DNA of 64,000 nt, taken from the NCBI RefSeq assembly GCF_029962835.1, contig NC_080574.1:20372001-20436000 (forward strand), given 5' to 3'. Shown piece after piece: positions 1-64,000 of the stretch. The translations under genes were made by a program, and so were the position numbers. A model generated the notes under the pieces. That model did not search any database. It was not told where the DNA came from and saw only the letters and a program-made list of their open reading frames with translations. The first letter of the stretch is position 1. Every line of letters begins with the position of its first letter. This stretch comes from Magnolia sinica. Lineage: Eukaryota; Streptophyta; Magnoliopsida; Magnoliales; Magnoliaceae.

Positions 1-145
1 TCACGCGAGTTCCATACGCACGTGACACTGAAGCTATAAAAACCCTTAACTGTCAAAGTGGCGGGAATCCCCCTCGTTTATTCCCTCCTCTTTTCTCCTA
101 TCCATCTACAGATCACAAGCTCTCATCCCATTCCCGCCAAGAAAA
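1..145 (+). promoter_or_regulatory. POLD1 core promoter and 5' UTR with TATA box and E2F-like sites
   Basis: A TATA box (TATAAAAA) lies at 35-42. A telo-box-like AAACCCTTA overlaps it at 40-48. Two E2F-type sites follow: TGGCGGGAA at 59-67 and, in the opposite orientation, TTCCCGCC at 131-138, eight bases before the start codon. E2F sites and telo-boxes are known from promoters of plant replication genes expressed in S phase, which fits the polymerase gene downstream. The transcription start is probably near 65-75, inferred from TATA spacing only. The window starts here, so more distal elements are not visible. Confidence 0.6.
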
Positions 146-3100
146 ATGCAGAACGGCAGCAGCAGCAAGAGGCGAGCTCCTCCGCCTCCTTCGGCCCCGA
201 ACGCCTCGAAGCGATTCCAGCCCCAGCAGCAACAGCAGCGTCCGCAGTCGACGGTGACGATGGCGGAAGATGAGGAGATGATGGACGAAGACGTCTACTT
301 GGAAGAAACCCTACTCCAAGACGAAGAATTCCTCCACGATGAAGAAGCCTTACGAGCCCTCTCATCCCGACTCTCCAAATGGAAGCGTCCTCCCCTCCCC
401 CCTTCCTATGTCTCCCAATCCCAAAGCATAAGTAATCTCTCTCCTTCAATTTCTAGGGTTCCTCTTCATCCCTCCGTTTTCTTTTTCATGTTTCGCTTTG
501 AAAACCTCTAATTATTATTATTCTTATTCTTCCTGGATTGTAGTTTTCCAGCAATTGGAGATAGATTACGTTATTGGCGATAGCCATAAAGTATTGCTCC
601 CTAATTCGTCGGGCCCTGCTGCCATCCTTAGAATGTTTGGTGTTACAAAGGAAGGTTTGTGTGGTTTTCTTTTCTTTTTGACCCTTCATTTTATTTTATT
701 TTTTCTTTTTGGATCTTGAGAAAAAGTTTTCTGTTTTTCCGGGACTTGTTTAGGCCACAGCGTCTGCTGCCATGTTCATGGGTTCGAGCCGTATTTCTAC
801 ATTAGCTGCCTGCCCGGGATGGACCCCGATGATATCTCCCGTTTCCACCAAATCCTTGAGGTACTAGCCTTTTTCTTATTCGCCTTTTCCTCTTTCTTTC
901 TCTCAGTCTGCATTTGGATGCATGTGTGACTGAATTTCAAACACGTATCCAATCAAGAAAATGGCAAATTTTAATGATGTTTCCTAGCATTCATGCCAAC
1001 AGAAGTAGCCCCCAAATTTCAAGTACGTTTCTTTAACGTGCAAATTGATAGTAATATAATCTTAGTTTGGAGTCTAGATGCTCGTTATGAATGCTATTAA
1101 CAGGAAGCACAGTTAGGTTACTTCCACTTCATTAAGCTAATAATTATTGTTCAGTTGGGTAGTGCATCCAAACACACTCTAATATTTCTGTTTGGACTGT
1201 ATTGGCTATATTGTGGTGGGTTTTCAGGGTAGAATGAGGGAAGCAAACAGGAACAGCAAGGCTCCCAAATTCATCTTAAGAATTCAGATGGTCCAGAAGA
1301 GAAGCATTATGCATTACCAGCAACAGCAATCTCAGCCTTTCCTTAAGATTGTTGTTGCCCTGCCAACAATGGTTGCCAGCTGTCGAGGTGAGCGAATGCG
1401 ATTTGCATTTGTTGTTGCACTCTGTAGCAATAGACATTTGGATATTTAGAATGATCCCTTGTCTAAACAGTTAAATGTTTTCTTGGACCAATCTATTTAA
1501 GAAATAAGATATATTCTGTTACATTTAAGAGCAATTACAGACTTGATGCTTTATGATTAAATGTGTTTCATTGCCTTCAATTATTCATAAAGACAGGGAG
1601 ATTGATGAGTTTATTTTCAATAGAATTAGAGTTGGTTGGAGGAAGTGGATATGTGCCTCTAGGTTGTTGCGAACCCTGCATTGCTGCATCTTTTGATATG
1701 TAAGAGAAAATTTATAATGCAACTATATGTATGGCTTTGCTATATGGAGCAGAGTGTTGGCAGTCAGAACGCAACATGATCAGAGGTTTGAGTGTTGTAC
1801 AGGTGATGATATTGAGAATCTGAGATAGATGTGTGGGAAGTCTAGGAACAGTAGAATTAAGAATGAGGTCATTTGAAGCAGCTTGGGGGTAGTCCCAATA
1901 GTAGATAAAATGATGAAGAGCGGATTGAGATGATTCTTTTATGCGCAATGAAGATTGGAACAACTCCTGTAAGGAGGGTATGTTGATTAGGGTGGAAGGC
2001 TTGAAAATAGGATGAGAGGAAGGCCTACAAGGACTATGAGTTGGTGAGTAGGGATATGAAAGCCTGTCTACTTTTTTTTTTTTGTTTTTTTCTTTTGAAA
2101 GATGAGATTATATTAACAGAAGAAACAAACAAAATATGACAACAAAACAAGAAACAAAACAGCAAAGAGAAAAGAAAAGCAAAACAACACTCTTACAAAA
2201 CAGTTCCCTGAACTCTAAACCCCACCCAAAAATGGCTCATAGAGCCCACTCGTTAATACAATGAGTCACTTTACATAGGATTCCACCCAGGCAGGGAGAC
2301 TTAATACTCAAAACAATGGCTATTCCTTTCAAGCCAGAGGGACCAACACCCAGCCAGGAAAGCTAATTTCCATCTCTTCTTTCCAAGGTTTCCACCACCT
2401 CCCACTTCTCAAGATCGAAAATGGTCTTGAATGCGACACGGCAAAACCCAAGCAACTCCGGCCTGCTGAAGGATACCATTCCTGATACACTTGAAGAAGG
2501 GACAATGAATCAGGATATGGTCGACAGGCTCTGCATCAGCCAAACATAGCAGGCAAACATTCCGAAGACAAAGGCCTCTTTTCTGAAGGCTCGTCCACTT
2601 ACCAAGGATGGGGCCTTAAGATAGGATTGATTGGTGAAACAAGATTCAGAAAGCTGATCCCAAACAACTGGCATATTGGTATGATGATGATGATGATGAT
2701 TCCTTCACACGCTAAATCCATAAAAAATCCTACACATGCTAAGAGAACGATTTGTCATTATCGATGCCCTTAATTTTGTCACTAATATTGTAGAAACTGC
2801 AATTTTTAATATTTTATTTGCAATTTTTTATTTCCCTTACATTTCTAACATTGTTTAATTAGTATTATAATTGAAAATTTGTTTATAATTTTTTCCTCTT
2901 AATTCTCAATTGCATTTGCAGGCATTCTAGAGAGGGGCATACAAATTGACGGTCTTGGAACAAAGAGTTTCGTGACATATGAAAGCAATGTTCTTTTTGC
3001 CCTTCGTTTCATGATTGATTGTAACATCGTTGGTGGCAATTGGATTGAAGTGCCTGCTAGGAAATATATGAAGGCAACAAAGAGTATATCTTATTGCCAA

Positions 3101-4356
3101 CTAGAATTTGATTGTCTGTATCCTAATGCATTTTAAGATTTTATATTTCCTAAAGAGGAGAAGACATTGTATATAGTTTGGTTGAAATTTTATTCTCTTC
3201 AAGCAATTTCTTTCCTTAAAAAACTGTTCTTAGGTACTCTGAATTAGTCAGCCATGCTCCAGAAGGAGAGTTCTCTAAAATGGCCCCTTTTCGGATTTTG
3301 AGTTTCGACATTGAGTGCGCTGGTCGCAAAGGACTTTTTCCTGAGCCAAGCCATGATCCTGTTATTCAGGTTGAGTTCTTATTGAATGAGTTAGTATTTA
3401 CTCTCTCTCTCTCTCTCTCTCTCTGTTTTTTATTTTTATTTTTTAAGTGAGAACTGGGCTTGTTACTCTTGTTATGATATGCACCATCCTACACTTCATT
3501 TTCACGATGAGTTTCATTCTTTTGTTACCAGGTGGCCAATTTAGTTACTCTACAGGGAGAGGACCACCCCTTTGTACGCAATGTAATGACTCTTAAGTCA
3601 TGCTCTCCAATAGTTGGTGTCGATGTGATGTCATTTAATACTGAAAGAGATGTCTTGCTAGCTTGGAGGGTAATATTTCTCACCATTGTTTGGGAATATT
3701 CTCTTGTGTGTTTTGGATAATATAATTTTTAGTGTCTGTTTAGGTATGGGATCCTACTAAATCGGGATTAAGCCTAGTCCTAATTTTGGTAGGCCCCACA
3801 CCCTCCACATCAGGCTGCTGCTTTCCTCGGCATATTTGTAATTACCGAATTTTTGGAAAAAACCTGAAGTGCCGCTAATTGCATTTATGTGAAATAGTGT
3901 GGCACTTTAGCACTGGGAAGCATACGTGGGGGGCATTGGGCCCACTAAAATTGGGATTATACGGGATCCCCTAACCAAATGGATCCATATACTTCTCTCC
4001 TCGTAATTCTAGAGATCACTATTTTCTTGTGTTTATATTGGGGCATGGTTGTTAGAATTTTCCTGCCTTCTAAAAAAGAGGCTGACAATATGTTTCATCT
4101 CATGCATTGTACTTGGAGAGAAAAAAAAGTACTTAGAGAGAAATTTGTACTAGTGCTTGTTGAAGCATTAAATTCTGTGGCTTCATCGTTTCATCTTCTT
4201 TTTGGTAGTGGAAGATTATAATTTAATAAAAAGAGGATGAATTCTAGAAAGAAATGTGGAGACATGGGTTTCTTCCTTCTGATGGAACGGTATGAGGAAG
4301 TGAAATGGAAGGCTACCCTATGTCTAAGAAGAAGTATGTTAGTAAGAAAATAAACT

Positions 4357-4397
<41 letters not shown>

Positions 4398-7300
4398 TTA
4401 CTAGTGGTCCATGGGAAAAGATCCTGATCTGTTAATGTTAATGAAAGCTCTAGGAAGTTAGAGCGACGCAATGTGGTTTAGAGCATCACGCATGTCAATA
4501 GATAAAGGGATTGGAGAATGTTATAGTGACAATTTATTTCTTGGTTGCTATATGGAGCATGACCAACTGTTCTAATCTCATGTGGTGAACTTTTATTTCT
4601 TCCATATGGAATTTTGAGAATTAGTTACCATTGTTAACATAATGACTTTGCAGGATTTTATCCGTGAAATAGATCCTGATATCATAATCGGATACAATAT
4701 CTGCAAGTTTGATCTGCCATATCTTATTGAGGTATTTTCACTCCCCTTGTTCATGTTTTGTTCCTTGAGAGTTGATGCTTTTGGTTTATATGGCTGTCAC
4801 AGGAATGTGAAGGCCTTTGGCACCTGCACTTGTGTGCATGTAGACACAGACACATATGCATACATACATATGTATATAATCCGAGTCTTGTTTGGATCGT
4901 CTGCAGAGAGCTGAAGCCTTGAAAATAGCTGAATTTCCAATTCTGGGACGCATCAGAAACAGTAGGGTTCGGATCAAGGATACAACTTTTTCATCAAGGT
5001 TAGTTTTTGTGTCGCATGTCTGAGAATTGCTTGTTTGATAGGACGTAAGCAGTTTTCTTTTTTCTCCTGCCACGGAGGTCCCAGATTCATACTTGATGTC
5101 TCTTTGCACAAGAAGATCCAGTGCACATCTGTTCTGGCTTGATCTCATTTGCTCCGTTAACTGATATACCTCAAAGTAGTTTTAATGTCCTTGGCCTTTC
5201 ATTCAAACTTGGAGTTGATGGTATATTTGATGAAGCCAATCATTTCCTTGGCGCTACCGATAATCATCCTTCTCCTGATGCTGATAATCATTATGATTGT
5301 TTCTACATAAATGAGGATGGTCATCATACTATACTCTTCTTTCTTTATGTGCAAGGGAGACTTTACAAAGCTCTGCTTATCCCTAACTTCGCATAATCTT
5401 TTACCACCTTAAAGAACCCTATAACTCCCTTTTCTTAGCAAGTGCTTGTGTGACCCATAAATGCACGTTTACTAGGATTCCATGAAGAAACACATTTCCC
5501 ACACATTGATCTGACTGAATATTATGTCTCTAGAGATAAGGTGTTGGTAGTCTTCCTGTGGTGATGTGTCTTAGTCATATTCAAGATAACATGGTCCCCT
5601 CCCCACCCCCCACTGAAAGACTTTTGAAGGACAATATAAGAGCACATCATGGAAACCTTAATGCGAAACATGTATTTCTGGCCACTACTATTTGTTTGGC
5701 ATCAGCTTGCTGTGAACTCTCACCTTTTACTTTCTAGAGCTCTCCCATTTCAATTTCTGGTGGCGAGCTGAATTTATTGTCATACTTTACTTCCTCAGTG
5801 TTTGGTGGGGTCCAGGGAAATAGGACAATCTTGATTCTTTAGTTGACAAGGGGTGGTGTCTGTTTGTTTCAACTTTCTTTTTCTTTACTTAATAAACTCT
5901 TTGAGCCCTAGATGTGTCCGATGATTGTGATGTAATATAACTACATGTTCATCTCATTCTCTAAAACTCATTGCATCCTTTTAGCACACATTTGGATGCA
6001 TGTGAACATTAGTTTTTCATGGGATTTTGAAGAATTCAGATTTTAGCAAGTTCTATTTCTATGTAATCCCATTTCGGGGTGGCCCAAAATTAAAGATAGT
6101 TGTATCCCGTAAGTGGGCCACACATGTACGAGAGAAATGGTGCTTAGTAAAAATTTGATCAACAATCGATATTCAACACATGCACTGTTTATTTAACAGA
6201 CAAACAACCTAATTTTTGTGCAAGGCCATCATCCAAACTTCAATGTGGATATCTAAATGATTAAAAGCAGATTTCGCATGACTTGGACTATTGAATATGA
6301 TATTTCAATTAAAAATGGAATTTTCAGAAATTTAGGTTTCAAAATCCTGGCATCAAAAGTAGGCCTTAGAGATGATGCTTACATTTTACACATTAGAAAT
6401 GGCACATATTTGAAGCCATAGTTGAGAAACTTGAAAACCCAACTTGTCTTGCTGTTCAATTGGACTGAGTTGACCAGAAGATTCGGTTAAGTTCTCATAA
6501 AGTCTTGAGCACCAACTAAAATGCTATTTAAAAATTTACTAAACAATTTGTAATATAAGAAAACTAATAAAATGGAAAGGGAGGGTAAGCATCGGAAAAT
6601 AGTTGGATCAATGAGAGCAAGGCCAATAATTTCAGACTAATATATATCATCATCTTAACCTTCTCTCAAAAGCTTAGGTTTGGCTTTTAAAATGTAGTGT
6701 GGCAAAAATTTTGTGATTGGTTGCCCACTAGAGTCATCAACCCTTCACTTTCACTAAGCTCTTGGAGACATGGTTTGTGAATCGTTCACCACTGTTACAG
6801 GGTTGTATCGCCCCCGCATCGTGCTCTTTCGGTTGATATGGGTCGATATAGCTGTAGTGTTCATGATACTGGTACGTATCGATTGATATGTCAAACATTG
6901 CTTGGAAACTGGCAAGTGGTAATGGTTGAGTTTGAAGTATATGTATTGCTACAAGTTTCGCTGGCTAGAGATATGGAAACAATATCGATATCGCCGATAA
7001 TATTGCTAATAACCGGAAATGTGGGGAAACATGGGGAAAACGGTGGAATTTTCAATGAAATTTCAGGAGATGTTAAAATGTACATATTTGCATCTTTAGA
7101 AATTTAAAAAAATTGCAAAAAGAATGCATACATAACAAGTTTCCATTTAATGGGGTCTTAAAAGTATTTGTTGTTAGAAATCAGTCCAACCATCCTATCT
7201 AGCCTATTTAACCATCCAACCTTCCATCTAAACATTCATCGATATTGCAAAATATCAACAACACATGATATTTCACCAAGAAATCATCAATAATTGGAAA

Positions 7301-10300
7301 GGAAACGAGAGATTGTGGTCTCAATATCACGCGTGTTGCGATATCAATAATATCAAGATATTATTAATATTATCAATGACAAATTAAACACTACATTCAA
7401 CCATGTGCCCATGAAAAAAAATTTGAAATAATATTTTTTTTCCTAATAAACAAAATTTTGATGATATCCATACGTTGGTGATATTATTGAAATATCATTG
7501 ATACACTTATGATACAAGCATTACCTAGAATTTATGTAGTAAAAAATATTGGTAATATTGATGCATTGGCAATGCAAGCGACACCTAGAATTTACATAGT
7601 TGAAAATATTGACGATTACATTAGCGACATTGATACGTTGGGGATACTTAGCGATGCATTGCTAATACCTGAAAATTTTGATACTACCAACGTTATCAAT
7701 ATTGGTACCAGTGTTATTGGTATCACTGAGCTGGAGATAAAGATAATATCGGAGATAATTCAAACACACTAACAATACTTGCATGCTAATATGACCCATA
7801 GACTCCTTTTAGCATTCTTCCGGTATCTATATCATTTATCTCTATGAGTGAATTTCGGGCTGCTAATATTGATACACATGATGGTATACACAGACAGCTT
7901 GGAGTGCGGGAAAGTAAAGAGGTTACAATCGAAGGGCGAGTTCAGTTTGATCTGTTTCAGGTTTTGTCAGAGAATCTGTTTTGCTTTCTATGATGTTACT
8001 CTCAGTACTTTGGGTGAAGAAAAGTAATTGTATTTCTTTTAATAAATCTCACTTATCCTTCAAAGAGAAAAAGGTACTTGCATCTAGTTAAACCATTACT
8101 AGCTTGTTTGACTATATCCCTCTTTGCTTGCAGGTTATGCAACGAGACTATAAGCTGAGTTCATATTCTTTGAATTCTGTTTCTGCACACTTTCTCGCAG
8201 AGCAGGTGAGGGCTATCCTTTTGTTCTGTTCTTCTACGTAGAGATATATTATCCTGTTATTAAATGCTATTTATCATGAATTATTCGCTACAAGTTCTTA
8301 CAGATTCAACCATATTTTAAACTAGAAGTGTTTTTATTCTACTTATCATTCTTTGAGTTTTTAAGTTTAGGATCAGAGTTTGCCGTTCCACTTAGTTACA
8401 ATTTTTGGGTAGCTGAGTGATAGTGAAGCTCCAGGTCTGACAATAAGTAACGACAATTATGTGAAAGTCCTTTGCATATGTTACTCTTTGCACCAAATAT
8501 TATATATTCCTGAGTATTTTGTATTTGATATATGACTTGCTTTACTTCTCAGTAAACTTAGATTATAATTTCGTCTTGTAAGCAAAAGAACTATAATCTG
8601 CAGTGCCTTGGTTGAAATCCTAGGCTTTTGGGGAAGTTCACTTGTTCGTTTTTTGTTTTTCTGCTTATAGTCACTCCAGTAGACAACCTTTCGTTTTTTT
8701 TTTTTTGCCAATCAACAATTTCAAACCTAACCCCAAATTGCTGGGAGAAAGGCTAAGACGGACACGGTGGCGGTGATGGATATCTTAGTGAAAGCACTAT
8801 CACCTTGAGTTGGCTATGTAGTAGGGCTGTGGCTTTGGGTTCCTGTGTTTTTTTTTTTTGGATGCTTAAAAGGCTTGGTACATCCAAATGCCCAGTTGTT
8901 TACCCAAAAATTGGGTTAGGCAAACACCGGGTTTCTTTCAGCTTTATTGTTAATTTTGCACGATACCAGTGAATACACAAATGATAAATACCACATGTTC
9001 ATGAAACTAGGATAAGGTACACAAGACTCATAAATTGAAGTTGATGGATCTCAAGCAACCAATTGAAAATCTTACAAGCAATACTCGAATTACTGATGCG
9101 GACATCAGTGGTGCACCCTTTAGAGTGTACCAAAGGAGGAGGCGTCGCCGATAGAGTACCGGAGCGGATGAGTTGACGTGGATGGACGTTGGGTCCGATA
9201 TTTTCTGACACGTTACGAGTGTAGGAGCGGCATGACCGCACCCTGACCATAGATCCATGGGTCGGATTTCGCACTCTACCATACGGGTGTTTTAGTTTTA
9301 GGCATTTTGTTCTTTTTTCTTGTTTCAGGGGCTTTATTGCACTTTTACTTTTTCCATAGCTTACATATATGTTGTAAGAAACCCTATTTTCATTATTATT
9401 AAATGAATAGAAATTTGTATTTTTCTTCATTTTTATTCAAGATATTAGGGTTTCAGAATTGGCCTTTGGGTGTTGAGGATTCCACCCCAATTTTAGGTTT
9501 CCTTCTTTTTAGATCTTCGAAGTACATGAAAAGGTAAGAATCATCCTTCTTTTCTTTTCACGACAAAAGGATCTGTACTTTCTTCATCTCGAACCCTTCA
9601 TTCTTCACCCATTTTGTTCCTTCCTGGATATACCCTTTCTAATTTGAACGGAAAATAGGGATGATTAGTTAGTAGAATCAGATCCGAGCTTGACCGTGGA
9701 TAAATAGTAAGAATAAACGTTTAAAAAAACAGCAAAAAATGTAGAAAAAAAAAAGAGAGCATTTTTTTTTTCAAGTAAAAGCATGTTCAATAGGAAAATA
9801 GTGCACAAACACCTGGACCCCTCCCCGAACATTGAGGCCCTCGTGATGGTTCAGTGGGTTTCATGCACACCATACACACACCATGGTAGGCCCCTTAAAA
9901 AATTTGCACAACAGCCTTTAGCCTACAACATTGCGTAGCAACTGGCCTCCTAAAATGAAAAATATTGAAAAAATTCCAAAAAGAAACCAATTTCTCATCC
10001 GAAGTGTAAAAGAACTCATTAACAAATATTAAGGGGCAAGAACATGCCTCTATCAAGCTCAAGAAGAAATTCAATCATTCAAGAAATTGAATATTTGAGC
10101 TTTGCAGCCGTACGGATGTGGAAAAAGGGGAAATCTGATTTTCACTCCATTTCAGCTCCAATGCTCTTGAAAATACAGCAAATGGACCTTCTTGCCGGGT
10201 CGATTGATTGGCCAAAATCTCCTCTTCAACGGCTTTGTGTATTGAGAGAATTGAAAAATCAGATTTGGGGGCCGGAGGGGTGCTTGCATCAAGTCTTAGG

Positions 10301-13300
10301 GTTTAGAAAGATGGTTTTCGAAAGCCCTCTTTTGAAAAGCTTTAGGGGTCATTTGACACCATGGATTTGGGAGGATTTGAGGGGATTTCAAATCCCCTCA
10401 AAGAGGGGGTTTGAAATCCAAGATAGAAGCTTGGATTACATCTAAAATCCTTCCAAGAGTTGCATGTGTGTCAATTGGCTACTAATTTATTGGGCACATG
10501 GCCCACTGATGATATCCCAAAACAATCAGATTATCAACCGCATCACTATAATTACTTTCATAGGATAATCTGCGCTGTCCAAACATTGTCCATGTAAATC
10601 AACAATTAAAAATTGTTGGTTAGTCACTCGGATGTGATCCTATGCTTGTGGCCCATTTGAGACTTGGAATTTCATCATTTTCGGGCAAAGTATATATTTC
10701 AACGGGCTTATTACAACCATTGTGTCAAACATTACATACGTACGCTAATTAGAGATATTAAAGTTGATTTAGTAATTAAATTCAAATCCCTGTAAATATA
10801 CTATGCATAGCTACTTTTGGATTAAAGGGGATTATGAATCTAGGGTGCCAAACACAGTGGGATGATTCCAAATCTAGGGGGTTCTGAATCCACGCTCCCA
10901 AACATGCCCTTAGTTTGAAGACATGTCTTTAAACGTGAGTTCTACAACATTTACAATATGTCATAAGTCCTCAGCCGTACACATGGGATGCCCATTTATA
11001 GATAGTTAAGATTGTCTGATATGGGCACAAGTATATAGATTCTCCATCTACAATAGGACCCACTATTCGGATTTTTTGGATAGCTCTACATCATTGCCAC
11101 GTGTGAGAAGGATGGGTTACCGCAAATTTACATCATCAGTTGAACTTACTGTCAAATAACCATTTACTCTAAAAGCGGGACACTCACACCATAAATAGGC
11201 CGGGCTTGATTTCCCAGTCCCTGGGCCGGACTTGATTTTCCTGACCCCCGGTGGGAGAATAATATATTAGCGAGGCATATTTGTTGCTCTCGAGATTCGA
11301 ACATAGGACCTTCTGCTCTGATACCATGTCAAATAACCATTTACTTTAAAAGCTTAAGCTGTCAGAGTGTGGTGTATCAATGTATATCAAGGGACTTTAT
11401 CATTCCAACACTCACAACATTTAAAATCTAATTTTTTAAAGCAAAGAATGGTGTAGCGTACGCTACACGCTTTGCAGCTTGTAGCATACGCTATGACCCC
11501 CATAGTGTACGCTGTAGGGGAAATATGCCTTTTTCACTACAAGCTATGGTAAAATGCTATTGAAAATGCTGATTATACACGTCCCCTTATCTTGATGACC
11601 TGCATTCCTGTGGGTTTTTCTGTTATTTTTGTTTTCTTTTTCTATGTTTATGCAATAATACCAAGTTGTCTTGTGTTCCTTCAACCTGCATGTTTTCTTT
11701 AAGCCGTAAATTTATTCCTGACATCATTTATCTCAAGTGCAGAAGGAGGATGTTCATCATTCAATAATATCTGATCTTCAAAATGGTAACCCAGAAACTA
11801 GGAGGCGTCTTGCTGTCTATTGCTTGAAGGTGTATTAACACTTGCAATACCATGTAAATTGTGACTATATTTATTTTTAATGGTCGGATTTTTTGAGATA
11901 ATCTTTTATATTTGTAAGATGTCATGAGTTTATCACCTTTACTGGCTTAGGTAAACACTATCTGAAGAGAAATGATACATTCTGAACTGACTTAAAGCTC
12001 GGAATTCTCTTAATTATGCTAACCATAAGCCCATACTGCAACATTTCAAACAGCGCAGTGTACTGTGTATGGCATGTATTCCCACACTATTGCATGGTGT
12101 GCCATAAAATATGCTATGCCCATGATTTAAAATTGGTGTCATAATCTAATAACAACCGACTGTTATCTAATGTAACGGCCATTACGAAACAGAAAAAATG
12201 GGAAAAATCGAAACTGTTATGCCCAGTGAAATTAATGGCACTTTTTGATGAAAAAAAATCATGTCATTACCATAACACAGTGTTGTTATATATGGGAATG
12301 GTCCTGTGTGAATAATGGCTGTTATTCCACTTATAGTCTGTTAGTGAGAAAATAAAACCCATTATTTAACACTTTTTTTTTTCTACTTCACATCACTCAC
12401 CATTCCCATTCTAATGGCTGTTATAATGGGCATTATAACAGTTTTTAAAACCTTGATAGTGCCCTTTCATCCAGAGAATAAAATAGAAAAGGTGTTAACT
12501 CTGTGTTACCAATAGAAATTTTTTGTGGCTTGGCCAGGATGTTGGTGTGTGTCATTGATGCCATGCATCATTTACCAGGTGGTGATATTGTCATCTTCTT
12601 CTTCTTCTTCTTCTTCTTCTTGTTTTTTATTTTTTTTAAACCAACCTTTTTCTTTTCTTTTCTTTAAAAAGAAAAAAAATCTTATATTTTAACTCAGAGA
12701 AATTGCAACACGGAGCTCTTTCATATCATGGGGCCTACAGCATGCCTCATGAATTGCCATATGGTGCTGTTTACGGTGCATGGTAGGCATTGTGGTGTGC
12801 TTAGCTTTTGCAAGCTTAATCACTTAGCACTTAAAAATATATCTTTGATGTTATCCTTCAAAAAAGGAAAAAAAAACTCTGATGTAACTGTGTTATAAAC
12901 ATTGTATATGCATGCAATTGTAAGGATTTGAGTCTATGATAATTAACCATGCCCATACTTGAAAATCATTTATTTTTACTACATTTCATTGGGTGTGCTA
13001 AAACCCTTAAGAGCATGGATTTGTATGATGACTGGCAAGCACTGCGCAAGATGTGAATCTCGTGGTCAATGTTCATAGCTCATCCCTTATCTTGGGTGTT
13101 ACTGGACTTGACAAGTTGATTCAGTTCAGCAAATGCAGAACTCATAAACTTGAATATGTCAATGAAAATTATACAAAGAAAGCTTACTCCATTTCTTTAA
13201 ACAATCTTTTCAAAATAAGCCTAGAGGTCAAGAAAAATAAAACAAAAACATTAACACCCGTTTCTTATTCAGAAAGAAAATCTGATTGGTGGTATCTATT

Positions 13301-16300
13301 AGAGAAACTCAGTATATAGCTGGTCGTGGTATACCTGTTGTTTACCTAAATCCTAAATGTTCTTTAAAAAAAAGCTTTTACTTTTTTACTCTAGTTAGAC
13401 AAAATTAATGAACAAAAACATCTTGAACTGTACATTTAATCACCTTTAGGTGGATGCCTTGTCTCCAGGATGGGCAATATGTCTATATCTTTTAGGCTGT
13501 AAAAACATCGATTATAGTATACATAAAATATTATACAGTCCATTTCATAGCATCAAAAAACATAATATGTCCCATTGTATAGTTATAAACTAGGAATTGA
13601 ATAATTTAGATAATCTAAAAATAGAGGGTATTTTATTTAATAAGAGTCTGAAACCTCGTTTATTTTCTTCCAGCTAGTGACCTCTTCAGGTAACTGTCCC
13701 ATCAAACTCAAGGACACTTGATCAGTCTCTTGCAACTCCACTTGTGTCCTCATGAAGTTACAGCATTGCTTCAACAAAAAGTTGAACTCGTGCTCAACAA
13801 GAAAGTAAGAAGTGGCAGGGAACATACAACAATATGAATGGTTTAGACAGGACAGTAATCAGATAACTAATGACATTTCTTTCACATTCGTTCCACCCTT
13901 GTATAAAATATGCCATCTGTATTCATATCACTTGACTCTTAGTTCCATGCAGGTTCTATTACAATCAGAAAAAGGAACAGTTACTGACTCGTGTGGTTTA
14001 TAGGGAATCTTTCTGATTGAAGAAATACCTAAAGCATCCATAAATTTGTCTCTTTTTTCTGTATTTTCACATTAATTCCTGGAAATGGACCAAAGATGCC
14101 TGTCTCATGAAAAGGACTCTTACCCAGGAAAAAATTGACCGTGTTTTCTTAAATGCACTAATCTTTTATTTGAAAATTTGCATTGTTACATCGTTGTGCA
14201 TGTTACATATGCTGAAAGGTAAAATTTCCTTTGTTGTGAGATGAAATCTCTGACAATTAGACTTGGTTTCTCATTTGGGTTGCAGGATGCTTATCTTCCA
14301 CAACGGCTTTTGGACAAATTGATGTTCATTTACAACTATGTGGAGATGGCTCGAGTCACAGGTGTTCCTATATCTTTTCTGCTTGCAAGAGGCCAAAGCA
14401 TTAAGGTGATCATATTTGAGACCATTGATGATGATTTGGCTAATAAATGTGCTGACATACTGCATTTTGTTGGAAATTAACTGTTCTTCCAGGTTCTTTC
14501 ACAACTTCTTAGGAAGTCCAAGCAGAAGAACCTTGTTATTCCAAATGTTAAAGGGCAAGGAAGTGGACACGAAACATTTGAGGGTGCAACTGTAAGTTTG
14601 TGATGACTTCAGCTTTTAATTTTTATTCTTTTACAATTTCTTTATTTTGAAGCACCATTGCTAAGCACATACAAAGCTGCAAGCGGGACTATGTGCTTTT
14701 GGGGGGGGGGGGGGGGGGGGGGGGGTGGGATTTCAAAAAGGAATAAATATTTATCAAAAAAACTAAACAAATCTCTATTTCTCCTGGTTCAAAAGATTAC
14801 ACACAACTTTTCTATATATTTCCAATCTGCGCATCACTCTTTCAAAGAAACATGAAGCACTAGCTACCTTCGACTAGTATTCAAATATAAGATGTTGACA
14901 TTACAAAATATTGAAATACAAGACTGAATACTAAGGATTAAAAAAAGGAAGAAAAAAAAAACAAGATATAAAACTAAAGTGATTTATGTGCTGCTTTTCA
15001 TCCTATCTGTGTAAAGAATAGCAGGAAACAACATACAATAAGTTCTGTTATTTCTGTTTGTTGCTGAAATTGACACTCTTGGGGAAACTTCCAACTCTGT
15101 TTCAACTAGGCTGACTTTATACATATAATTTGCTAGGAATCCTCCTGATAAACACCAGAGGCACCGCTTTGACATTTGGAATTCTTAATTGTGTAGGTTT
15201 TGGAGGCCAGAGCTGGATTTTATGAAAAGCCAATTGCTACATTGGATTTTGCATCTTTGTATCCGTCCATCATGATGGCATATAATCTATGTTACTGCAC
15301 TCTGGTAATTGCTTTTGCCACAGTTGAATTATTGTCTCAAACTGGAGTTCATTCCTTGCATACTTGGAATAAATTCTATCTAAGCTTGAATTTAGGTTTC
15401 AAGTTTTCTAAGCTCTAAAGAAATGTTGCTTACCTGTGATCTATGTGAAGGTAACACCTGAGGATGTTCGTAAGTTCAACTTGCCCCCAGAATGTGTCAA
15501 TAAAACTCCATCTGGTGAAACTTTTGTTAAACCAAATTTACAGAAGGTTGTCTGTTACTAATCTGTCACTTAATGTTTCAATTCGTTCTCTGAAGCCATG
15601 GCCAGCTGTTAGATGAAGGCTTTTACATTTTCTGCAGAGCCATGGACATGTAAATACATATGCTCTCAGATAATGACATAGAGGTCATTTCTCTTTCAGG
15701 GCATACTTCCAGAAATTCTCGAAGAATTATTGGCTGCTCGTAAAAGGGCTAAAGCAGATCTTAAGGTGTTTTAATTTATTTTATTATGATGAATGTATTT
15801 TACTTTTCTAGCTGTTATTGAGCACCGTACAATTTACTTTTATACGCACACGCCTTTATTTCATCTTCTCTTGCATGCTTATTGTTGATGATCGATGATT
15901 AAACCCTTTCTGGTTGTTTTAATCTTGCATTCTTTAGATGGTTAATTACAAGTTATATTATGTTTCAGGAAGCAAAGGATCCATTTGAGAAGGCTGTACT
16001 GGATGGTCGTCAGCTGGCTCTGAAAGTAAAACTCACCACCATCCTTTTGTTTTCTATTCAACCATTCTTTTCATGTGAATCTAACCGTGGAATATTCTGA
16101 TGCTCTGTTCCTTCTGGAATGTGTGTTGATTTTTCAGATAAGTGCGAACTCAGTGTATGGATTTACTGGAGCTACAGTGGGACAACTACCTTGTTTGGAG
16201 ATATCTTCCAGTGTGACAAGCTATGGTAATTAGAAGTTCTTTCCACATTACCATCTTCCTCATCATACTTATTTTTTAGTGTTTTTTTTTATTTTTTTTA

Positions 16301-16462
16301 TTTTTTATAAATTTAGTTGAGGAGTTTTCAAAGAAATTCCTTTCTTTCCATGACCTTTTAACTGACTTAAACATCCCAGGTCGACAGATGATTGAGCAGA
16401 CGAAGAAGCTTGTAGAAGACAAATTCACAACGCTTGGTGGCTATGATCACAACGCCGAGGCA

Positions 16463-16500
<38 letters not shown>

Positions 16501-18797
16501 TTGTTTGTTACACAAGTGAGTCAATAACTATCTAGTGCTTTAAAAATTAAAATTTTAATAACTAGATGCTACTTTTAAGCAGAACATATGGGGTATCAGC
16601 TGGCTACACTTGGCTGGACAAGTCCATGTGTATTTCTCGTGGCTGGGTAATACAGGCAGTTTAACTGGAACACTCATAAATCAACAGCAGTCCACAACTG
16701 GACTTTTTACTTGCCAAAAAATTATGCAAACGTTGGTAGTCTATAACCAGATGAGGCTAATACATACATGTTAGCATGCAGTATCCGACCATTGCTCAAC
16801 CTAGTAAATGTTGTTCTCAGCATTTGATTGGCAGTGGTACCATGGTGTATCTGAATAGCGGTCTTAACAGTTCATTCATCAACATTGGTATTGTATCAGG
16901 TTGTTTATGGGGATACAGATTCTGTTATGGTTCAATTTGGTGTGTCAACTGTAGATGCAGCAATGAGCCTGGGGAGGGAAGCAGCTCAGTACATCAGCGG
17001 CACTTTCACAAAGGTATGATTATAGAGTTCAAAGGTTCTTGTTTGGCGTTGACCCTGCTTGGTTATTTAGTTCTTGGTCTCGTTTGGCTCAGCTTCCTTT
17101 CGGTTCAATTGGGAAGTTCCAGAAATAAATCATTCTGAACTACTGAAGTGTTCTGCAAATAAATCTAGTAGGTCAAGAAATTTGATCATGGCGGACTTCT
17201 CCAATAACTGTTTTTGTACACTTATTGTGTCAGGCTTGAGAGCAGATTTGCAATTGGTGATGTGTTTCAAATTTATCCCCTCTGAGTCTTAAAATAATAA
17301 CAAAGACTTGGACCAGTATCAATTTTTTTTTTTTGGGAAGCAGCAGGGGACAGGGTGACGATGATCAAACCATTCTTTGCACTGATGCTGCTACTTGTTA
17401 TTCACAAGCAACCATTCCCTGATATTTGTCAAAATGTTGACCTATTGAGAATGGCTAACATGTCATTGTTGCTTCTGTGTCACCAGACTCACCACGTTGC
17501 AGCTCTAAGATTAACTCTAAAATAGAAAACATATATAAGAAACTTTGTTTCCGAGTGGTTCATCTTCATTTATGGTTTATCTTTGTTTAATTGACTGTAG
17601 AAGAGTTTCTTGTCTGTGCATTGTGAAGCCCATCAAACTAGAGTTTGAGAAGGTTTATTATCCATACCTTTTAATCAGCAAGAAGAGATATGCTGGACTT
17701 TTGTGGACAAATCCAGAAAAGTTTGACAAAATGGACACCAAAGGTGACTCACAGATCTTCTGGACCATTCGAAATTGTTCTGTTTTTTTTTTAAAAAAAA
17801 AAAAAAAATTAAAATGCTAAACAAGCCTTTTAATTCCTTTTGTTTTGATGTGCAGGCATTGAGACAGTTAGAAGGGACAACTGTCTTCTGGTAAAGAATT
17901 TGGTAACTGAATGCCTTCATAAGATTCTAATTGATCAAGATGTTCCTGGTGCAGTCCAGTATGTCAAGAACACCATTTCAGATCTTCTGATGAACCGCAT
18001 GGATTTGTCGCTTCTGGTTATCACTAAGGTGACAGAATAATACATTTGTCCAAATAGTGCTGCAGCTGCTGTCCAGTAGACTTCTTTATGATCCTATGGT
18101 TCTTGTGTAATATTTGAATTGCTGCTTGATGAGAGCAGGGTCTCACAAAAACAGGGGATGATTATGCAGTAAAGACGGCACATGTTGAACTTGCTGAACG
18201 CATGCGCAAGGTAAAAAAATTTTAACATTTTATTTTTCACGTACATAATTCATATTTTGCATGCTTACACTAGCTATATTCAGGAAATTTATTCAGCAAA
18301 AAAGAAGAAGAAAGCAACAAAAACAGGGGTAAAAAAGATGGCTGCACAGAATAAGAGAATCACAGATAAGCAGCAAGATGTTACTGCTGTTGACAATGAG
18401 CTGGCTAATCCAAATCACCCCATCTTTAGCTAATGGTCTGATCCGGCATTAGTCTCTCAAGGAACACAAGAAAGGGAAACAGCATGACTGTAACATTCAT
18501 ATCGAGCTTGTTCAATCATATCTGCCAGTCTCCAAGGGCAGGGGAAACTGCCACACTAGCAAGCTATTTAAAGGACATGGACATTCATGTTACTGTCTTG
18601 CTTCCATGGTTGGTGTCCAATATGATCATCTTATAAAGATTAATATTGTTACATGACTGTGCAGATATCCTGTAACTGTTGAAGTATTATATGCTATAAA
18701 TATATGCCTGCAAAATGTGTAACTGTGACATGTCCATAGAGACATCATAATTTACAATAAGGTGCTGCTTGGGCAGAGTGGGGATATTGCAATATTT

Positions 18798-18836
<39 letters not shown>

Positions 18837-21800
18837 TGTGTGTGTGTGTGTGTGCATGTGCGTGTGTGCGTTGTAGTTTTAGCTTGCTTTTTGGTGAAGA
18901 ACGCAATGATTACCTTTTAGGTGTTTTCTTTTTCTGCAGCAAGTGCACTCTCAAGAAAAGAAGTACCATGGCATACCATAGCATTCACTCGAAACTAAAC
19001 AGCCCCTAAAGTTTTTCTTATTTATATAATATGAATGGCGCGTTTCCTAATATTTTCTTGTTTACTCCAAACCTTTGCTTAGCTGTTCCATGTAATGGCT
19101 CAATAGGCCCCAATGTTGAGGGTTTGAGGAGTTGGTGCTAACACCATGAAAACTTATTTAATATGAATACAATCAACTAAAAACTCTGTAAAATTGTCAT
19201 GCGATTCTTGCATAAAACATATCTAGATTCTAGACATGCAGGCCCATTTCTAGAAACCCTCTTTATGAGCAGTTTGGATCCTTGAAATTGGAAACTAAAG
19301 ATTTGAGTATAAATAAGTTTTAGTAAAATATTTCACTTTATAATTTACCAAAATCCACAATCTTGAAGGGCTAGTGGTTTGATGCTTCGACATAAAATAA
19401 GAAACCAATCTGTTCATGGTTCATGATATATGACTTGTGAGAGAAAATAGGAATAAATGGAATAAACCTGTAGTGGAAGACATGATCCATGTGACAATTG
19501 GAAGCTGAGGCAATTATTACACCATATCTTGATCAGCATGCCTGTAGATGTGTGGCACAGCCATTTCCTGAACTCAATCCATGTCAGGTAACTTCTTACA
19601 TGTATCTGACAAAACTTAAACATTCCTCTAACCCCAAAACAAGCATAAAACCAACTCCACTTTCTAATTTAGGAGATGCATGGATGAGAGGATCTCTGCC
19701 CTATGCTTCCCATCTTAGTACTTCATGCTCATCTTCTTGTTCTTTTTTTAATATTGAAATCTGGTCTCTGATAAAGTACAGCTAATTGTTCTCATGATTT
19801 CGAATCAGTATTTATTTAAACAAATTGGATGTCATTCCTATCTTTGTTCTTACAGCAAGATGCATTTTTGTTTTATTTTATTGCATGCTCTTATTTTCTG
19901 CTTGTGTGGTTGTCATGAAAAGCGGGATGCTGCCACTGCTCCAAATGTTGGGGATCGTGTTCCGTATGTTATTATTAAAGCTGCAAAAGGTGCCAAGGTA
20001 GTTGGTTATGTGATGCTTGTTCTTTGTGAATTGTTTTTTTCTATGTTCATTGGTAACACTTTCAAATCCACTGGTTCATAATGAAACAGGCTTATGAAAG
20101 GTCGGAGGATCCTATCTTCGTGCTAGAGAATAACATTCCAATAGATCCCCATTACTACCTTGAAAATCAAATTAGCAAGGTGTTATTTGGTATTTCCTTC
20201 AAGATTTACTTCACTACTTTCTTTGATTGACCTGGTTATTGAGTATTTTCCATGTTACAGCCGCTTTTGAGAATATTTGATCCCATTCTGAAGAATGCGG
20301 AAAAGGAACTTCTCCATGGCAGCCACACAAGATCAGTTTCCATTTCAACTCCTTCAAACAGCGGTATCATGAAGTTTGCAAAGAAACAACTTTGTTGCAT
20401 TGGCTGCAAAGCTCTAATCAGGTAAGTTTCCTACATTTGCTAAGTTTTGGTCCTAGTGCATAATTGTCAATGTATCGTGTGTATGACATTCACCCCCTCC
20501 AATAGGTTGGTCCGGCCATGAAGATCACCTAGCACATAAATCGGGTCTATCCACTCATCAGATGTGCCACACATGTACTTTGGATCGGCTGAGCGGTTGT
20601 CCATTGTTTTTTGTGGTTTGGCCTACTTGATTATTTGATCAACCTGAAATTTGCATCAGGTGTTTTCATGGAGGTGCCAACCTTTTTGATTGGTTGGATG
20701 TTAGACACGCTTGAAACATTGAATCTTATGTGCTGGTTGGTCAATAACCAATAGTCCAACTAGTTGCACATGAGACCTCGTGTGTATCATCATCATCATC
20801 ATAGCCTTCCCTCAGGTATTTTGGGTCAGCTTTGTGAATCTCGTTTCACCAATCAATCCTAAGGCTCTATGCTATGCAACTGAACAAGCCTTCATATACT
20901 TCCTCACCACCTTGATCCAAGACCTTTTTAGGTCTTCCTGTCATATTCTTTTTGAGGCCTTTCAACTCCTATCATTGTTTCTTGCTGGAGCTCTCTAGTC
21001 TTTGTTGCACATGACCGATCACCTCAACCTGCTTTTGATCATTTAATTTCTTATTGGAATTATTCTTATGCTGTTCCAATGATCTCATTTTTAATTCTAT
21101 CCTTTTGTCCCAAGCATTGCCAGTCAAGTAGCTGTCTTATGAAAATTTCCTAGTTTCGTTGACATAGGAGCTGATCAATTTCCTTGTTTCATAGACATTC
21201 CCATGATGAAGGGCTTGATCTAAAATGACCCCCCAAACGGACACTCCCTCTCTCTGTCTCTGTGTGTGCGCACGTGTTTTATCTGTTGTTTCTCCCTCCC
21301 TCCCTCCCTCTGCGCGCGCGTGCGTGCTTGCATTCTATCCGTTGTTTGAACACAAGTAGGTTGTTGATATGCTTTAAGTTAAAAATTTACTGGATGGAAC
21401 ACTTTTTTTTTTCCTGGTGCCAGTAATGCAGATCAAACACTCTGTTCACACTGCAAGGGAAGAGAGGCTGAACTATATTGCAAAACCGTAGCTAGTGGTA
21501 TGCACCTCCATTTTTTAGTTTTTACCCTTGTCAATTCGAGTATGCAAGGTGCAGGCAATTCTTGACAAGTTCCCATGGGACACATGGCTGATGCCTAAGC
21601 TCTTGATTTGAGAAAGAAATGACCACAACCCATTTTCAGGCCACATTCCGATCAAGCAGTTAAGTTTGTTGGAAGGCCTGATTTTTGGATATGGTGGCTC
21701 TTGTACACCATGTGTTCCGATGGGAACTAATGTCTGAAAAAACTTTTGCAATAAGCATTCTTATATTATTTTTAGCAGGAAAGCTACAGTGTAAGGATTT

Positions 21801-22214
21801 AAAACCTTGGGTTTGTTCTGTCAAGTAATAAACCCCACACCATAGTACCGAATTGCATTGTAATGTATTCCTGTGCATTATTGAGTGGATTGGCACATGG
21901 GTTAAGGCATGCATGAAACTCTAACAGCTTTCACGGACTTTGCAGTGTCTGATTTAGAAAAGCTTTTTGGGAGGCTGTGGACGCAGTGCCAGGAGTGCCA
22001 AGGCTCTCTTCACCAAGACGTCCTCTGTACAAGGTTCCGCTTTCTTCTATCCTTGCGTATTACATTTTTCATATCTCGAGTTAATATTGTTGACCTAGTG
22101 TTTGCTATCTATGTTATTGTTCACAGTCGGGATTGCCCAATATTTTATCGGAGGAAGAAGGCACAGAAGGACATGGCTGAAGCTAAGTTGCAACTGGATC
22201 GGTGGAAATTCTGA
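146..22214 (+). CDS. POLD1: DNA polymerase delta catalytic subunit (30 exons, 1097 aa)
   Basis: Catalytic subunit of the lagging-strand replicative polymerase: nuclear 5'-3' DNA synthesis with 3'-5' proofreading, working with PCNA. Exons read by homology and splice sites: 146-431, 544-654, 754-860, 1228-1387, 2922-3117, 3234-3369, 3532-3669, 4654-4731, 4907-4998, 7894-7960, 8134-8205, 11743-11829, 14286-14405, 14493-14591, 15197-15304, 15451-15546, 15700-15765, 15969-16025, 16138-16225, 16380-16459, 16900-17013, 17629-17743, 17856-18028, 18139-18210, 19923-19997, 20090-20179, 20261-20421, 21424-21497, 21946-22033, 22127-22214. They sum to 3294 nt, in frame throughout, with TGA at 22212-22214. 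The length is close to the Arabidopsis protein (about 1095 aa). The first Met is chosen because the basic, proline-rich N terminus (SKRRAPPPP) resembles the Arabidopsis one. All introns are GT-AG except intron 20, which is GC-AG. The gene looks intact. Confidence 0.97.
908..1180. mobile_element. hAT-like MITE in POLD1 intron 3
   Basis: Inverted ends GCATTTGGATGCATGTG (left) and TGCATCCAAACAC (right) bound about 270 bp of AT-rich non-coding DNA between exons 3 and 4. The TTTGG-containing ends suggest a hAT-type MITE. No clear 8-bp target duplication was found. A related GCACACATTTGGATGCATG end occurs at about 5988 in intron 9. Confidence 0.45.
1697..2701 (+). mobile_element. RTE-type LINE 3' fragment, split by an L1 insertion (intron 4)
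   Basis: The plus strand reads in pieces like the C terminus of a plant RTE (BovB-clade) reverse transcriptase: ALLYGAECW near 1731, a degenerate RCVG/RNE stretch near 1830, and PVRRV near 1967. The 3' part resumes near 2601 and ends in the typical GCTGATCCCAAACAACTGG followed by an (ATG)n tail at about 2680-2701. Several stop codons and frame changes interrupt it. The pieces on either side of the L1 fit together, so the RTE is the older insertion. Confidence 0.65.
2074..2588 (-). mobile_element. L1-type LINE 3' end nested in the RTE LINE
   Basis: On the minus strand a translated stretch (about 2480-2600) matches the zinc-knuckle region that ends plant L1 reverse transcriptases (QKRGLCLRN, then C-x2-C and DHILIHC). 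The poly-A tail appears as a T-rich run at about 2072-2098 on the plus strand. The flanks GCCTGTCTACTT (2062-2073) and GCTCGTCCACTT (2589-2600) look like an imperfect 12-bp target duplication (9 of 12 match). It is a 5'-truncated copy. Confidence 0.65.
3403..3424. repeat. (CT)n microsatellite, intron 6
   Basis: A short pure CT repeat in the intron after exon 6. Confidence 0.9.
3732..3982. mobile_element. PIF/Harbinger-like MITE in intron 7
   Basis: The left end GTGTCTGTTTAGGTATGGG and the right end GGGATCCCCTAACCAAATGG are roughly inverted and bound about 250 bp without coding content. The GTCTGTTT start and a preceding TTA suggest PIF/Harbinger, but hAT is possible. Boundaries are approximate. 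Confidence 0.4.
4362..4394. repeat. (CT)n microsatellite, intron 7
   Basis: About 16 CT units, about 260 bp upstream of exon 8. Confidence 0.9.
7200..7780. repeat. AT-rich degenerate repeat region in intron 9
   Basis: About 580 bp dominated by variants of GATATTG, AATATTG and their complements, with many short palindromes. No coding match is visible. An open stretch at 7509-7772 reflects the repeat and not a gene. It may be a diverged tandem repeat or the inside of an old MITE. Confidence 0.45.
9090..9480 (+). mobile_element. possible solo LTR in intron 11
   Basis: The stretch has LTR-like composition: a GC-richer part (9100-9290), then TTGTAAGAAACCCTA-type sequence and an AT-rich part with TTATTAAATGAATAG (about 9375-9430), which resembles the polyadenylation region of plant LTRs. 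No second copy, primer site or target duplication was found, so the call is weak. Confidence 0.28.
10343..10915 (+). mobile_element. hAT-like MITE, copy A (intron 11)
   Basis: The ends TAGGGGTCATTTGACACC (left) and CTCCCAAACATGCCCTTA (right) form imperfect inverted repeats of hAT type (consensus near AGGGGCATTTGG). The inner 10660-10830 part is clearly similar to the reverse complement of about 42940-43120, a second copy. No protein is encoded. Confidence 0.6.
11146..11400 (-). mobile_element. TRIM-like element fragment (intron 11)
   Basis: Read on the minus strand, a repeat ending GGTTATTTGACA is followed at once by TGGTATCAGAGC, a primer-binding site for initiator tRNA-Met, then about 140 bp of internal sequence and a second copy of the same repeat end (about 11150-11176). 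Terminal repeat, tRNA-Met site and a very short inside are the layout of terminal-repeat retrotransposons in miniature. It codes for nothing and is a fossil. Confidence 0.5.
11451..11468. repeat. perfect 18-bp palindrome
   Basis: GTGTAGCGTACGCTACAC reads the same on both strands. Related words (GTAGCATACGCTA, GTGTACGCTGTAG) follow within 60 bp, so it is probably part of a small inverted-repeat element in intron 11. Confidence 0.8.
12130..12460. mobile_element. MITE-like repeat with ATAATGG/CCATTAT words (intron 12)
   Basis: Words such as TGTAACGGCCATTACG and TAATGGCTGTTATAATGGGC recur in both orientations across about 330 bp, as in plant MITEs with TTATAACGGCC-type ends. Exact ends and a target duplication were not resolved. 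Confidence 0.4.
12594..12620. repeat. (TTC)n microsatellite, intron 12
   Basis: About nine CTT units, followed by T-rich sequence. Confidence 0.85.
14701..14725 (+). repeat. poly-G run of 25 in intron 14
   Basis: Twenty-five consecutive G residues followed by TGGG. The neighbouring sequence is ordinary AT-rich intron. The exact length is likely to be uncertain in any assembly. Confidence 0.95.
15197..17743 (+). other. POLD1 polymerase catalytic-core exons (15-22)
   Basis: The palm and fingers motifs of a family-B polymerase are all visible. Motif A is DFASLYPSI (D600). Motif B is [13 protein letters not shown] (residues 692-704). Motif C is YGDTDS (residues 751-756, D753 and D755). The KKRYAG motif is at 804-809. 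Motif C begins exon 21, directly after the GC-AG intron, so correct splicing of that intron is needed for catalysis. Confidence 0.95.
16460..16899 (+). other. POLD1 intron 20: GC-AG intron with a TC repeat at its 5' end
   Basis: Exon 20 must end at GAG (16457-16459) to keep the frame into motif C (exon 21 starts GTTGTTTATGG at 16900). The intron then begins GCATGA and ends TATCAG, so it uses a GC donor. A pure TC repeat (about 16466-16494) starts a few bases inside. No GT donor close by would keep the conserved [10 protein letters not shown] reading. Confidence 0.85.
18284..18433 (+). other. candidate alternative last exon in POLD1 intron 24
   Basis: After a plausible acceptor (CTATATTCAG ending at 18283) there are 49 open codons and a stop (TAA 18431-18433), in the same phase as the end of exon 24 (18210). 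The peptide starts [15 protein letters not shown], is strongly basic, and ends NPNHPIFS. About 300 bp of 3'-UTR-like sequence follows. I do not recognise the peptide. It could be an alternative terminal exon that replaces the CysA/CysB domain, or the 3' end of another gene copied into the intron. Confidence 0.35.
18799..18872. repeat. compound (CT)n-(CA)n-(TG)n microsatellite, intron 24
   Basis: A CT run passes into CACACA, then into a TGTG run with GTGCGTG variants. The CA and TG parts can pair as a short hairpin. Confidence 0.9.
20261..22214 (+). other. POLD1 C-terminal CysA/CysB exons (27-30)
   Basis: The C-terminal domain carries two four-cysteine clusters. CysA is C1007, C1010, C1022 and C1025, split between exons 27 and 28. 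CysB is C1054, C1057, C1067 and C1072, split between exons 29 and 30. In the family, CysA is linked to PCNA contact, and CysB binds a 4Fe-4S cluster and the accessory subunit. The protein ends in DRWKF. Confidence 0.93.
20787..21125 (-). mobile_element. RTE-type LINE 3' fragment (intron 27)
   Basis: On the plus strand it starts with (CAT)n at 20787-20803, the complement of the ATG tail of RTE LINEs. The minus strand then reads in pieces [13 protein letters not shown], a degenerate form of the RTE motif LRWFGHV near 21015, and [10 protein letters not shown] near 21100. These match the C terminus of plant RTE reverse transcriptases. It is 5'-truncated and carries several stops. Confidence 0.65.
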
Positions 22215-22654
22215 TTGATGGAGTTTGAGGTGTGTGACTTCCACCTGTAGTCCTATATAAGGACTTCCTGCACTACCTGTATGTTTACCGTTGTTTGGGG
22301 AAGGCATCTCATGGTCAATCTTCATACTCAAGATGTTAGGATTTCAGGTGTTCTAACATTGGGTTCTTGGCTCTGACTGCAGCCTATAGAAAGAGTATGA
22401 AAGAAGGGTCAACCTAAAGCCCTTTGGCCACTTTGATGTGTCATTTATTTTCGTTGGGTGCGATGTATGTCACTGGGAGGCACTGTCAGTTGGGCTGTTT
22501 TGGACCTCAAATTGTGTCTCATCTTTTTCCATGTATAAATGTCATTAACAGTGTCCATGGAAGGATAGGACTTCCAGGACCCAATTAGAGGAATGGATTT
22601 AAAGCATCTTCGGCATGAGAGCTACCGTTCCACCTTGTGGTGTTTTTTCATGGA

Positions 22655-22800
22655 GGATTTAGAGTAGGGTACATGCCCTGGATGAAGAGAGAGTGTTATT
22701 AGTCTTCTTCTTTAGAGTCTTGGGGCACAATACTCGAACCTGGGTCATACCCAGGGAGAGCAAGGTACCCTAACCAGCTGGGTATGCCAAGCCATGTATT
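22655..22800 (-). mobile_element. tRNA-derived SINE-like relic
   Basis: The minus strand reads TACCCAGCTGGTTAGGG (A-box-like) and, about 35 bases on, CCAGGTTCGAGTATTG (B-box-like), the two halves of an RNA polymerase III promoter. No tail or target duplication was identified. Confidence 0.4.
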
Positions 22801-25350
22801 TGGCCTTTCCTAGTTTGTACTGTGGGACCTATCATCCATTATGTATTATAGTCAAAATCGATGGAATGATAGCTTTTGTGAATTAGTGGCAGCTTGATAA
22901 CTGATGCAGATTGAAAAACGTAGTGATGTATATCATCCTTTGCCGCGTTTGATGACCTAACTGTTTTGAGTAATTCCAGGTGTAGAAGACATGTTCTGAA
23001 TTTTCCAATTTGAGTTATTACTGATACTGTGGAACACCAAATGAAGCCATTGTTAGCCGTGGAATGTACTGGTTCCCAATACAGTGCTGCTTGTATGAGT
23101 GAAGCTCGTTGTTAGGATTTAGCTGAGAGTTTTATGATCGAACTGGGCAGTAAAAGGGTTCAAGCCATTGTTTGCTACAATACTGATACTGTAATGACAT
23201 GAAATGGTACAGAATTGTGTTGTCGCATGGCAGTTTATACAGCCTTTTTGCTACATATCTGATTGTGGATTAAAAAAAATAAAATGGCGGTGACTGCGGG
23301 AGGTTGCAAAATGGTGGACAAGCTGGACGTGCTTGCTAGTGCTCCATGGGGTTATGCTGCCAATTGGCCATGCTTGGTCAGAGTAGCTTGGGTTCAACTT
23401 TTTCAATTGAGATCTGGCCCGAAACCGATCAGACCCATTATATAGCTGTCTTGTCTGGGTTGTCTGTATTTTGGGCGGAGCTTTTCCATTGAGAGGCTGG
23501 TTCCTCTACTAACTGTTGTAGATGAGAATTTCGTGCAACTAACTGTGCATGGGGCCCGACCAAGTTGTGTACATGGGAAACCCAAAAACTCATATGGGGT
23601 GTCCCAAGTACAACCCACGTTGTGGTCATTTTCATGCAACCTGTCATTGGATACCGACGTTGTGGTCATTTTCATGGGACACCCCCCAAAAACTAAGGTG
23701 GGCTAACCATAAAAAAATAAATGGACAACCACCCAAAAACGTCCAAATTTATTATTGTGCTGGCTTAACAATAAGCCAGACCTTAGAATTTTGTAGTACA
23801 ATGATATGCATTGATTGGGCCAACATCACCGTGCAGTCGTGACTTTGGCTATTAAAGCATGATGGTAGTAAGTATATTAAGTACTATCAGAGATTATGAT
23901 AATAGGAGAATTTTCATAACACGGTTTTGTTGTGCTACATTTCTCAACGTGTGAGATCTGATTGTTATGGGATAGGTCTTCCAATGAAATTACCTACCCA
24001 TGTCTGGACTCTGGAGGGCTTGATTTTTGCACCCTTGCTTGGGCCTGGGCTTGCGATTGATGGCGCACTAAAATTGGTCTGAGCTTACGCAGTAATTTTT
24101 TTTTATATAAAAAAGGCCTTCTTGCGTGCTTACAAAAGGAGAGCTAGTCACGTACCGGCAAGATACCACAATTTGTGATATCGTGCCATCTTTTTGGCCA
24201 ACGTGCTACTGATGTGGAAATCAGTACCGTTGAAAATGGTGGGCTTCAAGATGAAGATCACCTTGGACAAAAGCCAGGCTGTTCTTCTCATCAGGTAGGC
24301 TACTATTTGTGGAACAAATGGGTGATTAAAAGTTTTTCTTAACTGTCCAAATTTATCCAACAATGTGACAGTGGACCAGCCTGATTTTAAGGCCAGATAG
24401 TTTAAATGTACAGACCCACTTGATGGATGGTTTAGATCTTGCTCCCAGGTGAGGTTGCCTCAACCACGATAGCTTTGCACACCTGAAGAGAGGTTTGTTC
24501 GAAGGTGCATCGGGACTCTAGCTGTTGGATTTGAGTTTTTCAATGACCCAAACCGTTTATTTGATAGGGCCTCCCTTGGATGAGGGATGGCCCAAAAAGC
24601 TCTCGGTCTGAATATTTTGACACGTCAATACAAAGGGTATGTTGACCATTCACGTTAAGAGCAAAAAAGCCAAATTATCAAAGGGTTGAAACAATCTATT
24701 TGAGAGTTTCTATCTGCTGATTTTCTTTACTATGTAAGGTGAGACCCATCGTATAAACGGTTTGGATCGTCGGAAGATGACCCATATTCAATGGCTAAAG
24801 TCCAGATGTACCATATAGCGATGCGTCGGGATGTATACGAGCAAGCGTCACCTGATGAAACATTTTGTATTTTATGAAACATGAGATATGCTGTGATACT
24901 ATAACATATGGCCCACCCTTGGGAATGGGCCTTGTCATTTACAGTCACTTTAGGCCCGACCCAACAAAAACCAGGCCCATTTTTTTATATGATTTATTTA
25001 TTTATTTATGGTGCGAAGGCGTTAGACTTCTGTGATAGTCTGCCGCCATTTTAAAATGATGGTGACACGTTGATGCATGGATATCCAGACTATTAAAAAT
25101 GTGGGGCACATTTTGGGTGGACCGTATCTCAAAAAAAAAAAATCACACTAACAAGGCAATCCTAACCATACAATTGATGGTTATCAAATGGATGGTGAAA
25201 TAAAAACAAGCGAGTGGCCCAAATTCTAAGGAAAAAAAATCAGATGGTTAACATAATTACTCAAGTACGATTCTTAGGGTAATGCCACATCGGCAACTCG
25301 ATGATCAATCTGGCGGTCTGGATTTAGGCATGAACCATAAAAAAAGTGTC

Positions 25351-25451
25351 AGATAGAAGAGAGAGCAGGAGAGAAAAAATAGTGGGGAGGAGGAAAGAGA
25401 GGAAAAGAGAGGAAGGGGACAAATAGAGGGAAGGGAAGAGAAGAGAGAGGG
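25351..25451 (+). repeat. purine-rich tract of about 100 bases
   Basis: About 95 of 101 bases are A or G, mostly GAGAGG and GGAAGAG words. Such tracts can form triplex DNA. It lies about 200 bp outside the copia element. Confidence 0.75.
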
Positions 25452-25644
25452 TTAAAGCTGTCCTATGAAGGAATAATATCTATCTAAGAGGAGAGACCAT
25501 CAATCCACGTGAAGGTGTCTGTCTTTTATGTATTTTGGACAAGGGTACTTAGAAGGAAAGATGGTGGGATTGGATATCAATGTCCGGCAACATCCGTTTC
25601 CCAACCCTCTTCCATCTATTGTCTTCTTGGCTGATTTTTGTCAC

Positions 25645-26135
25645 CTTAGGGAAGCGCGGAAGGTGAGCCCTCAAGATCTGACGGTCTGCACGAGTTTTGG
25701 GACCCTCATAAAATAGAAGAACGGTGCTCCAACGGCCTGCCTATCTACTACTGGAGCAGATGGAACTATTCACACCTCTGATCCTATGGTATATAGGGGT
25801 CCCGGATTGCGATCTATGGATCAGATCGTCCCAAGGACAAGCTAAGATGGACAGACTATAGCGCACATAGTATCTCTCTGCATACTCTCGGTTTTTCGTA
25901 TATATATCTCAATGCGAGAGAGAGTGCATGCCTTTTTATAGGAAATGAGGGAGAGATCAGATGAGATAGGATGGAACCATATTATCCGGTCAAATCCCTA
26001 TCTCTTATCATATTTCAAATTCAAAGTTGAATTTGAAATCTCAACCGAATGGAAAAAGCTGGAGAAAGCCTAAACATGTGGGACCCAGCCACTAGTGATT
26101 GCTCACCAGTGGGCCCCACTGGCCTACATCCAACA
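25645..26135 (-). repeat. 3' LTR of the copia element
   Basis: Direct repeat of the copy at 29245-29735, same length with no indels seen. In element orientation it starts TGTTGGATGTAGGCC. Differences from the other copy are mostly transitions, as expected for methylated plant DNA. Confidence 0.9.
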
Positions 26136-26474
26136 TTTTCTACTCAATCACACTGTGGGATAGGTACAAAAATTTCTCCATTTAACTCGCCTAATAACAA
26201 TCAAAGATCAAAAATCGCGATCAAAAGAATCAGAAGCGTGAGACCAGCTGGATCACCGTAATCTTCTCATAGGTGCTTAAGTAATAAGTGACCACTTAAC
26301 TAGTACTCAATAACCCCAGCTTTGCAATGCCTGTCCTAGTCCGCATGATCACACCGGATGGAGTAGACTCCCGACCTGGAGTACTCGGCCAACATACGCA
26401 CTTATCCAACTTATCGAGTTATTATGAAAACTTGATTTTTCACAAACTTTGACTAAAACCAATTCAAAGCAATA

Positions 26475-26476
<2 letters not shown>

Positions 26477-26513
<37 letters not shown>
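26477..26513. repeat. (TA)n microsatellite inside the copia element
   Basis: About 18 TA units between the RNase H remains and the 3' LTR. Confidence 0.9.
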
Positions 26514-26515
<2 letters not shown>

Positions 26516-27364
26516 TTTTTAAGAAAAATACTGTTTGCAAAAGTCTAATAAAAACAACTTGATACTGCCGGCGGATAAGTCTTCATGTGCGTATTTATAG
26601 TTCTAGAAACTTGGTATAGCTGTCACGGGATCTTCCCCACGCAGATGTGTAATTTGGAATTAATCAAGCTGCTTTCCTAGCGTAACTGAGTCTGGCCAAT
26701 CAAGGACCTTTCGTCATAGTACACTAAAGTAGCATCACTTAATCTCATCTTTATATACACAAGAGGAGGGTAGCTAAGGACACAAAGAGTCACCTACGGG
26801 ACTGGCTACTCGCATGTTGCAATGATTAGATCGAATCAAAGCAATCTGTAGGTAATAGGTCCCAGCACGTGGCTACAATCTACGTCGTAAAGTAGACAAT
26901 ACTAGGTGAATGTCGGGTCTACAATACGCAGGTCATTCTACATAAGGTACGACTCATCTCATAACCTCATAACCTGACTTTAATTTCAGGCCATAACATT
27001 GATCGCATGTAACAGAATGGTGCGATTTATGTTATTCGACTTTATCAATCTCATTTTCAATCTTTATAAGATTGTAGGCGGATACGACTCACTCATATCC
27101 TCATCCCTTATTATTCATAATAAAGAGAAGTTCATACCTCAATGTATAAACATAGCCTCAAATGTACCTCTCTTGTACATTCAAGGTTGGTTAACTCGTG
27201 CGAGTGGGTGACCGGCTTGCCGACAAAAAATAGAAATCCTATATGATTTCAAGGTAAATGCTAATGATCTTCATACCTAGTTAGATTAGTGTTCAATATT
27301 GAATGAAAAGGAATATAATATTCATTAATGAAAGATCAAATGTATTATAAAACAAGTACATCAG

Positions 27365-29227
27365 TCAAACTTTCCTCAATCCCATCTGCCTGACGTGAAC
27401 CTGAAATAGATCTCTAGCTATAGGTTTCGTCATGGGATCAGCCATCATCTCCTTAGTAGGAATGTAGCTGAGGGCGACCTTCTTATCTCTCACTAGATCA
27501 CGGACGTAATGGTACTTGATCTCAATGTGCTTAGATTTCTGGTGGTGTTTAGGTTCCTTTGCTAAGTCAATGGCAGAAGTATTGTCTATCTTCAGCGATA
27601 TACGCTGACTAACACTCGGTACAACACCCAGACTCAATAGAAATCTGCGAACCCATACATACTCCTGAACTGCAGCACAACATGCAATGTACTCGGCATC
27701 CATAGATGAAAGAGCTGTGGATGTTTGTTTCTTACTCGACCATGAGATAGCTCCTCCTCCGAGTAAGAATACATATCCTGAAGTATACTTTCCCTCGTTA
27801 GCGTCATTACCCCAAGCAGCATCTGAATATCTTTTGAGCTCGAGGCTTATGCCTTCATGACACAACATTAGGTTTTTTGTTCCTCTAAGATAGCGGAATA
27901 TACGTTTGACGGCTTACCAATGAGACTGTCCCGGGTTACTCCGATAACGGCTAATTATGCCAACTGCATAGCTAATATCCGGTATGATGCAAAGCATAGC
28001 ATACATTAATCTCCCTACTGCACTCGCATAAGGTATTGAGGACATAGCCAATTTCTCGGCTTCAGTCTGGGGACACGATTTCCCGTCAAGCTTGGTAGCT
28101 TTATCCATAGGGGTTTGAACAGCTTTTGAATTTTTCATCCTGAACCGCTTTAAGATCTTTTGTATATAGGTTGCTTGAGACAAGCCTAAAAATTTCTTAG
28201 GGCGATCCCTGATGATTTTTACCTCAAGAATAAAGTTCGCTTCACCGAGATCTTTCATCTCAAAGTTCGAGAATAGTCAATCTTTAGTCGATATCAACAA
28301 TTGCATGTCATTACCAGCTAACAGGATATCGTCTACATATAGAGATAGTATCAGAAAAGATCTTCCAGACCGTTTCATGTATACACAATGATCTTCTTCA
28401 CTCATCGTGAATCCAAAAGTGGTGATGGCCAAGTGGACCCTCATGTACCATTGTCTTGAAGATTGCTTCAGCCCAGAGATAGATTTCAACGACTTGCAGA
28501 CTTTCTTTGGATGCTTTTTGTCCACATAACCCATGAGCTGTTACATGTATATCTCTTCATCCAAGTCACAATTTAAGAATACAGTCTTTACATCCATCTG
28601 ATATAACTGTAAGTTTAAACTTGTGACAATGGACAAGATCATGCGGATTGAGGAGAACTTTGCAACAGGTGAAAAGGTCTCTTCGTAATCAATGCTTTCT
28701 TGTTGTGTAAAACCTTTAGCAACTAATCGTGCTTTATACTTATCCATTGTACCATCTGCCTTTCTTTTGATCTTAAGTACCCATTTATTACCTATCGCTT
28801 TGTGATTGGAAGATAGATCAACAAGATCCCAGACTTTATTCTTCTCTATAGAAGCGATCTTTTCATCCATAACATTTACCCAATCGGCTGAGTTAGAAGA
28901 TAATAATGCATCCTGATACGAATCAGGTTCATCATCATCAACTGCAACGCAAAAGAATGTTTGCCCCTCAATATCGAAGTATCTTCGGGAAATCAATCCT
29001 CTTTCGCTACGACATAACTCAGGAGCCTGCTGAGATGTCCTCCCACTGTCCTGGTGAACTATATGAGCATCTTCATCTTGAGGAGCAGAACTCCCACTTT
29101 CCTGAGATACATCGGGTATTTCAAAAAGTTCTATTAGAACCTTTTGCTTCATTCGGATATAGAATGTCCATTTTAGCTTGTCCATGGGACGATCTGACGG
29201 TCTACACGAGTCTTGTCCTTGCTTCAT
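27365..29227 (-). pseudogene. copia pol remains: reverse transcriptase and RNase H
   Basis: Minus-strand translation shows copia reverse transcriptase signatures (WVLKIKRKADG, KARLVAKGFTQQ, LYVDDILLAG) and, further on, RNase H signatures (DAEYIACCAAVQE, KHIEIKYHYVRD). The order fits Ty1/copia. It is broken and is treated here as a fossil. Confidence 0.92.
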
Positions 29228-29244
29228 TTTAGCTTTGGTACCAC

Positions 29245-29735
29245 TGTAGGGAAACGCGGAAAGTGAGCCCTCAAAATCTGATGGTCTACACGAGTTTTAG
29301 GACTCTCATAAAGCAGAAGAACGATGCTCCAATGGCCCGCCTATTTACTATTGGAATAGATGGAACTATTCACACCTCTGATCCTACGGTATATAGTGGC
29401 CCTAGATTGCGATCTATGGATCAGATCGTCCCAAGGACAAGCTAAGATGGGCAGACTATAGCGCACATAGTATCTCTCTGTATACTCTCGTTTTTTCGTA
29501 TATATATCTCAATGCGAGAGAGAGCGCATGCCTTTTTATAGGAAATGAGGGAGAGATCGGATGAGATAGGATGAAACCATATTATTCGGTCAAATCCCTA
29601 TCTCTTATCATATTTCAAATTTAAAGTTGAATTTGAAATCTCAACCGAATGGAAAAGGCTGGAGAAAGCCTAAACATGTGGGACCCACCCACTAGTGATT
29701 GCTCACCAGTGGGCCCCACTGGCCTACGTCCAACA
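29245..29735 (-). repeat. 5' LTR of the copia element
   Basis: In element orientation it runs from TGTTGGACGTAGG to CCCTACA (TG...CA ends). It contains a palindrome-like AATTTGAAATC / ATTTCAAATT stretch and a TATATATA box. Confidence 0.9.
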
Positions 29736-30020
29736 AGGCCCACCTCTTCTCGATCCTAAATTGCTCATTGGTCCATCTTTTTCTCTCTAGACTTTTCCAA
29801 TCACCACACAACACCCATCTCTCTACTCTCTATTACCTCCCAATTCCCATTTTTTGATCCACATAAAACCCACTTGTGGTGTGGCCCACCAACTTCAACC
29901 ATGAGCCCAAGAAAAGGTTGTACCCTTGTGGGCCCCCCCCTCTCTCTCTTTTTTAATGGCCTATCTTTATCAAGAAAGCGTTACACCCCCACTAAAGTAA
30001 TTTTGCATGAAAGCGATCTA

Positions 30021-30532
30021 TCGGGACGCGGTTTGGCTGATGACCTGAACACCAACCAGCTGGCTGATGTCAAAATTTCGTGGGCCCCACCATGATGTAT
30101 TTGTCTTATCCATGCTGTCCATCCACTTTTCTAGATAATTTTAGTATATGAACCTAAAAATAAGATAGATCCAAAACTTAATAGGACCACACCACATGAA
30201 ATAGTAGGAGAATGATGTCCACCGTTGAAACCTTCCGAAGTTCGGCAGTGATGTTTATTTGACCTGGATGAAGGTAAAACACAAATATCAGCTCAGTCCA
30301 AAACTTTTGTGGGCCCTAAGAAGATTTCAACGGTAATCATTCAATCCCTACTGTTTCTTGGTTGTGGTCCACTTTAGTTTTTAATCTGACTCATTTTTCG
30401 GCTTATTTCCTAAACTTATCTGGAAAAATGTATGGACGGCGTCGATAAAACAAATACGTCATGGTGGGCCCACAGAGCTTTGACAGCAGCTAGCTCGCTG
30501 GTGTTCGGGTCACCAGCCAAACCGCGTCCCGA
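30021..30532. mobile_element. hairpin MITE 1, MULE-like ends
   Basis: Terminal inverted repeats TCGGGACGCGGTTTGGCTG (30021) and CAGCCAAACCGCGTCCCGA (ending 30532) match perfectly. The inverted similarity continues inward (GTGGGCCCCACCATGATG against CATGGTGGGCCCAC), so the whole 0.5 kb can fold. The flanks GATCTATCG and GATATATTG match at 7 of 9 positions and may be an old Mutator-type 9-bp duplication. It is non-coding. Confidence 0.8.
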
Positions 30533-30539
30533 TATATTG

Positions 30540-31568
30540 TGGCAAATTAACACGATGATCGTAGATATTATAAATTTATAATAGTGTTAAGATGATCTTA
30601 TCTAGTTCGTCGCGGAAAATGACTCCACTACCCTTCCTCCAGGAGAGAAGAACCGGAATACAGTAGAGACATCTTTCTACCGTACACGTGGCATGGTGAT
30701 GCATTAATCGGGTCGGTCCAACCATGCTTGGTCTATCTTTTTTAAAATCACCCCCACCAGCAGATAACCAATGGCACTTATATTAACTAGTTCTGTTTTA
30801 AGCCGTTGGTTTGAAGCGTGTTCATCAGACGGATAGAATCATGTGATATGTGTCTATCGTTAATTATCTGACATCCATAGTGGTCGACTGGATGAGAGGT
30901 TCTGATTGATTCATCAACCTTCCTTGTTTTTAGCCCACCGTACTCGGGTTCTTACGGCTCTACCTTCTCATCCCTCGAGAGGAAGAGATCTGAAACTAGG
31001 ATACAATCAAACACTAGGTCGGTGATGGATGGGCCCCACACGTAACAACCGTTCGATCGAGATTGGATCGCTTTTGATAATCGATTACGTCGAAAATTAG
31101 GTGCACGTGATTGCTCCAGATCACTCTCCTACCGTATATTCGGGAAAGGCGACTGTTTTGTCGGAGATGTGGATACTGTGGATTTGTGAATGTGGGTAGA
31201 GCTTTACACGAACCGAGTCAACTCAATTAACTGGTTCCACTGGTTTAATAAAGTTCAACTTGATTGGCCTTGTACTTGGCTTCCGACTCAGTTGAGCTAA
31301 TATTTTAGAACGTCTAAAATTTTGAGTTCAGTCCAAGCTCGACTCGGCTTGGTGCATGGCTCGAACCTGACTCGGTTTGATTCAAATCGAGCTCAACTCG
31401 TTCAATTCGGTATAAATATCTGACTTGAGCTACTGAGCAAACTGTGCCTAGTTGGATAGTTAGGTTCGAGGACCATGCTGAGCCGAGTTCGAGCTAGGGT
31501 TAGCTACTAGCCAAGTTGAGCCAAGCTATACCACGGTTAACTCAGTTCGACTTGTGTACAATTCTAAC
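30540..31568. other. intergenic, including a degenerate GAGCTCGACTCG-type repeat
   Basis: 30540-31190 shows nothing I recognise. 31195-31560 is made of variants of GAGTCGAGCTC, GACTCGGTT and AAGCTCGACTC, a word pattern also seen at 46.1 and 50.5 kb and typical of one plant MITE group. Confidence 0.45.
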
Positions 31569-31970
31569 TGTGGGGCCTCCGTGTTATGTCTTTTATATCC
31601 ATGCTGTCCATTCATTTTGCTAGCTCAAAAAAAGAAGCAGATCCAAATATCAGGTGAACCACACATACCATAAGAAACAATGGTGGTTGAACACCTGCTT
31701 TTGAAAACTTATTGGGCCACAAAAGTTTTGAATCAAGCTGACGTATGTGTCTTCCCTTTGTTTAGGTTTGTGCAACCTTATCAATAGGTTGGATTGTTGG
31801 ATGACCAACAAACATTAGTTTTTTAACTGTGGGCGTTCAATCACCACTATTTTATGTGATGTGGTCCACCTAAGTTTGGTTTTGCTTCATTGTTCAGGTC
31901 ATGTCTTAAAAAGAGATGGGAAAATGGATTCATGGTGTGGATATAAAATACATACATCACAATGGTCTTG
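31569..31970. mobile_element. hairpin MITE 2, diverged core
   Basis: It carries the shared core words in order: TCCATGCTGTCCATTCATTT, AGCAGATCCAAATATCAGGTG, a middle with ATCAAGCTGACG, then the complementary arm (GATGTGGTCCACCTAAG). Terminal repeats have decayed. Confidence 0.6.
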
Positions 31971-32079
31971 AAGTCATAAATTTGCAGTCTCATTTAAAAC
32001 ATATCCCATTAAGGTGGATCCCATAGTCTCATGCCCGTTGAACTTAGTGATCCCAGATCCATTGAATTTGCAGTCCCAT

Positions 32080-32520
32080 GGAAAGCATGTTGGAAAGTTG
32101 GGATGCAAATTGCAGAGTGACCCAAGCATCATGGAGTTAAGTGGTGGGATTTGCTTAGGTCACGTGTTAGAGATGGGGCTACATAAATCACGGTTGAAAG
32201 TTGTTAGATCTAGTACCATGTCATCTTTAGCGGTAGCACATGCATGACTCAATCAAATCCCACCGTGTATGTTAGAATACTGTTAGGTTTAATACCATGC
32301 CATATCTAGCAGCAGCACATGACTCAATCAAATCTAGTCGCTTCCTAGTACAACCTAGCTATGTTGGTGTCACCATGCAATCCAAATTTTAAAAGTTGTT
32401 AGTTTGAATATGCATTCAACTGGGTACATACTTGACAATGACATGCGACCCAATCAAATCCTGCCATGGCCTAATACTTCTGAGGCCACATGGTATTGGG
32501 GTCACCATGCAATCCCATAT
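32080..32520 (+). repeat. diverged tandem repeat, unit about 80-130 bp
   Basis: Three to four irregular units share GACTCAATCAAATC / GACCCAATCAAATCCTG and GGTGTCACCATGCAATCC / GGGGTCACCATGCAATCCC. A further copy lies at about 41000-41125. Confidence 0.55.
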
Positions 32521-32639
32521 GCATATTCAGCTATATGGGTCCACATGGATGGCACAAGAACTGGTTCCCTTGGCAAGCAATGCATCGTTCAACCATGCAG
32601 ACAAGATTGCGATTGATTTGCCTTTAAAATAAATTTCTA

Positions 32640-33765
32640 TATAATTGCTTTTGGTTATGTTCAGACACATCTATTACATATTAGCATACAACAAAAGATG
32701 GTGTATATTCAGTATACTACTGTTGAATCATTGTCCTATGATGCTGATGAACCCCACCACTTGTTAGTGGAGTGTGGGGCAACAACAGAAGCATATGCAC
32801 CACACACAAAGGAATATACGTTATAGACCCATCGCTACAACATAATTAGATCCAAGCCATTCATAGGTAGGGTACACCCTTAATATACTTTGTGTTGGGG
32901 TCCCTCCTTATGTGGAGGTGGGACCCATGTGTGGGTTTAATAGTTTCTTTTACACGTGTGTGTGTGGGGGTGTATGTGCGTGGGTTGGACTAATATTAAC
33001 AACATTTTAATAATTTTCTATTTTGGAGATGAAGAGGAGAAAGAAGAAAAAAGTAGTTTTATAAAAGAAGACCAAAAACCTTCTGCCACCAAAATCTTCC
33101 TATCCGAGTTCGTGAGGCTCAATCTATAATATTGGTTTCTTCAATTGTCTTCTTTAAGAGTTATGCTGGAGGTTTTATACAATTTCTAGTTAGCGAGAGA
33201 GCTCATTTCCTTCATTATTTCTTATAATTTATATTTAGACTACATATTTGGATATTCAATAAAGGTTAGTCTTTTGATGATTTACTTTCATCATCTCTAG
33301 CATAGTGATACCTGGCTAGGACCCATGAATTTTCCATTCGCATAAAAATTTGTCTTTCTTGCTCTTAACTTACATGATTTACCAGTTTGTGTTAAAAGTA
33401 ATTATTATCCATTAAATCTTATATATTATTAATTCCATTGATTTATATATATATATAGAGAGGAAAGGTGTATGGTTTCCCAACGAATGCTATTACTTGA
33501 TTCATGTCAAACTTTAATGTTAATCAATTCATCTAGTAATTTCTTTTTCAAACCGCCTATTTTCTGCTATGAAAGTTTGACCTGCCCAAATGGTTGACCA
33601 ACAATATGTTTTTATCCATGGTATGCAAGGTATAGCTTACAGGACAAATAGCTTAGTTTTTTACACATACATGGTCCGCATAGATCTTATTTATTTGAAG
33701 CGTGGTTATTTTCTTTAGAAAATAGGACTAAAGGACTATTTATGTAACTTTGGAGGAATGGCATT
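32640..33765. other. intergenic, nothing recognised
   Basis: AT-rich sequence with a GTGTGTGTGGGGGTGT stretch near 32960 and a short TA repeat near 33450. No gene or clear element end. Confidence 0.5.
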
Positions 33766-34290
33766 TTGTGGTCCCATGGGAGCCCTCAGTAGCTATCTTT
33801 ATGATGTATACATTGTACACTATCTATCCATTCGGTGAGATCATTTTAGACGGAAGCCCAAAAATTGAAGTAGATCCAAAGCTCAAGTAAAGCCATTACG
33901 TGAAATAGTAAGGACAATGACACCCACTATTGAAAACTTCCTAGGGCCCACCGTACTCATTATTTGAGATCCAACCTATTCATAAGTTCACATGGATATG
34001 GACAAAGGGAAAACACAAAATTAGCTTCATCGAAAACTTCTATGGCCCCAAGACATTTTTAATGTTATGCATTCAATCCCTACTATTTTTTGTGGTGGGG
34101 TCTACTTAAGCTTTGGATCAACCTTATTCTTTGGCTCACACCCTAAAATGATCTCTTTAAATGGATGGATGGTGTGGATATAAAACATATATCATGGTGG
34201 GGCCCACAAAACATGATGAGATCACTTAAATAGTGTGATAGCTACCGAAGCTGTGGTAGCTGGTCCAAGTCCGTCTCCATGCCATTTCTA
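33766..34290. mobile_element. hairpin MITE 3
   Basis: The shared hairpin core is complete: left arm GTAGATCCAAAGCTCAAG, right arm CTTAAGCTTTGGATCAACC and ATATCATGGTGGGGCCCAC. Near the ends AGTAGCTATC and GATAGCTACC are inverted, and a GGACTTGG-type end lies on the right (about 34265-34275, minus strand). Confidence 0.65.
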
Positions 34291-34424
34291 CACATGTGGC
34301 CGACATGGAATAAATTAAAGACCATTTTGTTTCCAATGGTGAGTGGGCCCTGATCCAAACTAGAGTGTTGGGATGATCCTAGCCCTTTAATTGGTAGGCA
34401 TGCAAATAGACACTAAAGGGCCAT

Positions 34425-34965
34425 TTGAATCATAAGCTACTTAAGATAAGCAACTTATGTCCTAAGTAGCTTATTTTGATTTATACTAATTAATCAAATA
34501 AGTATATTTGGTAATTAAACAACACACTTATTACTTCCATCTCTACAATTTATGAAAAGTAGAAAAGTTAAAAAAAAGTTGAAGTGATTAATTAACTTTA
34601 AGTTAAAAATTACTTATAACTAATAATAAATTAAACTTATTTATCTGAAATAAATTACTTATCTACTCTTATAAGTAGAAAAAAGTAACTTATTTAGTGG
34701 TGTCATAGGTTGATTAAGATAAATTACTTTTGCCACAAGTAGCTTATTGCAGTTTCCACTCATTAAGAAGTAAAATATATATGATAAACAACATATTTCT
34801 CAACTTCTCCTCTTTTTATTTCTTTTATGTCTTTCTTTGGCAACTTATGAAAAAAAAAAGAACCTAGAAGAGTTGGTTGAAGTGATTATATACTTTTTAG
34901 TAAGAAACTTATAACTAATTATAAACCAAACCTGCTTGTGTGAAATAAGTTACTTATGTGGTGGC
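34425..34965 (+). repeat. two direct copies of a TAAGTAGCTTA-type MITE
   Basis: Two related blocks of about 260 bp (34430-34690 and 34715-34965) share GTTGAAGTGATTA, ACTTATAACTAAT and GAAATAARTTACTTAT. The first starts AAGGGCCATTTGAATCATAAGC, a hAT-like end. This looks like tandem or nested insertion of the same family. Confidence 0.5.
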
Positions 34966-35528
34966 ATCTAAGCTGGACTAAAAGACGAATAGGCTCAGAG
35001 AAGGTTTTGTTTACTATAAGAAGGTTAGTCCAATCAGAACAAGTTTTGCTCAGTAGCCAATCAACAGCGGGTGTGATTTGGCATCTTCATACACATCTGC
35101 CACGTGTATGGTACACACATACAGCACGGAAATGCCAGATCGTATCTTCAAAAAATAGTTTTCTTTTCCTCTGGCAACTCAGCTTCAATGGTCTGTCGGT
35201 GCCTCTGGGGCCCACATGCTGAGCGTTCCAACAATCCGAACCGTGCATGTTTTGGACTCTGTGCTACATGGGTACTGTAGGAAACATGGGCTGAATAGCT
35301 GATTCTCATCATCACTACCTTTGATGATTTCTTAATGGTTCTCATTCAACTCTAAAAATCAAAGCCCGTGGTTATCGATAAAACATGATCATGAGAAAAT
35401 AACTTATTTATAGTAGCAAAGAGAATATTGACGGTTCAAATATTGGACCATTTCAGCACACGGGATTCATGGGTGGCGACACACGCTGGATCTTAGTCGC
35501 GATGGAGGCAAACCAAACTCTTTAAAAA

Positions 35529-36042
35529 GGGAGCGGATTAGGTGTTTCCCCGGTAACACCTTAGTTGGTGTTACCCTTACCATGGGGCCCACCTTGATGA
35601 TTTATTGTATATCCACGCCCTCCATCCGTTTTTACGTCCCATTTTAGGACCTGGTCCCAAAAGTTAAGTAGATCTAAATCTCAGTTGGACCACACCACAG
35701 GAAAAAGTGGTGACTAAACGCCAACCATTAAAAAACTTAGGCCCACCGTAACAAAATATGTAGTTTCTATGTGCCATCCAAGCCGTTGATAAGGTCAATA
35801 AGTCCTGGATGAAGGGAAAATATAAAATATCATCTTGATCCAAAACCTTTGTGGCCTACAAGAAGTTTTTGATAGTCCTTCACCAAAACTTTCAAGCGGT
35901 GTGGTCCATAAGAGATTTGGATCTTCTTAATTTTAGGGATTACGTCTTTAAATGGTATGAAAAAACGGATGGAGGGCTTGGATATACAATACATTCATCA
36001 AGGTGGGCCCCACACGGTAAGGGTAACACCTAATCCACTCCC
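35529..36042. mobile_element. hairpin MITE 4, MULE-type with perfect 9-bp duplication
   Basis: Terminal repeats GGGAGCGGATTAGGTGTT and AACACCTAATCCACTCCC differ at one position. They are flanked by the exact 9-bp duplication CTTTAAAAA (35520-35528 and 36043-36051), the length made by Mutator-like transposases. The inside is the shared fold-back core. Non-coding, 514 bp. Confidence 0.88.
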
Positions 36043-36533
36043 CTTTAAAAAATTATGGTTCATAAATTTTTTTTCTTGCCAACATATTGGAATTATTTTG
36101 TATGGCCTTAATAAAAATGTTATTTTACTTCCATTTGTGGATAATGCACAGTTCAGCGGGTCACAAGATGGGAGTATTTGTTTTCTTTTTTTTTCTTTTT
36201 GTTACCATTATTTTTGGGAAGCCAAAATAAGGTTGGAAACCGAGATCTAACTCATTTTAGGCAGCTTTTCCTTTCCAAGCTGATAAATGAGAGAGAGAGA
36301 TAGATTAGCATTGAAGTTTGGGTATTTTCGTAAAGAAGTCTGTAAAAAGGCCCAAAGAGATCTCTTATATTACATGGGAGTTTGGGTGTTTTTGTAGTTA
36401 TGTCTCAAAAGGGTCCAAAATAAATAAAAATAAATAAAGAAGTCAGTTTGGAATAGACCACTCACATCCATCCAAAAGGGCGTTTAGATGATTGTGGTAA
36501 ATCTACCTTATGTTATTTGGATCCCCTGGAAAT

Positions 36534-37039
36534 GGACTTGGATTGCCTGTGTGCTGCTGGAAATGTTCTGTGGCTCACTATGATGTGCTTGTTTTTTCCA
36601 TGCCGTCTATCCATTTTGCCAGCTCATTTTATGGCATGATCTAAAAAATGAGGCATATACAAATATCAGGTGGACCACACCATAAGAAATAGTGATGATT
36701 TAATGCTCACCATTAAAAACTTCTTTAGGGATACAAACGTTTTGGATCAAGCTGATACTTGAATTTTTTCCTTCATCCAGGTCTGTGTGACCTGATCAAA
36801 AGGTCGGATGGCAAGTAAACATTACAGTTGGCCCTATGAAGTTTTTAATAGTGGGCGTTCAGCTACCATTGTTTCCTGTGGGTCTTCCCCATTTTCTGGC
36901 TCATGCCCTAAAATGAGCTGTGTTAAAATGGAAGGTTGGTGTGGATAAAACACAAACATCATGATGGGACCACAGAGCTTTTACCGCAGCACATAACACC
37001 AAGGTGGGGGCTGTGTGCTACACTACGCAATCCGAGTCC
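36534..37039. mobile_element. hairpin MITE 5, MULE-like
   Basis: Terminal repeats GGACTTGGATTGC (left) and GCAATCCGAGTCC (right), with flanks CCTGGAAAT and CTTGGAAAC (7 of 9 match) as a probable old 9-bp duplication. The core has the usual words, including GGCATGATCTAAAAAATGAG and its complement. Confidence 0.8.
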
Positions 37040-37854
37040 CTTGGAAACATGCATTTTCATCTGAAATAGGACAACCTCGTCAGAAACAGGAAAAAAAAAA
37101 AAAGAAAAAAAAAAAGAAGGTAGAAAATATCCAGTGTTGTCTGTTGCACGGGTGATTATTGGTCCTGGTAAAATGACCAAAGCGGTTAAAGGGCGTCCCT
37201 CGTCTCTGTTGTTGGCAGCTTAACAAGATTCCAACACTTCCTTCGACTTCACCAATGGACGGCTCTTGGCCTATCTCCTCTCATTCCCTCCACCCCTTTT
37301 TTACTCTCCCCCTATCTACATTCCAAAGGTCCAAATGCGTATATTCTATTTATATCTTGTGTCTATGCTCCGATCCACGTTTTTTTTTACCATTTGTGGT
37401 GACTCGCACATTACCCACGTTGCAAACATATATGCAAATCCCAATCCCGACCGTCTAAATTATGGGTCCAATTGTGGATGGGGTATCTTTCAAAAATCGT
37501 ACTCATCAGACGATCACAACCATCCAATTATCGCCAGTGAAATGTACGTTCGAGGAAAAAAAAGAGTCCAACAGCCTACTGAATTCAACAGCCCATGTCA
37601 GATGTTGAAGATGGTCTAATCAATATGATATTTAGGGATATTTTTCCATCCACAAAAAAAGGTTGGACTGAATTTCCACTGTTGGGATTGACTTACATGT
37701 ATGCAACGTGTGAAATGGATGAGTCACCACCATCTAAAAGATGTGGTAGGACAGATTTATAGTAGTCTGTCCCACTGCGTCTTTTGTTGGCTTGTTAGTC
37801 CTTTGGATTTTGATTTCTACAAATACCTCATCTTACTCCTCAGCTTTTTGAAAT
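37040..37854. promoter_or_regulatory. upstream region of the GA 20-oxidase gene
   Basis: About 0.8 kb between MITE 5 and the gene. It holds an A-rich run at 37089-37120 and otherwise unique-looking sequence. No convincing TATA box was found; a weak AT-rich patch lies near 37815-37835. The MITE therefore sits within a distance where it could affect the promoter, which is inference. Confidence 0.4.
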
Positions 37855-39804
37855 GTGTCTCACCCCATGGACTCGAGTGCCACCACCCTCCTCTCTTCTC
37901 CTCCCTTAGAACTTCAAAACCACAATGACCACACTTCCATGGTTTTCGACCCTTCTTTCATTGAAAAGCAGCCCAACATACCTGGAGAGTTCATCTGGCC
38001 ACAGGGAGATCGTGTCCACACATTAGAAGAACTTAATGAACCAGTGGTAGACCTCCAAGATTTCCTCAGAGGCGACAAGGCCGCGACATCTCGTGCCATA
38101 AGCCTTGTTAGCGAAGCATGCCAACGGCATGGATTCTTCCAAGTCACCAATCACGGTGTGGATGCATCACTCATTCGGGAGGCACGTGACCACATAGGTT
38201 CCTTCTTCAAGCTGCCACTTACCCACAAACTCCGAGCCCGGAGAAAGCCCGGTAGCATGTGGGGGTATGCAGGCGCGCACGCGGATCGGTTCACATCCAA
38301 ACTGCCTTGGAAAGAAACTCTCTCTTTTGGGTATCATGAAAACGGGCCTCATGACATCGTGGCTGACTACTTCACGTCTGTATTGGGAGAAGAATCTGAG
38401 CAAACAGGGTAAGTTTCACACTTGAATTGTATTACACTAACTTGCATTGATTCAAAAATCTAATGAAGGATATCTATTGGGTCCTTACTCTTGCTCGGGG
38501 GGTACCCGGTCAAGGGTTCGAGTACCCATAGGTGGTGAAATTCCACTAGCGTGAGTGTGTGGGGTGTGTGTGCGCTTGTATTTAAAATAAAAAAAAATAA
38601 AAATAAATGAAGGATATCTAACATAACTAGGACTTGTTTATGTAGGTTGATTTACCAAAGATACTGTGAAGCAATGAAGGAACTTTCCCTAGTGATTATG
38701 GAACTACTTGCTATAAGCTTGGGAGTGGATCGCTTGCACTTCAAGAGATTCTTTCAAGATAGTAGCTCCATCATGAGATGCAATTACTACCCTCCTTGCC
38801 AGGAGCCATCGCTCACGCTTGGAACTGGGCCCCACTGCGATCCAACTTCGCTTACCATTCTTCATCAGGATGAAGTGGGGGGCCTACAAGTATTCTCCAA
38901 TAATAAATGGCACTCCATTCGACCGAGGCCGGAAGCTCTAGTCATCAACATCGGTGACACATTCATGGTAAATTCATCTTCTTCTTCTTTAGCAACAAGA
39001 TTAGCTACTGAAATGACTAATACTCTATTTAAGCTACTGAAATTACTAATACGCTATTTGGGTAGTTGATTATCAATGAGACATGACATTATCATCGTTA
39101 GACGACATGATCTAGTGTTTCGGTGCACTTTATTACTGTGATTAAGAGACAATATTCATATAATTGCTAATGAGGGTTTTAATCCATGTATGAAAAGATA
39201 CATTAGGAAGGGAAGGATGAAAGTGAGCCAGCATTCTCACTAGGCCCCTGTCTAACAGTCAAAGACAAATTACTGTAATCATGTCTGCCGAAGCACAAAT
39301 CTGCAAATTGGGTAATTAAGTATCATGGAGATGAGATGATTTGATGGAGAGACGGTGCAATCAAATGTTGGGGTGTGCTTAACTAGCTGCAATTTAAGAG
39401 AGGATAATCATATTGGTAATGTGGGTTTTGATCAAAGTAGAAAAAGACACAAGGAAATGAAGGATACATGTATGGTAGTGGTTTGAGTGGGCCATCTTCT
39501 ATCATTTATATATTAATGGTATGTTGTTTGGTTGTTGTAGGCGTTGTCAAATGGGACCTACAAGAGCTGCCTGCATAGGGCAGTGGTGAACAGACACAAG
39601 GAGAGGATATCCCTAGCTTTCTTCCTGTGCCCAAAAGAAGACAAGGTGGTGAGCCCACCACAGGATCTTGTGGGCAGAGATGGTCCAAGGAAGTACCCGG
39701 ATTTCACATGGTCCGCTTTGCTAGAGTTCACACAAAAGCACTACAGAGCGGACATAAGAACACTTCAAAGCTTCACCAAATGGCTTCTCTCCCCAACAAC
39801 CTAA
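37855..39804 (+). CDS. GA20ox: gibberellin 20-oxidase (3 exons, 379 aa)
   Basis: A cytosolic 2-oxoglutarate/Fe(II) dioxygenase that oxidises C-20 in successive steps (GA12 to GA9, GA53 to GA20), a control point of gibberellin synthesis. Exons 37855-38408, 38646-38967 and 39541-39804 join in frame, with stop TAA 39802-39804. Visible family marks: LPWKET (150-155, the GA20ox substrate motif), NYYPPC (231-236), iron ligands H248, D250 and H304, and 2-oxoglutarate contacts R314 and S316 (RIS). The C-terminal [17 protein letters not shown] is typical of the subfamily. Two start codons are possible, 37855 (MSHPMDSS) or 37867 (MDSS); nothing in the sequence decides. Three exons and about 380 residues are normal. 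The gene looks intact. The paralogue number cannot be assigned. Confidence 0.96.
38477..38605 (+). mobile_element. tRNA-derived SINE in GA20ox intron 1
   Basis: A 129-bp insertion bounded by a perfect 15-bp duplication, AATGAAGGATATCTA, at 38462-38476 and 38606-38620. It contains a B-box-like GGTCAAGGGTTCGAGTACCC, the family word GGTGGTGAAATTCCAC, a GTGTGTGTG part and an A-rich tail. The 5' end is probably shortened, since no good A box is visible. The intact duplication implies fairly recent insertion. Confidence 0.88.
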
Positions 39805-40528
39805 CGAGCTCTTTTGGACGGTTGTGATCATTGGTCCCTAGTCTTGTATTATTTTTCTGTGTATAATAGGCTCAAGTTGTGTGAATTTGGTGGATTTGAG
39901 TCACGAGGGTGCACTTGCCATGCCATTTTTCACTCTTTTAATTTTTATCATGGTAAGATCTTTTAATCCAATGTAATACGCAATCATTTGCTATGCTCAG
40001 CCACTATTTACACCCATCCTTTTCTTCTTTTTATTTTTTTCTTTTATCTTCTGAGAATTGACTGGTATTCTTTTGCACCATTCCAATTCCATAAACAAAC
40101 AAGGTGGGGTCAGTAGATCAGTTGGAGTATGTGAAGATATCAGTTCCCTTTCAATGTGGTGTACAACAAGCGCATGTGTGCGCATGTCCCACGTGTATAC
40201 AGGCCATATCAGGTTTGACACTGTTATATTAGTGAGGAAAATTATATTCTTGTTAATAAGAATAAACGATAAAGAAACATAAGAATTAGGAGTAGGATTG
40301 GATAGTGCATATGATAGATCAATATAAAAAATGAGGCCCATACTTTTGTGTGTTTTAAAATTGTATTCGGCTAGAACAATTTCTAACAATGGTTTGTTAT
40401 CCAATCAAATTCTACCATGACGTGTTTATGCTGGTGGAGACAATGCTCAATCCAAGTGGTAAGAAATCTAGCAGTACTTGAATATTGACCGACTGATAAC
40501 TTGATAGCTTCCTTCCACTGTACCTTAA
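39805..40528. other. GA20ox 3' flank
   Basis: The first 150-250 bp should be the 3' UTR (TGTATAATAGG near 39860 and TTTTAATTTTT near 39935 are AT-rich candidates for 3'-end signals). The rest is unrecognised. A CCAATCAAATTCTACCATG stretch near 40400 resembles the repeat at 32.4 and 41.0 kb. Confidence 0.4.
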
Positions 40529-40547
40529 CATCTAGCAAAAGAAAACA

Positions 40548-40691
40548 CCCTGATACATAGCTCAAGTGGTAGACTGATTTCAACGCTGAGGTCTTGGTAT
40601 CGATTTCTTAGTAGGAGTGGCTAATGGTCGAGTATGTACTGACAGTGGGTGTGTACTAACAAGCTAACCAAAAAAAAAAAAAAAAAACAAC
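40548..40691 (+). mobile_element. tRNA-derived SINE, full structure
   Basis: The 144-bp body has an A box (TAGCTCAAGTGGTAGA), then TTCAACGCTGAGGTCTTGG and a B box (GGTATCGATTTC), and ends in about 18 A residues. The flanks CATCTAGCAAAAGAAAACA (40529-40547) and CATCAAGCAAAAGAAAGCA (40692-40710) match at 17 of 19 positions, a LINE-type target duplication. Confidence 0.88.
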
Positions 40692-40927
40692 CATCAAGCA
40701 AAAGAAAGCAGATTGTAGGGTGATCCAGACAACTAGTAGCTATTGTAGGAGATGATTAGGCCAAGTGCTACTGTAGGAGATGGGTCCTGGACCTAATAAC
40801 TTTCAAACATATTTTCCATGGGCCCCATTTGTCACAACCACAGATAGCCAATAAAATCCCACAATATCGCCCTAGGGTGTCGGCACGTGGAGGTATTTAC
40901 TTGAGCAGAGTGCTTGGTGTATGATAT

Positions 40928-41038
40928 GGGCATTCAAAGCATGCTGGGAAGTTGTTATGTTGAGTCGGGTCATATGTAACATGGGCCATTCAAAGCATGT
41001 TGGGAAGTAGTTATGTTGAGTCGGGATCATATGTAATA
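40928..41038 (+). repeat. tandem duplication, unit about 55 bp
   Basis: GGGCATTCAAAGCATG...TTGAGTCGGG is followed directly by a near copy starting GGGCCATTCAAAGCATG at 40983. The block continues into a copy of the 32.4-kb repeat (GACCAAATCAAATCCTG). Confidence 0.8.
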
Positions 41039-41129
41039 GTAGCATGTGACCAAATCAAATCCTGTGTCATTCTAACACCACCAAACAAAATGGTGTTGGG
41101 GCCACCACACCCAATCTGCATCCTGAGTA

Positions 41130-42800
41130 AATGTGTAGGTTATTTGAACTGTGCATGATGTGGGTCCTACAAAAGAAATTAAGCGGTGAAAAAAATCTGG
41201 TTAGTCCACTCATCAACCGGACGCACATGTAGGTTTGGATGGTACCACTACAGTTGTAAAGCTGTTTTAAACTGTCCATAGCTTTTATACGGTGGTGACC
41301 CGTCTAATGTGTGGACAAGCCCGACCGTTGTGCCAGATCATATGAACAGATGGGTCCATCTTCATCACAGCTCGGATGTCCACAAATGTTCCAGGTTGGC
41401 ACGAGAACTTGTTGTAATGGCGTACTGAACATTTGTAATTGGGGGCAGTGCGAGCGATCATCGACACTCATGCACACACCCTCTTTGTACGTAGCACGTA
41501 TGAACTTCAAATTAAACATTTCTAACCGTGGGGCCCACTATAGATGAACATATCCCAAAAAACAGATCGATGGGATGATCCTGACCCTCAATTAGCAGAA
41601 ATTTGTTTACTAAATTTCAACGGTTGAAATTTTTGTGATTCCAGTTTGATGTTATTAGAAGTATTATATCAGTTTAATTTCTGAATTACGTTCCATCTAT
41701 AGTAGGAACCCCTGATTTGAATGATTTGGACTTTCGTACATGAATGACACGTGTACAGTGGCACCGTGTATGTGTGTGGATAGTGATACTCTGCCGCGTA
41801 CCAAAAAACTCCTCTTGCAGCATACAAATTCATTAAATGAAAATTAAAGAAATAAAATAAAACACGACAGTATTGCACGGCAGAATCCATAGAACAGGAC
41901 ATGATATACTTCAACAATCACCCAACTATGTACTATCATGATAGGTGGGCCGTACTATGTTTTGAGTTTGCCACTGCTAATTGGACGGTGATGAGCCGCC
42001 ATCGTAGAAGTTGGCATATATTATATGTCAATCCAGACCATTGAACTAGTGGATCCCACCGTCGATGGAGTATTCTTAGGCAACCACACTGAGTAACCGG
42101 TTCATGGCCTCCAAATGGATGGTTCGAAAGGTTAAAAAGAGGAAGACTTTTTCTCCTATGGAGCCCACACTCTTGGGTTGTCTGAGAGGATTAACGTACA
42201 GTGGATGGGTTGTTGTAATTTAATAATCGGTGGTAAACTCTCAAAATTGCCCGCGCCTGATAATGGTAACATTTTAGGGGACTAGTCTTTCTAACGTTTG
42301 CCCCACCTTCAACGTGCTAATCTGGCATATCTGGGGACATCTGAGCCGTTCGTAATGTGGGAGGTACGACATTACTGATGATCTGGAACAAAATCCTGAG
42401 GATTTTCTCTTGAGGTGAGCCATCCTTGCTTCAAAACAATGGACGGTTAGAAACTTGCAGTAGCCCACTTCATCGTATGGATGTGGCGTGCTGGATGAGT
42501 CTACCAGCCTCCTTTTTGCGCCTTGTCATCTAAACGGTGAGTTCCACCTTATGCAAAGGTCAGTTGTCCCCGCATGTATTGCGGGCGCGTGGGAATGGGA
42601 TATATGGAGGTTTACTGTATTACGTGGACGTATTGTCGTTAGATCTGTTTTTAAATAGCCGTTTGATCTTGGCCCTTTCGGTTTTCTAATTACAGCAATA
42701 GTGCTAAGTGAACGAGCCATCATTATTACTTAAAAGTTGTTTGTTTAATTAAGAATCACCGCTCATAAACCAAAAATCAAATAAAAAAAAATATATTTAT
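41130..42800. other. intergenic, MITE debris only
   Basis: Short words of the hairpin family (GTGGGGCCCACTATAG near 41530, CAACGGTTGAAAT near 41620) are scattered without clear ends. No gene was recognised. Confidence 0.45.
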
Positions 42801-43330
42801 CATATTTTTATATTATTAAGCTATGATTCCTGGATTTCTAAGTAAAATTGCCAAACACCTCATAAATTGGATTTGAAATACCCTAAATTAGAAATATACA
42901 AGATTTGAAATACCTTATATTTGAAATCTTCGGGTCATGTTTGCCACCTTTTATTTGAATCCCTTGCAATCCAAAAGTAGTTATGCATACTATATTTAAG
43001 GGGTTTGAATTTAATTACTTAATCAACAGTAATATCCTTAATTAGAATAAGTATGTAATGTTTGACACAATACATTATAAGCTCGTTGAAATATTTACTT
43101 TAGCCGAAAATGGTGAAATTACAAATCTCATATGGATCACAAGCATAGAATGTAATCCAAGCTACTAACCAGCAAATTTTAACCATTGATTTACATAGAC
43201 AATGTTTGGACATTAGCATCCTTTCATTTAAAACTGTATTCTCTTCGTAATTCCACCACATGATTAGAAATGTTAACATTGACCCATCTAAGGATCTTAG
43301 AAAGCAGGTTTATCAAAGGCATGAAACAAA
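42800..43330 (-). mobile_element. hAT-like MITE, copy B
   Basis: The reverse complement of about 42940-43120 aligns with copy A in POLD1 intron 11, sharing for example GTGTCAAACATTACATAC and TACTTTTGGATT. The ends are less clear than in copy A; ATGTTTGCCACC near 42945 may mark an internal rearrangement. Confidence 0.55.
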
Positions 43331-43699
43331 GACCAATGGATTGGATTACATAAATTACAAAATTGTCAAAATGTTTTCTTCTTTTTCAAAAAAAAAGCTC
43401 GTTTCCACCACCGTCTCCACAATGGTTGGATGCTCGAAAAATCAGTCCGATCCAACCATGATATCCACAGCAGAGCCATTCATCTAACCCGTGAATTACG
43501 TGAGCTGTGATGACCCAAAAAATTAAATTAATCCAAATGTCAATATCTACCACGTGAAATTAAGTTTTTGGATGGTTTTCTATGGTTGGGCGGTACGATA
43601 TTGTCTGTATTCCATCCAACCCGTCAATTACCTGATCCAGCAATGATGATGTGAGGGCTCAAAAGTCATTCCTATAGAATCATTAGATGGAAAAACAAA

Positions 43700-43828
43700 G
43701 AAAATCAATGGACGAACATCCAATGACTTCCAAATTCGTGAAGAAAATAGATGGACGAACATCCAATGACTTCCAAATTCGTGTAGAAAATAAATGGACG
43801 AACATCCAATGACTTCCAAATTCGTGTG
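43700..43828 (+). repeat. 43-bp minisatellite, three units
   Basis: Units start at 43700, 43743 and 43786, each containing ATGGACGAACATCCAATGAC. They are almost identical, with changes only near the joints. Confidence 0.93.
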
Positions 43829-43829
43829 G

Positions 43830-45520
43830 CGGCCTAACGTTGAATCGGTCTAATTTCTGGGGCGTCCTAATTATATGACCCGGCGACTCTTGTGGACGGT
43901 TTAGATTGGCCCTCACGCAACACTTATAGAATAAGCTAATTCTAGACTTTTGTAGTCCTCCTGTTTATGTCTGTCGTCTGGTCCTTTGTGACAGAGGGTG
44001 ATACCACTCAGGATGATCCTAGCCATTCAATACTTGGACTTCTACCGTTGAGAGTGGAATGTGGCTGTATTTCTTTTTAATCTTCCTTTTCTTAGCCAAC
44101 CATCAAAGAAGGAATAGGACCTTCAAGTGTGGGAATGGGCCATTCTCATAGTCAGACGGGTTGTATCAGATCAATGGCCTGAGTCTCCCATCCGTACGGA
44201 CTTCGGTGCCTTAACAAATGGTACACATCCGGACACGTAAGACCTCTCCCACGTGCATCCCACGTGCGAAACCTCTCCACTTGCGGGATGTAGTAAGCAA
44301 GCAGAACCACCTCCTTTTTCACTTTTTTGGGACATACGGAGTTACGATTTAGCAAACCATGGTTAGTATGCTGACGCACAAAGTCCGTACATTCGGGTCC
44401 ATTATTTTGTGATCCAGACCGTTGATCTTAGAGAAGTCACCGTAGATAGTTTGTAGACCAAAAGATTCAATCTTAGAGCTTTCTTTTATTTTGAAATTTT
44501 CTCCTAGTCATCTTTTTGTAGGCCACTGATGAAAGGGCCAGGAATAACCGATAAGGGAACCGTTGATATCAGGGAAAGGAAAATGAAAATGAAAAGGACA
44601 GGAGGTTTAGAGGGGATTGTCGCTACTCGAGAGTGCAGCTTTCAATCTCTGAAATAAAACAAAACTTCTCCTTTTCTCAAAAAAATTGCACATTCATGCC
44701 AAAACAACGTGCCCTTCAATTTCACTCTTCCACATGACCTCCTCCTCTTTTGTTACTGTCCCACTCACGGACTGTGCTAGTCAGACGTATGGTGTGCCTA
44801 CAACGATAATCAATCACAAGTTGGGCAGAATATCGTGCATCAGATCCACTCCGTCCATCAGGTGTGCCACCACATTTTCACCATGGATCCAGAAAAGTAA
44901 GTCCGATCTAAGGCTTATCTGGGTCACATCATAGGGAGTGGTGTAAAATCATGCCTAAAAACTATAAAGTTACGTGGTGTGGTCCACATGAGTCATGTAA
45001 TTTTCTGTTATCAGCTAATGCATTCATCCTAGTGTGGCACGTCAAATGAGTGGATTAGATGGCATGTGAGTACTATATTGGACAGTTTTAATAGTCTAAC
45101 TTTCCATTGCAAATATTCCTGATGGGCCTATGCGCCCTGATTTTTGGGCCACGTGTATGGTGAATCTTGGGTAGATCAGGTTTTTTCACATGTTACATTC
45201 TTCAGAGATTTTGATTTGTATTTAGATTGGTATTATATTTAATTGAAGTCACCACCTGGCAATAACCACATCTTCACACAGTTGAATAGATCCTATGCAA
45301 ATATTATGAGAGGAGATGATCCGGAGATTTTTAGTTATAAAATGACTCCTTGATATATGACTAGAGATTCGGGACAAGAGATTATGGTTACAGAGAGGGA
45401 AGGAGTTAGGCATTTATTCTACCTGTAAAAAGCATATGGTCTCTACTTCACAGGATTAGACATGCTCTTGAGGATGTGGATGGCTCTTGTGCACAGATGA
45501 TAGAATAGTGTGTGGTGTGT
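43830..45520. other. intergenic, nothing recognised
   Basis: No gene or complete element was seen. It contains a doublet of CCCACGTGC (near 44250-44270), a G-box-like word, in sequence without other regulatory context. Confidence 0.4.
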
Positions 45521-45880
45521 GTAATGCTGTGTCGAGTGTAACACTTATAATAAGCTTTGGTTTGGACTGAATAAATCCGCCCTAACTTCTTCACTTGCTG
45601 AAGTGATAAACCAATCAATCAAAATTTCTATTAGGCATGATCCGATTATGTCGAACAAGCCACAAATAATACATTTGTATTGATTGGGTGTTGAGTGCTA
45701 CGTATATGATGCTAGGTATGTAATGCTGCATGTGTAATGCGGTGTCGAATGCATATGACAAGCTTTGGTTTAGGATAGATAAATCTGCCATGACTTCTCC
45801 ACTTGTCAAAGTGTAAGCTAATCAACTAGAATTTCTAATGGGTAGGATTTGATTATATCGGCAAATTACAAAGCATACGC
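45521..45880 (+). repeat. tandem duplication, period about 213 bp
   Basis: GTAATGCTGTGTCGAGTG at 45521 recurs as GTAATGCGGTGTCGAATG at 45734. Both are followed by AAGCTTTGGTTT, a TAAATCYGCC word, CTTCWCCACTTG and an ATTTCTA part in the same order. The second unit is shorter. Confidence 0.75.
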
Positions 45881-46070
45881 TCGAGTGATTAGATGGCGAT
45901 GCTATGTGATGCAATGCGATAGGATAAGTAGGAGGGTTGAGAAGGGAATAAGTTTTGCACAATGCTAATGCGGGAATAGATGAAGCTGGTTGAAAGTTAG
46001 ACGGCTGTATGGATGGTTGTGTCGCACGAATTGGGTTGAGTGGCTAGGATTAAGGTCTTGGTGGCTTAGA

Positions 46071-46280
46071 AGTAGAGTTGGGCATCGAACCAAGTCGGAT
46101 CGGATTGAGTCCAACTCGACTCGGTTTGGATTCTACCTTGTTTGACCTGAACTCGATCCTATCTGAGACCAAATTTAGGTCACTTGACTTGATTCGATCT
46201 AATGCACTGCTAGCCTGACCTGAATCGAGTTTGACTCGGTCAGGAAAACTGAATCGGATCAGGTTGGGTATCGTTCGGAT
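46071..46280 (+). mobile_element. left half of a split MITE (AGAGTTGGGCAT end)
   Basis: It starts GTAGAGTTGGGCATCGAACC and consists of GACTCGG/CGGATCGG variants. The matching inverted end, GCCCAACTCTAC, lies at about 50625-50640, so the two are probably halves of one MITE (hAT-like TIR) opened by later insertions. Confidence 0.5.
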
Positions 46281-46559
46281 CGGAAGAGAGAAGTGGGTGA
46301 CACAGGAGGGAAGAGAGAGGCTGAGGAGCTGAAAAGGGCGAAAAGCTGAGTTTTTATTGGATTTGCTGTGTATAAAGGTGAAAACACAAACACGTGTCCA
46401 ACATTTATTGTGACCAGGACTGTTGATGTGGTGGACCATGTTGCGGATAAGTTGTAAACAATTGAAACACGTAAAATAGAATGTGATAGATACATGCAAT
46501 CGTACTACCACTCGTGCTACCGTACAATTTTTCCCCCCAAAGTGAAGCTTGTGTATGAA

Positions 46560-47215
46560 AACTGTACCATAAAATCCGTGGGGACCACCATGATGGTCAT
46601 GGAAGAAAAAATCAAACGGATCATATTATCAGATTGGATACAAGTTTCGAATCAACGGATCACCAACATTCTGAATCAACATTATTTATGGCCCATATAT
46701 TGATCTAATAATTCCCATTTTTTAGAATTATGATCATTATGGTGGGGCTTAAAGTTTTCATGGTATGGATTTATTTATAAAAATGGAATGTTGGTGGAAA
46801 TGATGGTACAACACTGCAAGTGTGGTGCCGTTGACTGTTGGTGAACAATTCTCAGACCAAAATACCTTTCTCAAAATGAACGTTCCACGCTATGTACCAA
46901 GCATGGTGAATTGACATCAACAAGTTCTTTGGATCAAACTATGAGGTATGTGTTATATCCAAACCGTCCATCCATTTGGAGAGCTTGTCTTAAGAGTTAA
47001 GCCAAAAAAAAAAAGAAAAAAAGACAGATCTAAAGATCAGTTGGATCACACTACAAAAAACAGTGGGGGATTGATTGTTTAACATTGAACCCTTTTTCAA
47101 ATCACAGAAGTTTCGGATCAATATGAAATTTGTTTTTCCACTTCATCCATGTATTTTTAACATTATTAACAGATTAGATGGAAAATAAATGTTATGGCCC
47201 ATGTAACTTTGATCT
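46560..47215. mobile_element. partial hairpin MITE copies
   Basis: 46560-46810 shows a small diverged copy (GTGGGGACCACCATGATGG against CATTATGGTGGGGCTT). 46905-47215 is the left arm and middle of another copy (AACCGTCCATCCATTTGGAG, AAGATCAGTTGGATCACAC). Its right arm is missing; the fold-back element starts at 47300. Confidence 0.5.
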
Positions 47216-47299
47216 CATTTGAGCCGTTCATACAACTCGGAGCTAAGGCGCCTACGCGCTTGTCTTTGCACGACATGTATCTACAACAGCTAGCTAGCC

Positions 47300-49651
47300 G
47301 AGCACGGATTAAGTACTTCCTCGCCCGTGCAGAGCTCGGGACGGGCTATACATGTACCCCATTAATTGGTGGTGGAGAGCGGTTACGTCAGAAGGCAGAG
47401 TACACGTAAGCAAACGGAGGCGTTAGCCCCGATGTCTCCTCTTTTTCGGTTTTTTTACCTTTTTTTCCCACATAGATTTCTTGTGAAAGCCTTTCGCCTG
47501 GGAACTCAGGTGGGACCCACTGTCATGATGTTTGTGAGAAATCTTTCTTGTCCATCAGTTTTGTGATTTCATTTTAGGATATGATGCCAAAAATGAACCG
47601 AATCCAATGCTCAAGTGGACCGAAAACGTGATAATTGAATATACACAATTGAAATATTATGGGGCCACGGAAGTTTTGAATCATGCTAATATTTTTGTTT
47701 TCGGTTCATCCAGTTGTAATTACATTATTAACGGTATAGATGGCATAAAAACATCACTGTCAAACGCAGGGAGGTTTCAAGAGTAGGAATTTCCCTAACC
47801 ATCTTTTCCTTTATTACGGCCCACATGAGGATTGGATACGGTTCATTTTTTACATCATGCTCTAAAATGAAATAAAAAAATGGATGGACAGGGATGATTT
47901 CTCAAAAACATCATAATGGGCCCCACCTAGGTTCCCAGCGCAGGAACTTCATGTGAAAGGCTTTTAGAGGAAGGGAGTGGATTAGGTACTTCCAGACCAT
48001 CCAAATTATTGAGCTGAACGGTGTTAGACTTTTTCAATTGTTTAACCCCATTTAAATCTAAACCGTCTAAATTGTTGAGCTAACTTTTGATAGAGTATAA
48101 TTTTAAAGAAAAAGTACATTGAGATGATAATAATACCCATGTTATGTTTACTGTCCAATTTTTAACCGCTCAGTATTTTGCTTTTAACCATCTATTTTCT
48201 ACCAACTAAATTGATGGCCAGAATTGCTTCATCATTATAAATCTAGAAATATGCTCCATCCATAATCGGACGCAACTTAAGCTGTCGGATTATCACCCTT
48301 TTAACATTGGTCCCACAGCTTGAACAATTTTTTTTTCTTTGAGAAATCGTAACCACTGTGCACAATTTTGTGAGTGAATCGTACCTATCTAATTACTTGT
48401 ATTTGGATTTTGTGGAATGCACATTATCTATTAAGTGCGCGAATTGGGTAGATGAAGTGACGTAACCCAGTTCTATGGGCCCCACCATGATATATGTTTT
48501 GTATCCACACAGTCCATCAATTTGGAGACATCATATTAGGGCATGATCTAAACAATGAGTTAGATCCAAATCTCAAGTGGACCCCATCATAGAAAACAGT
48601 GGGGAGAGTGACGCCCACCATTAAAAAGTTCTAATGGCGACAAAAGTTTTCCATCAAGTTGATATTTGTGTTTTCCCTTCTTTCATGTTTGAGTTAATAC
48701 ATGAACAGGTTGAATCTCAAATAAACATCATGGTAGACCTTCGGAAGGTTTCAACGATGGGCGTCACTCTCCCCACTGTTTTCTGTGGTGGGGTCCACTC
48801 TAGACTTGGATTTGCCTTATTCTTTGGATCATGCCCTAAAATGATCCCTCCAAATGTATGGACGATGTGGATTCAACACATACATCATGGTGGGGCCCAC
48901 AGAACTTAGCGACGTCACTTTAGTGGTGAGTCTCGCTACGCAACCTGTCATTATCCAATCCACGTCCGGGAAAAAAGGATGCCAATTTCTTGCCAAAGCC
49001 TTTCACAGGAAGTTCCTGCACTAGGAACCCAGGTAGGGCCCACTATGATGTTTTTGAGAAATCATCCTCATCCTTCCGTTTTTTATTTCATTTTAGGACA
49101 TGATGTAAAAAATGAACTGCATCCAATGCTCAAGTGAGCCGTAATAAAGGAAAAGATGGTTAGGGAAATTCCTACCCTTGAAACCTCCCTGCGTTTGACA
49201 GTGATGTTTATATGCCATATATGCCGTTAATAATGTAATTACAACTAGATGAACTGAAAACAAAAATATTAATATGATTCAAAACTTTCGTGGCCCCATG
49301 AATATTTCAACTGTGTACATTCAATTATCACATTTTCTGTACACTTGGGCATTGGATAGGGTTCATTTTTGGCATCATGTCCTAAAATGAAATCACAAAA
49401 CTAATGGACGGGAAGGATTTCTGACAAACATCACAGTGGGTCCCACCTGGGTTCCTAGGCGAAAGGCTTTTATAAGAAATTCGTGTCGAAAAAAAGGTAA
49501 AAAAAGGGAAAAAGAGGAGACGTATGGGCTAACACCTCCGTTTGCTTACATGTCCTCCGCCTTCTGACGTAACTGCTCTCCACCAATTAATGGGGTACAT
49601 GTATAGCCTGTCCCAAGCTCTGCACGGCCAGGGAAGTACCTAATCCGCGCC
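47300..49651. mobile_element. 2.35-kb fold-back element with arms of about 660 bp
   Basis: 47300-47964 and 48994-49651 are long inverted copies of each other, separated by a loop of about 1.03 kb. Outer ends are GAGCACGGATTAAGTACTTCC and GGAAGTACCTAATCCGCGCC. Flanks are the exact 10-bp duplication CTAGCTAGCC (47290-47299 and 49652-49661), a Mutator-like length. Each arm consists of about 185 bp of end sequence plus an inner hairpin MITE (47486-47964 and 48995-49470) with AAAGCCTTTC ends. The loop carries another hairpin MITE. No transposase is visible, so it is non-autonomous. Confidence 0.85.
48440..48968. mobile_element. hairpin MITE 6, inside the fold-back loop
   Basis: The core is complete (GGGCCCCACCATGATATATG against TACATCATGGTGGGGCCCAC). 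Near the ends GAAGTGACGTAACCCAGTTC and GAACTTAGCGACGTCAC are inverted. On the right CCAATCCACGTCC gives a GGACGTGGATTGG-type end. A possible partner GGGAGTGGATTAGGTACTTCC lies at 47973, near the left end of the loop. Confidence 0.65.
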
Positions 49652-49672
49652 CTAGCTAGCCTAGCTTGCGTG

Positions 49673-50169
49673 GTAGTGTGGGACGCAGATCAGCTACTCA
49701 CAGGTTGAATAGCTAGACTCCCTACTGAAGTGATGTGGCCAAGTTCTGTGGGACCCACCATGATATATGTGTTGTATCCGCACCGTCCATTCATTTGGAG
49801 ACATCAATGTAGGGTAGGAACCAAAGAATGAGTCAGATCCAAAGCTCAAATGAACCCCACCACAGAAAACAGTGGAGAGAGTGACGCCCACCATTAAAAT
49901 TTCTAAGGCCCACAAAAGTTTTCGATCAAACTGAAATTTGTGTTTTCCCTTCTTTCATGTTAGGAGTCACTCTTCCCACTGTTTTCTATGGTGGGGTCCA
50001 CTCCAAATCTAGATCTGACTTATTCTTTGTCTCATGGCCTAAAATGATCTCTACAAATTGATGGACGGTGTGGATATAACACATACATCATGTTTGGTCT
50101 CATAGAACCTGGTAACGTCACTTCAATAGGAGTCTCTCTGGCTGCTCAACTTGTCACTTGTCAGTACAG
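49673..50169. mobile_element. hairpin MITE 7, with 11-bp flanking duplication
   Basis: Long imperfect inverted ends (GGTTGAATAGCTAGACTCCC against the complement of GGAGTCTCTCTGGCTGCTCA, then AAGTGATGTGGCCAAGTTC) enclose the shared core. The exact direct repeat TAGCTTGCGTG at 49662-49672 and 50170-50180 is the likely target duplication. It abuts the duplication of the fold-back element. A GGGACGCAGATCAGC end is visible on the left. Confidence 0.72.
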
Positions 50170-50249
50170 TAGCTTGCGTGTGATACAATTAATTTGAAGT
50201 TTATCCAGTATAGTTGGCGTCTAATATATTGTGAATGCATGTGGGCCCA

Positions 50250-50380
50250 CCGTGAATGCATGTGATTGATCCACACCGTCCATTCAATTTTCCAGATGAT
50301 TTTAGTGGTTGAACCCAAAATTTATGCATATCCAAAGCTCAAGTGGACCATACCATTGGAAAAAGTAGAAGTACTGATGA
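50250..50380. mobile_element. hairpin MITE fragment (left arm only)
   Basis: GTGGGCCCACCGTGAATGC, CCACACCGTCCATTCAATTT and ATCCAAAGCTCAAGTGGACC occur in family order. The right arm is missing. A short direct repeat (ATCCAATGRCTCTATTTTAAC) follows at about 50390 and 50450. Confidence 0.6.
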
Positions 50381-50459
50381 TACAAACATCCAATGACTCT
50401 ATTTTAACCTCAGCACTTTATTTCTCAACAGTTAAAGATGCAAGCATCCAATGGCTCTA

Positions 50460-50640
50460 TTTTAACTTTATACTATATGACCGGATTGGATCGGGTTGGC
50501 CCGGATTCACACTGATCCGAACTCGATTTGATAAATGGTTAGATCAGATTGACCCTACTCGAACAGCACCGATCCAGGCTGTCGGCTCGGTTTGAATCAG
50601 GTTGGATCCACCGAATCGGGTCAGACATGCCCAACTCTAC
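50460..50640 (+). mobile_element. right half of the split MITE (ATGCCCAACTCT end)
   Basis: GGATTGGATCGGGTTGG-type sequence ending GACATGCCCAACTCTAC, the inverse of the left end at 46071. See the left half. Confidence 0.5.
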
Positions 50641-51229
50641 TCAGAAGGCTAGGGATTAGGTTAGACTAAACTGACCTAGGTTGGAGTCCTTCCTACTGCT
50701 CTCACCAGTCCTTAGACGAGAGATGGAGATGACTAAAGGGAGAGGCTTAAGGGGCTTCGTAGTTTTAGATGCTTGAGGAATGTAATGGATTGTTTGAAAT
50801 AGGAAGGAGAGGGTTGTTTACAGTGTTTTGGGCTAGGTCTTTGCTGATTTGTGGAGAAGCTCAGGGTAAACAAGGGTTCAATGGTTAAGATTTGTAGTTG
50901 ACATGTGGTAGAATGTGAGTGGTTGGATAAATGACATGAATTGTAATTTAGGGTCACGGGGGGAGGGGTTAGATTTCTTTTCGAATTTCTTACATGATTA
51001 TCCTTGAGAAAAGGAAATTTCGCATGCGTTGGAGACCTGCTGTCAAAGCATGGGGTATGCCATATGGTAGGCAGCAGCCAGGCCACCCCCTAAGCCACGA
51101 CTCACCTTCTGTTTTGGCGGGTAGTCTCCCACAAGCATGTGGCAGCTCCGATTGCCTTGGAGTTTATTTGATGGATTAACTTTAGACTTTTAGTGGGCCC
51201 ATGGGTTTGGGCTTAAACTTGGTTTTGAG

Positions 51230-51480
51230 TTAGTTTTGGCCAGGTAGATTGACGAGTCGACTCAGTATGAACGAAAGAAAACAACAAATTTCAGCTTGAT
51301 CAAAACTTTTACAGCTCTCGTGAAGTTTTTACTGGTGAGAATTCAATCCCTACCGTGTGGCTAATTTGAGCCTTTGATCTGCCTCCGTCTTAGGCTCATG
51401 CCTGAAATGATATAGAAAAATAAATAGATGGCATGGATAAAACACATACACCACGGTGGGCTTCACAGAGCCTCTTTCTG
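51230..51480. mobile_element. hairpin MITE fragment (right arm only)
   Basis: TTCAGCTTGATCAAAACTTT, TTGATCTGCCTCC, GGCTCATGCCTGAAATGAT and ACACATACACCACGGTGGGC follow the right-arm order of the family. The left arm is missing. Confidence 0.55.
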
Positions 51481-52577
51481 GACAAGTCCATCCGGGCCTG
51501 CGTGGACCAGATCCGTCCAGGCAGTGGCGCCAGGACCAGGACACAATCCGCGTCCGACCGAATCGGCTCCCAGTTACGGCGTCGTTTCCGCTCCGCTTAC
51601 TGGCCCCTTACGTTAGTTTTGCACGCTTAAAAGATGGTGGTGTTTAACCCTCTTCACATGTGGCACTGATATACACTTATCAATACCATCCAAATTGTGG
51701 GCCCCATTTGTATGGATCATACCTCTAAAATTACACTCATCAATAGATCTTGACCATCTAATTAATGTTATCAAATGAATGGTTAACAGTAAGACAGTGA
51801 TTGGTCCACAAATCAGATAGTTATCTTCTCAGTGGTCCACAAATGCGACTTTAGCACTGTATCTGAGAATAAAAACATCATTTCTTTTTCATTGATGTAT
51901 GTGTGCATTTCTTGTGTATATGCATATGGAGGTTTGCTAAGCCCATCAGATATGCTAGCATGGCAGATAGGTGCAATATCCAAGCCGTTCATCAGGTGAG
52001 TCGGGCCATTTAAATGTTCTCTTCCTAAAATGAAGGTAAATTGTGCCCATCTGACTAGTGGATTGCCTGATTGTTGGGCAAGAAGGTCCGGATCTTGTGC
52101 CTATGTGCTATGTTGCTGGCACATATGTTGGGTCGTACATAGAGTTGTATTATGTGTGTGTGGATTATAGGTTTCACCAGAGTGGACAGCGGAATTGAAC
52201 TTTTTCTCCGTAAATTAAAACTCATAATGTCTCCTTCTAGGACCATACATCGATCATGTCAGATTTCGAAAAATCAATCTGAGCAGATAAATTTTGATTA
52301 TATCTTTGTGTGATTAGTTGTAAGGTAGAAGAATCTATATATGCCGATGCTAATCGTCCAACATAGGATGTCTTTTCCCTATTTATCCCAGTTTGAAGAA
52401 GTGGAAAAACCATCATCGAATCATCTAGTCAGTGAAAGGGACACCACCCATACTAGTGAACCACACATGATCATGACACGTGTAGAAAAGTGGCTAGAGG
52501 AGAAGATGATCTCTCCACTCTCTTTATTCTCTCTATCTCCAATTCTCTTACTTGTCCAAGGGGTTGGATATTCAGGG

Positions 52578-52622
<45 letters not shown>

Positions 52623-53505
52623 CTCTAAAATGGAGTTATATACAAGAAGGGGATAGGGTTTTAGGGATGCATTCTGTGTGATGTTTTACTACTTTATGAA
52701 CTTTGGTGTAATATACTGTGAGTGAAGTCCATCGATTTGTTATGTCCATGCATATATTCATGTCCAAATCCTTCCACTGCTATGGTCATCTATCAAATAT
52801 CTAAATCTTATGTTGATCAAACAATAGGCCATCAAATTATTATTAAATCGGATTAAAGCAGTTTTAGTAGTTAAAATAAAATTTCAATGCATGGTTAAAA
52901 CAAAACTTCAACGGCCGAAAGCTTTTGAAAAGTTGATTAAAACATCTTAAGTATTGGACCTAACAGAAAAAATCACTTGATGAGTTTATGATCTAATCAG
53001 ATATAGACATATATAAGTCTTTTAAGTAAAACTCAATAAATTTCTTATTGACCGATGTAAGAATCAATGACTCCTAGTAAAAGTTTCCAATCATGTCAAC
53101 TTTTAATGGTCACGTAGTAACCTTATTAGAAGAGCCAAAATTAACCAACCAAAATCATGGCCTTTATATGTCCTCATGTTTAAGCATTAATAAATTTTCA
53201 TGCAACATCAAGTCTTGATCATAGTAATATTTGCTATAGGTTAATAGCCCCCCTAGACCATTGACCTAATATTGATCCAACCATTTTATAAGTATCCAAA
53301 AGTTTTAGCTTAGATTTTATATTCATGGCACACTCATACTCCCATTTGAGCTCCCATTTGAGGTAAGGGTGAAGACATACTAGCATCACTTGATTCTCAA
53401 TAATGGAGATTGTTTATCTTGACTTAAGTCAATTTTCTTTTATAGAATAAAGTACATCTCATTATAAAGTGTCTACAAATGCCTTTCTACTTGTGATGGT
53501 TATAG
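51480..53505. other. intergenic, one microsatellite, no gene
   Basis: A long pure CT/TC run lies at 52582-52622. The remainder is AT-rich and unrecognised. Confidence 0.5.
52582..52622. repeat. (CT)n microsatellite
   Basis: About 20 CT units. Confidence 0.95.
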
Positions 53506-53518
53506 TTCAAACATGATA

Positions 53519-53650
53519 ACTTTTTTTTTTTCACACCCGCCGCAAACCCACACACGCCATAGTGGGATTTCACCACCCATGGGTTTCGAACCCAAGACCT
53601 TGTGTTGAAACTCCTTAAGAGTTCTACCACTCATGCAATGATTGGAACCC
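53519..53650 (-). mobile_element. tRNA-derived SINE, minus strand
   Basis: On the minus strand: A-box-like GAGTGGTAGAACTC, B box GGGTTCGAAACCC, the word GGTGGTGAAATCCCAC shared with the GA20ox intron copy, a GTGTGTGGG part and a poly-A tail (poly-T at 53521-53532). The 13-bp duplication TTCAAACATGATA lies at 53506-53518 and 53651-53663. Confidence 0.88.
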
Positions 53651-53663
53651 TTCAAACATGATA

Positions 53664-54640
53664 CTTGGATCCATGGATCACAACTCTTCCTAGTCAATGA
53701 CTAGCTACTATGTCTAAAATCCCCAATTATCAAAAACTATTAGATTGACTCCACTCCACTAGCCCATGTCCATATAAGTTCCAGGTAAAACCAAACACCA
53801 AGGCATATTAAATGGTCCATATGATACCCATGGTTATCATGCTCTACAACTGAAATCATCTCTGTTTCATTCACATTGTTAGTGGATTATGGCTCAAATT
53901 AATTTTCCAAGCATGTACTCCAACAATGGGATTAACAACTCTGCTTTATGCATGTAGATAAGCTTGATTTTTTTTTTTTTTTCGCACTAGGTGTCCTTCA
54001 TGGGAAGCACTTGTTGCACCATTTGAATGTCATACACACACCATAACAAGCCCCACAAGAGGAATCAACATGTTAACTTGGCAGGTAAGGCCAATATACA
54101 CTCATTTGTTGTGAAATTATAAAGAATATGAAATAGGAAGGAAGAAAAAAGAAAAAAGATGCTCAACCGTGAACTGCAGTAAATAACAACACCTTTGGCT
54201 TGTTTCATATATTTATACTGAATTACTATTTAAAATAAAAAAAATTATATTGATTTGATTTACTTTTAGTGATATATGATAATTAAATATACACATTAAA
54301 ATCAAATGGGATAGTAGAAGATTTTACAAATAAATACTTATGAATGAAATTGTTGTTTTTTTTATTTGTTCCTTTATCTATAAGGTCCTTAAAATTTTTC
54401 TATGAAGTACCACCCTAGTAGTAGAAATGGACCATGAGCCAAACCTTTAGAAGATGGGTCCATTGTAGGTGGTGGGTGACTGGCTAAGATCCTCCAATTT
54501 AAAAGATGAGAAGATTTTTGGATGATGGTCCATTTGCAAATGCCATCAGATCAACAGTATGTGGATCACTATACAATATCTCCCACTTACATCGAGCTGT
54601 AATTATATCTATTCGAGTTGTACTATATGATGGGATGATT
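53664..54640. other. intergenic, nothing recognised
   Basis: AT-rich sequence with a T run near 53970. No gene or element end was seen. Confidence 0.45.
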
Positions 54641-54780
54641 CCTCTTGATTTGAAGTTTGGGTTAATCAATTTATGACCGTCCATAGAAATTATCGAATCT
54701 ATTTTACCATTGATGGCTTCCTTCCAAGAGGCAACATCAACCATTGTCATTGTTAGATAAACATAAAGGGTCACTTTCAC
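54640..54780 (-). pseudogene. small Ty1/copia reverse-transcriptase relic
   Basis: The minus strand reads SWKEAINGKIDSI, the start of the copia reverse transcriptase region. It is a short broken fossil without visible LTRs. Confidence 0.5.
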
Positions 54781-54964
54781 TTCTTAGTTTAGCGTTATCT
54801 ATTCTTTTGTTTTATTCATGAAAATTGATATGATAAACCATGGAATACCAGCTATGAATAAGCAAGAGCCAAGTGGCAGATTACATCATTTTATAAAGAA
54901 AAATCCTAAACCTTTTTTTCCCACATGGCATGTTGTGATTGGTGGCTTTATCACACTGCTTTCA

Positions 54965-55375
54965 CCATAGCTTGGATGCGGATTGTGTATTAACTCAGTG
55001 GGGTCCACTGTGATGTCTGTGTCTTATCCACACCGTCCATCTGTTTTTCCAGCTCATTTTAGGGACTGAGCTCAAAATTGAAGCTTATATCCAAAGCTCA
55101 AGAGGAATAAACTACAAGAAAAGGTGGGGATAATGACCTCCACCATTAAAACCTTCACAGGGCCCACAGTTATATTTATTTGTCACCCAACCTATTCATA
55201 AGGTCATAGAGAGATGGATGAAGAGAAAACACAAATATCAAATTCATACAAAACTTCTGTCGCCCTCAAGAATATTTTGACTGTAGGCATTCGATTTCTA
55301 CAATTTCCTGTTGTGTGGTACACTTGAGCTTTTGATATGCTTAAATGTCGGGCTTATCCCTGTTAGTGAAGAACG
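54965..55375. mobile_element. hairpin MITE 8, right end truncated
   Basis: The left end is GGATGCGGATTGTGTATTAA, close to the GGACGCGGATTG-type ends of MITEs 1, 4 and 5. Then GGGGTCCACTGTGATG, CCACACCGTCCATCTGTTTT and ATCCAAAGCTCAAG follow. The right arm stops near 55375. Confidence 0.65.
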
Positions 55376-58300
55376 TGTAACTTTCCTTTCAGGCACTGAG
55401 CTTGTGCATGTAAGCACCATGGTTCATTCTTAAAAAATCTCCTCAGTTGGTCTTCTTTTATTGGCATAAAAATACAAGATTAAGAAGAAACAAACCAACA
55501 ATCCATATTCAATTGAAAAAAAGACCAAAAAATGGTTTGATGGCTAAGATCCAATTTGAGAGATTTGTTGGAAATGGTCCATCCATGATGAGGCATCTAG
55601 ATTCAGAGATGGTATTCTTCTATATGATTCTAAAACAGTCATGTTTAAAATGAATTTCTATATATTTATCCTCCAAAGCGAATCATATATGATGGAAAGT
55701 GACTTGACCGACTTGTTCTGTCTTTTGAGTAAAGTTAGGATTCGCCTGAGTTAGGACTGACTCGACCTGACTCACCTGAGATAGAGGTGACACGTGGGAT
55801 CAAACTGGATTATGTGAGTCAATTCAGACGAGTCGAGTCACATGAGATTCATCCAAGTCTTAAACCATGGTAATTAAAGAACAAAGCTACTGATTTTGCA
55901 AAAATAAGAAACCATGTTTAAGACAAAAAAGGAGGAAGATGGGGTGTATTACACTGGGTCTCACACACAAACAACCAAAATAGCTGATGAAAGTGGTTGG
56001 GACCAATGGACTGTGGCTACAGGACGTGATTTTCTGTTCTTCTACCGGACCCACCTGATCACATCTCCTCCATGTGATAATTCAGCAAGTTTCCTCTACA
56101 GTAACACCTCATTTTGTGTGTTACAAGAAACCCAATTTGTACACTTGCTTAATCATGGAAACATGTGGATGGCAGTGTCTCTCATGTTCTTAGCTTTGAT
56201 GGAACTTGGAAAAGTTGATTATGTCCCATTGTCTATATAATACAAAGCATAGCTCTTGTATCTCAACTGCCCACTTTTGGGCACTAAATTTCCAAGAAAC
56301 ACATGGACACATATGCATCAATCCATTCACACATGCATTTGCCATATACATACGTACATACATGAATTCATGTGTGTATATTATATGCATCTTTAGTATA
56401 TACAAAGCAGATAGCAATATGCCAATTTCACCCTTGCAATTAGTCTCAGAAAGGGACGCAAACTTTTGATTTAAATGGAAAATGGAATGCAGCTAGTTGT
56501 TCCACCAAGGGCATTTTCGTCATTTAAATTCTTTCATACAATTATCCTACTATTATTATTATTATTATGCAAGAAAAGCAGATGATAACGACGATGTAAA
56601 ATTCACTCTATAAATGAAAATAGTATAAAACAAGACTACTTAAAATTTGAATAGGCCACAACTTGTCAATAGGCCGGGCCTGATATTGGTTTTGGCCCGA
56701 ATTTTGAATTTTGGGCTGGGCGATCAGGATGACCCTAATCAAAATTCTATTTTTGCAGGCGCAAGCCCAGCCTATTGACTCCCTTAGCCATAACACTGGA
56801 AAAAGTAAAAATAAGCTGCCTACCATTGAGTGCCACTAGCTTTTTCTTTTTGTTTGTAGCATGTAGTTGTACATTTTTCATCTCTCTCTCTCATTCTCTC
56901 TCTCTCCATTTATGTTGCACATGCCATACCCTTTATGAATAAAGGTACTTTACTCATGTGACAGAAGTCTTACGTCCAATTTCACTGTTTGTATATTATT
57001 TAATAAATTTATGGTAGTTTGCTTAATAAATGTGATGGACCATTTAAAGACATAGAGAGACGTAGCGAAAGGATTTGAAGAAATGGTCGACATCCATTAA
57101 GAGTCCATTGCCTGAAAGAGGAGCAACATACCCCAGTGGCATCCCTCGTGCGTTTCCAGCATTTTTCGCTCTCTTCACATGTTCCCATTGAATGCTAGAA
57201 GGGGGTGATTGATAGATAGTGAGGCGTGTGGGCATCCATGTGCGTGTGCGTGCACAACATAGGTGGGACACATGCGCTGAGTTTGCGATCATAGATTCGT
57301 TTGGTGTGACTTTTTCCTGTGTTCATATAAGACCGTTCCGCCACCTTCTTGTCCACTTTATTGAAGTGACATCCACCGATTCGCTATGCCTAGTCAATCT
57401 GCTTTTGTAATCTTATTCTGATTTTTCTGATTAATTTCTTTTCTTCTATTGTTATTTTGATTGGTTTGTGTACACCCATTTTCCATTTTTGGAATTTAGT
57501 AGTACAGATGGTATAGTTAAGTAGTACCCAAAAAATAAAAAATAAAAAAGTTGTATGTGACTTAGCCCAACTTGGCTAACTCTCGACTCAGCATCGACCC
57601 AGTCGGTCTAAGTTGCCATGTCTTAAAACCATGGTGAGTTCAGATATTAAACATTTAAGTATTTTCCTTTCCAAGATGTGAATGGATCATGATCTAATTG
57701 CTTGTAAGTGTACTGAAAAAGAGAAGTAAAGAAAAATGCTTCAGTTCTGTTAGTTGCATCAGTTCAATTAGACTGTCCAATCAATTAATCTTAATTGTCC
57801 ATTAAATCAGGATATTTCTAAGGCTAGCTATACTGTAAAAATTGCACTAATCATGATCTAATCCATCCTTAATTTGGTCATATATTCAATAGCCATCCTT
57901 TTTCCCAAGTCATGGGTGGCTGTCTTTACAAAAGGTGTTCATGGTGTCTTTAACAAGTAGATATTTTGTGTAAAATGATCTTGACCGTCTATATTAAAGG
58001 TTATTGATCTAGAAGTTGTGAGAAATGCAGCTCTACTTCAAAAAAGAAAAGAAGCACGCATTTTTCGTTTGACTGCAAACTCATGAACAAAGCTGCCTTT
58101 TGCCACACCTCATGATGCATGAGCCAATCTTCACTAAAAGCCAGGCCTGTTGGCAGATGGACAGCGCCGTTTGCTCTGTGACGAGAACTGACGACAGCCA
58201 CACAATCTCCTTACAGCTTTTCCTTATGTGGTATGTAGGATGGATCACAAAGTAAGATTTGGCCTTTTGCATAGGTAAGCCCTTTTTCAGGAATCTATTA

Positions 58301-58735
58301 AATTCGGCCCACCATGGAAAATCAAGTGGTTAATATTTGTTTGATTGGTGTAATGCTTGCATGGTTGTCCACGAAATGTGAGTTGGACTTAATGAACCGT
58401 CCACATCAATGGATTGGATGGTCTAAGTGTCCCTACATAACTAAATGCAACCAGCACTATAACTTATAGTGCTCTGAGGGGACTGGACCATTTCTCTCAA
58501 TTAAAATTCATAATCTTATTTCAGATATGTTATTTTTATGTGCCATTGCCACACCTAACAACATGGTGTGGAAACCATTTCCTAGGGAATTCCTTGGAAG
58601 TATGATACAGTAGCTCATCCTTAGATTAATCTGAACCATTGATCATGTTCGCATAACATCATATAAAAGCTATGATCTTGTAATCACGCTTCATTGATGA
58701 TCCTGCCCTTTGCAATCACCCTTTAGTTCTACAGC
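55376..58735. other. intergenic, no gene recognised
   Basis: It holds GACTCGACCTGACTC-type words (about 55745-55830), an open stretch at 55914-56240 with no recognisable protein, a CT-rich patch near 56885-56905 and a small MITE at 56665-56782. The remainder shows nothing I can name. Confidence 0.45.
56665..56782. mobile_element. small MITE with GTCAATAGGC ends
   Basis: GTCAATAGGCCGGGCCTG and CAAGCCCAGCCTATTGAC form inverted ends of an element of about 118 bp. No target duplication was resolved. Confidence 0.5.
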
Positions 58736-58739
58736 TTAT

Positions 58740-59125
58740 GTTATGACTTGAGTGAAAAAATGAGCTAGATCCACAACTCAAGTGGGCCACGCCACAGGAA
58801 GTGGTGGGAATGAAACGACCACCGTTGAAATGTTCTTAGGTCCACCGTGATGTTTATATGCCATCCTACCCATTCATAGGGTGATTCCCACTGGGACGAT
58901 GGAAAAGAAAAATATAAGCTTGATCAAAACTCATGTGGGTCCCAAAAAGGTTTCAATGGCGTACATTCAATCCCCACTATTTCTTGTGGTGTGGTCCACT
59001 TGAGTTTGATCTGCCTGATTTTTTAGCACCCATTTGAACATGAGTTGGCAACTGATGGATGGAGTGGATTTTAATTTAGGCATCACAGTGGCCCCCACAC
59101 AGCTTGGGGTAACCGGGGTAAGAGG
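58740..59125. mobile_element. hairpin MITE 9, left end truncated
   Basis: TAGATCCACAACTCAAGTGG and the complementary GGTCCACTTGAGTTTGATC, with CATTCAATCCCCACTATTTC between. The right end reads ATCACAGTGGCCCCCACAC. The outer left arm is missing. Confidence 0.62.
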
Positions 59126-59129
59126 AAAT

Positions 59130-60040
59130 TCACTTCTAAATTAAACTACTAAAATTGTGTGAACCCTAACTGTCTCAATATAAGATTGATTGAACAATAA
59201 CAACCTCTGATTTGTGGACACCTTGTTTGTTAAAATAGGACCGTTGGATTTTATTTTATTTTTTAAAATAGTTTTAACCATATAATAAATGTCCAATAAT
59301 CCGATCATAAGATAATCAAATAAGTATGAGTGCAACTTTTGATTATATTAAATCTAAACTTAGACAGTTTAATTTGAATAACTTGCATGCCATGCTTGCA
59401 ACTTGAAAGCGCCTGAATATGATCATCACACCCTGCCAGAGTATCAAAGCATTTCTCTAATAAATGTAGTGCATGTCTACGTGTCAGTGAATAATAGCCA
59501 ATCTGCTCAACTGTACCATGCGAAAATGAAATGACTAAGCCTCCTCCATGGTACAGAGCACACCATATATAGAAAGTGGGGAACATGAGCCGGACCATGT
59601 GGACCATCGTATCACATGGCTCGATGGTGCGCACTCGATCATGGGGTTTTGATATCTGTCCTTTCATTGTAATTTTCTTCTGTGTTGGATCATGATGTAT
59701 TGATTTGTCCTATCATCTGCGTTTCGTGTCACCTTTCATATCATTTGTATAAAAAGCATGCCTATGATGCATATCATTCGGAGGGTATAGTATCTTACTC
59801 GCCACATCTCTGCCTTTTTCGGAGATACTCTTCGGTTTACACGAGATACGGCACATGGACATGCTCACGTATACTGTCGCCATTATATGTAAAGAGATCA
59901 TTTGAATTTGGAACTCTAAGAGGTTTCGCATATGGTTCACTTCAACCCCACTATCTTTGTGGGTCTATTGAACTAGTGCTAAAGCATAAGTTGCCAATTT
60001 AACTAGGGTGGCTCTATCCTCATCAACAGCCCACCTGCCC
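59130..60040. other. intergenic, nothing certain
   Basis: No gene was recognised. On the minus strand it lies downstream of the copia RNase H relic, so part of it may be remains of the same element. Confidence 0.35.
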
Positions 60041-60360
60041 ACAAAAGGGCTTAGCCTCGAGATCTAGTTAGTGAATCTTGACTAGATGTATTTCAGTATA
60101 ATTATCTTTTCTTCAACTAACTTTCATATATAGTGATATATGATGTTAATGTGTAATTTTATAAGAGTGTTGGATAGAATTTTTAGATATATTAATAGCA
60201 CTGATGTTATCACAATATAAATTCATTGTATCTTAAATTATGCCGTATGCGATTCATTCACATGAGCTGAGTACAAGTATTTCCTGCAGTAATATGTTCC
60301 GCTTCTGTAGTAGATAAAGAAACTAAGTTTTGCTTTTTGCTTATTTACAGTACTTGACAA
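60040..60360 (-). pseudogene. Ty1/copia RNase H relic
   Basis: The minus strand shows the copia RNase H signature SLSTTEAEHITAG and further degenerate pieces of the same domain. It looks closest to the SIRE/Maximus group by memory. It is a broken fossil with many breaks. LTRs were not found. Confidence 0.55.
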
Positions 60361-60718
60361 TTTTCAATGTAGAGTTTTCGAACTAGCTTGACAAATAGGA
60401 GCAGCCTAGGATAATTGATTTAGCCCCGTGGAAGAGATTTTAAATGGTTGGCCTTGACCAGCCCAAGCTCAATTTCGGCTGGGATGGGCCTGGACACAGG
60501 AAGTTAGATCATGGGCTAGAGTTGGGCATGCTTCCCTGTGGCCTAGAATGGCCGGCCCACTTTCTATCCTCTATCCAACTGATACTAGTGATGATAATTA
60601 AATGTACTTTCATGCGCTTTGTGCCATTTTTTTTATATCTACGATCCCTGTGGCCAAACTTCCTCGAGTTTTAGCCATTGAATCTGTTGTGAACCTTTGC
60701 CTACCTTCATTTTATTGC

Positions 60719-60845
60719 GTTACAGTACAACGCATGTCTAAGCGTGCTCAAGTAAGTCTAAGTGCATCAAAGTACACTGCACTTAAGATGAACTTACATG
60801 CACTTAAGCACAGTTAGATGCACTTAGATGAACTTATATGCATGC
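60719..60845. repeat. short-word repeat with inverted flanks
   Basis: Variants of GATGAACTTA and TGCACTTAAG recur at least three times each, bounded by CAGTACAACGCATG and CATGCTGTACT, which are nearly inverted. It may be a small fold-back element. Confidence 0.45.
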
Positions 60846-61214
60846 TGTACTTTATGCTTAATGTCCAAAGCTTTGTATTGCATCTTTAATCTTTGTTTTA
60901 TTTGTCAGAACTAGAACCACAGAGGGCCCGATATCAGGATGACACAACCAAAATATCGAATGGGTCTGCAGGTTAGATAGGCCCACTGAAACAATTCCTC
61001 TTGTGGGCCCCACAAATTTTGGGCCCAACTTTAAAGATGGGACATTTGGCAGGTCCTAAACATCAAAACCACAGAATAAAACAGGTTGGGCCTTGCCGAA
61101 GGAGTAAACATAATGAAATAGGTGGGCTTCAATCATTGGGCTCATAAGTCCTTAACTTTCTCCTAGGCTCGGCCCATGTCTTTAGCTAGTGGGCTGCACT
61201 TGGACGTGTTTTGG

Positions 61215-61290
61215 GCCACCCGATCCCAGGATCTCAGTGTTGAAACAGAGGCTGTCTACCACTGAAGCACGTTTGCTCCCCAACCTATCA
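61215..61290 (-). mobile_element. SINE relic, same family
   Basis: The minus strand reads TGCTTCAGTGGTAGAC, then TTTCAACACTGAGATCC and TGGGATCGGG. The order and spacing match the copy at 40548 (AAGTGGTAGAC, TTCAACGCTGAGGTC, TGGTATCG). Tail and duplication are not visible. Confidence 0.5.
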
Positions 61291-61299
61291 TTTCAAGCG

Positions 61300-62802
61300 T
61301 TGGTCTTCTGATCATCCTTCAAGACATTCTCTCTTTAGATAATCTTGTCCATTCATTGCTGGCCCACAAAGAACGGCACACTGAAAATGGCAACAGTCCA
61401 CTTTTATCCAGTACCCAAACAAATGGTTGCGATTGCCGTCGATGCAGTTTCTGGAACATGGCCCATCCATGGTCAGGCCCTCCTAATGAAATGTACATAT
61501 CATGGAACTCGTGGCCACGTATAAGGTGGAGATGTAATCACTTGAAAATTTGGCACACCCAAATTGCTTAAGCGGTTAGTAGATTGCAACCACTTGAAAA
61601 TTCTGCAATCAATCACTTGAAAATTCTGCAATCCTATTAGAGTTCTGATCACGTACAACTGGTTGTAGGTTAATATCACCGATGACCCATTTTTACAAGT
61701 ATTTTCCCTTAATTCATGTGACTGACCACTCTACATGTGGATATCCATCAGTGTAGTTCATCCATCCGTTTGTAATCACTTGAAAATTATCTTTCCCAGT
61801 TGAATGTGGACCATTAATTAATTTCAGCTTAAACAGTCCATTTGGGTGCCACCACTCGACTATGCATGCATTGTTAAATCATTTTAAGAGGAAAGACCGG
61901 TCAATGAAAGAAGCCCAAGTCGTCTAGCCCATTATTTTCAGTTCAAGCGCATTCATGATAGATGATTTCAGGACTATGTTGTAATAGGCATGGGAAAGAA
62001 ATAATTTTTTTAAATTGATATATTAAGGTATTCGTGCTAAGCTTTCCATCAAATTCTCTACTAAAAGTCAGCCCACGCTGTGTAACATCCACGAATCACT
62101 TCAATGTCCTAAAATCACTTTAAAAGTCTTTTTCTGTACCAGGCCTTGATTCAAGTCACTTGTCCCTAGCCCATAAACCCTAACCCCTAATCGATTTGGA
62201 AAGGCCCTACCTACAATCTATGGCCACCCCAAAAGAAAAAGAATAAAACAATCCAAAGTTTGAAATTAGTTCAATGTAAGAATTTTCTTTAGGTTATTCT
62301 TCATCCACGGCAAGTCCCATCATATAAACTGCTTGGATCATTGAAATACATAACTTTATAAGTATCTTTTAAAAATGAACCTGAACTGCTAACAACCATC
62401 TTTAAACAGCCTACTCTTTTTGTATAACAGCGGGCCAATTGATGATTAGACCAGGCCATTATCATTGGCCAGGGCTCAGAACAGCCTGGAGACCGGGCCC
62501 AGATTTCAAGCTCGATCCCAGCCCTGTGGGCAAGTTAAGCGCCTGGCTCTACAGGGTAGGGCTGCTGTTAGCACCTGCTCATCATTGATCGAATCGTCTT
62601 TCGACTCTGTGGGTTTTGAAAACCCTTTTTCATGAAGATTGAAAAACCTCTTCCTCTTTTCTATTTATAATAATAATAATATTTTGAAAAATATATATCT
62701 GCAAAACCACTCAATACATATACACACAAACTTCCAACACCTTTTATAATACAAAACAAAAACTAATGAACAAATCATTAGATAATTCAAACTCTCCACA
62801 TT
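61300..62802. other. 3' flank of the minus-strand gene and unrecognised sequence
   Basis: CACTTGAAAATT recurs at least four times between 61538 and 61790. A TAATAATAATAATATT stretch near 62668 could serve as a polyadenylation region for the gene on the minus strand. No other gene was seen. Confidence 0.4.
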
Positions 62803-63918
62803 TCAAAGAAAGATAAAGCAATCTAAGGAGATGAAAGGATTATCTCTGTCTTCTTCCATGGGAACAATAGAGTTGGAGTCTTCTAGCTTAGAGACTACCT
62901 CTCCTTGTTTACATTCATCACATTCAGTATTTCTGTGCTGCTTGTAACTCTCTTCCTTCTTCAAGCAATAAACACGACTCCTTGAGCTTGAAGGACTCTT
63001 GGACCTTGCGTTTTCTTTCCTTGTGGTTGCCGCCCGAATAGTAGCATAGCTCGTGGATCCCTCCCTGTGCCTGCGATTCTTCTCCGATGGATTTCTCAAA
63101 AGATCACGGCGAGTGTCTGCATTGAATCTTTGGCTGGGAGATGGAGAATGACCTCTACATAAAGCGTTGCGCTTGGAAGTCTCCTTTAGTGGACCCCTTG
63201 AAAGATCCCCGCATGTATTGCCACTGTTCAATCTTCGACCAGAAGATGGAGAAGGTGAAAGACCTCTACTAGCAATGCCACGCTTGCAATTCCCCTCTCG
63301 TGGATTCTGATTTCTTAAAGTATCTTCCTTCAATCGACGGCAAGGAGACTGAGAACCCAAATTCCGCCTGGGGAGAGAGGCAGGGGAGCGCCGCTCATTT
63401 TCATTTCTACTGCTCCTCTGTCGAGGCAGAGAAGGTGAACTTGAACGAGATTTCTTGGGGGTTTGGGAATGGGCACACCGTCTAGGAATTGACTGCTTTG
63501 GGGTAGCTACAATCACTTTAGATGGTTCTTCTTTTGCCGGTGGGGTTGGAAATTTAAGGGGCTTTCTAGGCTTTGAAGTCTTCTCTTTCTCTTTGGTTAG
63601 ACCGATTCCACTTGAACATGCACTATCCCTCACACGGCCCCGCGAAAACTCATTCGATATTGAACAAGATGAAGATGATGTAGTAGTAGTTATACTACTA
63701 GTTGTGGTGGTGGTGGTGGTGGTAGTGGGAGTGGATGTAGTAAAGAAGGAAGAAGAAGAAGAAGGAGAAGGAGAACAGGGAGCAGTATGTTTGTTAGAGA
63801 TGTCTTTGGAGAGAGGAAGAGTAGGAAGGGAAGGCGATTGGGAAATGACAAGCTTGTCTTGAACAATGTCACATTCTTCTTGAGAAGAAGATGCACATCT
63901 GCTCATGCAAGTGCCCAT
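62803..63918 (-). CDS. plant low-complexity Ser/Arg-rich protein, probably lipid-anchored (371 aa)
   Basis: A single open frame of 371 residues on the minus strand, start codon 63916-63918, ending at 62803. The N terminus MGTCMSRC fits an N-myristoylation signal (Gly2) with neighbouring cysteines that could be palmitoylated. Residues 48-88 are serine/threonine runs. About 100-330 is rich in Ser, Arg and Lys with many SPS and RR words (for example LSPSPSSGRR, GHSPSPSQR). The protein ends NPFISLDCFIFL (360-371), a hydrophobic tail that I recall from a family of uncharacterised plant proteins named serine/arginine repetitive matrix-like. No enzyme domain is visible. The function is unknown; membrane attachment is inference. 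The steady codon reading with conserved-looking ends argues for a real gene. The sequence upstream of 63918 is cut by the window end. Confidence 0.8.
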   Translation of the reverse strand: MGTCMSRCASSSQEECDIVQDKLVISQSPSLPTLPLSKDISNKHTAPCSPSPSSSSSFFTTSTPTTTTTTTTTSSITTTTSSSSCSISNEFSRGRVRDSACSSGIGLTKEKEKTSKPRKPLKFPTPPAKEEPSKVIVATPKQSIPRRCAHSQTPKKSRSSSPSLPRQRSSRNENERRSPASLPRRNLGSQSPCRRLKEDTLRNQNPREGNCKRGIASRGLSPSPSSGRRLNSGNTCGDLSRGPLKETSKRNALCRGHSPSPSQRFNADTRRDLLRNPSEKNRRHREGSTSYATIRAATTRKENARSKSPSSSRSRVYCLKKEESYKQHRNTECDECKQGEVVSKLEDSNSIVPMEEDRDNPFISLDCFIFL

Positions 63919-64000
63919 GGTGCTAATCTGTGTTTTTTCAAAATGAATGAGAAAAACAAGAAGACATGGATTACAAGGACATGTGTAGTTTGGCCCTCTA

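Follow-up and report, generated by a model that had tools for sequence, protein, structure and literature searches.

How can the copies of one transposable element share a palindromic core and seemingly end in different sequences? This question was raised by the first-pass annotation of a 64-kb stretch of Magnolia sinica DNA (here referred to as the window), which described at least nine fold-back elements with a common core, listed a variety of terminal sequences, and proposed that ends had been swapped between subfamilies or that one core had been captured by several transposases.

Copies of the family and their common core

Our searches revealed 14 clear copies and one weak copy of a single fold-back element family between 30.0 and 59.1 kb of the 64-kb window, and the predicted palindromic, fold-back core of approximately 0.4 kb is common to all of them. 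A single copy used as a blastn query recovered the other copies, and an nhmmer profile found 14 places in the window at E values from 1e-138 to 2e-27; this profile was built from 13 copies, whose E values are low by construction, and a fragment consisting of one arm (K50, 50212 to 50379) was outside the model. The same 13-copy profile detected the weak copy, which is strongly decayed, on the minus strand at 44838 to 45096 (E value of 4e-12), and the profile also gave a short match at 43509 to 43663 (E = 0.0002). Outside the interval from 30.0 to 59.1 kb, no clear copy was found in the 64-kb window, the best profile match having an E value of 0.0003; positions 1 to 30000, including a DNA polymerase exon, contained nothing better than this, and the next 29 kb contained the 14 copies.

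The copies measure about 0.5 kb each. A30 (30024 to 30529, plus strand), D35 (35529 to 36042, plus strand), and E36 (36534 to 37039, minus strand) are complete. No recognisable tips were found in B31 (31565 to 31966, minus strand) and N58 (58719 to 59130, plus strand), or at the left end of C33 (33780 to 34278, plus strand). F46 (46899 to 47210, minus strand) is a half copy comprising one arm and the loop, L51 (51230 to 51555, plus strand) is another half copy, and M54 (54974 to 55370, plus strand) is truncated at the right. J49 (49681 to 50176, minus strand), for which no tip was recognised with confidence, is nearest to H48 (core identity of 0.85). H48 itself and two further fold-back copies, G47 and I49, lie within a composite element of 2.35 kb.

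Pfam searches of the surroundings identified an exonuclease exon of a family B DNA polymerase (4618 to 4911), a reverse transcriptase on the minus strand (28544 to 29296), which we take to be of the copia type, and two exons of a 2-oxoglutarate dioxygenase (DIOX_N and 2OG-FeII_Oxy, 37852 to 39066), presumably a gibberellin oxidase. D35 and E36 (35529 to 37039) lie within about 2.3 kb upstream of the dioxygenase gene and could affect its regulation. Positions 43699 to 43827 are occupied by three tandem copies of a 43-bp unit that are 95% alike.

A single assignment of orientations fitted 81 of the 91 pairs of copies, with nine pairs against it and one tie; six of the nine misfits involve K50, and the rest are B31/C33, J49/M54, and L51/M54. 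This agreement shows that an asymmetric loop is common to the copies, and the likeness of the cores is therefore not that of unrelated palindromes. Outside two close pairs, core identity ranges from 0.55 to 0.71 (13 copies, with K50 and the copy at 44838 omitted); the family is old and its copies are worn. The core looks familiar from magnoliid genomes. Exact core strings had no match in collections of viral and microbial contigs, as expected for such collections, and six core strings of 16 to 17 letters, in DNA or RNA spelling, were absent from open papers in an exact-string search. For six tip strings searched in the same manner, no title among the matches listed concerns transposons.

Transcripts through full copies had also been predicted to form long hairpins. 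RNA folding of three copies bore out this potential, yielding −260 kcal/mol for A30 (z of −22.8), −256 kcal/mol for D35 (z of −20.4), and −281 kcal/mol for H48 (z of −25.8), and these strong folds result from the inverted repeats. The window contained no Rfam match at gathering scores. A small-RNA role of the hairpin transcripts is possible.

Tips, flanking repeats and classification

The loose 12-letter end pattern proposed by the annotation, GGRNNYGGWTTR, is matched exactly 11 times in the window compared with 2.09 times on average among 100 shuffles (maximum 7), an enrichment that is partly by construction, as the pattern was read off ends in the same window. All 11 matches are located at tips of the family, namely, at both ends of A30 (tips GGACGCGGTTTGG), D35 (GGGAGYGGATTAGG), and E36 (GGACTYGGATTGC), at the right ends of H48 (GGACGTGGATTGG), L51 (GGACGCGGATTGTG), and the composite (tips GRGCRCGGATTARG), at the left end of M54 (GGATGCGGATTGTG), and at an inner tip of the composite at 47973. 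The tips of L51 and M54 match the pattern even though they were absent from the annotation's list of ends. A motif lengthened to 14 letters after the ends had been read gave 7 matches compared with 0.34 expected and, with one mismatch allowed, 24 matches compared with 10.2, half of the 24 (12) being family tips and the other 12 lying elsewhere; the 12-letter form therefore serves as the check and supplies the quoted figure. The right tip of C33, GGAGACGGACTTGG, fits the motif loosely, and the left tip of H48 is decayed. Our list of tip columns covers 12 of 15 ends, with the left end of H48 and both ends of J49 omitted.

Among the four elements with tip-flanking repeats, positions 1 to 14 of the tips agreed at 9.1 of 14 letters (24 comparisons, lowest 7), whereas agreement dropped to 5.9 and then 4.5 in the two adjoining 14-bp segments farther inward and was 4.3 outside the tips. 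The shared tip was seen in seven elements (A30, D35, E36, the composite, H48, L51, and M54). The annotated difference between copies in their outermost 15 to 50 bp is thus real for the stretch just inside the tip but was not borne out for the outermost 15 bp. Likewise, GGGAGCGGATTAGG, GGACTTGGATTGC, and the ends of A30 proved to be real ends, but two other sequences listed as termini did not. GAAGTGACGT, which defines the subterminal group of C33, lies inside the right tip of H48 (48954 to 48967) and inside the uncertain ends of J49, and AAAGCCTTTC lies about 180 bp inside the tips of the composite. Collectively, the many ends of the annotation mostly represent one tip combined with a variable subterminal zone, J49 being the exception.

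Repeats flank the tips of four of the six elements with both ends assigned: the composite (TAGCTAGCC, 9/9), D35 (CTTTAAAAA, 9/9), E36 (CCTGGAAAT/CTTGGAAAC, 7/9), and A30 (CGATCTATCG/CGATATATTG, 8/10). The comparison of 9-mers flanking the tips allowed shifts of one base only, and among 200,000 random pairs, matches of 7/9 or better occurred at a frequency of 0.0022 and matches of 9/9 at 0.00001. These null values hold for 9-bp comparisons; the width of the 8/10 match at A30 was picked among several, and this match contains no exact run longer than 5. The repeat of D35 is A/T-rich and therefore constitutes weaker evidence than TAGCTAGCC. Duplications of TA or TWA, as produced by Tc1/mariner and Harbinger elements, were considered for A30 and rejected, because the 10-bp flanks are the better match and the repeats of three further elements measure 9 bp.

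No flanking repeat was found for H48. J49 is accompanied by an exact 11-bp repeat, TAGCTTGCGTG, at 49662 to 49672 and 50170 to 50180, which lies 8 bp outside the assigned left tip and overlaps the right tip; its probability by chance is 0.0013 per element (4,000 random placements in 50-bp windows, six elements examined). This repeat may be the duplication of J49, in which case the element ends at 49673 and 50169. The ends so implied, GTAGTGTGGG and CTGTACTGAC, do not fit the shared tip, and the motif-like GGACGCAGATC then lies 9 bp inside the left one. Either the repeat is the duplication of J49 itself, whose ends would then be unusual, or it is the trace of another event, and since the implied ends lack the tip motif, it constitutes the main result against a single tip. 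With this reservation for J49 and H48, the 9- to 10-bp repeats at the other four elements agree with the Mutator-like transposition suggested by the annotation.

According to PMC3903597, TIR-MULEs carry long TIRs of 100 to 500 bp, and a duplication of 8 to 11 bp serves as a criterion for them. Duplications of this size are present at the tips of the same four of six elements, and the terminal inverted repeats have a shared tip, from which J49 departs if its 11-bp repeat is the duplication. The elements are also small and contain no detected coding sequence among the frames of at least 90 amino acids tested. At the sequence level, these features fit a Mutator-type MITE family. No Pfam transposase was found in the 20 frames tested out of the window's 55 reading frames of at least 90 amino acids, and Mutator membership therefore rests on the tips and flanking repeats. 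The frame at 48625 to 48906, the sole listed frame of at least 90 amino acids wholly inside the composite, had no Pfam match. The present family resembles Mutator-derived MITEs and TIR-MULEs in its short non-autonomous form, its inverted-repeat ends, and its 9- to 10-bp duplications; it differs in being nearly all inverted repeat and in combining conserved tips with a variable stretch just inside them.

The subterminal stretch and the composite element

Tip and core are separated by a stretch whose length ranges from 11 to 197 bp. We compared it among 15 ends of nine elements, which gave 99 end pairs between elements and 6 within elements; B31, F46, K50, N58, and the copy at 44838 have no usable tip and core boundary and were omitted. 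We also excluded the inner tip at 47973, counted G47 and I49 only as parts of the composite, and shifted the right end of C33 by 6 bases beforehand. Subterminals could be aligned above shuffles (p < 0.01) in only 8 of the 99 pairs between elements, compared with 6 of 6 within elements, and the variable zone is thus symmetric within a copy. The outer core could be aligned in all 99 pairs between elements (z > 4, mean identity of 0.70). As a control, core pieces of equal length taken 2, 40, and 80 bases into the core were alignable in 65, 58, and 36 of the 99 pairs between elements and in 5, 6, and 4 of the 6 within elements; the drop at the 80-base offset may partly result from indels that shift the pieces. 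When both subterminals measured at least 40 nt (52 pairs), 5 subterminal alignments were obtained compared with 47, 44, and 24 for the core pieces. The end pairs in these tests are mutually non-independent, and the shuffles preserve base composition only. At the level of elements, 4 of 36 pairs share subterminals (H48/J49, C33/H48, C33/J49, and A30/E36), of which A30/E36 is the weakest (arm identity of 0.68).

The composite element (47300 to 49652) is flanked on both sides by its exact 9-bp repeats and consists of two arms of approximately 665 bp, 90% alike, around a loop. Within each arm lies a complete fold-back copy, G47 (47471 to 47967, minus strand) in the left arm and I49 (48984 to 49490, plus strand) in the right arm, and the AAAGCCTTTC sequences are the subterminal parts of these two copies. 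The arms are identical at 154 of 176 aligned bases (6 gap positions) in the outer zone and at 433 of 478 (9 gap positions) in the fold-back zone. As both zones are about equally alike, a single duplicated block probably comprised the two. The arms of the inner fold-backs, with identities of 0.74 to 0.76 over 155 bp and 0.81 to 0.83 in the best local alignments, are less alike than the arms of the composite, which indicates that the inverted repeat of the core is older. H48 (48438 to 48967, minus strand), with a tip of its own, sits in the loop of the composite. Another segment of this loop, 48135 to 48274, matches positions 51698 to 51836 in inverted orientation at 65% identity and perhaps belongs to a further repeat family.

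The inner tip of the composite, GGGAGTGGATTAGGTACTTCC (47973 to 47993, plus strand), has the same direction as the outer left tip and matches the outer right tip over 21 bases, apart from two differences; no flanking repeat was found for the inner part. TIR duplication in MULEs has been described (Ferguson and Jiang 2012, PMC3310237). Compared with the tandem-TIR MULEs of that paper, the composite is alike in that its left outer and inner tips point in the same direction and only the outer ones have a flanking repeat. However, the internal and external TIRs of those elements are similar over at least 100 bp, whereas the likeness between the inner and outer right tips of the composite extends over 21 bp and a whole fold-back copy lies between inner and outer tip.

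Cores, arms and the origin of the variable ends

The two arms of a copy are on average 0.736 identical over approximately 155 bp of core, compared with 0.656 for same-side and 0.648 for opposite-side arms of different copies (nine copies with both arms, among which the arm starts of the left arms of B31 and C33 are poorly anchored, with 9 and 10 of 18 motif letters). Permutation of partners reached the observed identity twice in 20,000 trials, or 12 times in as many trials when I49 and J49 were left out. Counting against a simple picture, only four of the nine copies (four of seven without I49 and J49) had their own partner as the most similar opposite arm, and the partner surpassed every same-side arm in 4 of nine cases for left arms and 2 of nine for right arms, or 5 and 4 of seven without I49 and J49. 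The arm tree is weakly resolved; in it, G47 and I49 group by side, the outcome expected of a recent duplication. Had left and right arms parted once before the family spread and then drifted alone, same-side arms should be more alike. The greater average likeness within copies instead favours symmetric rewriting, and arm conversion or repeated re-formation of the inverted repeat would explain both this likeness and the symmetric subterminals.

We weighed this reading against the two processes put forward by the annotation and against simple decay. Under end-swapping, subfamilies would have recombined their terminal segments so that one core travelled with several ends. The sharp differences between subterminals whose cores and tips are still alignable would accord with such recombination, as would pairs that are close in the core without common subterminals (A30/H48, J49/L51, and E36/H48 at ranks 4, 6, and 7 of 78 by core identity, and A30/J49 and E36/J49 at ranks 8 and 10). 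A precedent is provided by Galileo in Drosophila, some copies of which, as PMC3573991 reports, combine two TIRs of one subfamily with the internal region of another. Galileo likewise has long variable TIRs and a foldback form, and its terminal sequence has been exchanged and recruited; it belongs, however, to the P-element superfamily, produces 7-bp duplications, and had its exchange shown by phylogeny in the same source. In the present family, no pair was found that shares subterminals and is distant in the core (36 element pairs of the nine elements with usable ends). The sharing pairs H48/J49, C33/H48, A30/E36, and C33/J49 rank 2, 5, 9, and 12 among the 78 core identities. Distances between loops and distances between arms are correlated across nine copies (Mantel r of 0.74, p = 0.0014; without I49, r of 0.62, p = 0.006). 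Firm support in the core tree is limited to G47 with I49 and H48 with J49, which C33 joins at 92/90. Subterminal replacement between fairly close copies must have happened, and the core-close pairs without common subterminals fit rewriting while being compatible with swapping as well; on balance, we consider end-swapping unlikely.

Plain old age, with ordinary substitutions and indels eroding the subterminals and no special process at work, would suit the low core identities and the varying lengths of the subterminals. It is less probable still, because subterminals can be aligned far less often than core pieces of equal length and because the subterminals match those of their own partner arm in all six cases, which independent decay of the arms would not give. 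A capture of the same core by transposases of several unrelated families appears very improbable. The different-looking GAAGTGACGT and AAAGCCTTTC and the ends implied by J49's 11-bp repeat could be cited in its favour, but the former two lie inside the right tip of H48 and the shared-motif tips of the composite, respectively, and four elements with different subterminals carry 9- to 10-bp repeats. As the surviving tips share one motif, capture is unneeded wherever tips survive, with the off-motif repeat of J49 as the exception.

Taken together, these comparisons make it probable that the copies constitute an old non-autonomous Mutator-type (MULE) fold-back family in which one transposase lineage moved the copies and the subterminals were rewritten on both arms. 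A well-kept copy would consist of the shared tip of approximately 12 to 14 bp, the variable subterminal stretch, and the inverted-repeat core with its asymmetric loop. One MULE transposase lineage would recognise the tip and would have moved the elements, leaving the subterminal stretch free to change. Symmetric rewriting within lineages is our best reading of the aligned sequences. The hairpin arms might act as mutual templates, so that conversion or template switching in replication or gap repair would bring a change onto both arms; alternatively, the inverted repeat might have been re-formed in each lineage. We infer arm conversion from identity levels, and the more specific proposal that the family retains tip and core while hairpin-templated conversion repeatedly changes the intervening stretch on both arms at once is tentative and may well not hold. 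The composite shows another route, as an arm made up of a tip, other sequence of about 180 bp, and an entire fold-back copy is present there as one inverted block.

The family is ordinary in kind, an odd-looking member of a known transposon type. Grouping by subterminal sequence would count it as several families, whereas tip and core show one. In the composite, which is one element between the copies of a 9-bp duplication, one way of adding new ends can be seen. Should such hairpin-templated rewriting occur, changing subterminals would perhaps let the copies escape homology-based silencing or competing binding proteins while retaining recognition by the transposase. If symmetric rewriting holds true genome-wide, the family would provide a natural test of how an element can renew its ends without losing the transposase site.
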